Below are positions 1-64,000 of a stretch of DNA of 64,000 nucleotides, one piece after another. The position numbers were made by a program, and so were the translations under genes. How positions within the stretch are numbered: position 1 is the stretch's first letter; the number at the start of each line of letters is the position of its first letter. The DNA is from Mycobacterium sp. 852014-50255_SCH5639931. Lineage in GTDB: Bacteria > Actinomycetota > Actinomycetes > Mycobacteriales > Mycobacteriaceae. Location: contig NZ_LZSV01000002.1 of NCBI RefSeq assembly GCF_001665605.1, positions 372,001 to 436,000 of the forward strand. The letters are read 5' to 3'. Under the pieces are notes generated by a model that saw nothing but the letters and a program-made list of their open reading frames with translations, was not told the DNA's origin and did no database searches.

Positions 1-566
1 ACCACAAACAGTGCCGGCCGCAGCTTGCCGGTCTTGGCCTCCTCGGTGCGGCCGACCACCAGGACCGCCTGCGCCTGGTCGATACCGGAGATGTACACCT
101 TCTGGCCCTTGAGGATCCAGTCGCCGCCATCGCGCCGGGCGGTGGTGGTGATCTTGTGCGAATTGGAGCCGGCGTCCGGCTCGGTGATCGCGAAGGCCAT
201 GGTCAGGGTTCCGTCGGCGATGCCGGGAATCCAGCGCTTCTTCTGTTCTTCGGTGCCGAACTTGCTGATGATGGTGCCGTTGATCGCCGGCGACACGACC
301 ATCAGCAGCAACGCGCTGCCCGCCGCCGCCATTTCCTCCATCACCAGTGACAGCTCGTACATGCCGGCGCCGCCACCGCCGTATTCCTCGGGCAGGTTCA
401 CCCCGAGGAAGCCGAGCTTGCCCGCCTCCGACCACAATTCGTCGGTGTGCTCGTGCGCGCGCGCCTTCTTGAGGTAGTACTCGCTGCCGTAGTTGGCGGC
501 CCATGCGGCGACCGACTTACGCAGGGCCTGCCGCTCCTCGCTCTCGATGAAGCTGGTGTCGGTCAT
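1..566 (-). CDS. fadE12: Acyl-CoA dehydrogenase, N-terminal part (FadE12-like), cut by window edge
   Basis: Reading the minus strand from ATG at 566 gives about 188 residues with no stop before the window edge. The N-terminal helical domain is followed by the acyl-CoA dehydrogenase motif FAITEPDAGSNS, which contacts flavin and substrate, so this is a FAD-dependent acyl-CoA dehydrogenase acting in beta-oxidation or branched-chain acyl-CoA breakdown. The start codon directly follows the stop of the biotin carboxylase gene, so it is the last visible gene of a five-gene operon. Order fadE-accA-accD-fadE-Rv0976c matches Rv0972c-Rv0976c, which supports FadE12. The C-terminal domain with the catalytic base lies outside the window. 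Confidence 0.9.
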   Translation of the reverse strand, partial: MTDTSFIESEERQALRKSVAAWAANYGSEYYLKKARAHEHTDELWSEAGKLGFLGVNLPEEYGGGGAGMYELSLVMEEMAAAGSALLLMVVSPAINGTIISKFGTEEQKKRWIPGIADGTLTMAFAITEPDAGSNSHKITTTARRDGGDWILKGQKVYISGIDQAQAVLVVGRTEEAKTGKLRPALFV

Positions 567-2543
567 TTACGAATCTCCTTCTGCTTGGGGCGCTTCCACC
601 CTTGCCAGGACGGCGCCCACCTCGACTTGCTGACCGGTATCGACGTTGAGCTCGGCGAGCACTCCGTCGGAGGGTGCGGTGATGGTGTGTTCCATCTTCA
701 TCGCCTCCAGCCAGATCAGTGGCTGCCCGGCGGTGACGGTGTCGCCGACCGCTGCGGCGAGGCGGATGACGTTGCCGGGCATGGGCGCTACCAGGGAACC
801 CTTTTCGACGGTCGAACCCGGCTCCGGGAACCGCGGCAGCGCGACCAGGTGAACGGGGCCGCGCGCCGAGTCGACGTAAACGTCGTCACCGTATCGCGCG
901 ACCGCGAAGGTGTGCGCCACCCCGTCGTCCGCGAGGGTGACCCGATCCGCCGCGGCGGAAACCAGCTGCACCGCCGCGTCATTCGGCAGTGTCAATCCGG
1001 TTCTGGTGAACCGGTATTCGACGTTTTGCTCGGTGTCACTGTCGTCGCGATAGGTCTTGACCTGATAGCCGGACGTCAGGTTTCGCCAGCCGCTGGGGAC
1101 GGCTCCGAGGACGCGCGCCGCCGCGCGATTATGGGCCGCCTCGGCCAGCGCGGCGGCGATCGCGGACAGCCGGACGACCGCGGCGTCGGCCAGCGGCGCC
1201 GATAGCTTGTCCAGGCCGTGCGTGTCGAAAAACGCTGTGTCGGTGGCACCCTCGAGGAATGCGGGGTGCCGCAGCACGTTGACCAGCAGCTCACGGTTGG
1301 TGCGCACGCCATGCAGGCCGGCGCGGGCCAGCGCGTCGGCGAGCACCAGCGCCGCCTGCCGGCGGGTCGGGGCGTAGGAGATGACCTTGGCCAGCATCGG
1401 GTCGTAGTGGATCGACACCGTGAAACCGTCGAGGATGCCCGAATCGAGGCGGATTCCGGTCCGGTGGCCGAGTGAGGCGAACTCGGTCCGAACCGCCGGT
1501 ACGTCGATCCTGTGCATCACGCCGGCCTGGGGTTGCCAGCCGCGTGCCGGGTCCTCGGCGTAGAGCCGGGCCTCGATCGAATGCCCCTGGGCGGCGGGGG
1601 GTTCGGCATCGAGCCGGCCGCCCTCGGCGATCATGAGCTGCAGTTCGACGAGGTCGAGCCCGGTGGTCTCCTCGGTCACCGGATGCTCGACCTGCAGCCT
1701 GGTGTTCATCTCCAGGAAGTAGAACTCTCCGTCGTCGTCGGCGAGGAACTCCACCGTCCCGGCGCCGGTGTAACCGATCGCGCTCGCCGCCAGCCGCGCC
1801 GCTTCGAACAGCTTGGCCCGCATGCCCGGGGTGCGCTCCACCAGCGGCGAGGGGGCCTCCTCGATGACCTTCTGATGCCGGCGCTGAATCGAGCATTCCC
1901 GTTCCCCGACGGCCCAGACGGTGCCGTGGGTGTCGGCCATGACCTGAACCTCGATGTGATGCCCGGTCGGCAGGTAGCGCTCGCAGAAGACGGTCGGGTC
2001 ACCGAACGCCGACTGCGCCTCGCGCCGGGCCGCCTCGACTTCGCCGGCGAGAGAGGACAATTCGCGGACCACCCGCATCCCGCGGCCGCCGCCGCCCGCG
2101 GATGCCTTGACCAGGACGGGCAGCTGCGCCTCGGTGACCGCGTCGGGGTCGAGTTCGTCGAGCACCGGAACCCCGGCGGCGGCCATCAGTTTCTTGGCCT
2201 CGATCTTGGAACCCATCGCCCGTACCGCGTCCACCGGCGGCCCGACCCACGTCAGGCCAGCGCCCTGCACGGCGGCGGCGAAATCGGCGTTCTCCGAGAG
2301 GAACCCGTAGCCGGGATGCACCGCGTCGGCACCCGCCGCGCGGGCCGCGGCGATGATCGCCTCGGCGTTCAGATAGTCGTTGGTCTTGGACAACCGCACC
2401 TGCGCGTCGGCCTCGGCCACGTGCGGCGAGGCGGCGTCGGGGTCGGTGTAGACGGCGACCGTGCCCAGGCCCAGTCGGCGGCAGGTGGCGAACACCCGCC
2501 GGGCGATCTCGCCTCGGTTGGTGACCAGCACTCGAGTGACCAT
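567..2543 (-). CDS. accA2: Acyl-CoA carboxylase alpha subunit (biotin carboxylase + biotin carrier)
   Basis: 658 residues. The protein begins MVTRVLVTNRGEIARR, the biotin carboxylase N-terminus. It has an ATP-grasp glycine loop (KASAGGGGRGM), and a C-terminal biotinyl domain with EAMKMEH, whose lysine 616 is the predicted biotin site. The enzyme carboxylates biotin with ATP and bicarbonate and passes the carboxyl group to the AccD partner encoded upstream. The open frame extends to 3173, but that part overlaps accD2 in another frame and does not resemble a carboxylase, so ATG 2543 was chosen. It lies 5 bases after accD2. Synteny with Rv0973c gives the name; the acyl-CoA substrate is not shown by the sequence. 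Confidence 0.95.
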   Translation of the reverse strand: MVTRVLVTNRGEIARRVFATCRRLGLGTVAVYTDPDAASPHVAEADAQVRLSKTNDYLNAEAIIAAARAAGADAVHPGYGFLSENADFAAAVQGAGLTWVGPPVDAVRAMGSKIEAKKLMAAAGVPVLDELDPDAVTEAQLPVLVKASAGGGGRGMRVVRELSSLAGEVEAARREAQSAFGDPTVFCERYLPTGHHIEVQVMADTHGTVWAVGERECSIQRRHQKVIEEAPSPLVERTPGMRAKLFEAARLAASAIGYTGAGTVEFLADDDGEFYFLEMNTRLQVEHPVTEETTGLDLVELQLMIAEGGRLDAEPPAAQGHSIEARLYAEDPARGWQPQAGVMHRIDVPAVRTEFASLGHRTGIRLDSGILDGFTVSIHYDPMLAKVISYAPTRRQAALVLADALARAGLHGVRTNRELLVNVLRHPAFLEGATDTAFFDTHGLDKLSAPLADAAVVRLSAIAAALAEAAHNRAAARVLGAVPSGWRNLTSGYQVKTYRDDSDTEQNVEYRFTRTGLTLPNDAAVQLVSAAADRVTLADDGVAHTFAVARYGDDVYVDSARGPVHLVALPRFPEPGSTVEKGSLVAPMPGNVIRLAAAVGDTVTAGQPLIWLEAMKMEHTITAPSDGVLAELNVDTGQQVEVGAVLARVEAPQAEGDS

Positions 2544-2548
2544 GGGAC

Positions 2549-4144
2549 TCACATCCGGAAGACGCCGAAGTTCGACGTCCCCTCGATCGGGCCATTGGCG
2601 ATGGCGGACAAACACATTCCCAGCACCGTGCGGGTGTCGCGCGGGTCGATCACGCCGTCGTCGTAAAGCATTCCGGACAACACCAGCGGCAGTGACTCGG
2701 CCTCGATCTGCCCTTCGACCGCCGCGCGCATCGCGGCGTCTGCTTCCTCGTCGACCTGCTGGCCGCGGGCCTCGGCGGCGGCGCGGGCCACGATGGACAA
2801 GACGCCCGCAAGCTGGGCGCCACCCATCACCGCCGATTTGGCGCTGGGCCACGCGAACAGGAACCGGGGGTCGTAAGCCCGGCCGCACATGCCGTAATGG
2901 CCGGCGCCATAGGAGGCGCCGATCAACAGCGAGATGTGCGGGACGGTTGAGTTGGAGACGGCGTTGATCATCATCGATCCGTGCTTGATCATCCCGCCTT
3001 CTTCGTAGTCCTTGCCCACCATGTAGCCGGTGGTGTTGTGCAGGAACAACAGTGGAGTGTTCGAGCGGTTGGCCAGCTGAATGAACTGGGTGGCCTTTTG
3101 CGATTCCTCGCTGAACAGGACCCCGCGCGCGTTGGCCAGGATACCCAACGGGTAGCCGTGCAGCCGGGCCCATCCCGTCACCAGCGACGAGCCGTACATG
3201 GCCTTGAATTCATCGAATTCCGAGCCATCCACGATGCGGGCGATCACCTCGCGCGGGTCGAACGGGACGCGCAGGTCCGCGGGCACGATGCCGATGAGCT
3301 CCTCGGCGTCGAACAGCGGCTCGGTCACAGGCCCCGGTGCCGGACCCTGCTTGACCCAGTTCAGCCGGGCCACGATGCGGCGGCCGATGCGGATCGCATC
3401 GAGCTCGTCGGCGGCGAAGTAGTCGGCCAAACCCGAGATGCGGGCGTGCATTTCGGCACCGCCCAGCGACTCGTCGTCGGATTCTTCGCCGGTGGCCATC
3501 TTCACCAGCGGGGGACCGGCGAGGAACACCTTCGAACGTTCCTTGATCATCACGACGTGATCGGACATGCCCGGAATGTAGGCGCCACCGGCGGTGGAGT
3601 TGCCGAAAACCAGGGCGATTGTAGGGATCCCGGCCGCCGACAGGCGGGTCAAGTCCCGGAACATCTGCCCGCCGGGAATGAAGATTTCTTTCTGGGTGGG
3701 CAGGTCCGCCCCGCCGGATTCCACCAGCGAAATGACGGGCAGCCGGTTCTCGAATGCGATCTGGTTGGCCCGCAGTATCTTTTTCAGGGTCCATGGGTTG
3801 CTGGTGCCGCCCTTGACCGTCGGGTCGTTGGCGACGATCAGGCATTCCACACCGGAGACCACGCCTATCCCGGTGACCGTGCTGGCGCCGACTGTGAACG
3901 CGCTGCCCCACGCGGCTAGCGGGCTGAGCTCCAGGAACGGGGAGTCGGGGTCGACGAGCAGCTCGATGCGTTCCCGCGCGGTCAGCTTGCCGCGGGCGTG
4001 GTGGCGCTCGACGTACTTGGGGCCGCCGCCCGCAAGCGCTTTGGCGAGTTCGGCGTCGATCTCCTCGAGCCTGGAGGTTGCCGTCGACGCCGCGTCGGCG
4101 TAGGCGGGGGAGTTGGGATCGAGCGTGGACTGGAGGCTCGTCAT
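2549..4144 (-). CDS. accD2: Acyl-CoA carboxylase beta subunit (carboxyltransferase)
   Basis: 531 residues of the crotonase-like carboxyltransferase family. Both halves are present: an N-terminal ATP-free acyl-CoA domain (GVVSGVECLIVANDPTVKGG) and a C-terminal domain with GASYGAGHYGMCGRAYDPRF. It transfers carboxyl from AccA biotin to an acyl-CoA. The ATG at 4144 overlaps the fadE13 stop (ATGA), so translation is coupled. The longer open frame to 4522 lies inside fadE13 in another frame and was discarded. Length and position match M. tuberculosis AccD2 (Rv0974c). The pairing with dehydrogenases suggests a catabolic role such as isovaleryl/methylcrotonyl-CoA or isoprenoid-type acyl-CoA breakdown; that is inference. 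Confidence 0.95.
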   Translation of the reverse strand: MTSLQSTLDPNSPAYADAASTATSRLEEIDAELAKALAGGGPKYVERHHARGKLTARERIELLVDPDSPFLELSPLAAWGSAFTVGASTVTGIGVVSGVECLIVANDPTVKGGTSNPWTLKKILRANQIAFENRLPVISLVESGGADLPTQKEIFIPGGQMFRDLTRLSAAGIPTIALVFGNSTAGGAYIPGMSDHVVMIKERSKVFLAGPPLVKMATGEESDDESLGGAEMHARISGLADYFAADELDAIRIGRRIVARLNWVKQGPAPGPVTEPLFDAEELIGIVPADLRVPFDPREVIARIVDGSEFDEFKAMYGSSLVTGWARLHGYPLGILANARGVLFSEESQKATQFIQLANRSNTPLLFLHNTTGYMVGKDYEEGGMIKHGSMMINAVSNSTVPHISLLIGASYGAGHYGMCGRAYDPRFLFAWPSAKSAVMGGAQLAGVLSIVARAAAEARGQQVDEEADAAMRAAVEGQIEAESLPLVLSGMLYDDGVIDPRDTRTVLGMCLSAIANGPIEGTSNFGVFRM

Positions 4145-5285
4145 GACTGGAATCCCAGGGTCTTGGCTGCAAGTGAGGTCAGGATTTCGGTCGTCCCGCC
4201 GCCGATGCCCAGGATCCGCATGTCCCGGTACTGGCGTTCGACTTCGGATTCGGCCATGTAGCCCATGCCGCCGAACAGCTGGACGGCCTGGTTGGCCACC
4301 CATTCGCCGGCCTCGACGGCGGTGTTCTTGGCAAAACACACCTCGGCGATCAGGTTGGTCTCGCCGGCCAGCTGACGCTCGACCACGTGGTGAGAGTAGA
4401 CCCGGGCGACGTCGATGCGCCGGGCCATCTCGGCCAGCGTGTTCTGCACCGATTGCCGCGAGATCAGCGGGCGGCCGAAGGTCTCCCGGTCGCGGCACCA
4501 CTGCAGCGTCAGGTCCAGGCACCGCTGTGCGCTCGAATAGGCCTGTGCGGCAAGGCCGATGCGCTCGGCGACGAACGCCTGCGCGATCTGCAGAAATCCG
4601 CTGTTCTCGACGCCGACCAGGTTGGCCGCCGGCACCCGCGCGTCGACGAAGGACAGCTCGGCGGTGTCCGAGGACCGCCAGCCCATCTTGGCCAGCTTGC
4701 GGCTCACCTCGAAACCCGGTGTGCCCTTCTCGATCACGAGCAACGAAACACCGGCCGCGCCGGCGCCGCCGGTGCGCACCGCGGTGACGACATAGTCGGC
4801 GCGGACGCCCGAGGTGATGTAGGTCTTGGCCCCGTTGACCACATAATGGTCCCCGTCGAGCACCGCCGAGGTTCGTAGGTGCCCGACGTCCGAGCCGCCG
4901 CCGGGCTCGGTGATGGCGAGCGCGCCGATCTTGTCGCCCGCCAACGTCGGCCGCACGAACTCCTCGATCAGCCGCTGATCGCCGGAGGCGATCATGTGCG
5001 GCACCGCGATGCCGCAGGTGAACAACGAGGCGAAGACTCCACCCGGAGCGCCGGCCTGATGCACCTCTTCGCAGATGATCACCGCGTCCGCGCCGTCACC
5101 ACCGCCGCCGCCGACCGCCTCGGGGAAGCCCGCGCCCAGCAGGCCGGCCGCCCCGGCGCGCCGGTGCAAGTCGCGCGGCAACTCGCCGATACGCTCCCAC
5201 TCGTCGGCGTGTGGCAGGATCTCGCGTTCGGTGAAGGAGCGCACCGTCTTTCGCAACTGTTCGCGCTCGGGCGTCGTCCACAGAT

Positions 5286-5289
<4 letters not shown>
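4141..5289 (-). CDS. fadE13: Acyl-CoA dehydrogenase (FadE13-like)
   Basis: 382 residues, a full-length acyl-CoA dehydrogenase. It contains ALAITEPGGGSDVGHLRT, a central YVVNGAKTYITSG beta-domain, and a C-terminal GGMGYMAESEVERQYRD segment typical of the catalytic-glutamate region. It oxidises an acyl-CoA to the trans-2-enoyl-CoA with FAD. Its ATG (5289) overlaps the stop of the upstream DUF1446 gene and its stop overlaps the accD2 start, so it is the second gene of the operon. It is the second dehydrogenase in this operon, so two successive or different acyl substrates are likely. Position equals Rv0975c. Confidence 0.93.
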
Positions 5290-6995
<1,706 letters not shown>

Positions 6996-7038
6996 GCAGT
7001 CCTCCAATCTGCGTTTCACCGGTGAGCGCAAACCAACC

Positions 7039-7054
7039 AACCAACCGGTAGGTT
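7039..7054. promoter_or_regulatory. Palindromic operator upstream of the carboxylase operon
   Basis: AACCAACCGGTAGGTT is a near-perfect inverted repeat centred on ACCGGT. It is preceded by two more AACC units (7031-7038). It lies 44 bases upstream of the first gene of the minus-strand operon. Size and symmetry fit a TetR-type repressor site. No cognate regulator gene is adjacent. Confidence 0.55.
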
Positions 7055-7284
7055 AGCGGGTCGCGCCGGTGTCACGTCAAGGACGCCCACTCGGCCCCGG
7101 CGGCGAGATTGCCGTCGTGGTCGTCGACACACCGGGATCACGGCCATCACGGCAATCTCGGCGCCGGTGGGCGTCGTTTTGGTGAGCAGCAGGCCACCGA
7201 CTATCCTGATGGCAATCGTCGCACGTTCGGCCCCATGGGCCACGCCGCGCGACAAGCCCCCGACACGAGGAGTTAGGCCCGACC

Positions 7285-7458
7285 ATGGCCGTACCCAAGC
7301 GCAGGATGTCGCGCGCGAACACCCGAAGCCGTCGCGCGCAGTGGAAGGCCACCAAGACGGAGCTCGTCGGCGTGACGGTCGCAGGCCAGAAGCACAAGGT
7401 GCCCCGCCGGCTGCTCAAGGCCGCCCGTCTCGGTCTGATCGACCTGGACCGGCGTTAG
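7285..7458 (+). CDS. rpmF: 50S ribosomal protein L32
   Basis: A 57-residue basic protein starting [20 protein letters not shown] and ending [14 protein letters not shown], typical of L32 of the large ribosomal subunit. It lacks the CxxC pairs of zinc-ribbon L32 proteins, so this is the zinc-independent form. An AGGAG ribosome-binding site lies about 11 bases upstream (7268-7273). It sits between the divergent carboxylase operon and mprA, as Rv0979A does in M. tuberculosis. The flanking PE_PGRS genes of that species are missing here. Confidence 0.93.
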
Positions 7459-7484
7459 TTAATCTCGGCAAACACCCGGCGCGC

Positions 7485-7505
7485 CTCTCAGCCCGCTCTC
7501 AGGCG
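7485..7505 (+). promoter_or_regulatory. MprA-type box upstream of mprA
   Basis: Two direct repeats of CTCTCAG begin at 7485 and 7496, exactly 11 bases (one helical turn) apart. This matches the known loosely conserved direct-repeat MprA box and lies 20 bases before the mprA start. It supports autoregulation of the system, which is documented in M. tuberculosis. Confidence 0.75.
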
Positions 7506-7524
7506 TCGGGACGACACTAGGCCC

Positions 7525-8214
<690 letters not shown>

Positions 8215-8230
8215 CGACTCACCTGCAACG

Positions 8231-9781
8231 ATGATCCGGTACCAACGACCGCAACGCGTACCGCTGCGTGCCACCAGCTCGTTGTCGCTGCGGTGGCGCG
8301 TCATGCTGCTGGCGATGTCGATGGTGGCGATGGTCGTGGTGCTGATGGCATTCGCCGTGTATGCGGTGATTTCGGCTGCGCTGTACAGCGATATCGACAA
8401 CCAGCTGCAAAGCCGTGCGCAGCTGTTGATCGCGAGCGGTTCACTGGCCGCCGACCCCGGAAAGGCCATCGAAGGCACCGCCTATTCGGACGTCAACGCG
8501 ATGCTGGTGAACCCGGGTCACTCGATCTACACGGCGCAGCAGCCGGGCCAGACGCTGCCGGTCGGCGCGCCGGAAAAGGCGGTGATCCGCGGTGATCTGT
8601 TCATGTCCCGCCGCACCGCCTCGGATCAGCGCGTCCTTGCCATCCACCTGCCCAACGGTTGTTCGCTGCTGATCTCCAAGAGCCTCAAACCCACCGAGGC
8701 GGTGATGACCAAGCTGCGCTGGGTGCTGTTGATCGTCGGCGGCGTCGGCGTCGCGGTCGCCGCGGTGGCGGGCGGCATGGTCACCAGGGCGGGGCTACGT
8801 CCGGTGGCCCGCCTCACCGAAGCGGCCGAACGGGTGGCGCGCACCGACGACCTGCGGCCCATTCCGGTGTTCGGTAGCGACGAATTAGCCAGGCTCACCG
8901 AGGCATTCAACTTGATGCTGCGGGCGCTGGCCGAGTCCCGCGAGCGGCAGGCGCGGCTGGTCACCGACGCCGGACACGAATTGCGCACCCCGCTGACGTC
9001 GCTGCGCACCAACGTCGAGCTGCTGATGGCATCGATGGAACCCGGGGCGCCGCGGCTGCCCGACCAGGAGATGGTCGAGCTCCGCGCCGACGTACTGGCG
9101 CAGATCGAGGAATTGTCCACGCTGGTGGGCGATCTGGTGGACCTCACTCGGGACGATGCCGGTCAGGTGGTGCACGAACCGGTCGACATGTCCGAGGTGG
9201 TCGATCGCAGCCTGGAGCGAGTCAGGCGGCGCCGCAACGACATTCACTTCAACGTCGACATCACGCCCTGGCAGATGTACGGCGACGCCGCGGGGCTGTC
9301 ACGCGCGGTGCTCAACCTCTTGGACAACGCGGCCAAGTGGAGCCCACCGGGCGGGCGTGTCGGCATCACCATGCGACAACTCGACGCGTCGCACGCAGAG
9401 TTGGTGGTGTCCGACCACGGGCCCGGCATTCCGCCGCACGAACGCCGGCTGGTGTTCGAGCGGTTCTACCGTTCAACGACCGCACGCGCCATGCCCGGCT
9501 CGGGGCTTGGTCTGGCGATCGTCAAAAAGGTCGTGCTGAATCACGGTGGATTGCTTCGTGTCGAGGACACCGTGCCCGGCGGACAGCCGCCGGGAACCTC
9601 GTTTTATGTGCTGCTGCCCGGTCGGCGGATGCCCCCGTCGCGGTATCCGACACCCGCCGCGGGTAATTCCGAGGAAGAGTCCGGCACCGACGCCACGGTC
9701 CCCGCGGCCGGGGCCCGGTCGAACTCTCGGGAACCCGCGAACGTTATCTCAGTGGACTCTCAGTCCGCGCGGGCAAGGTAG
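8231..9781 (+). CDS. mprB: Sensor histidine kinase MprB
   Basis: 516 residues. Two membrane helices (about 24-50 and 163-183) bracket an extracytoplasmic sensor domain of about 110 residues. A HAMP linker, the HisKA helix with DAGHELRTPLTSL (H249) and an ATPase domain with N box NLLDNAAKW, DHGPGI and GSGLGLAIVKKV follow. It phosphorylates MprA in response to envelope stress; in M. tuberculosis DnaK binding to the sensor domain is reported to modulate it. The distal coding end contains a second MprA-type box (9747-9766) that probably serves pepD. Confidence 0.97.
   Translation: MIRYQRPQRVPLRATSSLSLRWRVMLLAMSMVAMVVVLMAFAVYAVISAALYSDIDNQLQSRAQLLIASGSLAADPGKAIEGTAYSDVNAMLVNPGHSIYTAQQPGQTLPVGAPEKAVIRGDLFMSRRTASDQRVLAIHLPNGCSLLISKSLKPTEAVMTKLRWVLLIVGGVGVAVAAVAGGMVTRAGLRPVARLTEAAERVARTDDLRPIPVFGSDELARLTEAFNLMLRALAESRERQARLVTDAGHELRTPLTSLRTNVELLMASMEPGAPRLPDQEMVELRADVLAQIEELSTLVGDLVDLTRDDAGQVVHEPVDMSEVVDRSLERVRRRRNDIHFNVDITPWQMYGDAAGLSRAVLNLLDNAAKWSPPGGRVGITMRQLDASHAELVVSDHGPGIPPHERRLVFERFYRSTTARAMPGSGLGLAIVKKVVLNHGGLLRVEDTVPGGQPPGTSFYVLLPGRRMPPSRYPTPAAGNSEEESGTDATVPAAGARSNSREPANVISVDSQSARAR
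9747..9766 (+). promoter_or_regulatory. MprA-type box upstream of pepD
   Basis: TCTCAGTGGAC followed directly by TCTCAGTCC gives two TCTCAG repeats 11 bases apart, the same spacing and core as the box before mprA. It lies in the last codons of mprB, about 80-95 bases before pepD. pepD is a known MprA target in M. tuberculosis. Confidence 0.7.
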
Positions 9782-9841
9782 GTCTGCAGCTACTGTTGAA
9801 GAACCCAGTCGAGCCGACGAGCCGATACTGAGATAGAGGAA

Positions 9842-11326
9842 GTGCGACCTAGCGACATGACGAATGACCCGAGGTATTCGCCACCGCCGCAGCAGCCGGG
9901 ATATCGTCCCGCGCCGAATCAGCCTGCGCCCACCCCGACCCACCCGGGGACCTCTGCTTACGGCCAGGGGCATCAGCAGCCGTATAGCCAGCCATTCGAC
10001 TGGCGGCATCAATCGCAGACCCACCAATTCCGGCAGCCCTACGACCCGTACAACGGCACCGGTCCGGGCCGGACGCCGGGGGGAACCGGGGCAGGCCCCC
10101 TGCCCGGGGCCACCGGGACCGGACCGATTCCCGGCATGATGCCGCCGATGCTGCCGCCGGGCCCCCAAAAGCGGTCCCGCGCAGGACTGTTGACCGTAGG
10201 CGCATTGGCCATCGCGGTGGTGTCGGCGGGCATCGGCGGGGCCGCGGCGACGGCCGTCGAGCTGGGCACGCACACCACCAGCGGCAATGGGCGCAGCGTC
10301 ATCGGCGCGCCCACCGTCCCGGCGGCGAACATGCCGCCGGGCAGCGTCGAACAGGTCGCCTCCAAGGTGGTGCCCAGCGTCGTCATGCTGGAGACGGATC
10401 TGGGCCGCCAGTCCGAAGAGGGCTCCGGCATCATCCTTTCCGCCGACGGGCTGATCCTGACCAACAACCACGTTGTCGCGGCGGCCGCGGGGCCGCCGAA
10501 GGGCCCCGCGGCTCCCCCCGGCGGCCCGCCCGGAGGCCCCGGTGGCGGACCCGGCGGTCCGGCCCCCAAGACCACGGTGACCTTCGCCGACGGCCGCACC
10601 GCACCCTTCACGGTCCTGGGCGCCGATCCCACCAGCGACATCGCCGTGATCCGCGTGCAGGGCGTCTCCGGCCTCACCCCGATCTCCCTGGGCTCCTCAT
10701 CGGACCTCCGCGTCGGCCAACCGGTGGTGGCCATCGGGTCGCCGCTCGGTCTGTCGGGCACGGTGACCACCGGGATCGTCAGTGCGCTGAATCGGCCGGT
10801 GTCCACCACGGGTGAGTCGGGCAACCAGAACACCGTGCTCGACGCGATCCAGACCGACGCCGCCATCAACCCGGGTAACTCCGGCGGCGCGCTGGTCAAC
10901 ATGAACGGCCAGCTGGTGGGCGTGAACTCGGCCATCGCCACCCTGGGTGCCGACTCGCCGGATGCCCAGAGCGGTTCGATCGGGCTCGGCTTCGCGATCC
11001 CGGTCGATCAGGCCAAGCGCATCGCCGACGAGCTGATCAGCAGCGGCAAGGCGTCCCACGCCTCGCTCGGCGTGCAGGTGACGAACGACAAGGGCTCCCC
11101 GGGCGCCAAGGTCGTCGACGTCGTGCCGGGGGGTGCGGCCTCGAGCGCCGGCGTGCCCAAGAATGTGGTCGTCACCAAGGTCGACGATCGTCCGATCAGC
11201 AGCGCTGACGCCCTGGTCGCGGCCGTGCGGTCCAAGGCGCCCGGCGACAAGATCTCGCTGACCTTCCAGGATCCCGCTGGTGGCAGCCGTACCGTGCCGG
11301 TGACCCTGGGGAAGGCGGATCAGTAA
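9842..11326 (+). CDS. pepD: Membrane-anchored HtrA-like serine protease PepD
   Basis: 494 residues from GTG 9842; ATG 9857 (MTNDPRYS) is an equally good start. A Pro/Gln-rich cytoplasmic tail is followed by one membrane helix (LLTVGALAIAVVSAGIGG), a trypsin-like domain with His in LTNNHV, Asp in TSDIAV and Ser in NPGNSGG, and a C-terminal PDZ domain (ASLGVQV). It degrades or chaperones misfolded envelope proteins and works with MprAB and SigE. Between His and Asp there is a Gly/Pro-rich insertion (bases about 10486-10569) longer than in the M. tuberculosis protein. The stop overlaps the moaB2 start. Confidence 0.96.
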   Translation: MRPSDMTNDPRYSPPPQQPGYRPAPNQPAPTPTHPGTSAYGQGHQQPYSQPFDWRHQSQTHQFRQPYDPYNGTGPGRTPGGTGAGPLPGATGTGPIPGMMPPMLPPGPQKRSRAGLLTVGALAIAVVSAGIGGAAATAVELGTHTTSGNGRSVIGAPTVPAANMPPGSVEQVASKVVPSVVMLETDLGRQSEEGSGIILSADGLILTNNHVVAAAAGPPKGPAAPPGGPPGGPGGGPGGPAPKTTVTFADGRTAPFTVLGADPTSDIAVIRVQGVSGLTPISLGSSSDLRVGQPVVAIGSPLGLSGTVTTGIVSALNRPVSTTGESGNQNTVLDAIQTDAAINPGNSGGALVNMNGQLVGVNSAIATLGADSPDAQSGSIGLGFAIPVDQAKRIADELISSGKASHASLGVQVTNDKGSPGAKVVDVVPGGAASSAGVPKNVVVTKVDDRPISSADALVAAVRSKAPGDKISLTFQDPAGGSRTVPVTLGKADQ

Positions 11327-11883
11327 TGCGAGTCGAAGAACCCTCGGCGGCGGGATTGTCGGAGCTCGGTTATACCGTGGCACCCATGGAAACGGGTGCG
11401 GAGTTGGTAGTCGGCCGGGCCCTGGTCGTGGTGGTCGACGATCGCACCGCCCACGGGGACGAGGACCACAGCGGGCCGCTGGTAACCGAACTGCTGACCG
11501 AGGCCGGATTCGTCGTCGACGGTGTGGTTGCGGTCGCGGCGGACGAGGTCGAGATTCGCAACGCGCTCAACACCGCGGTGATTGGCGGCGTGGACCTGGT
11601 GGTCTCCGTCGGCGGTACGGGTGTCACGCCGCGCGACGTCACCCCGGAGGCCACCCGCGAAATCCTGGACCGGGAAATCCTCGGCATTGCCGAAGCCGTT
11701 CGGGGCTCGGGGCTGTCCGCGGGGATCATCGACGCCGGACTGTCACGCGGCCTGGCCGGGGTGTCCGGAAGCACTTTGGTGGTGAACCTGGCCGGTTCCC
11801 GGTACGCGGTGCGCGACGGAATGGCGACGCTGAACCCGCTGGCCGCTCAAATCATCGGGCAGCTGTCGAGCCTGGAGATCTGA
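11326..11883 (+). CDS. moaB2: MoaB/Mog-type molybdopterin-binding protein MoaB2
   Basis: 185 residues. The MoCF fold is shown by VSVGGTGVTPRDVTPEAT and by the ARGxGLSAGIIDAGLSRG-like C-terminal half. Family members bind molybdopterin and adenylylate it in cofactor synthesis. The ATG overlaps the pepD stop (TAATG), so it belongs to the mprAB-pepD transcript, as in Rv0984. An internal ATG at 11386 (METGAELVV) would give a 165-residue form closer to the usual family length. Confidence 0.92.
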   Translation: MRVEEPSAAGLSELGYTVAPMETGAELVVGRALVVVVDDRTAHGDEDHSGPLVTELLTEAGFVVDGVVAVAADEVEIRNALNTAVIGGVDLVVSVGGTGVTPRDVTPEATREILDREILGIAEAVRGSGLSAGIIDAGLSRGLAGVSGSTLVVNLAGSRYAVRDGMATLNPLAAQIIGQLSSLEI

Positions 11884-11887
11884 CCGC

Positions 11888-12349
11888 TTAGGTCTGTGAC
11901 TCGGCGTCGGCGCGCGGGCCGTGCTCGGGTGGGGGCGTTGTGGTCGTGCCGCCGTGCTTGCCCGACGAATCTCCGTTGGTCTGGGCGAGCAGGTCCCGGA
12001 TTTCGGTGAGCAGAACGACCTGGGCGTCGTCCGCCTGCTCGACCTCACCGCGCTTACGCAGCGTGTTGTACGGCAGCACGACGAAGAAGTAAACGACCGC
12101 GGCGATGAGCACGAAGTTGATCGCGGCCGACAGCAGGATGTTCAGGTCGATGGTCTGGCCGCCGCCGATGCTGATCTTCAAGGCGCCGACGTTGGATTGC
12201 TGTTTGACGCCGATCCGGTTGATCAGCGGCGCGATGATGCTGTCGGTGAACTTCGTGACCAGTGCGGTGAAGGCAGTACCGATGACCACCGCGACGGCCA
12301 GGTCGACGATGTTGCCCCGCGAGAGAAACTCCTTGAACCCTTTGAACAT
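11888..12349 (-). CDS. mscL: Large-conductance mechanosensitive channel MscL
   Basis: 153 residues starting [24 protein letters not shown], the signature first helix and TM1 of MscL. TM2 ([15 protein letters not shown]) follows a short periplasmic loop, and the C-terminal tail is longer and charged. It forms a homopentameric pore that releases solutes on hypo-osmotic shock. The open frame extends upstream to 12415 but MFKGF at 12349 is the family start. It is convergent with moaB2 (4-base gap). Orthologue of Rv0985c. Confidence 0.96.
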
Positions 12350-12415
12350 TGAGATGTCCTTCCTGGGATTGGACAGAGTTTGCTGTCGGGTGCGTAGCCG
12401 ACGGCGGCGAGGCAC

Positions 12416-13093
12416 TCAGTGCAGGGTGAGGGTCACCGCCTGACCCAGCGCCGAGCCCGCCACCGTGTTCGCCACGCGGGCCGGCAGCGCAACTAACACT
12501 ACGCGGTCACCGTCCGCGCCCTGGACCTTTGGCTTGGCCGACACGAGCACCACGACGGCGTCGGTGGCCACCACCTTCGGAGCGGCCTGGGGAGTCTCCG
12601 GTGAGCCGGTTGTCGGTGCGGCCAGCACGTCGACGACGTCGCCGACGCGGACGAGGTCGATCAGGGCGCCGTCCGCCAGCCGTAGCGGCACGATGCGGGC
12701 GCCGGGCCCCGCCTTCGACGCGATCGCGGCTTCGGCCAGCCGGCTACCCAATAGCCGAACATCGGTGAGCACCTCGCCGCGCCTCGCCGGGCCGGCCAAC
12801 GTCGAACCGGCCACGGCGCTGACGTCGGCCAGTGACCCATCGGGAACGGTTGAGGCCAAACGTTTTTCGAGACGAACGTCGGCGGGGGTCAGCGCGGCAC
12901 CCGGCCGCAGGTCGTGATCGGCCACCACCACCTCGGCATAGTCACCGGCCGGGTCGGAGCGCAACGCCGCCAGGGCGGCCAGCACGACGAGCCCGCCGGC
13001 GGCGACACGCCGCGCCAGCACGGTCTTGGTCCAATCCGGACGCAGCATCAAGAGGCGGCCGAACAGGCTTGGATTCAGCGATGATTCGCCCAC
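12416..13093 (-). CDS. SAF-domain membrane protein (CpaB/RcpC-like, Rv0990c-type)
   Basis: 225 residues. One N-terminal membrane helix (VAAGGLVVLAALAALR) is followed by a SAF domain beginning VVVADHDLRPGAALTPADVRLEKR and the VPLRLADGALIDLVRVGDVVDVLA repeat seen in CpaB/RcpC Flp-pilus proteins. No pilus genes are nearby, so the role is unclear; a periplasmic cell-wall-associated protein is the safest reading. It lies in the minus-strand run mscL-this-ruc, equal to the position of Rv0990c. Confidence 0.75.
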   Translation of the reverse strand: MGESSLNPSLFGRLLMLRPDWTKTVLARRVAAGGLVVLAALAALRSDPAGDYAEVVVADHDLRPGAALTPADVRLEKRLASTVPDGSLADVSAVAGSTLAGPARRGEVLTDVRLLGSRLAEAAIASKAGPGARIVPLRLADGALIDLVRVGDVVDVLAAPTTGSPETPQAAPKVVATDAVVVLVSAKPKVQGADGDRVVLVALPARVANTVAGSALGQAVTLTLH

Positions 13094-13159
13094 GCCGCGA
13101 ACGTAAGCGCAACGCGGTCACGGCGCATGCCGGCGGCAAATGCGTTTGTGGATAACCCG

Positions 13160-13495
13160 TTAGTTCGAGGCAGCGGCGGCGGACGCCGTGGAGGCGCTGC
13201 TCGACTTCTCGCCCGAGCCGGATTTCTCGCTCGATCCGGACTTGTCAGCGGATCCCGAGGTCGACCCGGAGTCGCTCGACGAGGACCCGTTGGTAGAACT
13301 CGTGGACTTCTTGCCGGAGTCGCGGCTGTCGGTGCGGTAGAAGCCGCTGCCCTTGAACACCACGCCCACGGAGTTGAAGCGCTTACGCAGCCGCCCGGAG
13401 CAGCTCTTGCAGGTGGTCAGCGCATCGTCGGTGAAGGCCTGCACGATGTCGAAGCGATCGTCGCACTCGGTGCACTGATAGCTGTAAGTCGGCAC
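13160..13495 (-). CDS. ruc: Zinc-ribbon redox-regulated chaperone Ruc (FmdB family)
   Basis: 111 residues. An FmdB-type zinc ribbon uses C8, C11, C29 and C32 (CTEC and CKSC). A disordered Ser/Gly/Lys-rich tail fills the second half. The M. tuberculosis orthologue Rv0991c (Ruc) was reported as an oxidation-activated chaperone with a disordered C-terminus, working with the Hsp70 system and repressed by HrcA. The CIRCE element 29-55 bases upstream of this start is direct support for the same control here. Confidence 0.9.
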   Translation of the reverse strand: MPTYSYQCTECDDRFDIVQAFTDDALTTCKSCSGRLRKRFNSVGVVFKGSGFYRTDSRDSGKKSTSSTNGSSSSDSGSTSGSADKSGSSEKSGSGEKSSSASTASAAAASN

Positions 13496-13523
13496 AAAAA
13501 CCTCCGGATGATTGCAAAGTCTG

Positions 13524-13550
13524 TTAGCACTCTAGCGTCTCAAGTGCTAG
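13524..13550. promoter_or_regulatory. CIRCE operator (HrcA site)
   Basis: TTAGCACTC, nine bases, then AAGTGCTAG. The consensus CIRCE element is TTAGCACTC-N9-GAGTGCTAA, so 16 of 18 arm positions match and the spacing is exact. It lies 29 bases upstream of ruc and in the gap to the folate gene. Heat-shock repressor HrcA is the expected ligand. Confidence 0.88.
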
Positions 13551-13583
13551 AACCGCCACGTGACGCCGCTCATTCCCGATCTG

Positions 13584-14183
13584 TTACCCCAGATTGAGTG
13601 GTATCAGTCCTACCCGCGGCGTGAGCGCATCGGTCATCGGTATGTCGTGCGGGTCGGCAGGCAACTCGTCCACCAACTCCGCGTCGCGCACGAGCGCGAT
13701 CAGCCGGGCGTGGGGGTCGCGGCCGGGCAGGGAGCGGTCGTAGAAACCACGACCCCGGCCTAACCGCACCCCGGAGCGGTCGACGGCCAGCGACGGCACC
13801 AGGATCAGGGTCGCCTCCGCGATCGCCGATGCCGGCAGCCACGGCTCCGGAGGCTCCAGCAATCCCCACCGCGCCGATGTCAACGTGCCGGGCCGGTATT
13901 CGCCCCAGCGCAACGGCAGCGGCGCGTTGTCGGCGGTGGTGCGCGCAACCGGCAGCAGCACCCGCCCGGCCAGCCGCCGCAACACGTCCACCATGTCGAT
14001 CGAGCCGGGCTCGGCGCCGACCGGCACGTATGCGCAGACCGTGCTGCCGCTGCTCACGAAGTTTTCCGCGGCCTCCAGTCGCTCGCACAACATGCGCGCC
14101 TCGTCGGCCCGAACGGCGTCGGCAACGCGGCGCCGGGCCGCCTGCAACTGTCCCCGCAACACGGCCTTGCCGGTGGTCGCCAT
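13584..14183 (-). CDS. 5-formyltetrahydrofolate cyclo-ligase
   Basis: 199 residues of the 5-FTHF cyclo-ligase (MTHFS) family. Visible motifs are the N-terminal K/R-rich helix (AVLRGQLQAARRR), the mid-protein VPVGAEPGSIDM, and the signature VPSLAVDRSGVRLGRGRGFYDRSL near the ATP site. The enzyme uses ATP to convert 5-formyl-THF to 5,10-methenyl-THF in the cytosol and is linked to antifolate tolerance in mycobacteria. The longer overlapping frame to 14220 is a shadow. Orthologue of Rv0992c, divergent from galU. Confidence 0.93.
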   Translation of the reverse strand: MATTGKAVLRGQLQAARRRVADAVRADEARMLCERLEAAENFVSSGSTVCAYVPVGAEPGSIDMVDVLRRLAGRVLLPVARTTADNAPLPLRWGEYRPGTLTSARWGLLEPPEPWLPASAIAEATLILVPSLAVDRSGVRLGRGRGFYDRSLPGRDPHARLIALVRDAELVDELPADPHDIPMTDALTPRVGLIPLNLG

Positions 14184-14259
14184 GCCTCAACCATTGCAGC
14201 CGGGTGTTCGGCCGCGCCACATCGACTCGGCAAACCGTGTTCGGGTTATCGTGTGAACA

Positions 14260-15171
14260 ATGTCAAGCCCAAAAGTGGTGGTCCCACACACGGCGATCGT
14301 GCCCGCTGCCGGTCTTGGTACCCGCTTCCTGCCCGCGACGAAAACGGTTCCCAAGGAGCTGCTGCCGGTCGTCGATACCCCGGGCATCGAGCTGGTCGCC
14401 GCCGAGGCGGCTGAGGCGGGCGCCGACCGCCTGGTGATCATCACCTCCGCGGGCAAGGACGGCGTCGTCGCGCACTTCGTCGAGGACCTGGTCCTTGAGG
14501 GCACGCTGGAGGCCCGCGGCAAGAAGGCGATGCTCGACAAGGTGCGTCGCGCGCCGCAGCTGATCAAGGTCGAGTCCGTGGTGCAGGCCGAGCCGCTGGG
14601 CCTGGGGCACGCCATCAGCTGCGTGGAGCCCGCGCTGACGTCCGACGACGACGCCGTGATGGTGCTGCTGCCCGACGACCTGGTGCTGCCGACCGGCGTG
14701 CTGGAGACGATGGCGAAGGTGCGGGCGGACCACGGCGGCACGGTGTTGTGCGCCATCGAGGTGACGCCCGAGGAGATCAGCGCCTACGGTGTTTTCGATG
14801 TCGAGCCGGTGCCCGGCGACGACAACCCCGACGTGCTGAAGGTCAACGGCATGGTCGAGAAGCCCAAGCGCGAGGACGCCCCGTCGATGTTGGCCGCGGC
14901 GGGCCGCTACGTGCTCGACCGCGCCGTCTTCGACGCGTTGCGCCGCGTCGACCGTGGGGTGGGCGGCGAAGTGCAGCTGACCGATGCGATCGCCCTGCTC
15001 ATTTCGGAGGGCCACCCCGTGCATGTCGTCGTGCATCACGGATCCCGACACGACTTGGGAAATCCCGGCGGCTACCTCAAGGCTGCGGTTGACTTTGCAT
15101 TGGATCGTGACGACTACGGCCCGGATTTGCGGCGATGGTTGGTGGCGCGGTTAGGCCTGGCCGAGAAGTAG
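14260..15171 (+). CDS. galU: UTP-glucose-1-phosphate uridylyltransferase
   Basis: 303 residues. The nucleotidyltransferase signature VPAAGLGTRFLPATKTVPKELLPVVD is at residues about 13-38, and the family GYLKAAVDFAL segment is near the C-terminus. It makes UDP-glucose from UTP and glucose-1-phosphate, feeding UDP-galactose/arabinogalactan and, plausibly, the exopolysaccharide locus at 43-64 kb. It heads the plus-strand run galU-moeA1-rimJ-Rv0996. Confidence 0.96.
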   Translation: MSSPKVVVPHTAIVPAAGLGTRFLPATKTVPKELLPVVDTPGIELVAAEAAEAGADRLVIITSAGKDGVVAHFVEDLVLEGTLEARGKKAMLDKVRRAPQLIKVESVVQAEPLGLGHAISCVEPALTSDDDAVMVLLPDDLVLPTGVLETMAKVRADHGGTVLCAIEVTPEEISAYGVFDVEPVPGDDNPDVLKVNGMVEKPKREDAPSMLAAAGRYVLDRAVFDALRRVDRGVGGEVQLTDAIALLISEGHPVHVVVHHGSRHDLGNPGGYLKAAVDFALDRDDYGPDLRRWLVARLGLAEK

Positions 15172-15225
15172 CCGGCCGATGCGCCCGCCCCAAGAAGGCG
15201 CCCGTCTAGGGCAGAGAGGCGCGCT

Positions 15226-16518
15226 GTGCGTTCTGTGGAGGAGCAGCAGGCCCGGATAACGGCCGCCGCGGTGGCTCCGCGGCCGATCCGGGTGGCCATC
15301 GCCGAGGCGCAGGGGCTGATGTGCGCCGAGGAAGTAGTCACCGAGCGCCCCATGCCCGGGTTCGATCAGGCCGCGATCGACGGTTACGCGGTGCGCAGCG
15401 TCGACGTGCTGGGCATCGGCGAAGTGGGCGCCGACAGTCTGGGTGAGCCGCCCGGCGATGCGGAGCTCGACGAAGACCGGCGCGAGGGCCTGGTCCTGCC
15501 CGTGATGGGAACCGTCGAGGCCGGTGCGCGCACGCCCAGCCGCCTGCAGCCCCGCCAGGCCGCCCGCGTCCACACCGGGGCCCCGCTACCCACGCTGGCC
15601 GACGCCGTCATCCCGTTGCGCTGGACCGATGGCGGCAGCTCGCGGGTGCGGATACTGCGCGGGGCGCCATCCGGCGCGTACGTGCGCCGCACCGGGGACG
15701 ATGTGCAGCCCGGTGACGTCGCGGTGCGTGCCGGCACGGTCATCGGCGCGGCCCAGGTCGGCCTGCTGGCGGCGGTCGGGCGCGAACGGGTGCTGGTGCA
15801 TCCGCGGCCGCGGGTGACGGTGGTGGCCGTCGGCGGCGAACTGGTCGACATCTCGCGCACCCCCGGCAACGGCCAGGTGTACGACGTCAATTCCTACGCG
15901 TTGGCGGCGGCAGCCCGCGATGCCGGCGCGGAGGTCAACCGCATCGGCATCGTCAGCGGCGACCCCGGCGAATTCCGCGAAGTCATCGAGGGCCAGATCA
16001 ACCGGGCGGAGGTGGTGGTGATCGCCGGTGGCGTCGGGGGCGCGGCGGCCGAGCCGGTGCGGTCGGTCCTCTCCGAGCTCGGGGAGATGGAAGTCGTCCG
16101 CGTCGCGATGCATCCCGGGTCCGTCCAGGGATTCGGGCAGCTGGGCCGCGACGGTGTCCCGACCTTCCTGCTGCCCGCCAACCCGGTCAGCGCCCTGGTG
16201 GTCTTCGAGGTGATGGTGCGGCCGCTGATCCGGCTTTCCCTGGGCAAGCGCCAGCCGATGCGCCGGATCGTGCAAGCCCGCACCTTGTCGCCGATCACGT
16301 CGGTTGCCGGGCGCAAGGGCTACCTGCGCGGCCAGCTGATGCGCGACCAGGAGACCGGTGAATATCTGGTGCAGGCGCTGGGCGGGGCCCCGGGGGCGTC
16401 CTCGCACCTGCTGGCCACCCTCGCCGAAGCGAACTGCCTCGTGGTGGTGCCCAGCGGCGCCGAACAAATCCGCACCGGCGAGATCGTCGACGTCGCCTTC
16501 TTGGCTCAGCGCGGTTAA
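15226..16518 (+). CDS. moeA1: MoeA1/gephyrin-like protein (Glp candidate)
   Basis: 430 residues from GTG 15226. The MoeA fold is clear: PMPGFDQAAIDGYAVR near the N-terminus, the MPTb-type IAGGVGG segment, and FLLPANPVSALVVFEVMVRP. Several positions differ from catalytic MoeA. The SVGxxD/E loop reads GGAAAE, the PGKP lysine is replaced (HPGSVQGFG), and LPGNP reads LPANP. In Corynebacterium glutamicum a gephyrin-like protein (Glp) with a membrane receptor (GLPR) was reported to act in FtsZ-linked division. The Rv0996-type receptor candidate lies two genes downstream, so a division role is more likely here than molybdenum insertion. That role is inference. Confidence 0.88.
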   Translation: MRSVEEQQARITAAAVAPRPIRVAIAEAQGLMCAEEVVTERPMPGFDQAAIDGYAVRSVDVLGIGEVGADSLGEPPGDAELDEDRREGLVLPVMGTVEAGARTPSRLQPRQAARVHTGAPLPTLADAVIPLRWTDGGSSRVRILRGAPSGAYVRRTGDDVQPGDVAVRAGTVIGAAQVGLLAAVGRERVLVHPRPRVTVVAVGGELVDISRTPGNGQVYDVNSYALAAAARDAGAEVNRIGIVSGDPGEFREVIEGQINRAEVVVIAGGVGGAAAEPVRSVLSELGEMEVVRVAMHPGSVQGFGQLGRDGVPTFLLPANPVSALVVFEVMVRPLIRLSLGKRQPMRRIVQARTLSPITSVAGRKGYLRGQLMRDQETGEYLVQALGGAPGASSHLLATLAEANCLVVVPSGAEQIRTGEIVDVAFLAQRG

Positions 16519-17193
16519 GTGCAACGACTCCGCGCGCTCGTGAACCTGTTGCGTACCAACGCCCGTCATCCGGGTTGGCCGCTGGACGTCGGGCCGTTGC
16601 GCGTCCCGGCGGGGGTGGTCCGGTTGCGGGCGGTGCGGATGCGCGACGGCGCCCAGTGGAGCCGCATCCGGTTGGCCGACCGCGCGCACCTCGAGCCGTG
16701 GGAGCCCAGCGCGGAGGGCGACTGGACGACCCGGCACACGGTCGCCGCGTGGCCGGCGCTGTGCTCCGGCCTGCGGGCCGAGGCTCGTGCGGGCCGCATG
16801 TTGCCCTACGTCATCGAGCTCAATGGGCAGTTCTGTGGCCAGCTGACCATCGGCAACGTCACCCATGGGGCGCTGCGGTCGGCGTGGATCGGCTACTGGG
16901 TGCCGCGGTCGGCGACCGGTGGCGGGGTGGCCACGGCGGCGTTGGCGCTGGGCCTGGACCATTGCTTCGGCCCGGTGATGTTGCACCGCGTGGAGGCCAC
17001 GGTGCGGCCCGAAAACGCCGCCAGCCGGGCCGTATTGGCGAAAGTCGGGTTCCGCCAGGAGGGGCTGTTGCAGCGCTACCTCGAGGTGGACAAGGCGTGG
17101 CGGGACCATCTGCTGATGGCCATCACGGCCGAAGAGGTGTCCGGATCGGTGACCTCGACCCTGGTCCGGGGCGGGCACGCCAGCTGGGCCTGA
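16519..17193 (+). CDS. rimJ: GNAT N-acetyltransferase RimJ-like
   Basis: 224 residues from GTG 16519, which directly follows the moeA1 stop, indicating coupled translation. The RimI/RimJ acetyltransferase fold is shown by VRLRAVRMRDGAQW, the acetyl-CoA loop (VPRSATGGGVATAALALGLD) and VRPENAASRAVLAKVGFRQEG. It is predicted to acetylate protein N-termini, classically S5 in E. coli; the mycobacterial substrate is unknown. Position equals Rv0995. Confidence 0.9.
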   Translation: MQRLRALVNLLRTNARHPGWPLDVGPLRVPAGVVRLRAVRMRDGAQWSRIRLADRAHLEPWEPSAEGDWTTRHTVAAWPALCSGLRAEARAGRMLPYVIELNGQFCGQLTIGNVTHGALRSAWIGYWVPRSATGGGVATAALALGLDHCFGPVMLHRVEATVRPENAASRAVLAKVGFRQEGLLQRYLEVDKAWRDHLLMAITAEEVSGSVTSTLVRGGHASWA

Positions 17194-17230
17194 CCGCCCC
17201 GAGTGGCGGCCCGCTATGTGGCTACCGCGA

Positions 17231-17279
17231 CACGAGTGACTCGTGGTGCTTGTGAGAGGCAAATTACAGGTGTGTAATT
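17231..17279. promoter_or_regulatory. Two perfect palindromes upstream of the Rv0996-type gene
   Basis: CACGAGT-G-ACTCGTG occupies 17231-17245 and AATTACA-GGTG-TGTAATT occupies 17262-17279. Both have 7-base perfect arms. They lie 78-126 bases before the membrane-protein start and after the rimJ stop. The first could be a hairpin ending the upstream transcript; the AT-rich second one looks like a protein-binding site. No regulator is identified. Confidence 0.5.
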
Positions 17280-17356
17280 GTCCTGGTCACAAAAGACCCG
17301 GCCGCGCTGGCCCCGGTGGGCCCGGCGGGGATCGGAACCGAAGAGAGCAGGTCGTC

Positions 17357-18388
17357 ATGCCAAGCATTCCGCAGTCACTGTTGTGGATTTCGCTCGTAGT
17401 GCTCTGGCTGTTCGTCTTGGTGCCGATGTTGGTCAGCAAACGCGACGCCGTGCGGCGCACCAGCGACGTGGCCCTGGCGACCCGGGTCCTCAACGGTGGC
17501 GGGAACTCGCGCCTGATCAAACGCAGCGCTCCGGCCGCCGGTCACCGCAGCGACCCCGACTGGAAGCCGCCGGAAGAGTCGGCCGAAACCGAGCTCGACG
17601 AGGACCGCGACCTCGCCGAGGATGAGGACGAAGAGCACGGAGACGAACACGACACCGACGAGCTGCGCCAGTTGCGCCCGGTGGTCATGAAGGTCGCGGC
17701 TCCCGAGCTCACCGAGCCCGACTATCTCGACGTCGACGTCGTCGAGGACTCGCAGGCGCTCCCGGTGGGCGTGGCGGTCGAGGAGGCCGAGGCCGGCGAG
17801 GACGACGAGGATTCCGACACCGACGTGGTCGCCCACAGCGGCGAGGAGGACGACGACGGCTACGAATACGTCGAGGACTCTTCGGGTCTGGAGCCGGAGG
17901 CCGAATCCGACGACGAGGAAATGCCGGCGCCGGCCCCCCGGAACGCCTCGCGCCGCCGCCGGTTCGACACCCAGACCGCGGCCGCGGTCAGCGCCCGCAA
18001 GTTCGCCTTCCGCAAGCGGGTGCTGATGGTGATGGCCGTCGTCCTGGTGGGCACGGCCACCGCCGCGTTCAAGATTTCGCCGAGCGCCTGGTGGGCGTGC
18101 GGCACCGCCACCGCCGTGACGCTCCTGTACCTGGCGTACCTGCGCCGCCAGACCCGCATCGAGGAGAGGGTGCGCCGCCGCCGCATGCAGCGGATGGCGC
18201 GGGCGCGGATGGGCGTGGAGAACGCCTACGACCGCGACTACGACGTGGTCCCATCGCGGCTGCGGCGCCCCGGCGCGGTGGTCCTGGAAATCGACGACGA
18301 GGACCCGATCTTCGAGCACCTGGACTACGCGATGCCGATGCGGAACTTCGGTTGGCCCCGGGACCTGCCGCGCGCCGTCGGCGAGTAG
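17357..18388 (+). CDS. Acidic membrane protein, Rv0996-type (GLPR-like division receptor candidate)
   Basis: 343 residues from ATG 17357 (MPSIPQSLLWISLVVLWLFVLVP). One N-terminal membrane helix is followed by a long, very acidic Asp/Glu-rich cytoplasmic region (residues about 65-205), then a basic stretch (SRRRRF), two further helices (VLMVMAVVLVGTATAAF and WWACGTATAVTLLYLAYL) and an Arg-rich tail. The acidic linker and position after moeA1-rimJ match the membrane receptor GLPR of the gephyrin-like division protein described in corynebacteria. The frame opens at 17243, but that extension covers the palindromes and looks non-coding. Confidence 0.85.
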   Translation: MPSIPQSLLWISLVVLWLFVLVPMLVSKRDAVRRTSDVALATRVLNGGGNSRLIKRSAPAAGHRSDPDWKPPEESAETELDEDRDLAEDEDEEHGDEHDTDELRQLRPVVMKVAAPELTEPDYLDVDVVEDSQALPVGVAVEEAEAGEDDEDSDTDVVAHSGEEDDDGYEYVEDSSGLEPEAESDDEEMPAPAPRNASRRRRFDTQTAAAVSARKFAFRKRVLMVMAVVLVGTATAAFKISPSAWWACGTATAVTLLYLAYLRRQTRIEERVRRRRMQRMARARMGVENAYDRDYDVVPSRLRRPGAVVLEIDDEDPIFEHLDYAMPMRNFGWPRDLPRAVGE

Positions 18389-18438
18389 TGCCGGCAGTTC
18401 GGCGGTTCGCGGCGCGGCTGGTAGCCTGCTAGCGGTCA

Positions 18439-18511
18439 GGGGCTATGGCGCAGTTGGTAGCGCGACTCGTTCGCATCGAGTAGGTCAGGGGTTCGAATCC
18501 CCTTAGCTCCA
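18439..18511 (+). tRNA. tRNA-Ala (anticodon CGC)
   Basis: The 73-base sequence folds as a cloverleaf. Acceptor GGGGCTA pairs with TAGCTCC (one G-T pair), the D arm is GCGC...GCGC, and the anticodon arm ACTCG/CGAGT encloses TTCGCAT with anticodon CGC. The T arm AGGGG-TTCGAAT-CCCCT is canonical. CCA is not encoded. The 3' half is duplicated at 21297-21361, marking this tRNA as an integration site. Confidence 0.95.
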
Positions 18512-18532
18512 CAGAGTTTGAGCAGGTCAGGC
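18468..18532 (+). repeat. Left attachment repeat (attL) at tRNA-Ala 3' end
   Basis: These 65 bases run from the anticodon arm to just past the tRNA and match 21297-21361 in direct orientation at 58 of 65 positions. The repeat also spans the stop codon of the integrase remnant, a usual arrangement for tyrosine-integrase islands. Confidence 0.85.
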
Positions 18533-18850
18533 GCTTGCCGCCCGCGAGGGAACTTCCGCCGTCCGCAGAGCGTCCGCAGCGGCTTGGATAGCCGCATCGA
18601 GACGGTCCGCAACTTCATCCAGGTCCTCATCGAACAGGTCGGCATAAGTGTCGAGTCATTGATGCCTTCCCCGTGGCCGAGTATCCGTTGCACGGCTTTC
18701 ACGTTGGCCCGCTCACGTACCGCGAGGCTGGCTGCCGTGTGGCGTAGATCGTGCGGAGTGATGGTTGGGAACCTGTCGTCCGCCGCCTGACACTTCCGGA
18801 CAGCGGGACGGAACACACGCGTTCGCCGGTTTGAGTTCCGCAGGACGCCG
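18527..18850 (-). pseudogene. Tyrosine integrase, C-terminal remnant with frameshift
   Basis: On the minus strand, GGVLRNSNRRTRVFRPAV leads into TPHDLRHTAASLAVRERANVKAVQRILGH, which carries the catalytic HxxR and GH motifs of phage integrases. After GHGEG the frame shifts. The family sequence TYADLFDEDLDEVADRLDAA continues in another frame and ends at a TGA at 18527-18529. The N-terminal half, and the C-terminal tyrosine context in frame, are lost. The similarity stops near 18850, where the resolvase remnant begins on the other strand, so a deletion joined the two. Confidence 0.85.
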
Positions 18851-18979
18851 CCCGAAGGCGTTGGACGCCTCGAAAACGGCTCTCGCGCAACGTATGCATG
18901 CCGCCGGGAGTCCGCTAACACAATTGCGGCGACTCTTGGTGTCAGCACGGCCACGATTTACCGGGTACTCGCCGACTAA
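18834..18979 (+). pseudogene. Serine resolvase/invertase C-terminal remnant with frameshift
   Basis: From 18834 the plus strand reads SSAGRRPKALDASKTALAQR then MHAAG. A one-base loss then shifts frame into ESANTIAATLGVSTATIYRVLAD and a stop at 18977-18979. This is the Hin/resolvase C-terminal helix-turn-helix that contacts the recombination site. The catalytic domain is absent. Its 5' boundary coincides with the end of the integrase remnant. Confidence 0.8.
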
Positions 18980-19120
18980 TCCGACTGGCCCATCGCGGGC
19001 GGTGAGCCGTCTTACTGCGGATCCCGAACACGCGAATATGAGGCGGTTGCTGGCGGGCCACGCGGCGCGGTCCTTCGCAGCTGCTGCTGCGAGCCACCAT
19101 ACCGACATATCTCAGAAAAA

Positions 19121-19202
19121 CGTATGACCGTAGGAGGTAGCCTATAACTCTAGCTGGGCAAATATCAGAGATCATTGACGAGCAGGAGATGAAGGTCATA
19201 CG
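19121..19202. promoter_or_regulatory. Spaced 9-base inverted repeat upstream of P450 gene
   Basis: CGTATGACC at 19121-19129 and GGTCATACG at 19194-19202 are perfect reverse complements 64 bases apart, in the 246-base gap between the resolvase remnant and the P450 start. They may be two sites for the TetR regulator of the same operon. Nothing else is recognisable in this gap. Confidence 0.4.
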
Positions 19203-19225
19203 CTTATTGCGAGAATGTCCAAACG

Positions 19226-20515
19226 ATGTCTGCCAAGTCCTCCGCGGAAGTTGAGACAACGATGAATGTGAACAGCGCCGCTCCCAGCGTCTTCGACGCT
19301 GGCCTCCCCACGTTCAGCTACGACCTCACCGCCACTCCGCATGACATCCGCGAAGATGTCCGAGCTGCGCAATCGTGTGCGCCCATCGCCATCGGGCCGC
19401 TCGGCCCGGAAATCCTGTCCTACGATATGGCTCGAGATATCCTGCGCGACAACAGGTTCCGCATGCCACCCGGCATCACGCTGGCAGCGCAGGGCGTCAC
19501 CTCAGGTCCGTTATACGACAAGATGATGAGCAGTCTTCTTGGTCTCGAAGGCCCGCCACACACTCGCTTACGCAAGCTGGTTTCGAGGGCGTTCACTCCC
19601 CGCGCGACGTCACGCCTCAAGGACACAATTCATGAGGTGGTGAACGGGCTGATCGATCGAGTGGTAGACGCCGGTCGGTGCGACGTCGTGACCGACATCG
19701 CGCGGCCCTACCCCACCCCGATCATGTGCGCGCTGATCGGAGCGCCGCAGCAGGACTGGGAGCAGTTCTCGCAATGGACCGACGAAATCTTCAAGGCCTT
19801 CAACTTTCAGCCCGACGCCACTTTCGATGAATCCGCAATCATGCGGTCTTGGAGCGAACTGGACGCCTACGTCGATGACATGGTCGGCGCACGCCGGAAC
19901 CATCTAACCGATGATCTGCTTTCTGAGCTTATCCGAGCCGAAAGCGACGGCGACCGGCTGAATCTCGACGAACTGCGCATGCTGGTGGCCGGCTTCTTGA
20001 TGGCGGGAACGGACACGACGCGACATCAACTGGCCGCGTCGGTGCAGGTGCTGTGCGAGCATCCGGATCAATGGGCGAAACTGGGCGACCAGCCCGAGCT
20101 TGCGATGCAGGCGGTCGAGGAGAGCATGCGCCACTCACCGGCGGTCTGTATCGCGCCGAGAGCCGCCACCGAGGATGCCGAGTTTGGCGGTTACACGTTC
20201 CCGGCGGGGACCTTCGTACTGGTGAACACCTTTGCAGCCAACCGCGATCCAGCCATCTACGACGATGCTGACCGCTTCGACATCGCACGCAAGGAGGCAC
20301 CCGCAATTCTGACCTTCGGCGGAGGTGCGCACTACTGCCTCGGGGCGAACCTTGCACGTCGGGAATTGGCGGAGGCACTCACAATCCTCACCCGACGTCT
20401 CACCGCACCCCATCGCATCGCGCCGGCCCCGTGGAAATCTCTGCTGGGAATGACAGGCCCCACATCACTTGAGATCGAGTTCGAGGCCGAGAGGCTCGTG
20501 ACGGCGGGTGCGTAG
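19226..20515 (+). CDS. Cytochrome P450 (island copy)
   Basis: 429 residues from ATG 19226; ATG 19262 (MNVNSAAPS) is an alternative. The I-helix AGTDTT, ExxR (EESMRHSPAV) and heme loop FGGGAHYCLGANLARRE with the cysteine ligand are all intact, so a working monooxygenase is expected. It is a soluble bacterial class I P450 needing ferredoxin and reductase, neither of which is adjacent. It overlaps the downstream TetR gene by 8 bases, so the two form an operon. It lies inside the tRNA-Ala island. The substrate cannot be told from sequence, and it is clearly different from the P450 at 26240. Confidence 0.92.
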   Translation: MSAKSSAEVETTMNVNSAAPSVFDAGLPTFSYDLTATPHDIREDVRAAQSCAPIAIGPLGPEILSYDMARDILRDNRFRMPPGITLAAQGVTSGPLYDKMMSSLLGLEGPPHTRLRKLVSRAFTPRATSRLKDTIHEVVNGLIDRVVDAGRCDVVTDIARPYPTPIMCALIGAPQQDWEQFSQWTDEIFKAFNFQPDATFDESAIMRSWSELDAYVDDMVGARRNHLTDDLLSELIRAESDGDRLNLDELRMLVAGFLMAGTDTTRHQLAASVQVLCEHPDQWAKLGDQPELAMQAVEESMRHSPAVCIAPRAATEDAEFGGYTFPAGTFVLVNTFAANRDPAIYDDADRFDIARKEAPAILTFGGGAHYCLGANLARRELAEALTILTRRLTAPHRIAPAPWKSLLGMTGPTSLEIEFEAERLVTAGA

Positions 20516-21149
20516 TCGCGGCTGGGCGGGCGCCACACCCGCCTCGGACGAGGAGGCAATCGCCCGCATTCTGAATGCGGTCGACGAGGTGATCGCTGAG
20601 CACGGTTCGGCATTACGCCTGGCCGACGTCGCCCGCAGGCTCGGAGTCACTCGTCAGACGGTGTACCGCTACTTTCCGAACGCCGACGCGCTGCTCATCG
20701 CCAGCGCAATGCGTTCGGTCAACGGGTTCATCGATCAAGTTCTTGACCATGTCGGTGGCCTCAACGACCCGGTTCCTGCGGTAGTCGAGATCATTTCGTT
20801 CGCAGTCGAGAAACTCACCGGCGATCCGCAGTTGGAGAGCCTGCTCGCCAAACCGCCAGGGGGCGAAGCTGCCACCTCGCTCACCTCCGATACGGCAATC
20901 ACTTTCTGCTTGTCGGCCTTCCATCGCCTCGATGTCGATTGGAAGCTTCACGGCTTCGACTCCACCGCGCTTACACAACTCGCCGAAATGACCTTACGCA
21001 CAGTTCAGTCCCTTCTGACCGATCCTGGGCAACCGCCACGCGAAGGACTCGCGCTACGCCGCTTCGTTGCTCAATGGCTAGGCCCAGCAATCCTCCATCC
21101 ACGAATGACGTCGCTGTCGATCCACGGACACGACGCAACATTCCGATAG
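20508..21149 (+). CDS. TetR-family regulator co-transcribed with the island P450
   Basis: 213 residues from GTG 20508. The N-terminal helix-turn-helix reads LRLADVARRLGVTRQTVYRYFPNADALL, typical of TetR. The C-terminal ligand domain is unclassified. It overlaps the P450 by 8 bases, implying control of that gene and of itself, probably through sites before 19226. The stop is followed by a G-rich tract and then the right island repeat. Confidence 0.88.
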   Translation: MRSRGWAGATPASDEEAIARILNAVDEVIAEHGSALRLADVARRLGVTRQTVYRYFPNADALLIASAMRSVNGFIDQVLDHVGGLNDPVPAVVEIISFAVEKLTGDPQLESLLAKPPGGEAATSLTSDTAITFCLSAFHRLDVDWKLHGFDSTALTQLAEMTLRTVQSLLTDPGQPPREGLALRRFVAQWLGPAILHPRMTSLSIHGHDATFR

Positions 21150-21296
21150 GGGTGGGGGGGTGCCACTCGGCCTTCCTCCTGAAAGCCTGGAACGGCCAGC
21201 GCCTTCTGTCTTTACCCGCCGACGCCGTCAACGCTGTGGCGTGCCAGTTTACGTCGTGGCCAACGCCGTCGATGGCCGCAAACGCCCTAGTTCACA

Positions 21297-21361
21297 CGTT
21301 CGCATCGAGTGGGTCAGGGGTTCGAATCCCCTTAGTCCCAAAGGATTTGGGCAGGTCAGGC
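21297..21361 (+). repeat. Right attachment repeat (attR), tRNA-Ala 3' copy
   Basis: It begins CGTTCGCATCGAG and includes the complete T arm GGGTTCGAATCCCC, then GGCAGGTCAGGC. It matches 18468-18532 with 7 differences and no gaps. The 5' half of a tRNA is absent upstream, so it is not a tRNA gene. The rest of the 21150-21381 gap shows only a G-run and no gene. Confidence 0.85.
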
Positions 21362-21381
21362 ACGCTCGGCGCCGATCCGAT

Positions 21382-21951
21382 CTATTTCTTGTCGCGGGGC
21401 AGCCGGCAGCCGGTGTAGCCGGCGACGACAAGGTTTCCCCGGTATCCGACTTTGATGAAGATCCCGGTGGGGCCGTAGAACCCCACATCGTGGTTCCCGG
21501 GGCTGTTCTGCATCACCTGCAGCTCGGTGGCGTCGAGCTTGGCGGCCGCCTGTTTGGCGGTCTCTTGGATCGTCGCCCACTGTTGCTCGGAGACTGGCAC
21601 GTTGGGGGCAACGGCGTCGGGGAGGAAGTACCGCTTGCCGTCGGTTTGCTCGTACGGTCGCTCGCAATTGTCGCCCGAGCCCTCGTGCGGTGTCTCCCAC
21701 GTGATTGAGGGGATCAATTTACTTGCGGCGGCGGTGATCTCGTTCATCGCGGCCTGCACCTGGGTTTGGGTGTCCTCGAACGAGGGCAGGGACTTGAGCA
21801 CCTGGAGGGCCTTGGTCGCGTCGTTGGGTGGGGTAGGCGCGTAGGGGTGGTTCACGTGGCATCCTCCTGCGGCTAGTGCGATTGCGGCCATGGCGATGCA
21901 CGAAATGCCGTGGCGTTGCAGGTTCCGGGGGCTGGTCTGGTAATTGCTCAC
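21382..21951 (-). CDS. LppA-like lipoprotein
   Basis: 189 residues from GTG 21951, which overlaps the stop of the upstream hydrolase (GTGA). A signal sequence (ISCIAMAAIALAAGGC) puts the predicted lipidated cysteine at residue 31; the lipobox AGGC is slightly atypical. The body (ITWETPHEGSGDNCERP, GFYGPTGIFIKVGYRGN) resembles the mycobacterial LppA/LppB family. M. tuberculosis lppA follows Rv2542, and here too the lipoprotein follows a related hydrolase. Function unknown; an immunity or accessory role toward the partner is a guess. Confidence 0.75.
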   Translation of the reverse strand: MSNYQTSPRNLQRHGISCIAMAAIALAAGGCHVNHPYAPTPPNDATKALQVLKSLPSFEDTQTQVQAAMNEITAAASKLIPSITWETPHEGSGDNCERPYEQTDGKRYFLPDAVAPNVPVSEQQWATIQETAKQAAAKLDATELQVMQNSPGNHDVGFYGPTGIFIKVGYRGNLVVAGYTGCRLPRDKK

Positions 21952-23888
21952 TTCGTGGGAACCGCCTTATCTCCGAGTCCGGCGAGGACGGCCGCGACGT
22001 TGTAGTTGGTCGTTCTGAGCCCGCCGCCGTCGGGGAAGCGGGGGTAGTCGCTGTGGCCGTGCGCGTCTTGAAGGGTGAGGGTGCCGCCGTGGCCGTCAGG
22101 CACGGTGGCGGAACCGGTGGCCAGGTGGGTGAAGTTGGGGTTGGTCGCCGGGTTCGGGCCGAAGTGGCCGGCGCCGGAGGCGTCCGCCGCGCCCAGGACA
22201 CTTGTAGCGAGGTCTCGGAAGGGCGGAGGCAGGAACGGGGCGACGTCGTGGGCGATGGCGGGGCCGTCGTACGTCCACTGGATCGGGTCGTCGGGCGTTT
22301 CCATGGTGAACACATCCCCGGGCTGCAGGTGGAGTTGTTGCGGTGTGGAGGCTTCGATGCCGGGGGAGCCGTAGAACAGCGCCCGCGACACCCCGTGATC
22401 GCCGGGCTCTTGCAGGGCAAGGCCGGTGGTCAGTGAGCCGTAGGAGTGTCCTATCGCCGTGAGGTCGGCGGGGCCGCCGTGGTGGGCGGCCTGGATCCCG
22501 TCGTAGAAGCCGGCCAGGTCATGGGCACCGGCTCTGGCGACGGCGTCGTGGCTGACGTCCCACCCGCCGGCGAGCGATCTGCCGATGTCGTCGAAGCCCG
22601 CCACCTGCGGTGGGTCATAACCGATCCACGCGACGGCCGAGACGGTGTCGTGTTCGTGCCCAGGGGTCAGGCTCAATTGGCGGAGCGCTTCCTTTCTCGC
22701 GTCGGTCGCCTCGGACACCATGCCCCCGATGGCGCCGTGAACGGTGGTGTTCAAGCCGGGCGCGGTGACCGATACGTGGGTGGCCGTGTCGGGGTCTCCG
22801 ACCGCGATCGCGGCGCGGGCCTGCTTGCCGGTTTTGGTGTCGAGCAGCATGAGCTTGCGATCGGGGCTCGCTTTGACGGTTCTGTCGACGGCTTGCAGGT
22901 CGGGCAGGTACTTGGCCCCGTCCCGGGCGGCATCGTATTGGCGTTGCCACGCCTCGTAGGCGAGGCGGTCGTCGAAGATCGCCCCCGGCTCGTTCGGCGG
23001 CGGAATGTTCTTGCCCGCTGCCCAATCGGGATGCTGGGCCTTCAGCGCGTCGGCCTGTGCAGCGGCCGCCTGAGCGCGGCCCAGTTCGTCGGCCAGGTCG
23101 AGCCGGTTGTAATGGTCCCGGTCCACCGTGGGCATCCCATTGTGATTTCCGATCAATGGGTTCCGTTGGTACTCCCGGTCTTTCTGCGCCGGCGTAAGAG
23201 TGTTCCAGACGTCCGCAAATTGCTTGGGGTCATCCGGCAGGTCCGGTACCGGCGACAGCGGACCCTCGACCGCCTGGATGCCCGACTGGTCGTATCCGTC
23301 GCCGTGCAGGGCGCCCAGTGACCTCTGCAGCGTGTTGGAGTAGCCGTCGCGGATCGACTGCAGCTGGTGCAGAGCATCCCTGGTCTCGTCGGCGGCGTCG
23401 GCGCGGGCGTCTTTGATCAACGACTCCAGCTGGGAACGACTGCTCGGGTCGAGTTTGGGGTCCTCCAGATCCTTTATCGCCGCGCCGATGAGCTTGTCGA
23501 GCAGCTGTAACTGCCGTTCCAGCGCGGCGATTTGGGCGGCGCCGGCCTTCTGAGCCTCGGCCAGGGCGGCCGCGATGTTCTCCAGGTCGACCCCAATCTT
23601 GGGCAGCTTCAGGGATTGCGCCCCAAGCGATTTGACCGTCCGCTGCACCTCGGCCGAGTCGTTGATCGGGTGGTCGCCGTTCTGGTGGTTCCAGGCTCCG
23701 TCGAATCGGTTACGGGCTTGGTCGAACGCATGGTCCGCCTCGGCGGTGCACACGCCGGCCTGGTGGAAGGCGTCCGCCAATTGAGAAATCTCGAACGGGT
23801 TCCCGGCCTGCAGACTCCGGTTGATCGCCCACGGGTCACCGCCGGCCTGGCCGATCAGATCGGCAACGTTGAGCCAGACCAGCTGCAT
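21948..23888 (-). CDS. Alpha/beta hydrolase with WXG100-like N-terminus (DUF1023)
   Basis: 646 residues. The first 200 are helical (coiled-coil-like stretches LAEAQKAGAAQIAALERQLQ and LESLIKDARADAADETRDAL), resembling WXG100/ESX-type secretion domains. The C-terminal half is a DUF1023 hydrolase with nucleophile elbow GHSYGS, a DxDDPI acid region (METPDDPIQWTYDG) and a late histidine (DAHGHSDY). No signal peptide is seen. Predicted to be exported by type VII secretion or to act at the envelope as an esterase or lipase. It overlaps the LppA-like gene. M. tuberculosis Rv2542 with lppA is the closest known arrangement. Confidence 0.75.
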   Translation of the reverse strand: MQLVWLNVADLIGQAGGDPWAINRSLQAGNPFEISQLADAFHQAGVCTAEADHAFDQARNRFDGAWNHQNGDHPINDSAEVQRTVKSLGAQSLKLPKIGVDLENIAAALAEAQKAGAAQIAALERQLQLLDKLIGAAIKDLEDPKLDPSSRSQLESLIKDARADAADETRDALHQLQSIRDGYSNTLQRSLGALHGDGYDQSGIQAVEGPLSPVPDLPDDPKQFADVWNTLTPAQKDREYQRNPLIGNHNGMPTVDRDHYNRLDLADELGRAQAAAAQADALKAQHPDWAAGKNIPPPNEPGAIFDDRLAYEAWQRQYDAARDGAKYLPDLQAVDRTVKASPDRKLMLLDTKTGKQARAAIAVGDPDTATHVSVTAPGLNTTVHGAIGGMVSEATDARKEALRQLSLTPGHEHDTVSAVAWIGYDPPQVAGFDDIGRSLAGGWDVSHDAVARAGAHDLAGFYDGIQAAHHGGPADLTAIGHSYGSLTTGLALQEPGDHGVSRALFYGSPGIEASTPQQLHLQPGDVFTMETPDDPIQWTYDGPAIAHDVAPFLPPPFRDLATSVLGAADASGAGHFGPNPATNPNFTHLATGSATVPDGHGGTLTLQDAHGHSDYPRFPDGGGLRTTNYNVAAVLAGLGDKAVPTK

Positions 23889-23978
23889 CGCACCGCCAGA
23901 AAGTTCGCCATTCGTTCCCCGGACAGGCTGATGACGTTACTCCCCGAATTGGGATCCCGTGTTCAAGCACTCAACTCG

Positions 23979-24797
23979 TCACGGGTGGGCGACGAGATAC
24001 GTTTCGTTGTCCAGGTCGGCGGTCAGTTCGTCGACGTTGAAGGGGCGGTCGAGCCGGGCGTGCAACGCCTTCGGGTCGATCAGGAGGCTGATCTCGGCGG
24101 TCTGGCGAGCGAACATTCGTCCAATGAGTGGATAGAGGCGCCGCATCATCGCCCGCTCCCCGGCGGTGCAGCGTGACGCGCAGTAGCCGACGTGTCCGAT
24201 CTCGTCCGTCAGGATCTCGCTGTACAGCAGTTCTATTCGCTCGGCGACTTCCGGTTCGTCCGCGAATAGCTTGATGCCGGCGCGGCGTAGTTCGTCGAAC
24301 ATGATGCAGCCCGCCATCTCAGCGGCTCCGACGAAGGCAAAGCTCAGCCGTTCGGGGAGGAACACGCCGGTCTTCACGAACTGGCGCATCACGAATGGCG
24401 GGGGAACGACTTGAAAGGTCAGATCGAAGATGTCGAGCGCGTACGCGAGCAGCCGCGTGTGGTAGTGCTCTTCGAGTTCGAGGTAGACGTTCTCGGGCGG
24501 CAGGTTCTGATCGCTGTTGCGGCCGTAGGTTTCGCCGAGTCCGACGCCGAACCTCTCAGCCTGGTTCAGTTTGGCCGTTGCCAGCAGGAACAGCATCTTC
24601 GGATCCAGCCCGGCTTCCGGTCGCCGCCGGCGCAGGTTGCGAAGGAAGGTGTCTCGGTCGGCGGGGTGGGCTGACCGGACGGGGTTGGCCTCGAGATCGT
24701 TGAAGAACTGCTCGCGATTGGCCAACCGCCTGTTGAGCAGGTCGGCTTCGCCGTCACGGCGGGCCAGAAAATCTCGGTATCCTTCGATGCCGTTCAT
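23979..24797 (-). CDS. Ferritin-like diiron protein, function unknown
   Basis: 272 residues. Two ExxH motifs (EHYH in LELEEHYHTRL and EIGH in EILTDEIGHVGYC) and an intervening glutamate (GAAEMAGCIMFDEL) are arranged as in ferritin-like diiron carboxylate proteins. No membrane helices or signal. It could be an oxidase, desaturase-like enzyme or oxygen sensor; I do not recognise a named family. The ATG overlaps the stop of the TetR gene upstream (ATGA), so the two are one operon and the regulator probably controls it. Confidence 0.65.
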   Translation of the reverse strand: MNGIEGYRDFLARRDGEADLLNRRLANREQFFNDLEANPVRSAHPADRDTFLRNLRRRRPEAGLDPKMLFLLATAKLNQAERFGVGLGETYGRNSDQNLPPENVYLELEEHYHTRLLAYALDIFDLTFQVVPPPFVMRQFVKTGVFLPERLSFAFVGAAEMAGCIMFDELRRAGIKLFADEPEVAERIELLYSEILTDEIGHVGYCASRCTAGERAMMRRLYPLIGRMFARQTAEISLLIDPKALHARLDRPFNVDELTADLDNETYLVAHP

Positions 24798-25399
24798 CGT
24801 TTCTCCATTCCTTTGACAATCGTTGTCACGTAACGGCTTAACTGCGCAGGATCGTGTGTTCCGGTGGCCAGCAGGGCGAAGAGTCCGGTGAGAAAGAAGG
24901 TCCCGAGTTCCGCGGCGTCTACCTCGGCCGAGACTTGTCCCGCGGATTGCGCCCGGCTGATGAGGCCCACCAGAAACCGTGCGAGCGGGTGTTGCGCGAA
25001 CTCGTCTTCGACCGGCCGGGACGACGAGAAATGTAGGCCGAGCATGTCGCGGAAAACCGCTGCGCCCAAACGCTTTTCGGCATCGAGGACGTGGGTGACG
25101 AGTTGCGAGAGGATCGACGACAGGTCGCCGTTGGAGGCGCCAAGTTCGCTGATGATCCGCGTTTCCTCGCTGCGCTCCAACTCGGCGAGAACGTGCTCCT
25201 TCGTCGGGAAGTGGAAGTAGAACGTTCCCCGCACCACGCCCGCCGCGGCGGCGATGGCGCTCACGTCGGCAGCGGCCAGCCCGCGCTGGGCAATCTCAGC
25301 CAGCGCGGCGTCGAACAAGCGTGCCCGGGTTTCGAGCCGCCGAGCCTCCCGGACGCCCCGCGCCGATGTTGCGGCTTCGGTAGGGGCCTGTGACTCCAT
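24794..25399 (-). CDS. TetR-family regulator of the ferritin-like gene
   Basis: 201 residues from ATG 25399 (MESQAPTEAATSARG). The frame opens at a TTG at 25447, but that extension covers the palindrome at 25435-25446. The helix-turn-helix reads LAAADVSAIAAAAGVVRGTFYFHFPTKEHVL. Overlap with the downstream ferritin-like gene supports co-regulation. The inducing ligand is unknown. Confidence 0.85.
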   Translation of the reverse strand: MESQAPTEAATSARGVREARRLETRARLFDAALAEIAQRGLAAADVSAIAAAAGVVRGTFYFHFPTKEHVLAELERSEETRIISELGASNGDLSSILSQLVTHVLDAEKRLGAAVFRDMLGLHFSSSRPVEDEFAQHPLARFLVGLISRAQSAGQVSAEVDAAELGTFFLTGLFALLATGTHDPAQLSRYVTTIVKGMEKR

Positions 25400-25434
25400 C
25401 GCTGCACGGTACGACAGTTGCTGACGCTCGTCAA

Positions 25435-25446
25435 TGACGGCCGTCA
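25435..25446. promoter_or_regulatory. Perfect 12-base palindrome, candidate TetR operator
   Basis: TGACGGCCGTCA lies 36 bases upstream of the preferred TetR start. A related imperfect palindrome, TGACA-ATCGT-TGTCA, lies at 24814-24828 just before the ferritin-like gene. Both share TGAC/GTCA ends, so the regulator may bind both. Confidence 0.5.
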
Positions 25447-25502
25447 ACGAATCGAGGGGGCGATCGAGGAGCCTGGACGCCTGTCATTAGCGGCCGGCTG
25501 AT

Positions 25503-26060
25503 TCACCCTTCGGTGAAGCCGGGAGCAAAAAACCGCTGCAGTACTTTTCGTTCGACGCGGCTGCTCGCGAGTGGCCAGTACGTCAGGGAGAGCACCACAC
25601 GCACGATCCACTGTGCCGCCTCCGGGTCGTCAGTGATTCCCGTGAGTTCGGCGGCAAGATGACTGAGCACCGCCGAGGAATGCAACTCGCCCCAGTCAGG
25701 GGAGATGCCGGGGCTAATCATCAGTCGCCGCAGTGGATTTGACCTGATCTCTTCGAGCGCGACGGTGACAGCGATGATGACGCGTTCGGGGCCAATCAGC
25801 CCCTCGACGGCACCGCGAACGGTGTCGACGATCCCCGCTGACAGGCGGATCAGCACCGCGTCTCGTATCTGGGTCTTGCCGCCCGCGTAGCGGTAGATGG
25901 TGGCTCGCGAGCAGTGGACCCGCGTCGCCAGGGTGTTGATGTCGAAAGCATCTAGCCCCTCGTGAAGCACGAGGTCGGTTGCCGCGGCGTAGATACGTTC
26001 AGCCGCCGCGGCCCGGCGATCGCCACCAACGACCCAGTCGTCTCGGGCCACGGCCTCCAC
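25503..26060 (-). CDS. TetR-family regulator divergent from second P450
   Basis: 185 residues from GTG 26060; the frame is open to ATG 26138, but that start would put the palindrome at 26087-26100 inside the gene. The helix-turn-helix reads FDINTLATRVHCSRATIYRYAGGK. The C-terminal domain includes EEIRSNPLRRLMISPGIS. It is transcribed away from the P450 at 26240 with the palindrome between, the classic layout of a TetR repressor and its target. Confidence 0.82.
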   Translation of the reverse strand: MEAVARDDWVVGGDRRAAAAERIYAAATDLVLHEGLDAFDINTLATRVHCSRATIYRYAGGKTQIRDAVLIRLSAGIVDTVRGAVEGLIGPERVIIAVTVALEEIRSNPLRRLMISPGISPDWGELHSSAVLSHLAAELTGITDDPEAAQWIVRVVLSLTYWPLASSRVERKVLQRFFAPGFTEG

Positions 26061-26086
26061 CCCCTTGAGTCGTTGGACGTATATCT

Positions 26087-26100
26087 TCTCAGAATTGAGA
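26087..26100. promoter_or_regulatory. Candidate operator between TetR and P450 genes
   Basis: TCTCA-GAAT-TGAGA is a perfect 5-base-arm inverted repeat in the divergent gap, 27 bases before the chosen TetR start and 140 before the P450 start. It is a good candidate for the TetR binding site. Confidence 0.5.
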
Positions 26101-26239
26101 CGATCTTGGCGATACCTTTCACCGTCGTCGCAGTTCATGTCGCCCTAGTGAGACGACGCGGCCAGCAGGCGGGTGTCCGGGATTGCAACTTCGTCGACCA
26201 CGATTGACTCCGCAGGTCTTCGCCGCTCAGCGTTGAGGA

Positions 26240-27460
26240 ATGACATCGAGAGACGGTGGTCTTGGCCTGGCGCTATTCGACGACGAGTTCATCCAGAACC
26301 CGCATCCGCTCTACGAGCGGATGCATCAGGCCGGACATGTCCATCGCATCGGAGCTTCGGACTTCTACGCGGTGAGCAGTTGGGCTGGTGTGAGCGAGGC
26401 GGTCACACGCTGCGCCGATTTCTCGTCGAACCTGACCGCGACGATGATGTATCAGCCCGGAGGAGCGGTCGCAGCTTTGCCGATGGGAGAACTCGGCGGA
26501 CCCACCCAAGCATTGGCCACCGCTGACGAGCCGGTCCACTCCGTGCATCGGAAGGCGTTGCTGCCACAACTCGCGGCGAAGCGCATCCGCGCCTTCGAAC
26601 CATTCATCGCCGAGACCGCAGCGCGGATCTGGGATGCCCGGGCGCGAGACGGACGCATCGAATGGATGAGCGCAATGGCGAACCGGCTGCCGATGATGAT
26701 AGTCGGCAGGATCATCGGCGTTCCCGACGCGGACATCGACAAGCTCATCCAGTGGGGTTACTCCGCGACCCAAGTGGTCGAAGGGCTGGTCACCCAAGAT
26801 CAGCTGGACGCCGCGGGCATCGCGGTGATGGAACTCGGCGGCTACATCACCGAACGGTTCCAGGACGCGGCCGGCAACCGGCAAGACAATCTGCTGGGTG
26901 ATCTCGCTACCGCCTGTGCTTCCGGCGATTTGGACGACTTAGCGGCACTCGCCATGATGATCACACTGTTCAGTGCGGGCGGTGAGTCCACGGCTTCCCT
27001 GATCGGTTCTGCCGCTTGGGTTTTAGCGACTCGGCCGGATATCCAGCGGCAGCTGCGCGATCGGCCGGACGCGGTCGGGGCGTTCCTGGAAGAGGTGCTG
27101 CGCTACGAACCGCCCTTCCGTGGTCACTACCGGCACGTCGTCAACGACACCGAACTATGCGGCGCCGAACTGCCGGCGGGTTCGCGGCTGATTCTGTTGT
27201 GGGGAGCCGCCAATAGGGACCCCTCGCACTTCGACAACCCAGCAGAGTTTCGGCTCGACCGGCCTGCGGGGAAGGGCCACATCAGCTTTGGGAAGGGAAT
27301 CCACTTCTGCGTCGGAGCCGCCCTCGCAAGGTTGGAGGCGACCATCGTGCTGGGCCACCTCCTCGAGCGGACCTCGAACGTCACGGCCGCCGCCGTCGGA
27401 AGGTGGCTCCCCAGTCTGCTGGTGCGCCGCCTCGAACGACTGGAACTCGCGTACGCGTAA
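26240..27460 (+). CDS. Cytochrome P450 (second, CYP144-like candidate)
   Basis: 406 residues. The I-helix reads SAGGEST in place of AGxDT, followed by ExxR (EEVLRYEPPFRGH) and the heme loop FGKGIHFCVGAALARLE with its cysteine. The AGGEST helix is also my recollection of CYP144 in mycobacteria, but the assignment is tentative. Divergent TetR regulation suggests induction by the substrate or a related lipid. No redox partner is adjacent. The next gene, an M42 peptidase, is probably separate. Confidence 0.9.
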   Translation: MTSRDGGLGLALFDDEFIQNPHPLYERMHQAGHVHRIGASDFYAVSSWAGVSEAVTRCADFSSNLTATMMYQPGGAVAALPMGELGGPTQALATADEPVHSVHRKALLPQLAAKRIRAFEPFIAETAARIWDARARDGRIEWMSAMANRLPMMIVGRIIGVPDADIDKLIQWGYSATQVVEGLVTQDQLDAAGIAVMELGGYITERFQDAAGNRQDNLLGDLATACASGDLDDLAALAMMITLFSAGGESTASLIGSAAWVLATRPDIQRQLRDRPDAVGAFLEEVLRYEPPFRGHYRHVVNDTELCGAELPAGSRLILLWGAANRDPSHFDNPAEFRLDRPAGKGHISFGKGIHFCVGAALARLEATIVLGHLLERTSNVTAAAVGRWLPSLLVRRLERLELAYA

Positions 27461-27546
27461 CCGGCGCGTCGAGCGGGCCCGCGGTTGCACACCACTTGAG
27501 GCGGGTACTGATCCTTTCGGACGAGCCGCGAACCCGAAAGGACCGA

Positions 27547-28692
27547 ATGGCGACGCGCGAGGACAACGCCCCCGACGGCCTGCTGCAAGAACTTCTGTGG
27601 GCCTACGGGCCGTGCGGCCAGGAGGCCGACGTACGCGCCGTGTGTGCCCGCGAACTGCGACCCGCCGTCGACGACATGTGGACCGACGATGCCGGCAATT
27701 TGATCGGGTACATCGCCGCCGACCCTCCCGCCGACGGCGTTGGGCGCGCGCACCGGCACCGGGTGTCCTCGGCGGCCGAACCCGGCGTGGCGACGCGGGT
27801 TATGGCGCACATGGATGAACTGTCCATGCTGGTCAAGCGGGTGGAATCGGACGGCACGCTGCACCTGACCCAGCTGGGCACGATGTATCCCGGCAACTTC
27901 GGCCTCGGGCCGGTCGCCGTGCTCGGCCAGCACGAGACGCTGACCGCGGTGCTCACGCTCGGTTCCGAGCACACCACGCAGGAGAGCCAGCGGATCTGGC
28001 AGACCAAGCCCGACCAGGGCGACAAGGCCCTGGACTGGGATCACGTCTACGTCTTCACCGGCCTGAGCACCGACGAGCTCGAAGTCGCCGGCGTGCGCCC
28101 GGGTACCCGGGTGTGCGTCGATCGCAGCAAGAGGACGCTGGTCGAGTTCGGCGGCTACCTGGGCTGCTACTTCCTCGACGACCGGGCCGCGGTGACCGCC
28201 CTGCTGCGCGCGGCCGCCCAGCTGCGCGAACGCGGCCAGCGGCCCGTCGACGACGTCTACCTCGTGTTCACCACCAACGAGGAGATCGGCGGCGTGGGCG
28301 GCACCTACGCCAGCGGGTCGCTGCCCGGCACCCTCACCCTCGCGCTGGAGGTGGGCCCCACCGAGCAGGAGTACGGCACCACCGTCACCGGCGGCCCGAT
28401 CGTCGGCTATAGCGACGCTTTGTGCGTCTACGACAAAGACGTCGCCGACCGGCTGATGAGCATCGCCACCGAGCTGGGTCTGTCGCCCCAGGCCGCCGTG
28501 CTGGGCGCGTTCGAATCCGACGCGTCGCACTCGAAGGCCAACGGGCTGACACCGCGCGCGGGCCTGCTGTGCGTGCCCACGCTGAGCACGCATGGTTACG
28601 AAGTCATACCCCGCCGCGCGATCGACGACATGGCGGCCGTCATCGCCCAGTTCGTCCTGCAGCCCGGTGCGCATGCGCGCGACGAAGATTAA
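27547..28692 (+). CDS. M42-family metalloaminopeptidase
   Basis: 381 residues from ATG 27547; the upstream open frame overlaps the P450 and was rejected. Metal ligands of the M42 dinuclear site are visible: His in VMAHMDE, Asp in YFLDDRAAV, the catalytic Glu pair in TTNEEIGG, Glu/Asp in LEVGPTEQE, and His in LSTHGYEV. Such cytosolic enzymes form large tetrahedral particles that trim peptides from the N-terminus. An insert after GNLIGY (residues about 60-80) is rich in Ala, Arg and His. No operon partner is obvious. Confidence 0.88.
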   Translation: MATREDNAPDGLLQELLWAYGPCGQEADVRAVCARELRPAVDDMWTDDAGNLIGYIAADPPADGVGRAHRHRVSSAAEPGVATRVMAHMDELSMLVKRVESDGTLHLTQLGTMYPGNFGLGPVAVLGQHETLTAVLTLGSEHTTQESQRIWQTKPDQGDKALDWDHVYVFTGLSTDELEVAGVRPGTRVCVDRSKRTLVEFGGYLGCYFLDDRAAVTALLRAAAQLRERGQRPVDDVYLVFTTNEEIGGVGGTYASGSLPGTLTLALEVGPTEQEYGTTVTGGPIVGYSDALCVYDKDVADRLMSIATELGLSPQAAVLGAFESDASHSKANGLTPRAGLLCVPTLSTHGYEVIPRRAIDDMAAVIAQFVLQPGAHARDED

Positions 28693-28777
28693 TACGGTCC
28701 CAAAATTTGCCTGAACATTGCTTAAGAGGCGCGTGGCGGCCCCCGGCGCGCCGGAATACCGGTCCTACGGTCGACGG

Positions 28778-29029
28778 ATGAACGTTGACTACTACCTGCA
28801 AAAGGTGCCGGTTGAGTCGGTGCGGCCAGGGTTCTCGCTCGCCATCGATCAGGGTGGTGATTATCGCCTGTTCCGGGTCGAATGCACGCAGATGACGCAG
28901 CGCAGCGGGCAGCCGGTGCTGTTCACCCTGGCGTCGGAGCCCATCGACGGCGGCGACCCCTGGGTGCTGGAATGCGCGGCGGGCACCCCCGTCGTCCGGG
29001 TCCTCGGCGTGTGCAAGGTGGCCTCCTAG
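28778..29029 (+). CDS. Small hypothetical protein
   Basis: 83 residues from ATG 28778 (MNVDYYLQKVPVESVRPGF). There is no signal peptide, membrane helix or metal motif. It has a mixed beta-rich composition ending LGVCKVAS. Codon use is normal for the region and the gene is convergent with the methyltransferase downstream (5-base gap). I do not recognise a family. Confidence 0.65.
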   Translation: MNVDYYLQKVPVESVRPGFSLAIDQGGDYRLFRVECTQMTQRSGQPVLFTLASEPIDGGDPWVLECAAGTPVVRVLGVCKVAS

Positions 29030-29034
29030 TCCCC

Positions 29035-29775
29035 TCAGCCCGGCTTTGCGGCGGCGACGAACTGCAGCGCCCGCTGGGTCTGTTGCTCGACATCGACCAG
29101 CCCGGCCGTGCAGAACAGGTCGACGAAGGCGTGCCGGTCGAACATGGTGAGCCCGATGACGCGGGCGCCGGCGGTCATCGCATGCCGGACCGGCGGCAGG
29201 TCCGGGACGTAGCTGGTGAGGACCGCGATGCGGCCCCCGGGCTTGAGCACCCGCACCATTTCGCGGGCCACGCGGAACGGCTCAGGCATCAGGTACAGGG
29301 CCCCGAAGCAGCAGACCGCGTCGAATGTCGCGTCGGCGAACGGCAACGCGCGGGCGTCTCCGCGGACATAGCAGGTGCGCGGGGTGCTGTTGTCCAGGAC
29401 GGCGCGCGTCAGCATCGGCTCGGAGATGTCGAAACCGACGGCGAGGCCGCCATCCGGTAGCTGTTCCGCCAGCGATCCGGTGAAATTGCCTGGGCCGCAG
29501 GCGACGTCGAGCAATCGTCCCGCGGTCGACAGCCGCAACGCCGTGGCCGCGCGCCGCTGCTCGGCGCCGGTGGTGACGCCGCTGGCCGCATAGAACGCGG
29601 CCGGGCGCCACAGCCGCTCGTAGACCGTCGCGACGAGGGGGCTGTTCATGGCGCGCTGCGCGAACGTCGGGGCCGGGGAACTCGTCGATTCGCCCAATAC
29701 GTCGAGGAAACCGTGCCGCGGTTCCGCGGCCTCGGTGAGCAGACCACGGGTCAATTCGACTGCATCCTGGCTCAT
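29035..29775 (-). CDS. Class I SAM-dependent methyltransferase
   Basis: 246 residues from ATG 29775 (MSQDAVELTRGLL); ATG 29811 is an alternative. Motif I LLDVACGPGNF, acidic motif II GFDIS, motif III GDARALPFADATFD and motif IV CFGALYLMPEP of the UbiE/Methyltransf_11 type are all present. The first 70 residues form a helical cap. The substrate is probably a small molecule or lipid; not resolvable from sequence. It is divergent from hddA. Confidence 0.85.
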   Translation of the reverse strand: MSQDAVELTRGLLTEAAEPRHGFLDVLGESTSSPAPTFAQRAMNSPLVATVYERLWRPAAFYAASGVTTGAEQRRAATALRLSTAGRLLDVACGPGNFTGSLAEQLPDGGLAVGFDISEPMLTRAVLDNSTPRTCYVRGDARALPFADATFDAVCCFGALYLMPEPFRVAREMVRVLKPGGRIAVLTSYVPDLPPVRHAMTAGARVIGLTMFDRHAFVDLFCTAGLVDVEQQTQRALQFVAAAKPG

Positions 29776-29983
29776 TTCATCGCTTTCGTGAAGGCTTGGA
29801 CGGGTTGGCATAATCCGCAGGTGAATCCCGATTTTTCTGCCGATCCGGCTGTTACGCTAGGGCTCTTCGTGAGAGGCGATGCATTGGGGCCTCGCGCAGG
29901 CAACGGATGGGGTTAGGACGTGGCGCACTTTTCGCTGACGATCGCGGGACGCGCGTCGGCAGGCTGAGCGGAGTACGTCGACA

Positions 29984-31009
29984 GTGAATCACCTGCCCCG
30001 GCCCCGAATCCGCGCACGTGCCCCGCTGCGGATTTCATTCGCGGGGGGCGGCACGGACGTACCGCCATTCCCGACCACCGAAGGCGGCTGCGTCCTTTCC
30101 GCGACCATCGATCGGTACGCGCAGGGATCGCTGTCCCCGCGCACCGATCGGCGGGTCACGATCGAGTCGGTGGACTTCAAGACCACCCACGAAATGACGC
30201 TCGACAGCGAGATCCTCTACGACGGCAGCCTGGATCTGATCAAGGCTGCGGTGCGCAGGTTCGGCAAGGAGGGCACGGAGGGCTACGACCTGGTGCTGCG
30301 TTCGAGCGCTCCGCCGGGATCGGGTTTGGGCTCGTCGTCGACGATGATGGTCGCGCTGACCGGCCTGCTCGCCGAGCACTACGGCGTGCCGATGGGCGAA
30401 TACGAGACCGCGCAGCTGGCCTGTGCCATCGAGCGTGAGGACCTGGGCATCACGGGTGGCATGCAGGACCTGTACGCGGCGACGTTCGGGGGATTCAACT
30501 TCATCGAGTTCACCGACCGGGTGATCGTCAACCCGCTGCGCATCCGCGAGGAGACCGCGTTCGAGCTGGAACTGAGCCTGCTGCTGTGCTTTACGGGCAT
30601 CACGCGGGACTCCGCCCGGGTGATCGAGGACCAAACCAGGCGCGCCACCACCGGCGCCGACGACACCCTGGCCGGGCTCCGGGCACAGAAGGAGCTGGCC
30701 GTTGCCATGAAGGCCGCCCTGCTGACGAACAAGCTGAACGATTTCGGCGCCCTGCTGGGTGAGGCCTGGACCCAGAAGAAGCGCATGTCCCCGTACATCA
30801 CCAATGCGCGCATCGACGAGCTCTACGACCTGGCCCTGCGCAACGGTGCCCTCGGCGGCAAGATCACCGGGGCGGGTGGCGGCGGTTACATCCTGCTGTT
30901 CTGCGACTTCGCGAAAAAGCACCGCCTGATCGAAAGCCTCGAGTCGGCCGGGGCCACCATCACCGAATTCGCTTTCGAGAGCAAGGGATTGACCACATGG
31001 CAGGCATGA
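29984..31009 (+). CDS. hddA: D-glycero-alpha-D-manno-heptose-7-phosphate kinase-like GHMP kinase
   Basis: 341 residues from GTG 29984. GHMP kinase motif 1 (RAPLRISFAGGGTDVPPF), motif 2 (SSAPPGSGLGSSSTMMVAL) and motif 3 (KITGAGGGGYILLF) are complete. With gmhA and gmhB following, it fits the GDP-D-glycero-alpha-D-manno-heptose route (kinase step). The guanylyltransferase hddC is not in the window. M. tuberculosis has this set at Rv0113-Rv0115. It overlaps gmhA by 13 bases. Confidence 0.92.
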   Translation: MNHLPRPRIRARAPLRISFAGGGTDVPPFPTTEGGCVLSATIDRYAQGSLSPRTDRRVTIESVDFKTTHEMTLDSEILYDGSLDLIKAAVRRFGKEGTEGYDLVLRSSAPPGSGLGSSSTMMVALTGLLAEHYGVPMGEYETAQLACAIEREDLGITGGMQDLYAATFGGFNFIEFTDRVIVNPLRIREETAFELELSLLLCFTGITRDSARVIEDQTRRATTGADDTLAGLRAQKELAVAMKAALLTNKLNDFGALLGEAWTQKKRMSPYITNARIDELYDLALRNGALGGKITGAGGGGYILLFCDFAKKHRLIESLESAGATITEFAFESKGLTTWQA

Positions 31010-31614
31010 GCCGCTCGGATGTCGTCACGCCAAGCGTCGAGGTGGTCCAGGAGCGGCTGGCCGACACCATCGCGGTCAAGCAGCAGATGCTGTCGGGCGC
31101 CATCGCCGAGCAGACCGTCGAGATCGCAAGGCTGATGATCGAGTCGTTGCGAGCCGGCGGAAAGGTGATCTTTTTCGGCAACGGCGGGTCCGCCCAAGAC
31201 GCGGGGCATCTGGCCGCAGAGTTGATGGGGCGCTTCGCTTTTGACCGTCCCGGTCTCGCCGCGTTCAGCCTGCCGGACGCCACGGCGGCGATGACGGCGA
31301 TCGGCAACGACTACTCCTATGACGAGGTGTTTGCCCGTCAGGTGCTCGCCGCCGGCCGCGCGGGGGATGTCGTGGTCGGCCTCACCACGTCGGGCAACTC
31401 ACCGAATGTCGTTCGTGCGCTCGAGGCGGCCGCCGATGCCGGGATGACGACGGTGGCGCTCACCGGTGCGCGCGGGGGAAAGGTGGCCGATGTGGCCGAG
31501 TTCTGCATCCGGGTACCGAGCGACAACACCGGACGGGTCCAGGAGGCCTGCCTGCACCTGGGCCACTCGATCTGCGAGATGGTCGAAGCGGCGTTGTTTC
31601 CCCGGCCCTGCTGA
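30997..31614 (+). CDS. gmhA: Sedoheptulose-7-phosphate isomerase
   Basis: 205 residues. The SIS domain is shown by GKVIFFGNGGSAQDAGHLAAEL, GLTTSGNSPNVVRAL and the late HLGHSICEMVE with the catalytic histidine. It converts sedoheptulose 7-phosphate to D-glycero-D-manno-heptose 7-phosphate. The start at ATG 30997 lies inside the hddA 3' end; ATG 31006 (MSRSDVV) is an alternative. Second gene of the hddA-gmhA-gmhB unit. Confidence 0.93.
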   Translation: MAGMSRSDVVTPSVEVVQERLADTIAVKQQMLSGAIAEQTVEIARLMIESLRAGGKVIFFGNGGSAQDAGHLAAELMGRFAFDRPGLAAFSLPDATAAMTAIGNDYSYDEVFARQVLAAGRAGDVVVGLTTSGNSPNVVRALEAAADAGMTTVALTGARGGKVADVAEFCIRVPSDNTGRVQEACLHLGHSICEMVEAALFPRPC

Positions 31615-31628
31615 GACCGTCGCGACTG

Positions 31629-34153
<2,525 letters not shown>

Positions 34154-34179
34154 GCCCGCTCGTTGTGCTATCAACGGGC

Positions 34180-34872
34180 ATGCGGCCGTTCCGGTTTGGC
34201 CCGGTGACAACTTCCGCGATCGTGCTGCTGGTGGCGGCGTGCGCTCACGCTCCGGCGCCCACACCGTCGCGGGCGCCCGCCAAGGCGCCGCCGCCGACGG
34301 CGGTCAACCCCGCCAACATCAAACGGGTGGTTCGCGACCTGCCGCCCGGTTACGAGGCGACCACGGGCATTCCCAGCGGAGCCTCCCCGGGAGTGATCTG
34401 GAGCCTGGGGCCCGACACGTCGGATAGCAAGGCGAGGCCGCCCCAGTGCGGGACCCTTGCCGACCCCGGGAGCGGACGCGACCAGTCGGCGCAGGGCGTG
34501 TCCGGTTCGGGCAGCGGCGGCATCGTCGACGCGGTGGTGGTGGCTTTGCCGGTGCCGGTTGACCTGCCCGGCGAGGTCGTCGCAGCGTGTGGCCAGTGGA
34601 CGATGACCGCCGGGCGCACCACGGCAAGCGTGCACCTCGTCGACGCCCCGCACATCGATGGCGCCCAAACCGTCGGGATGGTGGCCGACGTCAAGTCGGC
34701 CGTCGAGTCGGGCACCGAGATCGATTCGCGCACATACACATTCACCGCCTACCTGGGCAACTTCTACGCGTTCACCACATTGACCACCGACCCGGGTTCG
34801 GTGGTGGCCGCACTGCCGCCGCAGTTCGCCGCCGATCTGCTCGTCAAAACGGTGTCCACGTTGCGCAGCTGA
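34180..34872 (+). CDS. Lipoprotein, DUF5642-like (Rv0999-type)
   Basis: 230 residues from ATG 34180 (MRPFRFGPVTTSAIVLLVAAC). The signal ends in lipobox VAAC, followed by a Pro/Ala-rich spacer. The mature part has IKRVVRDLPPGYEATTG and DAPHIDGAQTVGM, shared with the next gene (DAPQIDGTHTLGV), so the two are diverged tandem copies. GTG 34165 is an alternative start. Cell-envelope location is likely; molecular function is unknown. Confidence 0.82.
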   Translation: MRPFRFGPVTTSAIVLLVAACAHAPAPTPSRAPAKAPPPTAVNPANIKRVVRDLPPGYEATTGIPSGASPGVIWSLGPDTSDSKARPPQCGTLADPGSGRDQSAQGVSGSGSGGIVDAVVVALPVPVDLPGEVVAACGQWTMTAGRTTASVHLVDAPHIDGAQTVGMVADVKSAVESGTEIDSRTYTFTAYLGNFYAFTTLTTDPGSVVAALPPQFAADLLVKTVSTLRS

Positions 34873-34900
34873 CGCATCGGCCTTGGGTAGATTGGCCACG

Positions 34901-35551
34901 GTGTTCAAGCTGGCGTTCACAGTCGCGGTGGTGGGTGTGCTCGCCGGCTGCTCATCGGGGGTCACCTCGGCCAAGGTCGACATCAAGAAGGTCTCCGAGG
35001 TCAAGTCGAGCTTCGGGCCCGACTACAAGGTCACCGACATCGGTGAACGGGGGATCGATCCCAAGGTGTTGTCCGGCCGCAAGCTCCCCGACGGGCTGAC
35101 GTTCGACCCCGCCAATTGCGCGAAAGCGGCGGCGGGGCCGGAAATGCCGTCGGACCTGCAGGGCAACATGGCCGCGATCTCTGCCGAGGGCAAGGGCAAC
35201 CGGTTCGTGGTCATAGCCGTGGAGACCTCAAAAGCCTTGCCCTTCAACGACCCCGGTAAGGACTGCGCCAAGGTGGCGTTTTCCGGTCCGCAACTGCGGG
35301 GTGGCCTCGAGGTGGTCGACGCGCCGCAGATCGACGGAACCCACACGCTGGGGGTGCACCGCGTCCTGCAGGCGCTGGTCGCGGGTGGCCCCCGCACGGG
35401 CGAGCTCTACGACTACTCCGCCCAATTCGGCGATTACCAGGTGATCGTCACCGCCAATCCGCTGGTCATCCCCGGGCAGCCGGTCGCCCCGGTCGACACG
35501 CAACGCGCCCGCGATCTGCTCGTCAGCGCGGTGAAGGCGGTCCGCAGCTAG
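34901..35551 (+). CDS. Lipoprotein, DUF5642-like, tandem paralogue
   Basis: 216 residues from GTG 34901 (MFKLAFTVAVVGVLAGC); a TTG at 34883 is possible but weaker. Lipobox LAGC is canonical. The domain mirrors the preceding gene, including VDAPQIDGTHTLGVHRV and the C-terminal ARDLLVSAVKAVRS against LVKTVSTLRS. Function unknown. Its stop lies at the edge of the 57-base tandem repeat. Confidence 0.82.
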   Translation: MFKLAFTVAVVGVLAGCSSGVTSAKVDIKKVSEVKSSFGPDYKVTDIGERGIDPKVLSGRKLPDGLTFDPANCAKAAAGPEMPSDLQGNMAAISAEGKGNRFVVIAVETSKALPFNDPGKDCAKVAFSGPQLRGGLEVVDAPQIDGTHTLGVHRVLQALVAGGPRTGELYDYSAQFGDYQVIVTANPLVIPGQPVAPVDTQRARDLLVSAVKAVRS

Positions 35552-35667
35552 CGCGATGACGGTGAGCGCCGGAACGGCGCGAACAAGGAATCGCGCAATT
35601 GGACCTAGCGCGATGACGGTGAGCGCCGGAACGGCGCGAACAAGGAATCGCGCAATTGACCTAGCGC
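35548..35667. repeat. Tandem 57-base duplication between convergent genes
   Basis: A unit starting CTAGCGCGATGACGG begins at 35548 and again at 35605. The second copy is one G shorter (ATTGAC for ATTGGAC), and a third copy begins at 35661 but matches only about 8 bases. Each unit contains GCGCC-GGAAC-GGCGC, a 5-base hairpin. The repeat fills the gap between the lipoprotein and alkB and supplies both stop codons. It may act as a bidirectional terminator. Confidence 0.85.
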
Positions 35668-36260
35668 ACGCCGCGGGGTCGGAACTGGATGCTGACGCGC
35701 GGGCCCACCGATGCCGACGTCTTGGGCACGGCGTGCTCCCAGGTGCGTTGACACGATCCGCCCATCACCAGCAGATCCCCGTGCGCCTGCGGCAGCCGCA
35801 ACGACGGGCCCTTAGCAGGACGTGCGCGCCGGCGCATGGCGAAGGTACGGGTGGCACCCAGGCTGATGATCGCGACCATGGTGTCCTCGGAGCTGCTGCG
35901 ACCGATGGTGTCGCCGTGCCAGGCGACGCTGTCGGAGCCGTCGCGGTAGCAGCACAACCCGACCGTGGTGAAGGGCTCGCCGAGCTCGCCCGCGTAGATG
36001 TCGTTGAGCCGGCGCCGCAGCCGGGTCAGCAACGGATGGGGCGGCTCGTCGACGGTGAGGTCGTGAAAGCTGACCAGCCGCGGCACGTCGACCACCCGGT
36101 CATACATCTGGCGGCGTTCCTCCCGCCAGGGCACGGCCGATAGCAGGCCTTCGAGCAGGTCGTCGGCATCGGTGAGCCAGCCCGCGCGGATCTCGATAAA
36201 GGCGCCGTCACCGAGTTCTCTGCGCTCGGTGTGCTGGAACAGGGAGCCTTGTACCGCCAT
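35661..36260 (-). CDS. AlkB-type 2OG-Fe(II) dioxygenase
   Basis: 199 residues from ATG 36260 (MAVQGSLFQHTERREL); GTG 36266 is possible. Iron ligands are visible in WHGDTIG (HxD) and WEHAVPK (distal His); 2-oxoglutarate is held by Arg in RVSIQFRPR. It repairs alkylated bases by oxidative demethylation. The frame upstream of 36266 overlaps arcA and is discarded. Orthologue of Rv1000c. Confidence 0.92.
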   Translation of the reverse strand: MAVQGSLFQHTERRELGDGAFIEIRAGWLTDADDLLEGLLSAVPWREERRQMYDRVVDVPRLVSFHDLTVDEPPHPLLTRLRRRLNDIYAGELGEPFTTVGLCCYRDGSDSVAWHGDTIGRSSSEDTMVAIISLGATRTFAMRRRARPAKGPSLRLPQAHGDLLVMGGSCQRTWEHAVPKTSASVGPRVSIQFRPRGVR

Positions 36261-36335
36261 CTCCACGACGCCGAGTCTATCGCACATCCGTTCGATGAAG
36301 AGGGGACGGCGGCGTGAGCGGCTACCGTTTTCACT

Positions 36336-37547
36336 GTGGGTGTGGTTGAGCTGGGCACCAATTCCGAGGTGGGCACGCTGCGGGTCGTCATCCTGCACCG
36401 CCCCGGCGGCGAGCTGCGTCGCCTCAATCCGCGCAACATGGACCAGTTGCTCTTCGACGGGTTGCCCTGGGTCGCCCGCGCGCAAGACGAACACGACAAG
36501 TTCGCCGAGCTGCTGCGTTCCCGCGGCGTGCAGGTGCTGCTGTTGTCGGACCTGCTGGCCGAGGCGCTGACCCACAGCGGGGCCGCGCGGATGCAGGGCG
36601 TCGCCGCCGCGGTCGACGCGCGCCGGCTCGGAGTGCCGCTGGCGCAATCTCTTTCGGCGTACCTACGGGGACTGGACGCGGGCAGGCTGGCCCAGGTGCT
36701 GATGGCCGGCATGACGTTCAACGAATTGCCATCGGACATCCGCACCGACGTGTCGTTGGTGCTGCGCATGCACCACGGGGCCGACTTCGTCATCGAGCCA
36801 CTGCCCAACCTGGTGTTCACCCGTGACTCGTCGATTTGGATCGGCCCCCGGGTGGTCATCCCCACGCTGGCGCTGCGCGCCCGGGTGCGCGAGGCGTCGT
36901 TGACCGATCTCATCTACGCCCATCACCCACGGTTCACCGGGGTGCGGCGCGCCTACGAGTCGCGCACCGCTCCGGTCGAGGGAGGTGACGTGCTAATGCT
37001 CGCCCCCGGAGTGGTCGCGGTCGGCGTGGGCGAGCGCACCACCCCGGCCGGTGCGGAAGCGTTGGCCCGCAGCCTTTTCGACGACGACCTCGCACACAAG
37101 GTGCTGGCCGTGCCGATCGCCCAGCGGCGCGCGCAGATGCACCTGGACACGGTGTGCACGATGGTCGACACCGACACCGTGGTGATGTACGCCAACGTCG
37201 TCGACACGCTTTCGGCGTTCACGATCGAGCGCACCCCGGACGGCGTTGCCATCAGCGACGAAGCGCCGTTTCTGGAGGCCGCCGCCAAGGCGATGGAGAT
37301 CGACCAGCTCCGCGTCATCGACACGGGCTTGGACCCCGTCATCGCCGAACGGGAACAGTGGGACGACGGCAACAACACGTTGGCGTTGGCGCCAGGCGTC
37401 GTCGTCGCCTACGAGCGCAACGCGCAGACCAATGCCCGCCTGCAGGACGCGGGCATCGAGGTGCTGACCATCGCGGGGTCCGAGTTGGGCACCGGCCGCG
37501 GCGGCCCCCGCTGCATGTCCTGCCCGGTCGCCCGCGACCCGCTTTAA
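36336..37547 (+). CDS. arcA: Arginine deiminase
   Basis: 403 residues from GTG 36336. Family motifs are [13 protein letters not shown], the His in [11 protein letters not shown] and the C-terminal catalytic cysteine in [10 protein letters not shown]. It hydrolyses arginine to citrulline and ammonia, giving acid tolerance or, with other enzymes, ATP. arcB and arcC are not nearby. Orthologue of Rv1001. Confidence 0.95.
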
Positions 37548-37569
37548 CGTCGAGATTGCCGCGCACGCC

Positions 37570-39150
37570 CTACCGCCAGCTGGGCAGCCAGATCTCCATG
37601 TCCCAGGTCTGCTGCGAAATCGGCAGGCCGGTGAGTACCGGGAAGAGCCAGGCGAAGTTGGTGACCACCAACGCGACGTAGCAGCAGACGGCGATCAGCC
37701 CGAGCGTGCGTCGTTCCGAGCTGAGCCCGCGGGCGCGGCCCGGCTGATAGAGGATGTCCCCACAAATCAGCGCGATCCCCATCACCAGGAACGGCGCCAT
37801 CGTCGCCGCGTAGAAGAAGTACATCTGGCGGTCGATGTCGGCGAACCAGGGCAGCCACCCGGCGCAATACCCGGTGAGCACAACGGCGTAACGCCAGTCG
37901 CGCCGGACGAAGGTGCGCCAGGCCGCATATAGGAGAACAGGCACCGCCAACCACCACATGGCCGGAGTGCCCACCAGCATCTCCGCCTTGACGCACGACT
38001 GCGCGCCGCACCCGGAGACGTTCTGCTGATCGATCGCGTACAGCACCGGCCGCAACGACATCGGCCAGCTCCACGGCTTGGACTCCCACGGGTGGTAGTT
38101 CCCGGCGGCGTTCGTCAGGCTTTTATGAAAATCGAAAGCCTTGACGGTGTAGTGCCATAGCGAGCGGATGGCGTCGGGCAGCGGCACCACCGAGTGGGGG
38201 CCGATCGACTGGCCCACCTCGTGCCGATCGATCGCCGTCTCGGACGCGAACCACGGCGCGTAACTGGCCAGGTACACCGCGAACGGGACGAGCGCGAGCG
38301 CGTACGCGGTGGGGATCAGGTCACGCCGCAAAACGCCCCGCCACGGGTTGGGCACCTGGTACTGGCGCCGCGCCGCCACGTCGAACGCCAACGACATCGC
38401 GCCGAAGAACACCACGAAATACAGCCCGGACCACTTTGTCCCGCAAGCCAACCCGAGCAGGACGCCCGCCAGGAAGCGCCACCAGCGCACCCCCAGCCGC
38501 GGGCCCCACACCGTCTCGGCGGCGCGCCCCTCAAGCAGCGCGACGTGCATGCGCTGACGCACCTGATCCCGGTCGACGATCAGCGCGCCGAACGCCGCGA
38601 CCACGAAGAAGGTGAGGATGCCGTCGAGCAGCGCGGTCCGCGCGGCAACGAAGCTGACACCGTCGCAGATCACCAGCACGCCGGCGATGGCGCCGACCAG
38701 CGTTGAGCGGCTGATCCGCCGGACGGTCCGCATCACCAAAACCACCAGCACCACACCGAGCAGGGCGCCGGTGAACCGCCAGCCGACGCCGTTGTACCCG
38801 AAGATCGCCTCGCCGATCGCGATCAGCTGCTTGCCGACCGGCGGATGGACCACCAAGCCGAACCCGGGGTTGTCCTCCACCCCGTGGTTGTGCAGCGCCT
38901 GCCAGGCCTGCGGCGCGTAATGCTTCTCGTCGAAGACGGGTGTGCCGGCATCGGTCGGCGAACCCAGATTGAGGAATCGGGTGATCGCCGCCAGTACGGC
39001 GATCACGCCCGTGACGACCCAGCCGCGGATTTGATCGGTGGGCCCGAAGTCGGCCACCGGAACCATCGGACCCGGGCTGACGACGGGCACGACACGCTCC
39101 GGGCCGGCATCTTCTACGTTCAAGGACGCTTCGCGGGGCGGGGCGGACAT
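37570..39150 (-). CDS. pmt: Protein O-mannosyltransferase (Rv1002c-type)
   Basis: 526 residues from ATG 39150 (MSAPPREASLNVEDAG). It is a multi-spanning GT39/PMT membrane protein with the first lumenal-loop catalytic motif PVFDEKHYAPQAW and about 11 hydrophobic helices. It transfers mannose from polyprenyl-phosphomannose to Ser/Thr of Sec-exported proteins; in M. tuberculosis it mannosylates lipoproteins and affects virulence. The several lipoproteins in this window are possible acceptors. The open frame beyond 39150 overlaps rsmI antisense. Confidence 0.94.
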   Translation of the reverse strand: MSAPPREASLNVEDAGPERVVPVVSPGPMVPVADFGPTDQIRGWVVTGVIAVLAAITRFLNLGSPTDAGTPVFDEKHYAPQAWQALHNHGVEDNPGFGLVVHPPVGKQLIAIGEAIFGYNGVGWRFTGALLGVVLVVLVMRTVRRISRSTLVGAIAGVLVICDGVSFVAARTALLDGILTFFVVAAFGALIVDRDQVRQRMHVALLEGRAAETVWGPRLGVRWWRFLAGVLLGLACGTKWSGLYFVVFFGAMSLAFDVAARRQYQVPNPWRGVLRRDLIPTAYALALVPFAVYLASYAPWFASETAIDRHEVGQSIGPHSVVPLPDAIRSLWHYTVKAFDFHKSLTNAAGNYHPWESKPWSWPMSLRPVLYAIDQQNVSGCGAQSCVKAEMLVGTPAMWWLAVPVLLYAAWRTFVRRDWRYAVVLTGYCAGWLPWFADIDRQMYFFYAATMAPFLVMGIALICGDILYQPGRARGLSSERRTLGLIAVCCYVALVVTNFAWLFPVLTGLPISQQTWDMEIWLPSWR

Positions 39151-39175
39151 CGGTGTCGATCGTAGGCTGTCCGTC

Positions 39176-40012
39176 ATGACCACTGGCCGCCTGTTGCTGG
39201 GCGCGACCCCGTTGGGCCAGCCGTCGGACGCCTCGCCCCGCCTGATCGCCGCCCTCGCCGGCGCGGACGTGGTGGCGGCCGAGGACACCCGCCGGGTGCG
39301 CACGCTGGCGAAAGCGCTGGACGTCGTCATTTCCGGCCGGGTGATCAGCCTGTTCGATCGGGTCGAGGCGGCCCGGGTGGACTCGCTGATCGCCGCCCTC
39401 AAGGCGGGCGCGACGGTGCTGGTGGTCAGCGATGCCGGGATGCCGCTGATCAGCGACCCCGGCTTCCGGCTGGTTGCGGCGTGCGTGGAGGCCGACCTTC
39501 CGCTGACCTGTCTCCCCGGCCCGTCGGCGGTGATGACCGCGCTCGCCCTGTCCGGCCTGCCGGCGGAGAAGTTCTGTTTCGAGGGCTTCACCCCGCGCAA
39601 GAAGGCCGCGCGGCGGACCTGGCTGGACTCGTTGGCCGACGAGCGGCGCACGTGCGTGTTCTTCGAATCGCCGCGCCGGTTGGCCGCGTGTCTGCGCGAC
39701 GCCGTCGACCGACTCGGCGGTGACCGTCGCGCGGCGATCTGCCGGGAACTGACCAAGGTGCACGAGGAGGTGGTGCGCGGATCGCTCGACGAGCTGGCGG
39801 CGTGGGCGGACGACGGGGTGCTTGGCGAGATCACCGTCGTGCTGGCCGGCGCCACCCCACGCGCCGACCTGCCGTCGCTGGTGGCACAGGTGGAGGAGCT
39901 GGTCGCCGACGGCGCGCGCGTCAAGGACGCCTGCGGTGAGGTGGCCGACGCGAATCCGGGCGTGCGCTCGCGCCAGCTCTACGACGCGGTCCTGCAGTCG
40001 CGCCGCGCGTGA
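39176..40012 (+). CDS. rsmI: 16S rRNA (cytidine-1402 2'-O)-methyltransferase
   Basis: 278 residues from ATG 39176 (MTTGRLLLGATPLGQPSDAS). The tetrapyrrole-methylase fold is shown by LIAALAGADVVAAEDTRR, VVSDAGMPLISDPGF and CLPGPSAVMTALALSGLP, then FEGFTPRKKAAR. It methylates the ribose of C1402 in the decoding centre. It is divergent from pmt with a 25-base gap. Orthologue of Rv1003. Confidence 0.95.
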   Translation: MTTGRLLLGATPLGQPSDASPRLIAALAGADVVAAEDTRRVRTLAKALDVVISGRVISLFDRVEAARVDSLIAALKAGATVLVVSDAGMPLISDPGFRLVAACVEADLPLTCLPGPSAVMTALALSGLPAEKFCFEGFTPRKKAARRTWLDSLADERRTCVFFESPRRLAACLRDAVDRLGGDRRAAICRELTKVHEEVVRGSLDELAAWADDGVLGEITVVLAGATPRADLPSLVAQVEELVADGARVKDACGEVADANPGVRSRQLYDAVLQSRRA

Positions 40013-40015
40013 GGG

Positions 40016-41269
40016 TCAGCCGGCCGAGAACGCGGCGGCGATGCGCGGCTGCCCGACAATGGGGGACGCCTTGTGCAGGCATTCGGCCCATTCGGCGTCG
40101 GGATCGGAGTCGGCGGTGATTCCCCCGCCGACGCCGAGCACGGCGCCACCCGCGGGGTCGAACTCGACCGTACGGATGGCGACGTTCAGCTCGCACCCGG
40201 CCACGGGGGATGCCAAACCGATTGTGCCGCAATATATTCCGCGACGATGCGGTTCCCATTGCGAGAGCAGTTGGCGGGCCCGGTGTTTGGGTGTCCCGGT
40301 GACCGAGGCCGGCGGGAAGGCGGCGTCGAGCAGCGCCGACGTCGGCAGTTCGACGGGAACCCGCGCCGACACGGTGGACACCAGGTGCCACACGCCGGGG
40401 GCGCGCCGGACCACCAACAACTCGGGCACGGTCACGGTGCCGACGAGCGCCACCCGGCCGAGGTCGTTGCGCACCAGGTCCACGATCATGATGTTTTCGG
40501 CCACCTCTTTCGCCGACGCCCGCAGCGCCGACGGCCAGGCGTCCAGGGGCAGGGTGCCTTTGATCGGGCTGGACGTCACGAGCGTGCCGCGCCGCCGCAG
40601 GAAGAGCTCCGGGGACAGCGACGCCACCGCGCCCCACGGCCCGGCGAGATACGCCGCCCGCGCCGGGGAGGTGCGGGCGATGCCGTCGGCGAAGAAGTCC
40701 AGCGGGGCGCCCGAGACCGTACCGGTGAAGTGCGTGCACACGCACGCCTGGTAGACCTCGCCGGCGCGGATGGCCTCCAGGCAGTTCAGCACCCCGTCGC
40801 GGTGAGCCGCCCGATCGGCGGGCCCCCAGTCGATCCGGCAGTCGCGCCCCGGTGGCGGCGCCGTCGCCAGCGCGGCCGCCAGCCAGTCCGGCATCGGCGC
40901 GCCGGACAGGCTTTCGTACCACCACCGCCCGTCCCGGTCGCGGCGCAGGACGCAGTCGGTCCAACCGCCCGCGGCTTCGGGGATCCGGTTCGGCCCGCCC
41001 TCGGCGCCGGGATCGGGATAGGAGAGGTAGCCGATCCAGCCGCCGCCCACCGCTTGCGAGTCGACCGTTTGCGAGTCGAGCTGGACCGCGAAGGCGGCGC
41101 CGGGATCGACCGGCTGCGCCGGCACGCTCGGGGCGATCACCGCCAGCGCGCCGAACCAGTCGCCGGTCAGCGCGGCCGGCGGCGGCAGCCCGAGGCGTGC
41201 CGTGGCGTCGCCCACGGCGCGCAGCACCTGGGGTGCGGCGCCAAGGTCGCCGAGCCGGTCGATACGCAC
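40016..41269 (-). CDS. pabB: Aminodeoxychorismate synthase component I
   Basis: 417 residues from GTG 41269. The chorismate-binding domain has SSPIKGTLPLDA, ENIMIVDLVRNDLGRV, and SVTGTPKHRARQLLSQWEPHRRGIYCGTIG. With a PabA glutaminase it makes 4-amino-4-deoxychorismate for folate. An N-terminal domain with GGGWIGYLSYPDPG is typical. An almost exact repeat (DSQTVDSQAV) occurs at residues about 65-74. Orthologue of Rv1005c; convergent with rsmI (3-base gap). Confidence 0.93.
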   Translation of the reverse strand: MRIDRLGDLGAAPQVLRAVGDATARLGLPPPAALTGDWFGALAVIAPSVPAQPVDPGAAFAVQLDSQTVDSQAVGGGWIGYLSYPDPGAEGGPNRIPEAAGGWTDCVLRRDRDGRWWYESLSGAPMPDWLAAALATAPPPGRDCRIDWGPADRAAHRDGVLNCLEAIRAGEVYQACVCTHFTGTVSGAPLDFFADGIARTSPARAAYLAGPWGAVASLSPELFLRRRGTLVTSSPIKGTLPLDAWPSALRASAKEVAENIMIVDLVRNDLGRVALVGTVTVPELLVVRRAPGVWHLVSTVSARVPVELPTSALLDAAFPPASVTGTPKHRARQLLSQWEPHRRGIYCGTIGLASPVAGCELNVAIRTVEFDPAGGAVLGVGGGITADSDPDAEWAECLHKASPIVGQPRIAAAFSAG

Positions 41270-41297
41270 CGCCCTAGCTTGACAGAAGTGCGGTCAC

Positions 41298-42209
41298 CTA
41301 GCCGCGGCTGACGTCACGGGCGGTCGCCAGCGCCACCAGCTTGTCCGGGTTGCGCGTCACGTAGAAGTTGGTGATCTTGTCGTCGGCGATTTCCAGCGTG
41401 ATCACCCCTTCGAGGTGATCGCCGAGGTAGAGCAGCACGGCCGGCGCGCTGTTGCACGTCACCATGTCGACGCGGAACTCCGCGAGCTCCGTCGCCTTGC
41501 GGATCAGGCCGACGATGGCCCGGGCCACCCGATCGGCGCCTACCACCGGCCGGCGCGCCGCGGACACCTTGCCGCCGCTGTCCGCCGTCCAGGTGGCGTC
41601 GGGCGCGAGCATCGTCATCAGCGTCTCCACGTCGCCGCTGGCGGCCGTCGCGAGGAACTGGGCGGTGATCTGCTCGTTGCGTTGCGGGTCCGTCGCGTCG
41701 AACCTCTTCCGCCGCGCCCGTACGTGCTCACGCGCCCGGTGCGCCACCTGCCGGACCGTCGGCGCCGGCTTGCCCACCGCCTCGGCGATCTCGCCGTAGT
41801 CGAAGCCGAACACCTCGCGCAATACGAACACCGCCCGCTCGTCGGGGCTCAGCGTCTCCAGCAGAACCAGCATCGCCATCGAAATCGATTCCGCCAGAAC
41901 GACATCGGTGGAGGGATCCTGCTCGTCGAGCAGCAGCGGCTCGGGCAGCCACGGCCCCACGTAGTCCTCGCGGCGACGCGCGTCGGCGCGCAGCGCGTTG
42001 AGCGCCTGGCGGGTCACCAGCTGGGCCAGATACGACTTGGTGTCGCGCACCGTCGACAGGTCGACCGCCGCCCACCGCAGATAGCTGTCCTGCAGCACGT
42101 CGTCGGCTTCGGTGGCTGAGCCCAGCATCTCGTAGGCGATGGTGAACAGCAGCGGCCGCAGCACGGTGAACCTTTCCGCGTGCTCACTGCCGGCCGGTGG
42201 GCGCGTCAT
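41298..42209 (-). CDS. sigJ: ECF41-type sigma factor with SnoaL-like C-terminus (SigJ-like)
   Basis: 303 residues from ATG 42209. Sigma region 2 is LLFTIAYEMLGSATEADDVLQDSYLRW; region 4 is DERAVFVLREVFGFDYGEIAEAVGKPAPTVRQ. A SnoaL-like domain (FLATAASGDVETLMTMLAPDATWTADSGGK) replaces a separate anti-sigma factor, as in ECF41 proteins. The start overlaps the stop of the oxidoreductase (ATGA). ECF41 factors usually control exactly such a neighbour, and a matching promoter lies at 43424-43450. The longer open frame to 42431 is within the neighbour gene. Confidence 0.92.
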   Translation of the reverse strand: MTRPPAGSEHAERFTVLRPLLFTIAYEMLGSATEADDVLQDSYLRWAAVDLSTVRDTKSYLAQLVTRQALNALRADARRREDYVGPWLPEPLLLDEQDPSTDVVLAESISMAMLVLLETLSPDERAVFVLREVFGFDYGEIAEAVGKPAPTVRQVAHRAREHVRARRKRFDATDPQRNEQITAQFLATAASGDVETLMTMLAPDATWTADSGGKVSAARRPVVGADRVARAIVGLIRKATELAEFRVDMVTCNSAPAVLLYLGDHLEGVITLEIADDKITNFYVTRNPDKLVALATARDVSRG

Positions 42210-43387
42210 CGCAGGGCGATCTCGGCCGGTGCCTGCGCGGGCCTCTTGCCGCCCTTGAGCCAGAGGTAGGAGCCGGGCTTGGCGGCCTCGCGCCGGATGG
42301 CCCATAGCGTTCCCTTGCAGATGGCCTCTTTGATGGACGCGCCCGTCCGGCCGCCCAGCGCCATGTTCACCGGGGTGTCGTCGGTGCGCGACAGCTGCAC
42401 CGTGCCGTAGGTGCGGCCGAGGCTGATGCACTGACCGACGAACGCCTGGCTAAGCGGGGCCGGGGCGGTTCCGGCGATGCGGCTGAGCACGGTGTTGGCG
42501 GCTTGCGCGCCCAACGGCCCGGCGGCCTGGCAACTCATCCGCAGGGGCTGTCCCGACGGCGCGGCCGCGTCCCCCGCCGCGACGACGTAGGGATTGTCCA
42601 CACTGGTCAGCGTCTCGTCGGTGAGCAGCCGGCCCACCGCGTCCGTGCTCAGCCCGCTGCGCGCGGCCAGGTCCGGCACGGCGAATCCGGCCGTCCAGAT
42701 GGTCGCCGCGCTCGGCAGCACAGCGCCGTCGGCGAGCACCACCGCGTCCCAGCGCACCTCGGTCACCACCGCGGACTCCAGCACGTTGACGCCGAAGCCG
42801 CGCAGGCGCTTGGCGACCGAGCGCCGGCCCCGCTTGCTCAGCGACGGCCCGAGCGCGGCGCCGCACACCAGGGTCACTTGGCGGCCCTGTTCGGCCAGCT
42901 CGGCAGCGGTTTCGATTCCGGTCAGGCCGCCGCCGACGACCGTGACGGGCGCGGCCAGCGGCAGGTCGACGAGCGCATAGCGCAACCGCTGCGCGCTTTC
43001 CAGGTCGGCCACGGCGTACGCGAAGTCCGCGAATCCGGGCACCGCCACCGGTGTCGCGCCGGTGCTGCCGACCGCGTAGATCAGGTAGTCGTAGTCGAGC
43101 TCGGCGCCCGAGGACAGCAGGACCCGCCGCGCGGTGGCCTCGATGCGGTCGACGGTGTCGACGACCAATCGGATGCCCTCGCCCAGCAACGTGGCGTAGT
43201 CGGCGGTCGCGGCGCCGGTGTCGGTGACCAACTGATGCAGGCGGATTCGCTCCACGAAGACCGGGCGGGAGTTCACCAGGGTGATGTCGATGTCCGGACG
43301 TTGACGTAGATGGTTCGCGGCCAGTGTTCCGGCGTATCCGCCTCCGACCACGACGACATGAATTTTCTGGGCGGCCACCTCGGTCAT
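42206..43387 (-). CDS. NDH-2-like FAD/NAD(P)-dependent oxidoreductase, sigma-factor partner
   Basis: 393 residues. The N-terminal FAD loop is VVVVGGGYAGTLAANHL, the NAD(P)H loop VTVVGGGLTGIETAAELAEQG, and the C-terminal flavin motif YVVAAGDAAAP. It resembles type II NADH dehydrogenases but lacks a clear membrane anchor. Coupled to the ECF41 sigma gene, it is probably that factor's main target; substrate unknown (a quinone or small oxidant is likely). Confidence 0.88.
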   Translation of the reverse strand: MTEVAAQKIHVVVVGGGYAGTLAANHLRQRPDIDITLVNSRPVFVERIRLHQLVTDTGAATADYATLLGEGIRLVVDTVDRIEATARRVLLSSGAELDYDYLIYAVGSTGATPVAVPGFADFAYAVADLESAQRLRYALVDLPLAAPVTVVGGGLTGIETAAELAEQGRQVTLVCGAALGPSLSKRGRRSVAKRLRGFGVNVLESAVVTEVRWDAVVLADGAVLPSAATIWTAGFAVPDLAARSGLSTDAVGRLLTDETLTSVDNPYVVAAGDAAAPSGQPLRMSCQAAGPLGAQAANTVLSRIAGTAPAPLSQAFVGQCISLGRTYGTVQLSRTDDTPVNMALGGRTGASIKEAICKGTLWAIRREAAKPGSYLWLKGGKRPAQAPAEIALR

Positions 43388-43423
43388 TGCTGTCTCCTGT
43401 TCTCACGGGCCTGATGCCCTCGA

Positions 43424-43450
43424 GACACCGCAGGCCGGCCGAGCGTGACA
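43424..43450 (-). promoter_or_regulatory. ECF41-type promoter candidate for oxidoreductase-sigJ operon
   Basis: On the minus strand TGTCACG (43450-43444) is followed after exactly 16 bases by TGTC (43427-43424). The reported ECF41 consensus, as I recall it, is TGTCACA-N16-CGTC. The element is 37-63 bases before the oxidoreductase start. Confidence 0.65.
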
Positions 43451-43654
43451 GGCCCGCCCACATTGTGACGCGTCTCACGGGAGCCGCTTCCGGGGCAGGG
43501 CCGCACTGCGTCGGACCCGGGGCGGCCCGGGCCGTGCGTGTTAGGCTGCGCTACGCCAATTCGTGACCTGCCCCGCGTCGGATACACGCACCGGAAAACC
43601 CAGGCAGTATGGGGCCACTTCAGTGGGCACCGGTGTGTGTTGGGAGAAGCAAGC

Positions 43655-45319
43655 GTGAAGACGAGGAAGAGCGCGCTGGCCGCTGTCGTGTGCACGGCGA
43701 TGGTGCTGAGCGGATGCGGTGGCAAAAGCGATCCCGGCCCACTGTCCGCGATGGTCAGTCCGGCCATTCCGCCCACCGCTCAGGAAATCCCAAACCCGCT
43801 GCGCGGCCAGTACGAAGAAGGCTTGAATCCGCTTTTCCCGCAAGGCAATTCCGCGCAGCAGCGGTACGCTGCCTGGCCCGCTTCGGATGACGCCAGCTTG
43901 CGGGTTTCGTGGCGGCAGTTGCAGCCGGTCGACCCGCGCACGCTGCCCGCCGACGCTCCCGACGACCGCAAGTTCGACTTCAGCGTGATCGACGACACGC
44001 TGGCGAAACTCGGCAGCCGAAACATGAGGCTGACCCTTGGCGTGTACGCCTACAAATCCTGTTGCGAAGATTCCTATCCGGACAACACCAACATCGCGAT
44101 TCCGGACTGGATCCGCCCCGCGGCCACCAGCTATCCCGCAACGCCGAACGGTTCCGGACCCCGTGTGGCACAGGTGGTCCCGAATTGGAACGACGCCGGC
44201 TACCTGAACGGTTTCGGGCAGTTGCTCGCCGCGCTCGGGCGGCGCTACGACGGCGATGAGCGCCTCAGCGTGTTCGAGTTCTCCGGATACGGTGATTTCG
44301 GCAAGACCAGCCTCGCGTACGTGCGTGACGCGCTCGGTGCCCCCGGGCCGGCGCCGGACGAGAGCATGCCGAAGTTGGGCTATTACAGCCAGTTCCGTGA
44401 TCAGAGCATCACCAAAGCGTCCATCGGGCAACTGGTCGCGGCGAACGTCGGCGCGTTCCCCCACACCCAACTGGTGGTCACCGCCGAGAATCCGGAGATC
44501 GTCCGCGAGTTGTTCGCCGACGACGTGACCAAAAAACTGTCCGCACCGGTCGGCGTCCGCGCGGATTGTCTTGGGGTGCAGTCCCCCCTGCCGGAATGGG
44601 CCGAGTCCAGCGACTCGCACTACGTGCGGTTCAATGACGCCGCCGTCAACACGATCAAGCAGCGGCTCACCTCGGCGCTGGTGATCAGCCAGTGGTGCCG
44701 GTTGCCGAACGGGACCGACCCGCGGTCGTACTACGAGAAGGCCCTGCACGACGTCGTCAGGTATCACGTCTCGATGACGGCGAGCGCCGACTTCCCCGAC
44801 CGGGATGCGACGTCGGCGATGGACCCCAAGCTCTATCTCCTCTGGGCCAAGGCGAACACCTCCGCCGGTTACCGGTATTCGGTGGAGGCCAAGCCGGGAT
44901 CGCAGTCCATCCGGGACAAGGTGGCTTCCATCTCGGTCGTCTGGACCAACTACGGCTCGGCGGCGGCCACCGAGCAATGGGCGCCCGGTTACAAGCTGGT
45001 CGATTTCTCGGGAGCGGTGGTCCGCTCCATTCCGGCGACGGTCAATCTCAAGACGCTGTCGCACGACGACTCCAGCCAGTCACGCGAGGAGGCGGTTCCC
45101 GAGTCGTCGACCGAGTCGGTGCGCGTCGACGTGACGGGCCTGGCGCCCGGGCACTACACGCTGCGCGCGTCCGTGGAATGGCAGCAGCACAAGCCGGGCG
45201 CCTCGCACGTGGTGAACTACGCGCCGATGGCGCTGGCCCGCGACGGCCGCGACGGTTCCGGCCTGTATCCGATCGCCACGCTCGACATCGCGAGCGACGC
45301 CTCCACCGCCGGTCAATGA
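43655..45319 (+). CDS. Putative glycosidase-like lipoprotein, copy 1 (DUF4832-like, Rv1006-type)
   Basis: 554 residues from GTG 43655. The signal ends in lipobox LSGC (C21). After a short linker, NPLRGQY and WRQLQPVDPRTLP...FDFSVIDDTLAKLGSRNMRLTLGV recall the TIM-barrel start of DUF4874/DUF4832 and GH42-like proteins; FEFSGYGDFGK may carry the general acid. At residue 346 the second presumed acidic position is Gln (VISQWCR), where copy 2 has Glu. A beta-sandwich tail (VWTNYGSAAATEQW...YTLRASVEWQQHKPGASHVV) follows. Probably at the outer membrane surface, acting on or binding the polysaccharide made by the neighbouring locus; that is inference. Confidence 0.78.
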   Translation: MKTRKSALAAVVCTAMVLSGCGGKSDPGPLSAMVSPAIPPTAQEIPNPLRGQYEEGLNPLFPQGNSAQQRYAAWPASDDASLRVSWRQLQPVDPRTLPADAPDDRKFDFSVIDDTLAKLGSRNMRLTLGVYAYKSCCEDSYPDNTNIAIPDWIRPAATSYPATPNGSGPRVAQVVPNWNDAGYLNGFGQLLAALGRRYDGDERLSVFEFSGYGDFGKTSLAYVRDALGAPGPAPDESMPKLGYYSQFRDQSITKASIGQLVAANVGAFPHTQLVVTAENPEIVRELFADDVTKKLSAPVGVRADCLGVQSPLPEWAESSDSHYVRFNDAAVNTIKQRLTSALVISQWCRLPNGTDPRSYYEKALHDVVRYHVSMTASADFPDRDATSAMDPKLYLLWAKANTSAGYRYSVEAKPGSQSIRDKVASISVVWTNYGSAAATEQWAPGYKLVDFSGAVVRSIPATVNLKTLSHDDSSQSREEAVPESSTESVRVDVTGLAPGHYTLRASVEWQQHKPGASHVVNYAPMALARDGRDGSGLYPIATLDIASDASTAGQ

Positions 45320-45502
45320 CGCGCAGCGGCCCGCAAGGAGCGCCTTTGTCACCGTCTACCAGCGCCGCACAAGTTGCTCGTTAGCCCGGATGAAGCGGGT
45401 ATTGCGTGATACGTTTTTGCTGACTGAAACCGATCGTGACCTGCCCGGGTCCGCGTAAACACGGGATACGCATCGAGACCGTCCCCCGCCCGGCTGGGAT
45501 GC

Positions 45503-47386
45503 ATGCCCGTATCGGAGGAGACCGTGCCGCGCAGCCTGGACCTGGTCGTCACCTCCGTCGCCACGCAGCTGATGGAAGCCACCGCAGCCACGGCCACCCT
45601 GGTGAGCCAAAAGGTGCTCGCGCAACTCGTCGAGCAGTTCGACGTGGACGCCAGCTTCTTGCGACACCTCGACCCGCAGACCCGGGCCTCGGCGCTGGTC
45701 GCCGAGTGGCCACCCCGGCCGGACGCCGCGGATCCGGATCCGACGGCCTTCGCCCAGTTGGACATCGCGGAGTCGGTCCTCGCACAGTGCGGGCACGGCC
45801 GCAAACCGGTGGTGATCCGGCCGGCGCAGTCGAAACGCTATGTTCGGCGCCGGCTGGGCGGCGCCAAAGTGGCCGCCTCGCCCTCGGTGGCGGCCGCACC
45901 GCTGGTCTCGGGTGAGACCACCACCGGCTTGCTCGGCTTCGTCAAGTTCGGCGCCCGCAAGTGGGAGCAAGACGAGATCAACACGCTCGAGGCCGTCGCC
46001 GCGCTGTTCGCGCAGGTGCAAGCGCGCATCGCGGCCGAAGAAAAGCTCCGCTATCTCGCCGAGCACGACGATCTGACCGGCCTGTACAACCGCCGTGCCC
46101 TGGTCGCGCACCTGACCGAACGGCTGTTGGCGGGACGCCCCGGGCCCATCGCGGTGCTGTACCTCGACCTCGACCGGCTCAAGCCGATCAACGACTACCT
46201 CGGCCACACCGCCGGTGACTGGTTCATCCGGGTCTTCGCGCAACGCATCCGGATCTGCGCTCCCAACAGCACGATCGCCCGGCTGGGCGGGGACGAGTTC
46301 GTCGTCGTGCCCGACCAGCCGATGGCGCCGGAAGCCGCCGAGTCGTTCGCCCGTCGCCTCTCGGCGATGCTGTGCGAGCGCCTGGCCATCGGCGGCCACG
46401 TGATCAGCCGGACGGTCAGCATCGGGCTCGCGGTGGGTGTTCCGGGGCTGGACAACTGCACCGACCTGCTCCGCCGGGCCGACGAGGCCGTGCTGACGGC
46501 GAAACGCGGTGGCGGTAACCAGATTGCGGTGTCCACCGATGACATGTCCCTCAAACGCGCGTTCCGCAACGACATCGAGCTGCATCTGCAGGGCGACATC
46601 GGCAGCGAGGCGTTGCTGCTGCACTACCTGCCGGAGGTCGACCTGTCGACGGGCGCCATCGTGGGCGCGGAGGCGCTGGTGCGGTGGCGGCACCCGATTT
46701 GGGGGCTGCTGCTGCCGGATTCGTTCATCGGGATCGCCGAATCGACCAACCTGGCGATGGAGTTGGGCCGCTGGGTGCTGCGCAACGCATGCGCCGAGTT
46801 CAGTCGCTGGCAGGCCAACGGTGTCGGCCGGGAGGCCGTCATGCGGGTCAACGTGTCGCCCATCCAGCTCATCAGCCGCGGCTTCGTGCGCGGCGTCGCC
46901 GACACCATAGACGAGTTCGGCATCGGAGCCGGCTCGGTGTGCCTGGAAATCACCGAACGCGCCGTGGTCCACGACATCGATACCACTCGAAAAACCCTGG
47001 CGGAGCTCAAGGAAGTCGGGGTCCAGCTGGCCATCGACGACTTCGGCACCGGTTATGCGGTGTTGTCGCATCTGAAATCCCTGCCGGTCGACATGCTCAA
47101 GATCGACACCGGATTCGTGCGGGATCTGGGCAACAACGCCGGTGATCTGGCGATCGTTCGCGCGATCATCGGGCTGGCCGAGGCGTTCGGCCTGGAAGTG
47201 GTGGCCGAGGGAGTTGAAACACCGGACGCGGCAATGATTTTGATGCAGCACGGGTGTCGCCGGGCGCAGGGTTTTTTGCTGTCGCGCCCCGTCCCCGGCG
47301 ACGAGATGGAAGCGCTGCTGGCCGCGCGGTGGCTGCCGATGCCGTTTTTGGCCGACCTCAAGGCGTTGCCGACGAGCGCCATCTAG
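45503..47386 (+). CDS. GAF-GGDEF-EAL cyclic-di-GMP synthase/phosphodiesterase (Rv1354c-like)
   Basis: 627 residues. An N-terminal GAF domain (about 20-175) is followed by GGDEF (active-site GGDEF at 262-266, LYLDLDRLKPIND) and EAL (EALVRWRHP at 390-398, NVSP, EITE, DDFGTGY, EGVET). Both catalytic sets look intact and no RxxD inhibitory site precedes GGDEF. It resembles M. tuberculosis Rv1354c throughout. It can make and degrade c-di-GMP in the cytosol, probably tuned by a GAF ligand. Lying between two surface lipoproteins and before a Wzz/Wzy cluster, it likely controls polysaccharide output. Confidence 0.95.
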   Translation: MPVSEETVPRSLDLVVTSVATQLMEATAATATLVSQKVLAQLVEQFDVDASFLRHLDPQTRASALVAEWPPRPDAADPDPTAFAQLDIAESVLAQCGHGRKPVVIRPAQSKRYVRRRLGGAKVAASPSVAAAPLVSGETTTGLLGFVKFGARKWEQDEINTLEAVAALFAQVQARIAAEEKLRYLAEHDDLTGLYNRRALVAHLTERLLAGRPGPIAVLYLDLDRLKPINDYLGHTAGDWFIRVFAQRIRICAPNSTIARLGGDEFVVVPDQPMAPEAAESFARRLSAMLCERLAIGGHVISRTVSIGLAVGVPGLDNCTDLLRRADEAVLTAKRGGGNQIAVSTDDMSLKRAFRNDIELHLQGDIGSEALLLHYLPEVDLSTGAIVGAEALVRWRHPIWGLLLPDSFIGIAESTNLAMELGRWVLRNACAEFSRWQANGVGREAVMRVNVSPIQLISRGFVRGVADTIDEFGIGAGSVCLEITERAVVHDIDTTRKTLAELKEVGVQLAIDDFGTGYAVLSHLKSLPVDMLKIDTGFVRDLGNNAGDLAIVRAIIGLAEAFGLEVVAEGVETPDAAMILMQHGCRRAQGFLLSRPVPGDEMEALLAARWLPMPFLADLKALPTSAI

Positions 47387-47396
47387 CATCGCACCG

Positions 47397-49073
47397 ATGG
47401 TCCGAAAACTGAGGAAGTGGACGGCGGTGATCGTCGCGTGCTCGGCGCTCGTGCTGAGCGGATGCGGTGGCCACAGCGCCCCCGATCCGCTGTCCGCCGT
47501 GATCAGTCCCGCCATCCCGCTCAGCGTGCAGGAGGTAGCGAATCCGCTGCGCGGGCAGTACGAAGACCTGATGATGCCGCTTTTCCCGCAAGGCAATTCC
47601 GCGCAGCAGCGGTATCCGGCGTGGCCGGCCTCGTACGACGGCAGCTTGCGCGTTTCGTGGCGGCAGCTGCAGCCCACCGACCCGAACACGCTGCCCGCCG
47701 ACGCGCCCGACGATCGCAAGTTCGACTTCAGCGTGATCGACGACGCGCTGGCGAAGCTCGCGAGCAGGAACATGCGGCTCACGCTTCGCGTGTTCGCCTA
47801 CAACTCCTGTTGCGACGCCACCTATGCGAACAACACGAACATCGCCATCCCGGACTGGATGCGCTCCGCGTCCACCAGCTACACGGGGCCGCAACGATAC
47901 TGGTGGACACCCGGGGTGGCGCACGTGGTGCCGAACTGGAATGACCCCGCGTACCTGAACGCCTTCGGGCAGCTGCTCGCCGCGCTCGGTCGCCGCTATG
48001 ACGGCGACGAGCGGCTCAGCGTTTTCGAGTTCTCCGGCTACGGGGACTTCAGCGAGAATCACATCGCCTATCTGCGCGACACGCTGGGGGCACCGGGTCC
48101 CTCTCCGGAAGAGAGCATCGCAAAGCTCGGTTACTACAGCCAGTTTCGTGATCAGAGCATCACCAAAGCGGCCATCGGACAGCTCGTCGCTGCGAACGTG
48201 AACGCGTTCCCCCATACGCGATTAGTGACCACCGCCCTGAATCCCGAGATCGTTCGCGAGCTGCTCGCCGACGATGTCACCAAGAAGGTGTCCGCGCCGG
48301 TGGGCATCCGCTCGGATTGCCTCGGCGTGTACGCGCCGTTGCCCGTGTGGGCGGAGTCGGATGGCTCGTACTACGTGCACACGAAAGATCCGGTCGTCGG
48401 CCAGCTGAAAGACCGGTTGGCCTCGGCATTGGTGATCACCGAATGGTGCCAGCTGCCCGACGGGACGACTGCGCGGTCGTACTACGAGAAGGGCCTGCGC
48501 GACGTCGTGAAGTACCACGTGTCGATGACGTCGAGTTTCAACTTCCCGGCCGTGGATTCGAACACCCCGATGGACCCGGCGTTGTACCTGCTGTGGGCAC
48601 AAGCCAACGTGTCGGCCGGCTATCGCTACTCCGTGGAAGCGCGGCCGGGATCGGAATCGTTTCGCGATCGCGTGGCGACCATATCGGTGGTTTGGACCAA
48701 CTACGGCAGCGCCGGGGCGGTGGAGAAATGGGTGCCCAGCTACCGGCTGGTGGATTTCTCCGGCGCGGTGGTCCGCACGCTGCCGACAGCCGTGGCCCTG
48801 CACAAACTGGTCCCCTCAGGGGAGAACTCGGGTAATCAACCTGTCCCGGCGTCGTTCACCGAATCGGTGACCGTCGACCTGGCGGGGTTGGCGCCTGGGC
48901 ACTACACGCTGCGCGCATCCGTGGATTGGCAACAGCACAAGCCGGACGCGTCGCATGTGGTGAACTATCCACCCATGCGGCTGGCCCGCTCCGGACGCGA
49001 TGAATCCGGGGGGTATCCGCTCGCGACCCTCGACATCCCGCGCGAGGCGCTGACTTCCGCCCCGCGCCAATGA
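47397..49073 (+). CDS. Putative glycosidase-like lipoprotein, copy 2 (DUF4832-like)
   Basis: 558 residues from ATG 47397, only 10 bases after the c-di-GMP gene, so co-transcribed with it. Lipobox LSGC (C23). Domain order equals copy 1 and the DNA shares an identical 38-base stretch with it (47577-47614 and 43829-43866). Both presumed acidic positions are kept: FEFSGYGDF and E349 in VITEWCQ. It may therefore be the active hydrolase of the pair, trimming or releasing the polymer as PslG or BcsZ-type enzymes do in other EPS systems (analogy only). Confidence 0.78.
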   Translation: MVRKLRKWTAVIVACSALVLSGCGGHSAPDPLSAVISPAIPLSVQEVANPLRGQYEDLMMPLFPQGNSAQQRYPAWPASYDGSLRVSWRQLQPTDPNTLPADAPDDRKFDFSVIDDALAKLASRNMRLTLRVFAYNSCCDATYANNTNIAIPDWMRSASTSYTGPQRYWWTPGVAHVVPNWNDPAYLNAFGQLLAALGRRYDGDERLSVFEFSGYGDFSENHIAYLRDTLGAPGPSPEESIAKLGYYSQFRDQSITKAAIGQLVAANVNAFPHTRLVTTALNPEIVRELLADDVTKKVSAPVGIRSDCLGVYAPLPVWAESDGSYYVHTKDPVVGQLKDRLASALVITEWCQLPDGTTARSYYEKGLRDVVKYHVSMTSSFNFPAVDSNTPMDPALYLLWAQANVSAGYRYSVEARPGSESFRDRVATISVVWTNYGSAGAVEKWVPSYRLVDFSGAVVRTLPTAVALHKLVPSGENSGNQPVPASFTESVTVDLAGLAPGHYTLRASVDWQQHKPDASHVVNYPPMRLARSGRDESGGYPLATLDIPREALTSAPRQ

Positions 49074-49151
49074 TCGTGGGCGCCAGCAAATGCTTCCAAG
49101 CGGGGGGCGAGAACGGGTTGCGATTAGGACGATGCTGCGTGGCGAGTGCTG

Positions 49152-49157
49152 CATAAT
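49152..49157 (+). promoter_or_regulatory. Weak -10 candidate before the polysaccharide genes
   Basis: CATAAT preceded by TGCTG lies 82 bases before the Wzz-like start, in the 165-base gap 49074-49238. No good -35 is seen at 16-18 bases. The gap shows no other feature, apart from an AGAGAGG ribosome-binding site before 49239. Confidence 0.3.
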
Positions 49158-49238
49158 GTGCACTGGGCTTTGCGCGGCGGGTGTAAGGCAAATCAATTCG
49201 ACGCTATTGGCGTGGCGTCGCCCCAGAGAGGTTAGTGG

Positions 49239-50696
49239 ATGGATTTCCGCACCTTTGTCCGGACCCTCCTCACGCATTGGAAACTCGCCTTGGGGGCATT
49301 GCTGGCGTGCACAATCGGCGCTGCGGCGGTCACGGCATTGCAGACGAAGCACTACCAGTCGACGGCCACCATCCTCATTTCCTTTCCCGGTGCCACCGAC
49401 CTCACCGAGTTGTACAACGGCACGCTGACCGCGCAGGAACGGTTGTCGTCCTACGCGCAGATCGCGGGCGGCCGGACGGTGGCGGAGCGCGCGGTCAACC
49501 AGCTGCAAGCCCCGATCAGTGCGGACGCCCTGGTGACCCAAACTCAGGTGAAATACACCGCCAAGTCCCAGCTTTTCACGATCACCGTCAAGGACACCGA
49601 CCCGAACCGCGCCGCGGCCCTGGCGGGAGCGATGGCCGATCAGTTCGCCGCGCTGGTGCCGACGCTCGGCGCGACCACGGGTCCGAACGGCCGGCCCGTG
49701 CCGGTGACGCCCGGTTCGCGGCCCGACGTCGGCGAGCCGAATCCACCCGCGGCCCCACCGTCGGAAACGCCCGGCCAACCGGCGGCCAAGCCCATGCCGG
49801 TGGCGAGGGCGCGGGTGGTGGAAGCGCCGCGCGTGCCCGATCACCCCGTGACGCCGGTGCCGGTGCGCAACATGGCGATGGGATTTGTCGCCGGAATCCT
49901 GCTGGCCATCGCGGTGGCGGTGGCCCGCGAGGCCAGCGATCGCACTGTGCGATCCCGGGAGAAGCTGGAACAGCTTTCGGGCCTGCCGACTTTGGCCGAG
50001 CTGCCCGGCAGGCGCGGGAACACCCCGCGGTTCGGCGTCGACTCCGCCCTCGACGACGCCGTGCGGGGCTTGCGCGCCCGGCTGCTCAGGGCGATCGGCC
50101 CCGACGCCCGCCGAGTGCTGGTGGCGGCGCCGTTCGGTGGGGAGGGGACCACGACCACGGCACTGAACCTGTCGCTGGCCCTCGCCGAGGTCGGCGAGGA
50201 CGTCCTGCTCGTCGAGGGCGATACTCGCCGGCACGTGATCGCCGGTCTGCTGCGGGTCGAGTCGGGGGAGGGGCTGGCCAACGCGCTGGCCAGCCCCGAG
50301 ATCGCCGCGGAAGCCGTGAAGCCGACGCCGATCGCCAAGCTGTTCATCCTCGCGTCCCGGTCCGCCCGCCGCGAGACCCCGCCCTGCAGCGCGTTTCTGC
50401 CGGAGGTGATCGACAGGGTGATGCTGGACTTGTCGTCAAGCTTCGACCGGATCGTGGTCGACGGGCCGCCGGTGCTGGCGACGCCGGACAGCGGCCTGCT
50501 GGCGGGCGCCGTGTCGGCCACGGTCCTCGTGGTGCGGGCGCGCCGGACCACCGTGGACGAGCTCAACGACGCGCTGACCGCCTTGCGCTCGGCCGGTGCA
50601 CAGGTGGTCGGCACCGTGCTGACCGACGCCCGGCCGTCCCTGCACATCAGGGCCGCGGCCAAGACCTATCGGGCGAAGGTCGGCGGGCCGGCGTGA
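49239..50696 (+). CDS. Wzz/BY-kinase-like chain-length protein with altered Walker A
   Basis: 485 residues. A Wzz domain has TM1 (LALGALLACTIGAAAVTAL) and TM2 (NMAMGFVAGILLAIAVAVAREASD) around an extracytoplasmic part with a Pro-rich stretch (residues about 160-200). The cytoplasmic part resembles bacterial tyrosine kinases: Walker A' LLVEGDTRR, Walker B IVVDGPPV. The P-loop reads GGEGTTTT, with T304 where the invariant lysine should be, and no C-terminal tyrosine cluster exists. It probably sets polymer length with the Wzy-like partner; kinase activity is doubtful. Overlaps the next gene (GTGA). Confidence 0.88.
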   Translation: MDFRTFVRTLLTHWKLALGALLACTIGAAAVTALQTKHYQSTATILISFPGATDLTELYNGTLTAQERLSSYAQIAGGRTVAERAVNQLQAPISADALVTQTQVKYTAKSQLFTITVKDTDPNRAAALAGAMADQFAALVPTLGATTGPNGRPVPVTPGSRPDVGEPNPPAAPPSETPGQPAAKPMPVARARVVEAPRVPDHPVTPVPVRNMAMGFVAGILLAIAVAVAREASDRTVRSREKLEQLSGLPTLAELPGRRGNTPRFGVDSALDDAVRGLRARLLRAIGPDARRVLVAAPFGGEGTTTTALNLSLALAEVGEDVLLVEGDTRRHVIAGLLRVESGEGLANALASPEIAAEAVKPTPIAKLFILASRSARRETPPCSAFLPEVIDRVMLDLSSSFDRIVVDGPPVLATPDSGLLAGAVSATVLVVRARRTTVDELNDALTALRSAGAQVVGTVLTDARPSLHIRAAAKTYRAKVGGPA

Positions 50697-52171
50697 TTCC
50701 CTACCTGCCCGGTCGCCCCCGCCTGGCAGTAGACGGTGTCCTGCTGACGGTATTCCTGTTCGGCTGCTTCGTCTTTGGCGTGCTCGCGGTGCGCCGAACC
50801 ACCGAGGGAGTGTTGCTCATCGCCGCAACGTTCTGCCTGGTTGTCTACTGGGTGAAGCGCGAGGGGCTGGCGGGGGTGACGCTGTTTCTGGCGTTCGCGG
50901 CGCTGCCGGAGGGATTGCACATCGGCAAAGTGATTGGGCCGGTGGCGATCTACGCGTACCAGGTAGCCGCGGTGCTGGCGACCGGCTATCTCCTCCCGAT
51001 CGTCAGACCGCGGTTCAAGGATTTCCTGCTGCCGGGGATGTTCGTGCTGACGGTCGTGTATTTCACTGTGGTCGGGTTTCAGATGGGGCATGACGCCACG
51101 ATGGTGCTACACGAATCGACGACTTTGATCGAGATGGTCATCGGGTTCGTGCTGGCGCTGTTGATCGTGTACGGCGGCTACCTGAAGTTCTGCATGCGCG
51201 TGATGGTCGTGACGCTGTGGTTCTCGGCGGCGATGGCGATCTTCAGTTCGTTGCATGCCATCCGGCTGGCCGGCCGGGCCGAAAGCCTGGAGGGCGCGAC
51301 GGGCGCAGGTCAAGCCCTCCGCATCGTCCTATCCACCCAGACGCCGGCCACCGCAGCGCTCACCGCGCTGGTCGCCGCGTCGATTATCGGTCGCGTCCGG
51401 CCGATGACGTTCCTGGCCTTCGGCCCGCCGGCGCTGATCATTTCGCTGCTGGCCTTCTCGCGGAACACGCTGATCGCCGTGGCGGTGGGCGCGACCGTCG
51501 CCTTCTTCGCCAACTTCGGCTGGCGGGCCCTGCGGCGTACGGCCGCCGTGGCCGCTGTCAGCGCGGGTGTGGCCGCGCTGATATTGCCGGCGTCGCTGTT
51601 CCTGCTGCAGCAGTCGGAGGCGGGGTCGTGGCTCAGCGACCAGTTCACCGCGTTCAATCAGCGGGTGTTCGGCGGGGTTTCGGCCAGTGCGCTCGCCACC
51701 GACGAATCGACACTGGACCGGCTGCGGGAAGTCGCGCGGCTCAACGCCGCGATCGCCCAGGCGCCGGTGTTCGGCCACGGCCTGGGTTACGCCTACCAGT
51801 TGCCGTCCGGCAACGATCCGAAGGCCTTCGCCTGGACGCTGGGCCCCACCTACTCCCACCTCTTCTACCAATGGTGGCTGGCCAAGGCCGGGGCCGTGGG
51901 CATGGCGGCGTTCGCCTGGATCGCGTTGACACCGATTGTCCGGGCGCTGCGCTGCGCGACGATGCCGGCGAAGATCAGCGCGGCGGTCTGCGCCGGTCTG
52001 CTCGCGATATCCGCGGTCTGGCCATTGCCCGAAATGCCCATGGACGCACTGGCTTTGGGGCTGGCCCTCGGAACGGCCATGGGATTCGCCGGTCTACGGC
52101 ACAGGAACTCCGAAGCGGACCAGGCGGACGCCGACGCGGCGCCGGCGCTGGCCGCTGCCGGCGGAAAATGA
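50693..52171 (+). CDS. O-antigen ligase/Wzy-like polymerase
   Basis: 492 residues from GTG 50693, overlapping the Wzz-like stop. It has about 10-12 hydrophobic helices and a large loop containing the family segment VFGHGLGYAYQLP...YSHLFYQWWLAKAG near the C-terminal third, characteristic of WaaL/Wzy (Wzy_C). It would polymerise lipid-linked repeat units or ligate the chain. The direct overlap with the chain-length protein favours polymerase. Confidence 0.87.
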   Translation: MIPYLPGRPRLAVDGVLLTVFLFGCFVFGVLAVRRTTEGVLLIAATFCLVVYWVKREGLAGVTLFLAFAALPEGLHIGKVIGPVAIYAYQVAAVLATGYLLPIVRPRFKDFLLPGMFVLTVVYFTVVGFQMGHDATMVLHESTTLIEMVIGFVLALLIVYGGYLKFCMRVMVVTLWFSAAMAIFSSLHAIRLAGRAESLEGATGAGQALRIVLSTQTPATAALTALVAASIIGRVRPMTFLAFGPPALIISLLAFSRNTLIAVAVGATVAFFANFGWRALRRTAAVAAVSAGVAALILPASLFLLQQSEAGSWLSDQFTAFNQRVFGGVSASALATDESTLDRLREVARLNAAIAQAPVFGHGLGYAYQLPSGNDPKAFAWTLGPTYSHLFYQWWLAKAGAVGMAAFAWIALTPIVRALRCATMPAKISAAVCAGLLAISAVWPLPEMPMDALALGLALGTAMGFAGLRHRNSEADQADADAAPALAAAGGK

Positions 52172-53181
52172 TTGCGGTCACTCACGTCGGGCCCGACATG
52201 TACAGCTTCGGCGGCACGCAGTCCGTGATACGAGTCATCCGCGACAACAGGATCGGTGCCGACGAAATTCGCGTCCTGTCGACGTGGAACGGGCGCCACC
52301 ACGCCAAGAATCTGTGGCTCACCGCGCGCGCGGGGGCCGCGCTGGCCCGGGCGCCGCGCGGGGGCGTCGTGCACTTCCATATGTCGAACGGCGGCGCCTG
52401 GCTGCGCGAAGGGCCGCTGATCCGCCTCGCGCGGGCGCGTGGCTTCCGGGTCGTCGTGACCATCCACGGCTCCGACTTTCCGCAATTCTCCCGGTCGCAC
52501 CCCCATTTCGTGGGCTCGACGCTGAGGAAGGCGGACCATCTCATCGTCTTGTCGGAGGAAGCGCGTGCCGCCGCGAGATGGGTTGCGCCCGCGGTGCCGG
52601 TGTCGATCGTGGCCAACCCGGTCGTCATCGATCGAGACGCGCCCGGGGCCGGCTCGACACCGCCCGTCGTGCTTTTCGCCGGCACCATTGGTCGCCGCAA
52701 GGGCGTCGACACGCTGGTCTCGGCCTGGCGGCTGCTGCTGGCCGAGGGCATCGAAGGGCGTTGCCGCATAGTCGGTGTCGTCGACGACTACACGCCGCCG
52801 CCAACCGAGCGTCTCAGCGTCGAGCCCCCGGTACATCCGGACCGGGTCCGCGAGCTACTCCGGTCGGTCCGCGTGGTGACGCTGCCGTCGTTCTCCGAGG
52901 CAATGCCGATGATCCTGACCGAGGCCCTCGCCGGCGGGCGGCCGTTCGTGGCGACTCCGGTCGGTGGCACGCCGGAGATCGCCTCGGACGCGGGCATGCT
53001 CGTCCCCGCCGGTGACGCGTCCGCGTTGGCGGCGGCGATCGGCCGGTACCTGCGTGACCCGGAGCTGGCCGAGCGTGACGGGCGTCGCGGTCAGGAACAC
53101 ATCGCGGCGACACGGAGCCCGCGGATCATCGACGCGGAGCTGCGCCGGATTTACGAGGGCTGCGGTGTTAGAGCAAGTTGA
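52168..53181 (+). CDS. GT4-family glycosyltransferase
   Basis: 337 residues from ATG 52168 (ATGA overlap with the polymerase). GT-B fold: N-terminal MIAVTHVGPDMYSFGGTQSVIR, then VTIHGSDF, LFAGTIGRRKGVDTLVSAWR, and C-terminal LPSFSEAMPMILTEALAGGRPFVATPVGGTPEI with the retaining ExxxxxxxE pattern. It transfers one sugar of the repeat unit from a nucleotide sugar; donor unknown. Overlaps the next gene by 17 bases. Confidence 0.9.
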   Translation: MIAVTHVGPDMYSFGGTQSVIRVIRDNRIGADEIRVLSTWNGRHHAKNLWLTARAGAALARAPRGGVVHFHMSNGGAWLREGPLIRLARARGFRVVVTIHGSDFPQFSRSHPHFVGSTLRKADHLIVLSEEARAAARWVAPAVPVSIVANPVVIDRDAPGAGSTPPVVLFAGTIGRRKGVDTLVSAWRLLLAEGIEGRCRIVGVVDDYTPPPTERLSVEPPVHPDRVRELLRSVRVVTLPSFSEAMPMILTEALAGGRPFVATPVGGTPEIASDAGMLVPAGDASALAAAIGRYLRDPELAERDGRRGQEHIAATRSPRIIDAELRRIYEGCGVRAS

Positions 53182-54124
53182 GCTCGAGGGGTCGCAGCTG
53201 AGAGTGAGCGCTGTGGGCTTCGGATGCGGCGGTCTGATGCAGTCGCCGTCCCGCCGGGAACGGATGGCCGTGCTGGGCGCCGCGGTGCACAGCGGCATCA
53301 CGCACTTCGACACCGCACGGATGTATGGCCTGGGCAGGGCGGAGGCGGAACTGGGGGCGTTCCTGCGGACGGTCCCGCGCGACACCGTCACCGTCGCAAC
53401 CAAATTCGGCATCGACGTCGGGGGGATGGCGAGGCGCCTCGGCCGGTTTCAGGCTCCGGCGCGGGCACTGCTGCGCAAGGCGCCGGCGCTGCGGCGCGCC
53501 GTCAAGCGGCAGCAGGCGACACCCGAAACCGCCCGCGTGTACGACGCGGTCACCGCGGCCCGCAGCCTCGACGAGAGTCTCGTGGCGCTGGGCATCGATT
53601 ACGTGGACATCCTGTTCGTTCACGGCCCACGGCCGGGGGACACCGTGGCCCGCGGTGAACTTCGCGAATTCTTTGAACGTGCCCGCCAGCAGGGCAAGAT
53701 ACGCGCCTGGGGTGTCTCACAGGACGAGGGGCTCGACACGGACTTCGCCGCGTCCTTCGCGCCGGAAGGGGTGAGCCAGGTGCGCGCCGACCTGTTCCAT
53801 CCGCCGCCGCGCCCAGCGGATCTCGCATTCGGCGTGTTGCAACGTTCGTACGCGGCACTCTCGAACGCGTTGCGGGCCGACGCGGAGTTGGCGCGACGCT
53901 GGCGCCAGACCCTCCAGCTCGATCCGCTCGCTCCCGGGGCGCTGTCCAAGCTGATCCTCGGCTCCTCGGCCGTCGCAACGGGTTGCCGCGCAATCCTTTA
54001 CAGCACCACCGACCCCCTCCGGGTCGCCGAAGCGGCCGGTGCGGTCTCGGCGCCGCCGGAACCGGAGACCCTGGAGCGGTTCCTCGCTCTGGTGGCGGAG
54101 GTGCGTGGGGGTGCTGCCGCGTGA
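53165..54124 (+). CDS. Aldo/keto reductase
   Basis: 319 residues from GTG 53165. AKR features: VSAVGFGCGGLM, GITHFDTARMYGLGRAE (catalytic D and Y), ATKFGID (catalytic K), and IDYVDILFVHGPRPGD; an IRAWGVSQ strand follows. The NADPH-binding part is shorter than usual. In this cluster it may reduce a sugar or polyol keto group, together with the coupled GMC oxidoreductase; that is inference. Both its ends overlap neighbours. Confidence 0.87.
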   Translation: MLEQVELEGSQLRVSAVGFGCGGLMQSPSRRERMAVLGAAVHSGITHFDTARMYGLGRAEAELGAFLRTVPRDTVTVATKFGIDVGGMARRLGRFQAPARALLRKAPALRRAVKRQQATPETARVYDAVTAARSLDESLVALGIDYVDILFVHGPRPGDTVARGELREFFERARQQGKIRAWGVSQDEGLDTDFAASFAPEGVSQVRADLFHPPPRPADLAFGVLQRSYAALSNALRADAELARRWRQTLQLDPLAPGALSKLILGSSAVATGCRAILYSTTDPLRVAEAAGAVSAPPEPETLERFLALVAEVRGGAAA

Positions 54125-55824
54125 TCCGTGGCCCCCGGGAGTTCGCCCCGAACATGACGATCCGGACCGACGTTGTGGTCGTCGGGGCCGGTGCGATCGG
54201 CATTGCGACGGCGCTGGAACTCGCGCGATCCGGTGTCCAGGTGGCGTTGATCGAGAGCGGGCTGGAAGGCAAAGACGAAGCGGCCCAGGAGTTGTCGGCA
54301 CTGGATTCCCGGCAGGACGACGATCTCCATGCGCGCAGTGAGCTCATGATCCGTCGGCAGGTTGGCGGGACCACGGCGCTCTGGGGTGGCCGCTGCGTCA
54401 AGTTCGACCCCATCGACTTCGAGGACCGCCCGCTCACCGCGCAGGCGCCCTGGCCGATCCGATACGACGACGTCGAGCCCTACCTGCAGCGTGCCTGTGA
54501 TTGGGCGGCGTGTGGTCGGGCGGCATTCAACGCGCGGGAGATTCCGGAGCTTGCGCAGCGGGAACTGATCGCCGGGCTGCCCGACGGCGACGTGCGCACA
54601 ACCGATCTCGAGCGCTGGGCACTACCAACGCGTTTCGGCCGCGAGTACCGGGCGGCGCTGCACGATGCGTCCGCCCTGACCGTGTGGACCGGCCTTACCT
54701 GCACCGAGATCGTGACGGCACCCGCCGGTGACTCCGTTGACCACCTCGTGGTCAAGACGCTCGACGGCCGGGAGGGGAGCGTGGTCGCCGCGGATTACGT
54801 CATCGCGACCGGTGGTTTGGAGGCGACCCGCCTGCTGCTCGCCTCGGACCGCCATCACCCGGCGGGTCTGGGAAACGCGGGCGGCCACCTCGGGCGCTGG
54901 TACATGTCGCACGTCGAAGGCCGGGTCGCGCGCGTGCAATTCACCACCGATCAGGTCAGCTACGCCTACGAGCGGGACGGCGACGGGGTGTACGTGCGCC
55001 GGCGCTTCACCCTCGATCCGGGTCTGCAGCGCGACGCCGGGTTGCCGAATGCCGCCGTGTGGCTGGTCAATCCGCCGATCAGCGACCCGGGGCATGGAAG
55101 CGGCATCCTTTCCGGCGTCTATCTCACCCTGATCTCCCCGATCGGCCGCTTCCTGCTCGCGGAGGCCATCCGTGCGAAGCACACCCAAACCGACGGTCCG
55201 CCGCGGATCCTCGCGCACCTGCGCAACATCGTGCGGGACCTGTTCCCGTCGATCCGGTTTGCGATCACGTTCTCCTATGCCCGCTTCGTCCGCAGGGGCC
55301 GCAAGGCGCCGGGCTTTTTCGTGAAGAGCGCGGACAATCGATATCTGCTGCACTACCACGGCGAGCATCTTCCGCATTGGGAGAGCCGCGTCGAGCTTGC
55401 CGACGACCGCGACGCCCTCGGCATGCGCAGGATCCGCACTCATATCCACTTCTCCGACGACGACTACCAAAGCGTGCGCAGGGCCATCGCCGCGATCGAT
55501 GAACACCTCCGCCGCCACGGCGCCGGGCGCGTGGAGTGGCTGACCGACGACGTCGAGGGCGCGGTGCGCGTGTTCTTGGCCGGGCACGCCGGCTACCACC
55601 AGGCCGGAACGACGCGCATGTCGCACACTCCCGATGGCGGCGTCGTCGACCCAGATTTGCAGGTTCACGGCGTGCGCGGGCTGTACGTGGCGAGCACGTC
55701 TGTCCTGCCGACGTCGAGCCAGGCCAACCCGACCCTGTTGGGCATTGCGTTGGGTGTCCGGCTCGCCGATCACCTTAAGAAGGCTCGAATGGCCTGTGAG
55801 CGTTCAGATCCCAGGACGGCGTAG
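54121..55824 (+). CDS. GMC-type FAD oxidoreductase
   Basis: 567 residues from GTG 54121 (GTGA overlap). The FAD loop VVVVGAGAIGIATALELARSG is N-terminal, RRQVGGTTALWGGRCVKFDPIDF matches the GMC substrate/FAD region, and the C-terminal SHTPDGGVVDPDLQVHGVRGLYVASTSVLPT is the GMC_oxred_C signature with HQAGTTRM before it. It oxidises an alcohol group. Its place in a sugar-polymer cluster points to a sugar or inositol-like substrate. Convergent with the next gene (5-base gap). Confidence 0.9.
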   Translation: MIRGPREFAPNMTIRTDVVVVGAGAIGIATALELARSGVQVALIESGLEGKDEAAQELSALDSRQDDDLHARSELMIRRQVGGTTALWGGRCVKFDPIDFEDRPLTAQAPWPIRYDDVEPYLQRACDWAACGRAAFNAREIPELAQRELIAGLPDGDVRTTDLERWALPTRFGREYRAALHDASALTVWTGLTCTEIVTAPAGDSVDHLVVKTLDGREGSVVAADYVIATGGLEATRLLLASDRHHPAGLGNAGGHLGRWYMSHVEGRVARVQFTTDQVSYAYERDGDGVYVRRRFTLDPGLQRDAGLPNAAVWLVNPPISDPGHGSGILSGVYLTLISPIGRFLLAEAIRAKHTQTDGPPRILAHLRNIVRDLFPSIRFAITFSYARFVRRGRKAPGFFVKSADNRYLLHYHGEHLPHWESRVELADDRDALGMRRIRTHIHFSDDDYQSVRRAIAAIDEHLRRHGAGRVEWLTDDVEGAVRVFLAGHAGYHQAGTTRMSHTPDGGVVDPDLQVHGVRGLYVASTSVLPTSSQANPTLLGIALGVRLADHLKKARMACERSDPRTA

Positions 55825-55829
55825 GCAGG

Positions 55830-56888
55830 TCAGCGCCGACTGGCCAGCACCCGGGCGATGACATCCAAAAAGCGCTCCGCGACGATGTCGACGTCGCAAT
55901 GCTGCGCGTAGTAGCGCGCCGCCTCGGCGCCGCGCTGCGCCGCGACCGACGGGTCGGCCAGCAGGTCGAAGGCGGCGGCGAGCCCGGCGACATCGTCGAC
56001 ACCGATCGGGGGACAGCCGGGAGGCTGGTACTCGGGCAGACCACCGGACGTTGACACGATCGGCATCACACCCAGCTGCATGGAGAGCACCTGCACGCCG
56101 CTTTGCGACGCGCGCCGATAATGCGAGACCGAACCTTTCGCGGCGGCCAGGATCGGAATGACGTCGGCGTAGCGGTAGCTGCCGTTGCGCCAGCGCGTGT
56201 GTTTGGGCAGGGCGGCGGGGTCCAGGGGCCCGTCGCCGATGAGCACCAGGTTGTCACCGCGCCAGCCGCCGCCGACGATATGGCGCTGCCACGCCTCGAG
56301 CACGACGTCGACGTTCTTGTACGGGTTGAGCCGGCCGAACATGACGAAATCCCGGCGTCCCTCGGGGCCCACGAATGGTGGAACGCGTTGCGGGTCAATA
56401 TCACTGGCGAGCGGCACGACATACACGGGGGTGCCCGCGACGTCGCGGCGCGCCGCGACGGCTGCCGCGACGTACTGGCTGTAGGTGATGGTGGCCGCCG
56501 AGCGGGCGCCCCACCGGTCGAACACCGCGCGTTCGTAGGACGGGACCCGTTCGTCGGGGTCGTGCGGCCGGTCGTCGTGCACCACCTGGATGCGGGGAAC
56601 CTGCCCGGCCAACGCGATCCAGCGGGGATCGCGGACGATCTCGGCGATCACGACGTCGGGTCGAAACTCACGGATCCGGCGCCACGCCTTGAAGGTCGGG
56701 ACCCAAGTCGCGGCGCTTTTGAACCGCGGATCGAGCACCAGCTCGTACTCACGGGCGGCGTCCGACTCGGGGTGCCGGTCGGAGGTCACCAGCAACACGT
56801 CGGCTCCGCGCCGCAGCAGCCCCTCGGCCTGCACCCGCACCGCCGGCCGTGTCCAGGGCGAAAGCCAAAGCACCCGGGGCGATTTCAT
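55830..56888 (-). CDS. GT4-family glycosyltransferase
   Basis: 352 residues from ATG 56888 (MKSPRVLWLSPWTRPAVRVQ). The C-terminal GT1-type domain has FVMFGRLNPYKNVDVVLEAW, NLVLIGDGPLDPAAL and SVSHYRRASQSGVQVLSMQLGVMPIVSTSGGLPEY. In the usual ExxxxxxxE position it reads Q-S-G-V-Q-V-L, so the acidic pattern is altered. It overlaps the methyltransferase upstream (ATGA), and the two are co-transcribed. Confidence 0.87.
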   Translation of the reverse strand: MKSPRVLWLSPWTRPAVRVQAEGLLRRGADVLLVTSDRHPESDAAREYELVLDPRFKSAATWVPTFKAWRRIREFRPDVVIAEIVRDPRWIALAGQVPRIQVVHDDRPHDPDERVPSYERAVFDRWGARSAATITYSQYVAAAVAARRDVAGTPVYVVPLASDIDPQRVPPFVGPEGRRDFVMFGRLNPYKNVDVVLEAWQRHIVGGGWRGDNLVLIGDGPLDPAALPKHTRWRNGSYRYADVIPILAAAKGSVSHYRRASQSGVQVLSMQLGVMPIVSTSGGLPEYQPPGCPPIGVDDVAGLAAAFDLLADPSVAAQRGAEAARYYAQHCDVDIVAERFLDVIARVLASRR

Positions 56889-57706
56889 TGCTCGTTGTCG
56901 GCCTTCAGGAAGACGTCGGCGTCGGTCCACATCCGGGTCTGAAGTGCGCGTCGCGGCAGGCCCTCGAGGAGGCCGGTGATGCGGGGCGAGGCCAGCAGCC
57001 GCCAGGCCAGCGGATTGATTTCCGCCCGGGTCCAAATGTGCAGCCCCATGCCCCCGAGCTGCCACCACCGCGTTTTGGAGGTGTGGAACTGCATGCCTAA
57101 TTGCTTTCCGATGAACGCCAACGTCGATCTCTGATAGAAGGTGATGTGCTGGCCGGTGGCAAAGGCGTAGTACATCCATTCCTCCGGCGGCGGGGGCCGG
57201 CCGTCGAAGAGTTCGGTCGTAAACACGATGGAGTCGGTGCCCGTGGTCTCCAGCAATTCGGCAACGAATCCGACCGGGTCGGCGAGATGCTCCATCACCT
57301 CGAAGGCGGTGACCACCGTGTACGGCGGGCCCGGACCCGCGTCCGCCTCGAAGCCTTGCGCGGTCAGGTTGGGGGAGTGCTTGTCGGTCCAGTAATAGTC
57401 GAAGCCGATGTCCCGCATCAGGCGGGTGAAAACACCGTAGCCCCCGGCCGCGTCGAGAAACCGGCCGCGGCGATCGAAGAAGAAGTACAGCAGCACCGAC
57501 ATCGCCCGTGCAAGATACTGATTGCGCCACAGCATGGTGGTGTCCGCCGCCGCGATGGGGCTGGCATAGGCCTCGTCCAGCCAATGCGGCTCTTCGGTCT
57601 GCAGACCGCCGCAGTTGTCGCAGAGGTAGTACTTGCAGTCGTATTTGGCGAGGATCTGGTGAGTGAACGCCAGACTGGTGCTCGAATTGCAGATGCGGCA
57701 GAACAT
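56885..57706 (-). CDS. SAM methyltransferase with zinc-ribbon N-terminus
   Basis: 273 residues from ATG 57706 (MFCRICNSSTSLAF). CRIC and CDNC form a four-cysteine zinc site, as in sugar C-methyltransferases of the TylC3/NovU type. A Methyltransf_23 core follows (GRFLDAAGGYGVFTRLM, then TAFEVMEHLADPVGFV). It could make a branched or methylated sugar of the repeat unit. The frame extends to 57751, but MFCRIC is the family start. Confidence 0.85.
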   Translation of the reverse strand: MFCRICNSSTSLAFTHQILAKYDCKYYLCDNCGGLQTEEPHWLDEAYASPIAAADTTMLWRNQYLARAMSVLLYFFFDRRGRFLDAAGGYGVFTRLMRDIGFDYYWTDKHSPNLTAQGFEADAGPGPPYTVVTAFEVMEHLADPVGFVAELLETTGTDSIVFTTELFDGRPPPPEEWMYYAFATGQHITFYQRSTLAFIGKQLGMQFHTSKTRWWQLGGMGLHIWTRAEINPLAWRLLASPRITGLLEGLPRRALQTRMWTDADVFLKADNEQ

Positions 57707-57803
57707 GCCTATCAAACCCTCCCGAGCATGACCCGCGCCTTGAGCAAACACCGGGACAATGGAGAACCTACGGCACCTTCGACGCTATCGGCAAGCAAAT
57801 CAC

Positions 57804-57818
57804 CGCCGAATTTCGGCG
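57804..57818. promoter_or_regulatory. Perfect palindrome in divergent gap
   Basis: CGCCGAA-T-TTCGGCG sits in the 190-base gap between the minus-strand methyltransferase and the plus-strand FkbM-like gene. It could be an operator for either or both. Nothing else is recognised in this gap. Confidence 0.4.
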
Positions 57819-57896
57819 CGGACGGGCGTTGTGCAGCACCGCTATTCACCGAATGCCGGGAATAGTCGCCCGGGGCCGTGATAGCTTTGGTCTCCG

Positions 57897-58763
57897 ATGG
57901 CCAGAAGCGCTACACCGCCGCCGAAAGAGACGCTCCGGCAGAAGGTCCGGCGCATTCTCGGCAGTGAAACGCGGGACCAGCTCAAGGATCTGATCCTTTT
58001 CGATCATTCCCAGTCGCTGAAGGCGAACCATCCCAACCCGCTCAACCGCGCGGGCAAGAAGTGTTTTTCGGCGACCGATGAGGACGGAATAACGCTGGAG
58101 ATCCTGCGCCGTATCGGCCGGCTCGACGGCGGTGTCTTCGCGGAGTTCGGTGTGGGCGACGGGACGGAGAACAACACCCTGATCCTTGCGGCCCTGGGCT
58201 GGAAGGGCTTCTGGATCGGGGGACAGGACCTGGCCGTGGCCGTCGAGAACCACCCGCGGTTCGCCTACGAGAAGGCGTGGATAACCGCGGACAATATCGT
58301 TGCGCTGGGCCGGTCCTGCCTGCAGAGGATCGACGCCGCGGGGGTCGACGTGGTTTCCCTCGACCTGGACGGCAACGACATCTACCTGGTCGAGAAACTC
58401 CTGGCCGATGGCATCCGTCCCAAACTCTTCATCGTCGAATACAACGGGAAGTTCCCCCCGCCGGTGAAGTTTCAGATCGCCTACGATCCCGAGCACGTGT
58501 GGCAGTCCGACGACTATTTCGGGGCGTCACTGAGCAGTTATGCCGAGCTGTTCGCCCGCTTCGACTACCGCCTGGTCTGCTGCAACTCCCACTCCGGTTC
58601 CGACGCGTTCTTCATCGACACCGCCCTGTCCGAGTACTTCGCCGATGTGCCGACGGACATCGAACAGCTTTACGTGGAGCCCAGGTATTTCCTGTACAGC
58701 GGGTTCGGACAGCACAAGACGTCGCCCCGCACCGTGGCCAAGATCCTCCGATACGAGCGGTAG
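57897..58763 (+). CDS. FkbM-like methyltransferase-fold protein
   Basis: 288 residues. GGVFAEFGVGDGTENNTLILAALGWKGFWI resembles SAM motif I and the acidic strand is degenerate (WIGGQ); VDVVSLDLDGNDIYLVEKL and IRPKLFIVEYNGKFPP are the later conserved blocks of FkbM/Methyltransf_21-related proteins. No signal or membrane helix. Likely an O-methyltransferase modifying the polysaccharide or a lipid carrier; not proven. It is a single plus-strand gene between two minus-strand blocks. Confidence 0.72.
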   Translation: MARSATPPPKETLRQKVRRILGSETRDQLKDLILFDHSQSLKANHPNPLNRAGKKCFSATDEDGITLEILRRIGRLDGGVFAEFGVGDGTENNTLILAALGWKGFWIGGQDLAVAVENHPRFAYEKAWITADNIVALGRSCLQRIDAAGVDVVSLDLDGNDIYLVEKLLADGIRPKLFIVEYNGKFPPPVKFQIAYDPEHVWQSDDYFGASLSSYAELFARFDYRLVCCNSHSGSDAFFIDTALSEYFADVPTDIEQLYVEPRYFLYSGFGQHKTSPRTVAKILRYER

Positions 58764-58798
58764 GGCGTTGCGCGAGAGTAATTTTCTCCGGCGCGCAT

Positions 58799-60727
58799 TC
58801 ACAGCACCGCGTTGATCGCGTCGAGGTAGGCGTCGGCCATCGCCTCCACGGTGTAGTGCTTGCGCATCCGCTCGAAGCCTCGTCGCCCGACCGACGGCAA
58901 TGCGTCCGGGTCCGCCAGGATTCGGGTCAGGCTCTCCCGCCATCCCGCCACCGACACGGGCTCGACCAGAAATCCCGCCCTGCCGAAATCGAGCATCTCC
59001 GGCACGGCGCAAATCGCCGACGCCGCAACGGGAACCGCCCGGGCCATCGCCTCGAGAATCACCAACGGAAATGCCTCGGACCGGCTCGGGACGCACAGCA
59101 GGTCCGCGTCGGCCAGCGCGGGCCCGGGTCCGGCCGACCATCCCCGCCACTGCACCCGATCGCACAACCCGGCCGGGGTAAGCGCCTGCAACCTCTCGCG
59201 ATCCGGGCCGTCACCGAAAATCGAAAGCCGCCAAGGCATATCGGGCAGGTCGCCGAGCGCCTCGATCAGCAGGTGCGGGTTTTTGTGCTCGACGATGCGC
59301 GAGAGCATGACCAAGTGCAGCGGCTCACCGGCGGTGCGGACCCGGGGCGCCGGGTCACCGGCGAGGGCGACGCCGTTGGGCGCAACGAAGTGCCGTCCCG
59401 ATAGCCGGTGCTGGGCCACCAGCATGTCCCAATGCCGTTGGGCCAGCACGATGAAGCCGTCGGCGCGGCGCATGGCGGCGGTCAGCGGCCGCGAGTAGAT
59501 GGGCCGGTCCTCCTCGGGCGGGACATGCGGGGCCACCAACCAGCGTCGGCCGGCCGCGCCCGCACGCCACAGTGTGGCGAATCCCGCCTCCGTGTTGGTG
59601 TCGGCGGTGACGAGCACCGCCGGGCCTTCGGGGATATCGACGACGGGCGCCCACCAGGGCTGGCGTACCACGCGCACGGTGTCCGGAATCTCGGAGACCA
59701 TTGGGCCGAACCGTTGCACGCAGACGATGGTGACCGAGTAACCCCGGCGATCCAACTCCGTTGCCAGCAACGCCTTTTGCCTTTCGGCACCGCCGTAGAC
59801 CAGGCGGTTTGTGGTGATCACGATCGCGGGCAGGTCCTTGCGGCGGCCGGCGTGAGCGGTCCGCCGTGACCGCCGCAGCACGGTGGTACCGGCCAGATAC
59901 GCGTCCGCGTGGTGCACGCTGTGCTGATGCTCGAGCAGCAGCGCGGTATCGGCTCGCGCCAGATCCCGCTCGCGGCGGCGCTCGGCGGCGGTGCCCTCGT
60001 CGTCGCCGAGACCGGAGCGGTCGACGCCGATCTCATCGGCCAGGTGCATCCGCCAGCCCGCCGCGCGGGCCCGCGCCTGCCAGTCCGCCGCCGCTTCGAA
60101 GCCGAGAAACTCTTCGTCGAAGCCGCCGACGGTGTTCCAGGCCGCGCGGCTGATCGCCAGACAGGTGGCATCCAATTCGCCGTCCACACCTCGTGATTCG
60201 GCCGGTTGGCGGGCATAACGGCGTGAAATCGGTGAGCCGCGCCGCTTGCCCGCGGCCAGCTCGCGAACCAGGGTTCGGCGGCGCGTTGCGATGTCCCACG
60301 GCCTCCAGCCGGGTGCAGTGTCGTCGCGCGCCATCGGCGAAACCGCGGCCACCCGCGGCTGGCGCAGCAACTCGCGGGTGCGGGTCAACGCCCCCAGCAG
60401 GCGGCCTCTGGCGTCGAGCAGCAGCAGATCCGCGTCGCTCGGCGCACGCTCCACCAGGGCGTTGAAGGCCTCGGCGAAGCTGATTTTCGCCGTGCCCGAC
60501 ACCCAGTGGACGCGCGGGTGTCGGGCGGCCAGTTCCGTACGGTCGCCGGGTTCGTAGACATAGACGTGCAGCCCGGGCAGCTGCTCGGCGACGGCGGCGA
60601 GGCACCTCTCGAGTGTGTCGTGGCCGCAACCGGCCACGATCAGCACGGCGATCGACCGGATGGGCGGCAGCGCGGCCGCGCCGCCGACCGGGCTCTTCAG
60701 ATATTGCCGGTCCAATTCACCCTTCAT
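58799..60727 (-). CDS. Bifunctional GT2-GT4 fusion glycosyltransferase
   Basis: 642 residues from ATG 60727. The N-terminal half (about 25-270) resembles GT2 enzymes (AVLIVAGCGHDTLERCLAAVAEQ, LLLLDARGRLL in the DxD place, CLAISRAAWNTVGGFDEEFLGFEAAADW). The C-terminal half (about 310-640) is GT4 (TNRLVYGGAERQKALLATEL, LVMLSRIVEHKNPHLLIEALG, PSRSEAFPLVILEAMARAVPVAAS). The DxD of the GT2 half reads D-A-R, so that half may be weakened. A fusion can add two sugars in turn. It overlaps the flippase gene (ATGA). Confidence 0.85.
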   Translation of the reverse strand: MKGELDRQYLKSPVGGAAALPPIRSIAVLIVAGCGHDTLERCLAAVAEQLPGLHVYVYEPGDRTELAARHPRVHWVSGTAKISFAEAFNALVERAPSDADLLLLDARGRLLGALTRTRELLRQPRVAAVSPMARDDTAPGWRPWDIATRRRTLVRELAAGKRRGSPISRRYARQPAESRGVDGELDATCLAISRAAWNTVGGFDEEFLGFEAAADWQARARAAGWRMHLADEIGVDRSGLGDDEGTAAERRRERDLARADTALLLEHQHSVHHADAYLAGTTVLRRSRRTAHAGRRKDLPAIVITTNRLVYGGAERQKALLATELDRRGYSVTIVCVQRFGPMVSEIPDTVRVVRQPWWAPVVDIPEGPAVLVTADTNTEAGFATLWRAGAAGRRWLVAPHVPPEEDRPIYSRPLTAAMRRADGFIVLAQRHWDMLVAQHRLSGRHFVAPNGVALAGDPAPRVRTAGEPLHLVMLSRIVEHKNPHLLIEALGDLPDMPWRLSIFGDGPDRERLQALTPAGLCDRVQWRGWSAGPGPALADADLLCVPSRSEAFPLVILEAMARAVPVAASAICAVPEMLDFGRAGFLVEPVSVAGWRESLTRILADPDALPSVGRRGFERMRKHYTVEAMADAYLDAINAVL

Positions 60728-62187
60728 GCCGCCAGCTGATTTCGGCGCAAGGAGGCCAAGTCCGACCAGCGCAGCGGGCCGGCCGCGGCGCTGGTGGCCA
60801 GGTAGACAACGGCGGCGATCGCGAGGACGAGAACCACGTGGTGACCCCGGAGCAACAGCACCACCGCGACGCTGGCTCCCGTCGGTATCAGCACCCGCAG
60901 CAAGAACATCACGGGCGTACGGTAACCGCAGTGCCGGCGCAGCCACCAGCTGCTGACCGCCAGGTTGAAGAGCTCCGTGCACACCAGCGCGATGCCGGGG
61001 CCGACGGCGCCGAACCGCCCGGCGAGCGCGACGTTGAGCGCGACGTTGAGCGCGAGGGTGGCGACCGTCAGCCAGAGCAAGACCCGCTGGTGATGGCTGG
61101 CGACCAAACCCTGGCCCAGCGTGCCGCTGACGAATCGCAGGGCCGCCGCGACGAACAGCAACGCCAGCGTCGGCGTCCCGCGGGCGACGAACGCCTTGTC
61201 GCCGAACAATCCGATCAACGGTCCGGCCAACAGCGCGCCGACAACCGCGACGGGGACCGCCACGAAGTACATCAGCTCCACGCTGCGGCGCAGGAAGGCG
61301 GCGAACGCGGCGACGTCACGCGAGAACAGCTCGGTCGCCGTCGACAGCGTCGACTTGAGGAAGACCAGCGACACCACGATCGTGTTGAACGCGATCGTGA
61401 AGGCCAACCCGTACACGCCCACCTCGGAGTGGGTGCTCAGCAGGGACAGGATCACCCCGTCGGCGCGGCAGTACAGAAGTCCGACGACCAGAAAGCCCAT
61501 CAACGGCAGGCTTTCCCGCAACAGATCTGCGGCCTCCCGCGGCGCGAAGACCGGGCGCACCGAAATCTGCCGCATCGCCGCGGTGCCCTGGATCACCAAT
61601 TGCAGGGCGGGCGGAATCAGTTGCGCGACAGCGAACCAGATGACGTCCGCCCGCGCCGCGACCAGGCAGGCGACCATGGCCAGCGCGGCCAGACGGCCGG
61701 CGACGTCGGAGATGGCCACCGCGGAGAACCGGACGGTGGCCAAGAACACCGGCTCGAACCGCGTCGTCATGGTCTGCATCAGCAGCGCGCCGGACAGCAC
61801 AACGAGCATCACTCGGACGTCGGCGTCGTGATAGATGAGCAAGCCGGACCCGGCCGCCAACAACGCCAGCGGAACGCAATAGATCAGGGCCATGCCGCTG
61901 TTGACGCGCACCAGACGCTCGAGGTCACCTTGGCCGGAGGTCACGCGTCGCACGATCACGGTCGCGATACCGAGATCGGCCATGCTGGTCCACACGGCGA
62001 TGAAGAGCACCGCGATGGAGAGCTGGCCGTAGCGGCCCGGACCCAGATAACGCGCCGTCATCGCCACCGAGACCACCGAGGCCAGCATCCCCAGTGCCCG
62101 GCAGATCAGTTGAATCGAGAACGCGTGAGCCATCCGCGAGAGCGGTACCGATGGGACGACCGCACCAGGGGTCGTCGGCTCAGTCAT
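60724..62187 (-). CDS. Wzx-type polysaccharide flippase
   Basis: 487 residues with about 12-14 predicted helices. The N-terminal SVAMTARYLGPGRYGQLSIAVLFIAVWTSMADLGIATVIVRRV is the typical polysaccharide-synthase (MOP superfamily) start. It would flip lipid-linked repeat units across the inner membrane. It overlaps the GT2-GT4 gene and starts 6 bases after the sugar transferase stop, so the last four genes form one minus-strand operon. Confidence 0.9.
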   Translation of the reverse strand: MTEPTTPGAVVPSVPLSRMAHAFSIQLICRALGMLASVVSVAMTARYLGPGRYGQLSIAVLFIAVWTSMADLGIATVIVRRVTSGQGDLERLVRVNSGMALIYCVPLALLAAGSGLLIYHDADVRVMLVVLSGALLMQTMTTRFEPVFLATVRFSAVAISDVAGRLAALAMVACLVAARADVIWFAVAQLIPPALQLVIQGTAAMRQISVRPVFAPREAADLLRESLPLMGFLVVGLLYCRADGVILSLLSTHSEVGVYGLAFTIAFNTIVVSLVFLKSTLSTATELFSRDVAAFAAFLRRSVELMYFVAVPVAVVGALLAGPLIGLFGDKAFVARGTPTLALLFVAAALRFVSGTLGQGLVASHHQRVLLWLTVATLALNVALNVALAGRFGAVGPGIALVCTELFNLAVSSWWLRRHCGYRTPVMFLLRVLIPTGASVAVVLLLRGHHVVLVLAIAAVVYLATSAAAGPLRWSDLASLRRNQLAA

Positions 62188-62193
62188 GACTCC

Positions 62194-63780
62194 CTAGTAT
62201 GCGCCGTGACTGGTGAGAACGGCCTTAATCGTCTTGGCGATGATCATGAGATCACCCGACATCGACCAGTTGTCGACATAGGACAGGTCCAACCGCACCG
62301 ACTCTTCCCAGGACAGGTCGGATCGGCCGCTCACTTGCCACAATCCGCTGACGCCCGGCCTCACCAGCAGCCGCCGCTTGACGTCACCGTCGTAGTTCTC
62401 GACTTCGCGCCGCAACGGTGGGCGTGGCCCGACGACGCTCATCTCGCCTTTGAGCACGTTGATGAACTGCGGCAGCTCGTCGATGCTGAACCTGCGCAGA
62501 ATCCTGCCGACGGGAGTGACGCGCGGGTCCTGGCGCATCTTGAACAGCATGCCGCCGGCGCCTTCGTTCAGCGCCAATAGGTGCTCGACCTGTGTGTCAG
62601 CACCGTCGATCATGGTCCGGAACTTGAGCATTCTGAAGGGCTTACCGTCGATGCCGATCCGTTCGGATTGGTAGAACACCGGACCCTTGCTGGTGAGCTT
62701 GACGGCGATAGCCGCTGCGATGAGAATGGGCGCTGTCCCGATGAGGGCCGCCAGCGAGAAGAGGAAATCGAAGACCTGCTTCTGAAAGCGTTGCGTCCCT
62801 TCGTATTGCGGCTTCTCGACATGCAGCAACGGCATGCCGGCGGTGGGCCGAAGGGTCAACCGCGTCTCCGCCACGTCCATCACCCCGGGCGACACCACGA
62901 CGTCGACGTCCATCGTCTCCAACTGCCACATCAGCTCTCGGATGCCGTGCATCCCAAAGTGATCCGTCTGGGTGACCGCCACGGTGTCCGCGCCGCAGCG
63001 CTGAATCGCGGCCACCGCGTCGGTGACGTCACCGAGAATCGGCACCGCGCGGCCACTGAGGGTGAGGGTATTGCCCCGCGGTCTCCCGTAGCCGGGAATG
63101 CAGACACCGACCACGACGTAACCGTCGAGCGGGTTGCGCGCCAGTTCGTGGGCAAGGTGGGAAACCGCCTGGCGGTCCCCGATCGCCAGGACCGTCGTCT
63201 GGCATTGGCCGTTCGCGCGCATCTGGCGGATGTGCTTGCGCCACAGGCTGCGACTCCCCAGCAAGCCCATGGTACCGACGGGAAGCGCGATGGCGAGATA
63301 ACCGCGGGCCAGGTCGACCTTTGCGAGCAAAGTCACCATCGCGATGATTCCGAACGTCCAGAATGACGCGCTGCCGATGCGCCGGTACTCGTCGATGCCG
63401 GCACCGATGACTCGCGGTGAGCGCGTTTGGAATACCGCCAGCGATGACAGCCACAGCGCCGCGAACAGGAATGACAACATCGTCATCACGACGTCCGAGT
63501 AACCCGAGGTGTTGGCGATTTCGCCGAATCGGACGTACTGCGCGAGCAACACCGACGCGCACACGATCACGGTGTCGCTGATGCGCAGGTGCTGCGAATA
63601 CTGGTGCTGCCAGCGCCGGACGGCATTCCCCGCGGGGGAGGGCGCCGGAGCGGCGGTGATGGGTAAAGCGCTGGTTTGGTGGCGAGCCGACGGCATCATG
63701 CCGGCAGGCCCCCGCTTGTGCGGCCCCGGTTCGGCGTGCACGACATCCACCAATTCCCGGGTCATCAACGGCTTAGACAT
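62194..63780 (-). CDS. Initiating sugar-phosphate transferase (WbaP/CpsE-like, PHPT)
   Basis: 528 residues from ATG 63780. The N-terminal region has four or five membrane helices, a central CoA-binding-like domain (TVLAIGDRQAVSHLAHEL), and the C-terminal Bac_transf core with KGPVFYQSERIGIDGKPFRMLKFRTM, RRFSIDELPQFINVLKGEMSVVGPRPPL and RPGVSGLWQVSGRSDLSW. It transfers hexose-1-phosphate to decaprenyl phosphate and starts the repeat unit. The ATG lies 16 bases inside the upstream epimerase gene. Confidence 0.93.
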   Translation of the reverse strand: MSKPLMTRELVDVVHAEPGPHKRGPAGMMPSARHQTSALPITAAPAPSPAGNAVRRWQHQYSQHLRISDTVIVCASVLLAQYVRFGEIANTSGYSDVVMTMLSFLFAALWLSSLAVFQTRSPRVIGAGIDEYRRIGSASFWTFGIIAMVTLLAKVDLARGYLAIALPVGTMGLLGSRSLWRKHIRQMRANGQCQTTVLAIGDRQAVSHLAHELARNPLDGYVVVGVCIPGYGRPRGNTLTLSGRAVPILGDVTDAVAAIQRCGADTVAVTQTDHFGMHGIRELMWQLETMDVDVVVSPGVMDVAETRLTLRPTAGMPLLHVEKPQYEGTQRFQKQVFDFLFSLAALIGTAPILIAAAIAVKLTSKGPVFYQSERIGIDGKPFRMLKFRTMIDGADTQVEHLLALNEGAGGMLFKMRQDPRVTPVGRILRRFSIDELPQFINVLKGEMSVVGPRPPLRREVENYDGDVKRRLLVRPGVSGLWQVSGRSDLSWEESVRLDLSYVDNWSMSGDLMIIAKTIKAVLTSHGAY

Positions 63781-64000
63781 GACGCTGCCCTCTCGATTGG
63801 CGTGAAGGTCGGCGTTCGCGATGGCCAACTGGCGTCTCGCTCGGAGATGACCGTGACCGGCAGCGGCCACACAACCCCGAATTCCGGGTCGTTCCAGTGG
63901 AATCCCTGCTCGTCGGACGGCGCCCGCTCACCACTGATGTGGTAGCTGACCTCGGTGTCGTCGATCAGAGTTTGGAAGCCGTGCGCGACAAACGGCGGCA
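63765..64000 (-). CDS. dTDP-4-dehydrorhamnose 3,5-epimerase-like protein, C-terminal part
   Basis: Minus-strand translation from the window edge gives 77 residues and a stop. FVAHGFQTLIDDTEVSYHISG, then GFHWNDPEFGVVWPLPVTVISERDASWP, is the RmlC cupin C-terminus. The gene enters from outside the window, so no start is visible. RmlC-type enzymes epimerise 4-keto-6-deoxy sugars toward rhamnose. This copy lies in the polysaccharide operon, overlaps the sugar transferase by 16 bases, and suggests a deoxysugar in the polymer. Variant family members acting on other sugars are possible. Confidence 0.85.
   Translation of the reverse strand, partial: PPFVAHGFQTLIDDTEVSYHISGERAPSDEQGFHWNDPEFGVVWPLPVTVISERDASWPSRTPTFTPIERAASCLSR

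What the first reader, a model, noticed from the sequence alone, without database searches (positions are those of the whole stretch)
43655..63780. Exopolysaccharide locus with a built-in cyclic-di-GMP enzyme and a pair of glycosidase-like lipoproteins
A GAF-GGDEF-EAL protein with both sites intact lies between two paralogous surface lipoproteins and directly before Wzz, Wzy, glycosyltransferase, Wzx, initiating transferase and RmlC-like genes. In Gram-negative EPS systems c-di-GMP control and a periplasmic or surface hydrolase often go with the synthesis genes. A complete Wzx/Wzy-type locus of this sort is not among the well-known mycobacterial polysaccharide pathways (glucan, arabinomannan, LAM). 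M. tuberculosis keeps only an Rv1006-like lipoprotein at this place.
Basis: partly seen in the sequence, partly recalled or inferred. Interest (0 to 1): 0.85.

Follow-up and report, generated by a model that had tools for sequence, protein, structure and literature searches.

The report
Mycobacterial polysaccharide locus with decoy glycosidase
A gene cluster found in many mycobacteria carries the parts predicted to build, flip and polymerise a surface polysaccharide, beside a predicted cyclic-di-GMP enzyme and two related predicted lipoproteins, of which one keeps both acid residues of a likely polymer-cutting active site and the other has lost one of them, which points to a likely regulated matrix pathway that I did not find described in the papers I could search.

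Summary
Window 43538-64000 has lipoprotein A, GAF-GGDEF-EAL, lipoprotein B, Wzz, Wzy_C, glycosyltransferases, Wzx, an initiating sugar transferase and the edge of an RmlC gene. Among 148 genomes of the genus the parts travel together: 43 of 47 with the Wzx have the lipoprotein, and 34 of 37 with the locus-type GGDEF-EAL have the Wzx. Lipoprotein B is predicted (pLDDT 91) to be a TIM-barrel glycosidase with acids E211 and E349 ending strands 4 and 7. Lipoprotein A has Q for E349. In 33 two-copy loci the first copy has lost a site acid in 31, the second in none, yet A is as constrained as B (dN/dS 0.153 and 0.158). The Wzz P-loop domain lacks the Walker A lysine in 60 of 60 relatives. Best reading: a Wzx/Wzy polysaccharide locus with a likely active glycosidase, a pseudo-glycosidase, a chain-length protein without kinase residues, and a c-di-GMP enzyme that likely tunes output. 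That last link rests on co-inheritance only; the genome has no PilZ match. No polymer or activity is shown. New variant of a known kind.

The parts
43538..45319 (+). Lipoprotein A: TIM-barrel glycosidase paralogue whose second predicted catalytic acid is Q (predicted pseudo-glycosidase)
   Evidence: ORF; DUF4832 19.4 bits, below its cut-off 29.2; Q at E349, K at E220, S at H222
45503..47386 (+). GAF-GGDEF-EAL protein of the locus-type clade, motifs intact
47397..49073 (+). Lipoprotein B: predicted active TIM-barrel glycosidase, E211 and E349
49239..50696 (+). Wzz chain-length protein fused to a P-loop domain without Walker A lysine and without a tyrosine cluster; the only PF02706 match found in the genome
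50693..52171 (+). Wzy_C membrane protein, likely polymerase
   Evidence: PF04932 36.4 bits
52168..53181 (+). GT4 glycosyltransferase
53168..54124 (+). aldo/keto reductase
   Evidence: PF00248 81.4 bits
54154..55824 (+). GMC-type oxidoreductase
   Evidence: PF05199 85.4 bits
55830..56927 (-). GT4 glycosyltransferase
56885..57751 (-). methyltransferase (Methyltransf_23)
   Evidence: PF13489 60.1 bits
57897..58763 (+). 288-aa protein without a family match; present at the same place in those close relatives whose fetched flank reaches it
58799..60727 (-). two-part glycosyltransferase, GT4 at the C-terminus
   Evidence: PF00534 94.4 bits
60724..62187 (-). Wzx flippase
   Evidence: PF01943 63.9 bits; genus survey
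62194..63780 (-). initiating polyprenyl-phosphate sugar-1-phosphate transferase (start codon by my choice; the ORF runs to 63870)
   Evidence: PF02397 224.6 bits; TIGR03025 428 bits
63819..64000 (-). RmlC-like dTDP-sugar epimerase, cut by the window end (match runs on to window-equivalent 64322)
   Evidence: PF00908 183.8 bits at G000:C2:435819-436322

Best explanation
This is a gene cluster predicted to make a polymerised surface polysaccharide by the Wzx/Wzy route, in which lipoprotein B is a likely polymer-cutting glycosidase, lipoprotein A is its paralogue that has lost one of the two predicted catalytic acids and likely only binds the polymer, and a GGDEF-EAL protein, whose close relatives in the genus survey lie beside the lipoprotein gene, likely tunes output through c-di-GMP. 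Shown here: gene content, intact GGDEF and EAL motifs, co-inheritance, Q at E349 in A, equal constraint on A and B, no Walker A lysine in Wzz. Predicted: the TIM-barrel fold, with E211 ending strand 4 and E349 ending strand 7 as the catalytic pair. Inferred: the initiating transferase loads the first sugar on polyprenyl phosphate, the glycosyltransferases extend it, Wzx flips the unit, Wzy polymerises under Wzz; at the outer face B cuts or releases chains, as PslG does for Psl, while A holds them; the GAF domain senses a signal and shifts the enzyme between making and breaking c-di-GMP. The receptor is unknown.
Against: No sugar, polymer or activity has been measured. Wzy_C is also the family of ligases. 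13 of 47 Wzx genomes lack the locus-type GGDEF-EAL and 15 of 58 lipoprotein genomes lack the Wzx, so neither is strictly needed. The GGDEF-EAL set is partly my choice: two copies at 69% in G147, a genome without the lipoprotein, are more alike than the three that I counted for adjacency. The named copies in the tree come from a search with the lipoprotein, so their place beside it is by construction. No PilZ match, so how c-di-GMP would act is open. TIM-barrel matches are common; TM-scores (by query length) of the Foldseek rows are 0.27-0.36 with rmsd 12-16. Degeneration of A is clustered: the tree needs at least 6 changes, of which strongly supported branches force only 2. 8 of 39 one-copy loci are degenerate too. 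4 of 12 other Wzz-like proteins also lack the lysine. Whether PslG is needed for Psl synthesis is disputed (PMC6813494, passage).
Confidence: 0.6

Rival explanations
1. The sugar genes make a known short glycolipid (glycopeptidolipid, lipooligosaccharide or phenolic glycolipid) and Wzx/Wzy only move or ligate it.
For: Methyltransferase, RmlC and GT4 genes occur in such loci (recalled). PF04932 is described as O-Antigen ligase.
Against: Initiating transferase, Wzx, Wzy_C and the only Wzz found in the genome occur together; of the 14 window genes given to Pfam, none matched a lipid-synthesis family.
Confidence: 0.15
2. The GGDEF-EAL is a passenger: it sits beside the lipoprotein by linkage and serves general c-di-GMP balance, like the bifunctional MtbDGC of M. 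tuberculosis.
For: GGDEF-EAL and lipoprotein stand without sugar genes beside them in L098, L100, L102, L109, L127, L130 and others; MtbDGC has both activities in vitro (PMC2994820, passages).
Against: 34 of 37 genomes with it have the Wzx somewhere; in M. ostraviense (L098, the same coordinates as G074) the Wzx and Wzz lie about 24 and 40 kb away. Locus copies branch apart from the 18 non-locus relatives sampled.
Confidence: 0.25
3. Lipoprotein A is simply decaying rather than a kept binding protein.
For: Repeated loss of site residues and a loop deletion in one group.
Against: dN/dS 0.153 against 0.158 for B; 0.135 in four lone copies with Q or R; the reading frames used there are open.
Confidence: 0.15

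Closest known systems
Psl locus with PslG of Pseudomonas aeruginosa
   Same: Polysaccharide gene cluster that includes a retaining endoglycosidase (PMC11912335, abstract) with two catalytic glutamates, E165 and E276; a strain with both changed to Q makes little Psl (PMC6813494, passages). Lipoprotein A has the same kind of E-to-Q change by nature.
   Different: PslG is a single enzyme of another family (GH39, recalled; no such Pfam match here); here there are two lipoproteins, one degenerate. The role of PslG in synthesis is disputed in the same paper.
MtbDGC (Rv1354c) / MSDGC-1
   Same: GAF-GGDEF-EAL layout, 623 residues, bifunctional in vitro (PMC2994820, passages).
   Different: 64 locus copies form their own clade and lie beside the lipoprotein.
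Wzc / CpsCD bacterial tyrosine kinase co-polymerases
   Same: Wzz domain joined to a P-loop domain; best NCBIfam rows are such autokinases, below cut-off.
   Different: No Walker A lysine in 60 of 60 and only 1-2 tyrosines in the last 60 residues.
Rv1717 beta-galactosidase of M. tuberculosis
   Same: Cell-wall glycosidase linked to biofilm dispersion (PMC7873859, title and start of abstract in a search listing).
   Different: Cupin superfamily by that abstract, not a TIM barrel.

Membership tests
Wzx/Wzy-dependent polysaccharide pathway | initiating polyprenyl-phosphate sugar-1-P transferase | tested here: met
   PF02397 224.6 bits; TIGR03025 428 over cut-off 295.55
Wzx/Wzy-dependent polysaccharide pathway | Wzx flippase | tested here: met
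   PF01943 63.9 over 28.2
Wzx/Wzy-dependent polysaccharide pathway | Wzy polymerase | tested here: inconclusive
   PF04932 36.4 over 31.7, but the family also holds ligases
Wzx/Wzy-dependent polysaccharide pathway | Wzz co-polymerase | tested here: met
   PF02706 33.7 over 25.5; one match in the genome
Wzx/Wzy-dependent polysaccharide pathway | Wza-type outer-membrane exporter (Gram-negative form only) | tested here: not met
   no PF02563 match in the genome at E 0.001
Bacterial tyrosine kinase (Wzc/CpsD) | Walker A lysine and C-terminal tyrosine cluster | tested here: not met
   lysine in 0 of 60; 1-2 tyrosines in last 60 residues; 8 of 12 other Wzz-like proteins of the genus have the lysine, 4 have R
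Clan GH-A type glycosidase (lipoprotein B) | TIM barrel with acids at the ends of strands 4 and 7 | tested here: met
   on a predicted model only: E211 in strand 207-212, E349 in strand 346-350; PDB matches; the clan pattern is recalled
Clan GH-A type glycosidase (lipoprotein A) | both predicted catalytic acids | tested here: not met
   Q at E349
Clan GH-A type glycosidase | hydrolysis with retention | not testable with these tools
   needs an enzyme assay
GH39 (PslG) | sequence family match | tested here: not met
   no GH39 row for A or B in Pfam at E 0.001
DUF4832 (PF16116) | match over the gathering score | tested here: inconclusive
   A 19.4 bits, B no row, cut-off 29.2; three far relatives 43.5, 30.8 and 27.9
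Bifunctional diguanylate cyclase / phosphodiesterase | GGDEF and EAL catalytic motifs | tested here: met
   GGDEF 68 of 69 (one GGDGF, L126), EAL 69 of 69, DDFG[TS]GY 69 of 69
MtbDGC (Rv1354c) orthologues | same clade as the non-locus relatives | tested here: inconclusive
   64 locus copies form a separate clade, support 100, on a fast tree; no named Rv1354c was in it

The most novel reading that the evidence does not exclude
Mycobacteria have a matrix-polysaccharide machine in which the usual tyrosine-kinase switch on the Wzz protein has been lost and a co-inherited c-di-GMP enzyme has taken over its control, while one of two surface glycosidases has repeatedly been turned into a polymer-holding pseudo-enzyme: one lipoprotein cuts the chain, its twin keeps it on the cell.
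Probability: 0.3. Interest if true: 0.82.

Novelty: new variant of a known kind. Interest (0 to 1): 0.63.

Why it matters
What c-di-GMP controls in mycobacteria and what their biofilm matrix is made of are, to my knowledge, open questions. A GGDEF-EAL gene tied to a polysaccharide locus in species such as M. nebraskense, M. scrofulaceum and M. colombiense gives both a direct test: delete one gene and measure matrix sugar. An intact and a degenerate copy side by side also give a natural pair for studying how a surface glycan is cut and held, and the lone copy kept at the same place in other species may be what remains of the pathway.

Tried and rejected
Rejected: two intact hydrolases (A lacks a predicted catalytic acid). 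Less likely after test: the GGDEF-EAL as just another copy of the general mycobacterial one. Dropped: my own early label BcsB for the secreted protein right of the window (L009 3895-5916): no Pfam match at E 1, no NCBIfam match at E 0.1, no PDB sequence match alone or as a profile; one of five relatives has a chance-level Pfam row. Corrected: I first missed the RmlC gene because it lies across the window end; one search found it. Corrected: a first pattern search found the Walker A lysine in only 4 of 12 control Wzz proteins; aligned, it is 8 of 12, the other 4 having R, so lack of the lysine is not unique to this locus. Corrected: a first count of degenerate first copies (32 of 33) included one, L081, that differs only at H222, which also varies in far relatives; the strict count is 31 of 33, and 8 instead of 10 of 39 one-copy loci. 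The Wzy genus survey was asked for once and not repeated after the machine was busy.

Literature: in the listed titles and abstract starts of nine searches I saw no paper on a Wzx/Wzy locus with a c-di-GMP enzyme in mycobacteria; several of these searches had far more hits than they listed (for example 801). No paper held both DUF4832 and Mycobacterium. The library lacks most subscription journals. Rv1006 appears in 8 papers; one lists it as a horizontally acquired 'Glycosyl transferase' (PMC3087520, one passage).

Choices that affect counts: Wzx at E 1e-60, lipoprotein at E 1e-20; the lipoprotein's 58 genomes include some with fragments only. The Wzz set of 38 is mine: I left out the hits at about 29-39% identity. 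The GGDEF-EAL set of 37 is 34 with at least 77% identity plus 3 at 67-68% taken for being next to the lipoprotein; one search did not list all weak matches. Of 129 lipoprotein ORFs found one fragment (L121 14516) was dropped; the tree has 128. Some unnamed loci repeat species of named ones, so 128, 69 and 60 are sequences, not species. One search kept the best 80 of 137 matches (71 loci).
Full report
Observation. The window is G000:C2:372001-436000 of a 5.38 Mb genome. By lipoprotein B the closest named records are Mycobacterium sp. E3251 and sp. 852014-52450 (97%) and, among named species, M. nebraskense (93%). Genes from 43538 to the right end are as listed under parts. On the + strand Wzz, Wzy, the first GT and the reductase overlap end to start, and lipoprotein B begins 10 bases after the GGDEF-EAL stop. 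The left neighbours are a chorismate-binding enzyme (PF00425), a sigma-factor-like gene and a pyridine nucleotide-disulphide oxidoreductase. The right flank holds a PPE gene and a polysaccharide deacetylase, and genes that I call TetR, metG, tatD, rpfB and ksgA from their translations and from memory. From memory this matches the order Rv1005c, Rv1006, Rv1007c-Rv1010 of M. tuberculosis.

Co-inheritance. In 148 genomes of the genus the lipoprotein is found in 58, the Wzx in 47, and the locus-type GGDEF-EAL in 37 (my cut). Both lipoprotein and Wzx: 43; GGDEF-EAL and Wzx: 34; GGDEF-EAL without lipoprotein: 0. The four Wzx genomes without the lipoprotein hold only far Wzx relatives (45-46% identity). 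Fisher p values are 3e-19 or less but ignore ancestry. Stronger is that in six genomes far relatives of the lipoprotein (43-50%) lie about 4-11 kb from far relatives of the Wzx, in five of them also near two GT relatives, at a place that shows none of the usual flank genes and no locus-type GGDEF-EAL; one of the six (L046) has a weak partial GGDEF match about 9 kb off. So the lipoprotein goes with the sugar genes themselves. Named neighbourhoods (71 loci; 10 kb flanks, which in the window-like loci stop short of Wzx) show lipoA, GGDEF-EAL, lipoB, wzz, wzy and following genes in M. nebraskense, M. europaeum, M. parascrofulaceum, M. scrofulaceum and M. colombiense; GGDEF-EAL, one lipoprotein, wzz and wzy in M. 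gordonae, M. asiaticum and M. kyorinense; and GGDEF-EAL plus lipoprotein followed by TetR-like genes and metG, without local sugar genes, in M. ostraviense, M. innocens, M. attenuatum, M. intermedium, M. szulgai and M. angelicum. In M. ostraviense (L098 has the coordinates of G074) Wzx and Wzz lie about 24 and 40 kb away.

The c-di-GMP enzyme. Motifs are intact. On a fast tree of 89 relatives, 64 locus copies form one clade (support 100) and five M. kyorinense-type copies another; 18 copies from elsewhere in genomes fall outside both, and so do two other proteins near the lipoprotein or wzz (L043, L044). The named copies were fetched through the lipoprotein, so the unbiased evidence is: 34 of 34 copies of at least 77% identity are adjacent to it. 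MtbDGC of this layout makes and breaks c-di-GMP in vitro (PMC2994820, passages). The genome has no PilZ match, so no standard receptor is at hand.

The lipoproteins. The model of B (pLDDT 91.3, pTM 0.88) is a barrel followed by a beta domain; the PDB rows shown are nearly all TIM-barrel glycosidases (a few are enzymes designed on such a barrel). E211 and E349 end strands 4 and 7 by my count of the listed strands, the arrangement of clan GH-A (recalled). Over 87 relatives E211 is invariant and E349 is E in 86; the one exception is the window's A. Of the 315 retrieved proteins 272 have the set E211, E220, H222, E349 intact. In 33 two-copy loci the first copy has lost E220 or E349, or has the loop deletion, in 31 and the second in none; the exceptions are L093 (M. 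helveticum, both intact) and L081 (H222 only). E349 itself is lost in 24 of the 33 first copies. Of 39 one-copy loci, 8 are degenerate. Degenerate copies form six groups on the tree (31, 4, 3, 2, 2 and 1 rows): the fewest changes are 6, of which strongly supported branches force 2. The large group, mostly Q, holds the window's A. Of 35 first copies 34, and of 35 second copies 32, fall in separate lineages. A evolves under the same constraint as B. A P. aeruginosa strain whose PslG has both acids changed to Q makes little Psl, though others found PslG not required (PMC6813494, passages). So A reads as a kept pseudo-glycosidase, best explained as a binder; that is inference.

The Wzz protein. 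It is the only PF02706 match found in the genome. Its P-loop has T, S or A where kinases have lysine in 58 of 60 relatives by pattern, and the strings printed for the other two show T and A. The last 60 residues hold one tyrosine in 53 and two in 7. Of 12 other Wzz-like proteins of the genus, 8 have the lysine with 4-7 tyrosines in the last 80 residues, and 4 have R with 0-3. Loss of the kinase residues next to a c-di-GMP enzyme suggests a change of control, which is inference.

Verdict. A real and co-inherited polysaccharide locus, with a lipoprotein link that reaches far relatives; the arrangement of an intact and a degenerate lipoprotein with a c-di-GMP enzyme is a new variant of a known kind. 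No polymer, activity or receptor is shown.

Noticed in passing
L009 3895-5916 and 5930-6994 (window-equivalent 67895-70994): Protein with a signal-like start, a C-terminal hydrophobic stretch and no family match, next to a polysaccharide deacetylase; relatives (45-58%) lie beside wzz or wzx in L053, L096, L097, L104.
   Followed up: partly
L043 10711-14616: A 1302-residue protein with two GGDEF stretches and an EAL domain starts about 170 bases from the lipoprotein gene, divergently, in a genome that lacks the locus-type enzyme.
   Followed up: partly
L044 196-2052: A GAF-GGDEF-EAL of another clade lies about 4 kb from wzz in a genome whose locus lacks the usual enzyme; possibly a second, independent pairing, or chance.
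   Followed up: partly
L041 2037-4061 and L040 13162-15213: Lipoprotein relatives with an N-terminal CBM60 carbohydrate-binding module.
   Followed up: partly
L068 6000-13900: Mycobacterium sp. 4858 shows lipoA, GGDEF-EAL, lipoB and then directly the initiating transferase; the genes between are missing there.
   Followed up: no
L121 9600-20000: M. lepraemurium shows lipoA (Q form) and GGDEF-EAL, while a second lipoprotein and right-flank genes match only in pieces.
   Followed up: no
G075 and G114: Two genomes of 3.3 Mb hold only lipoprotein remnants with stop codons.
   Followed up: no
window 57897-58763: 288-residue protein with no Pfam or NCBIfam match, present at the same place in close relatives.
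   Followed up: partly
P0231: A 946-member cluster with no name given holds a lipoprotein with the intact site; by its size it may be the tuberculosis-complex protein, which I could not confirm.
   Followed up: partly
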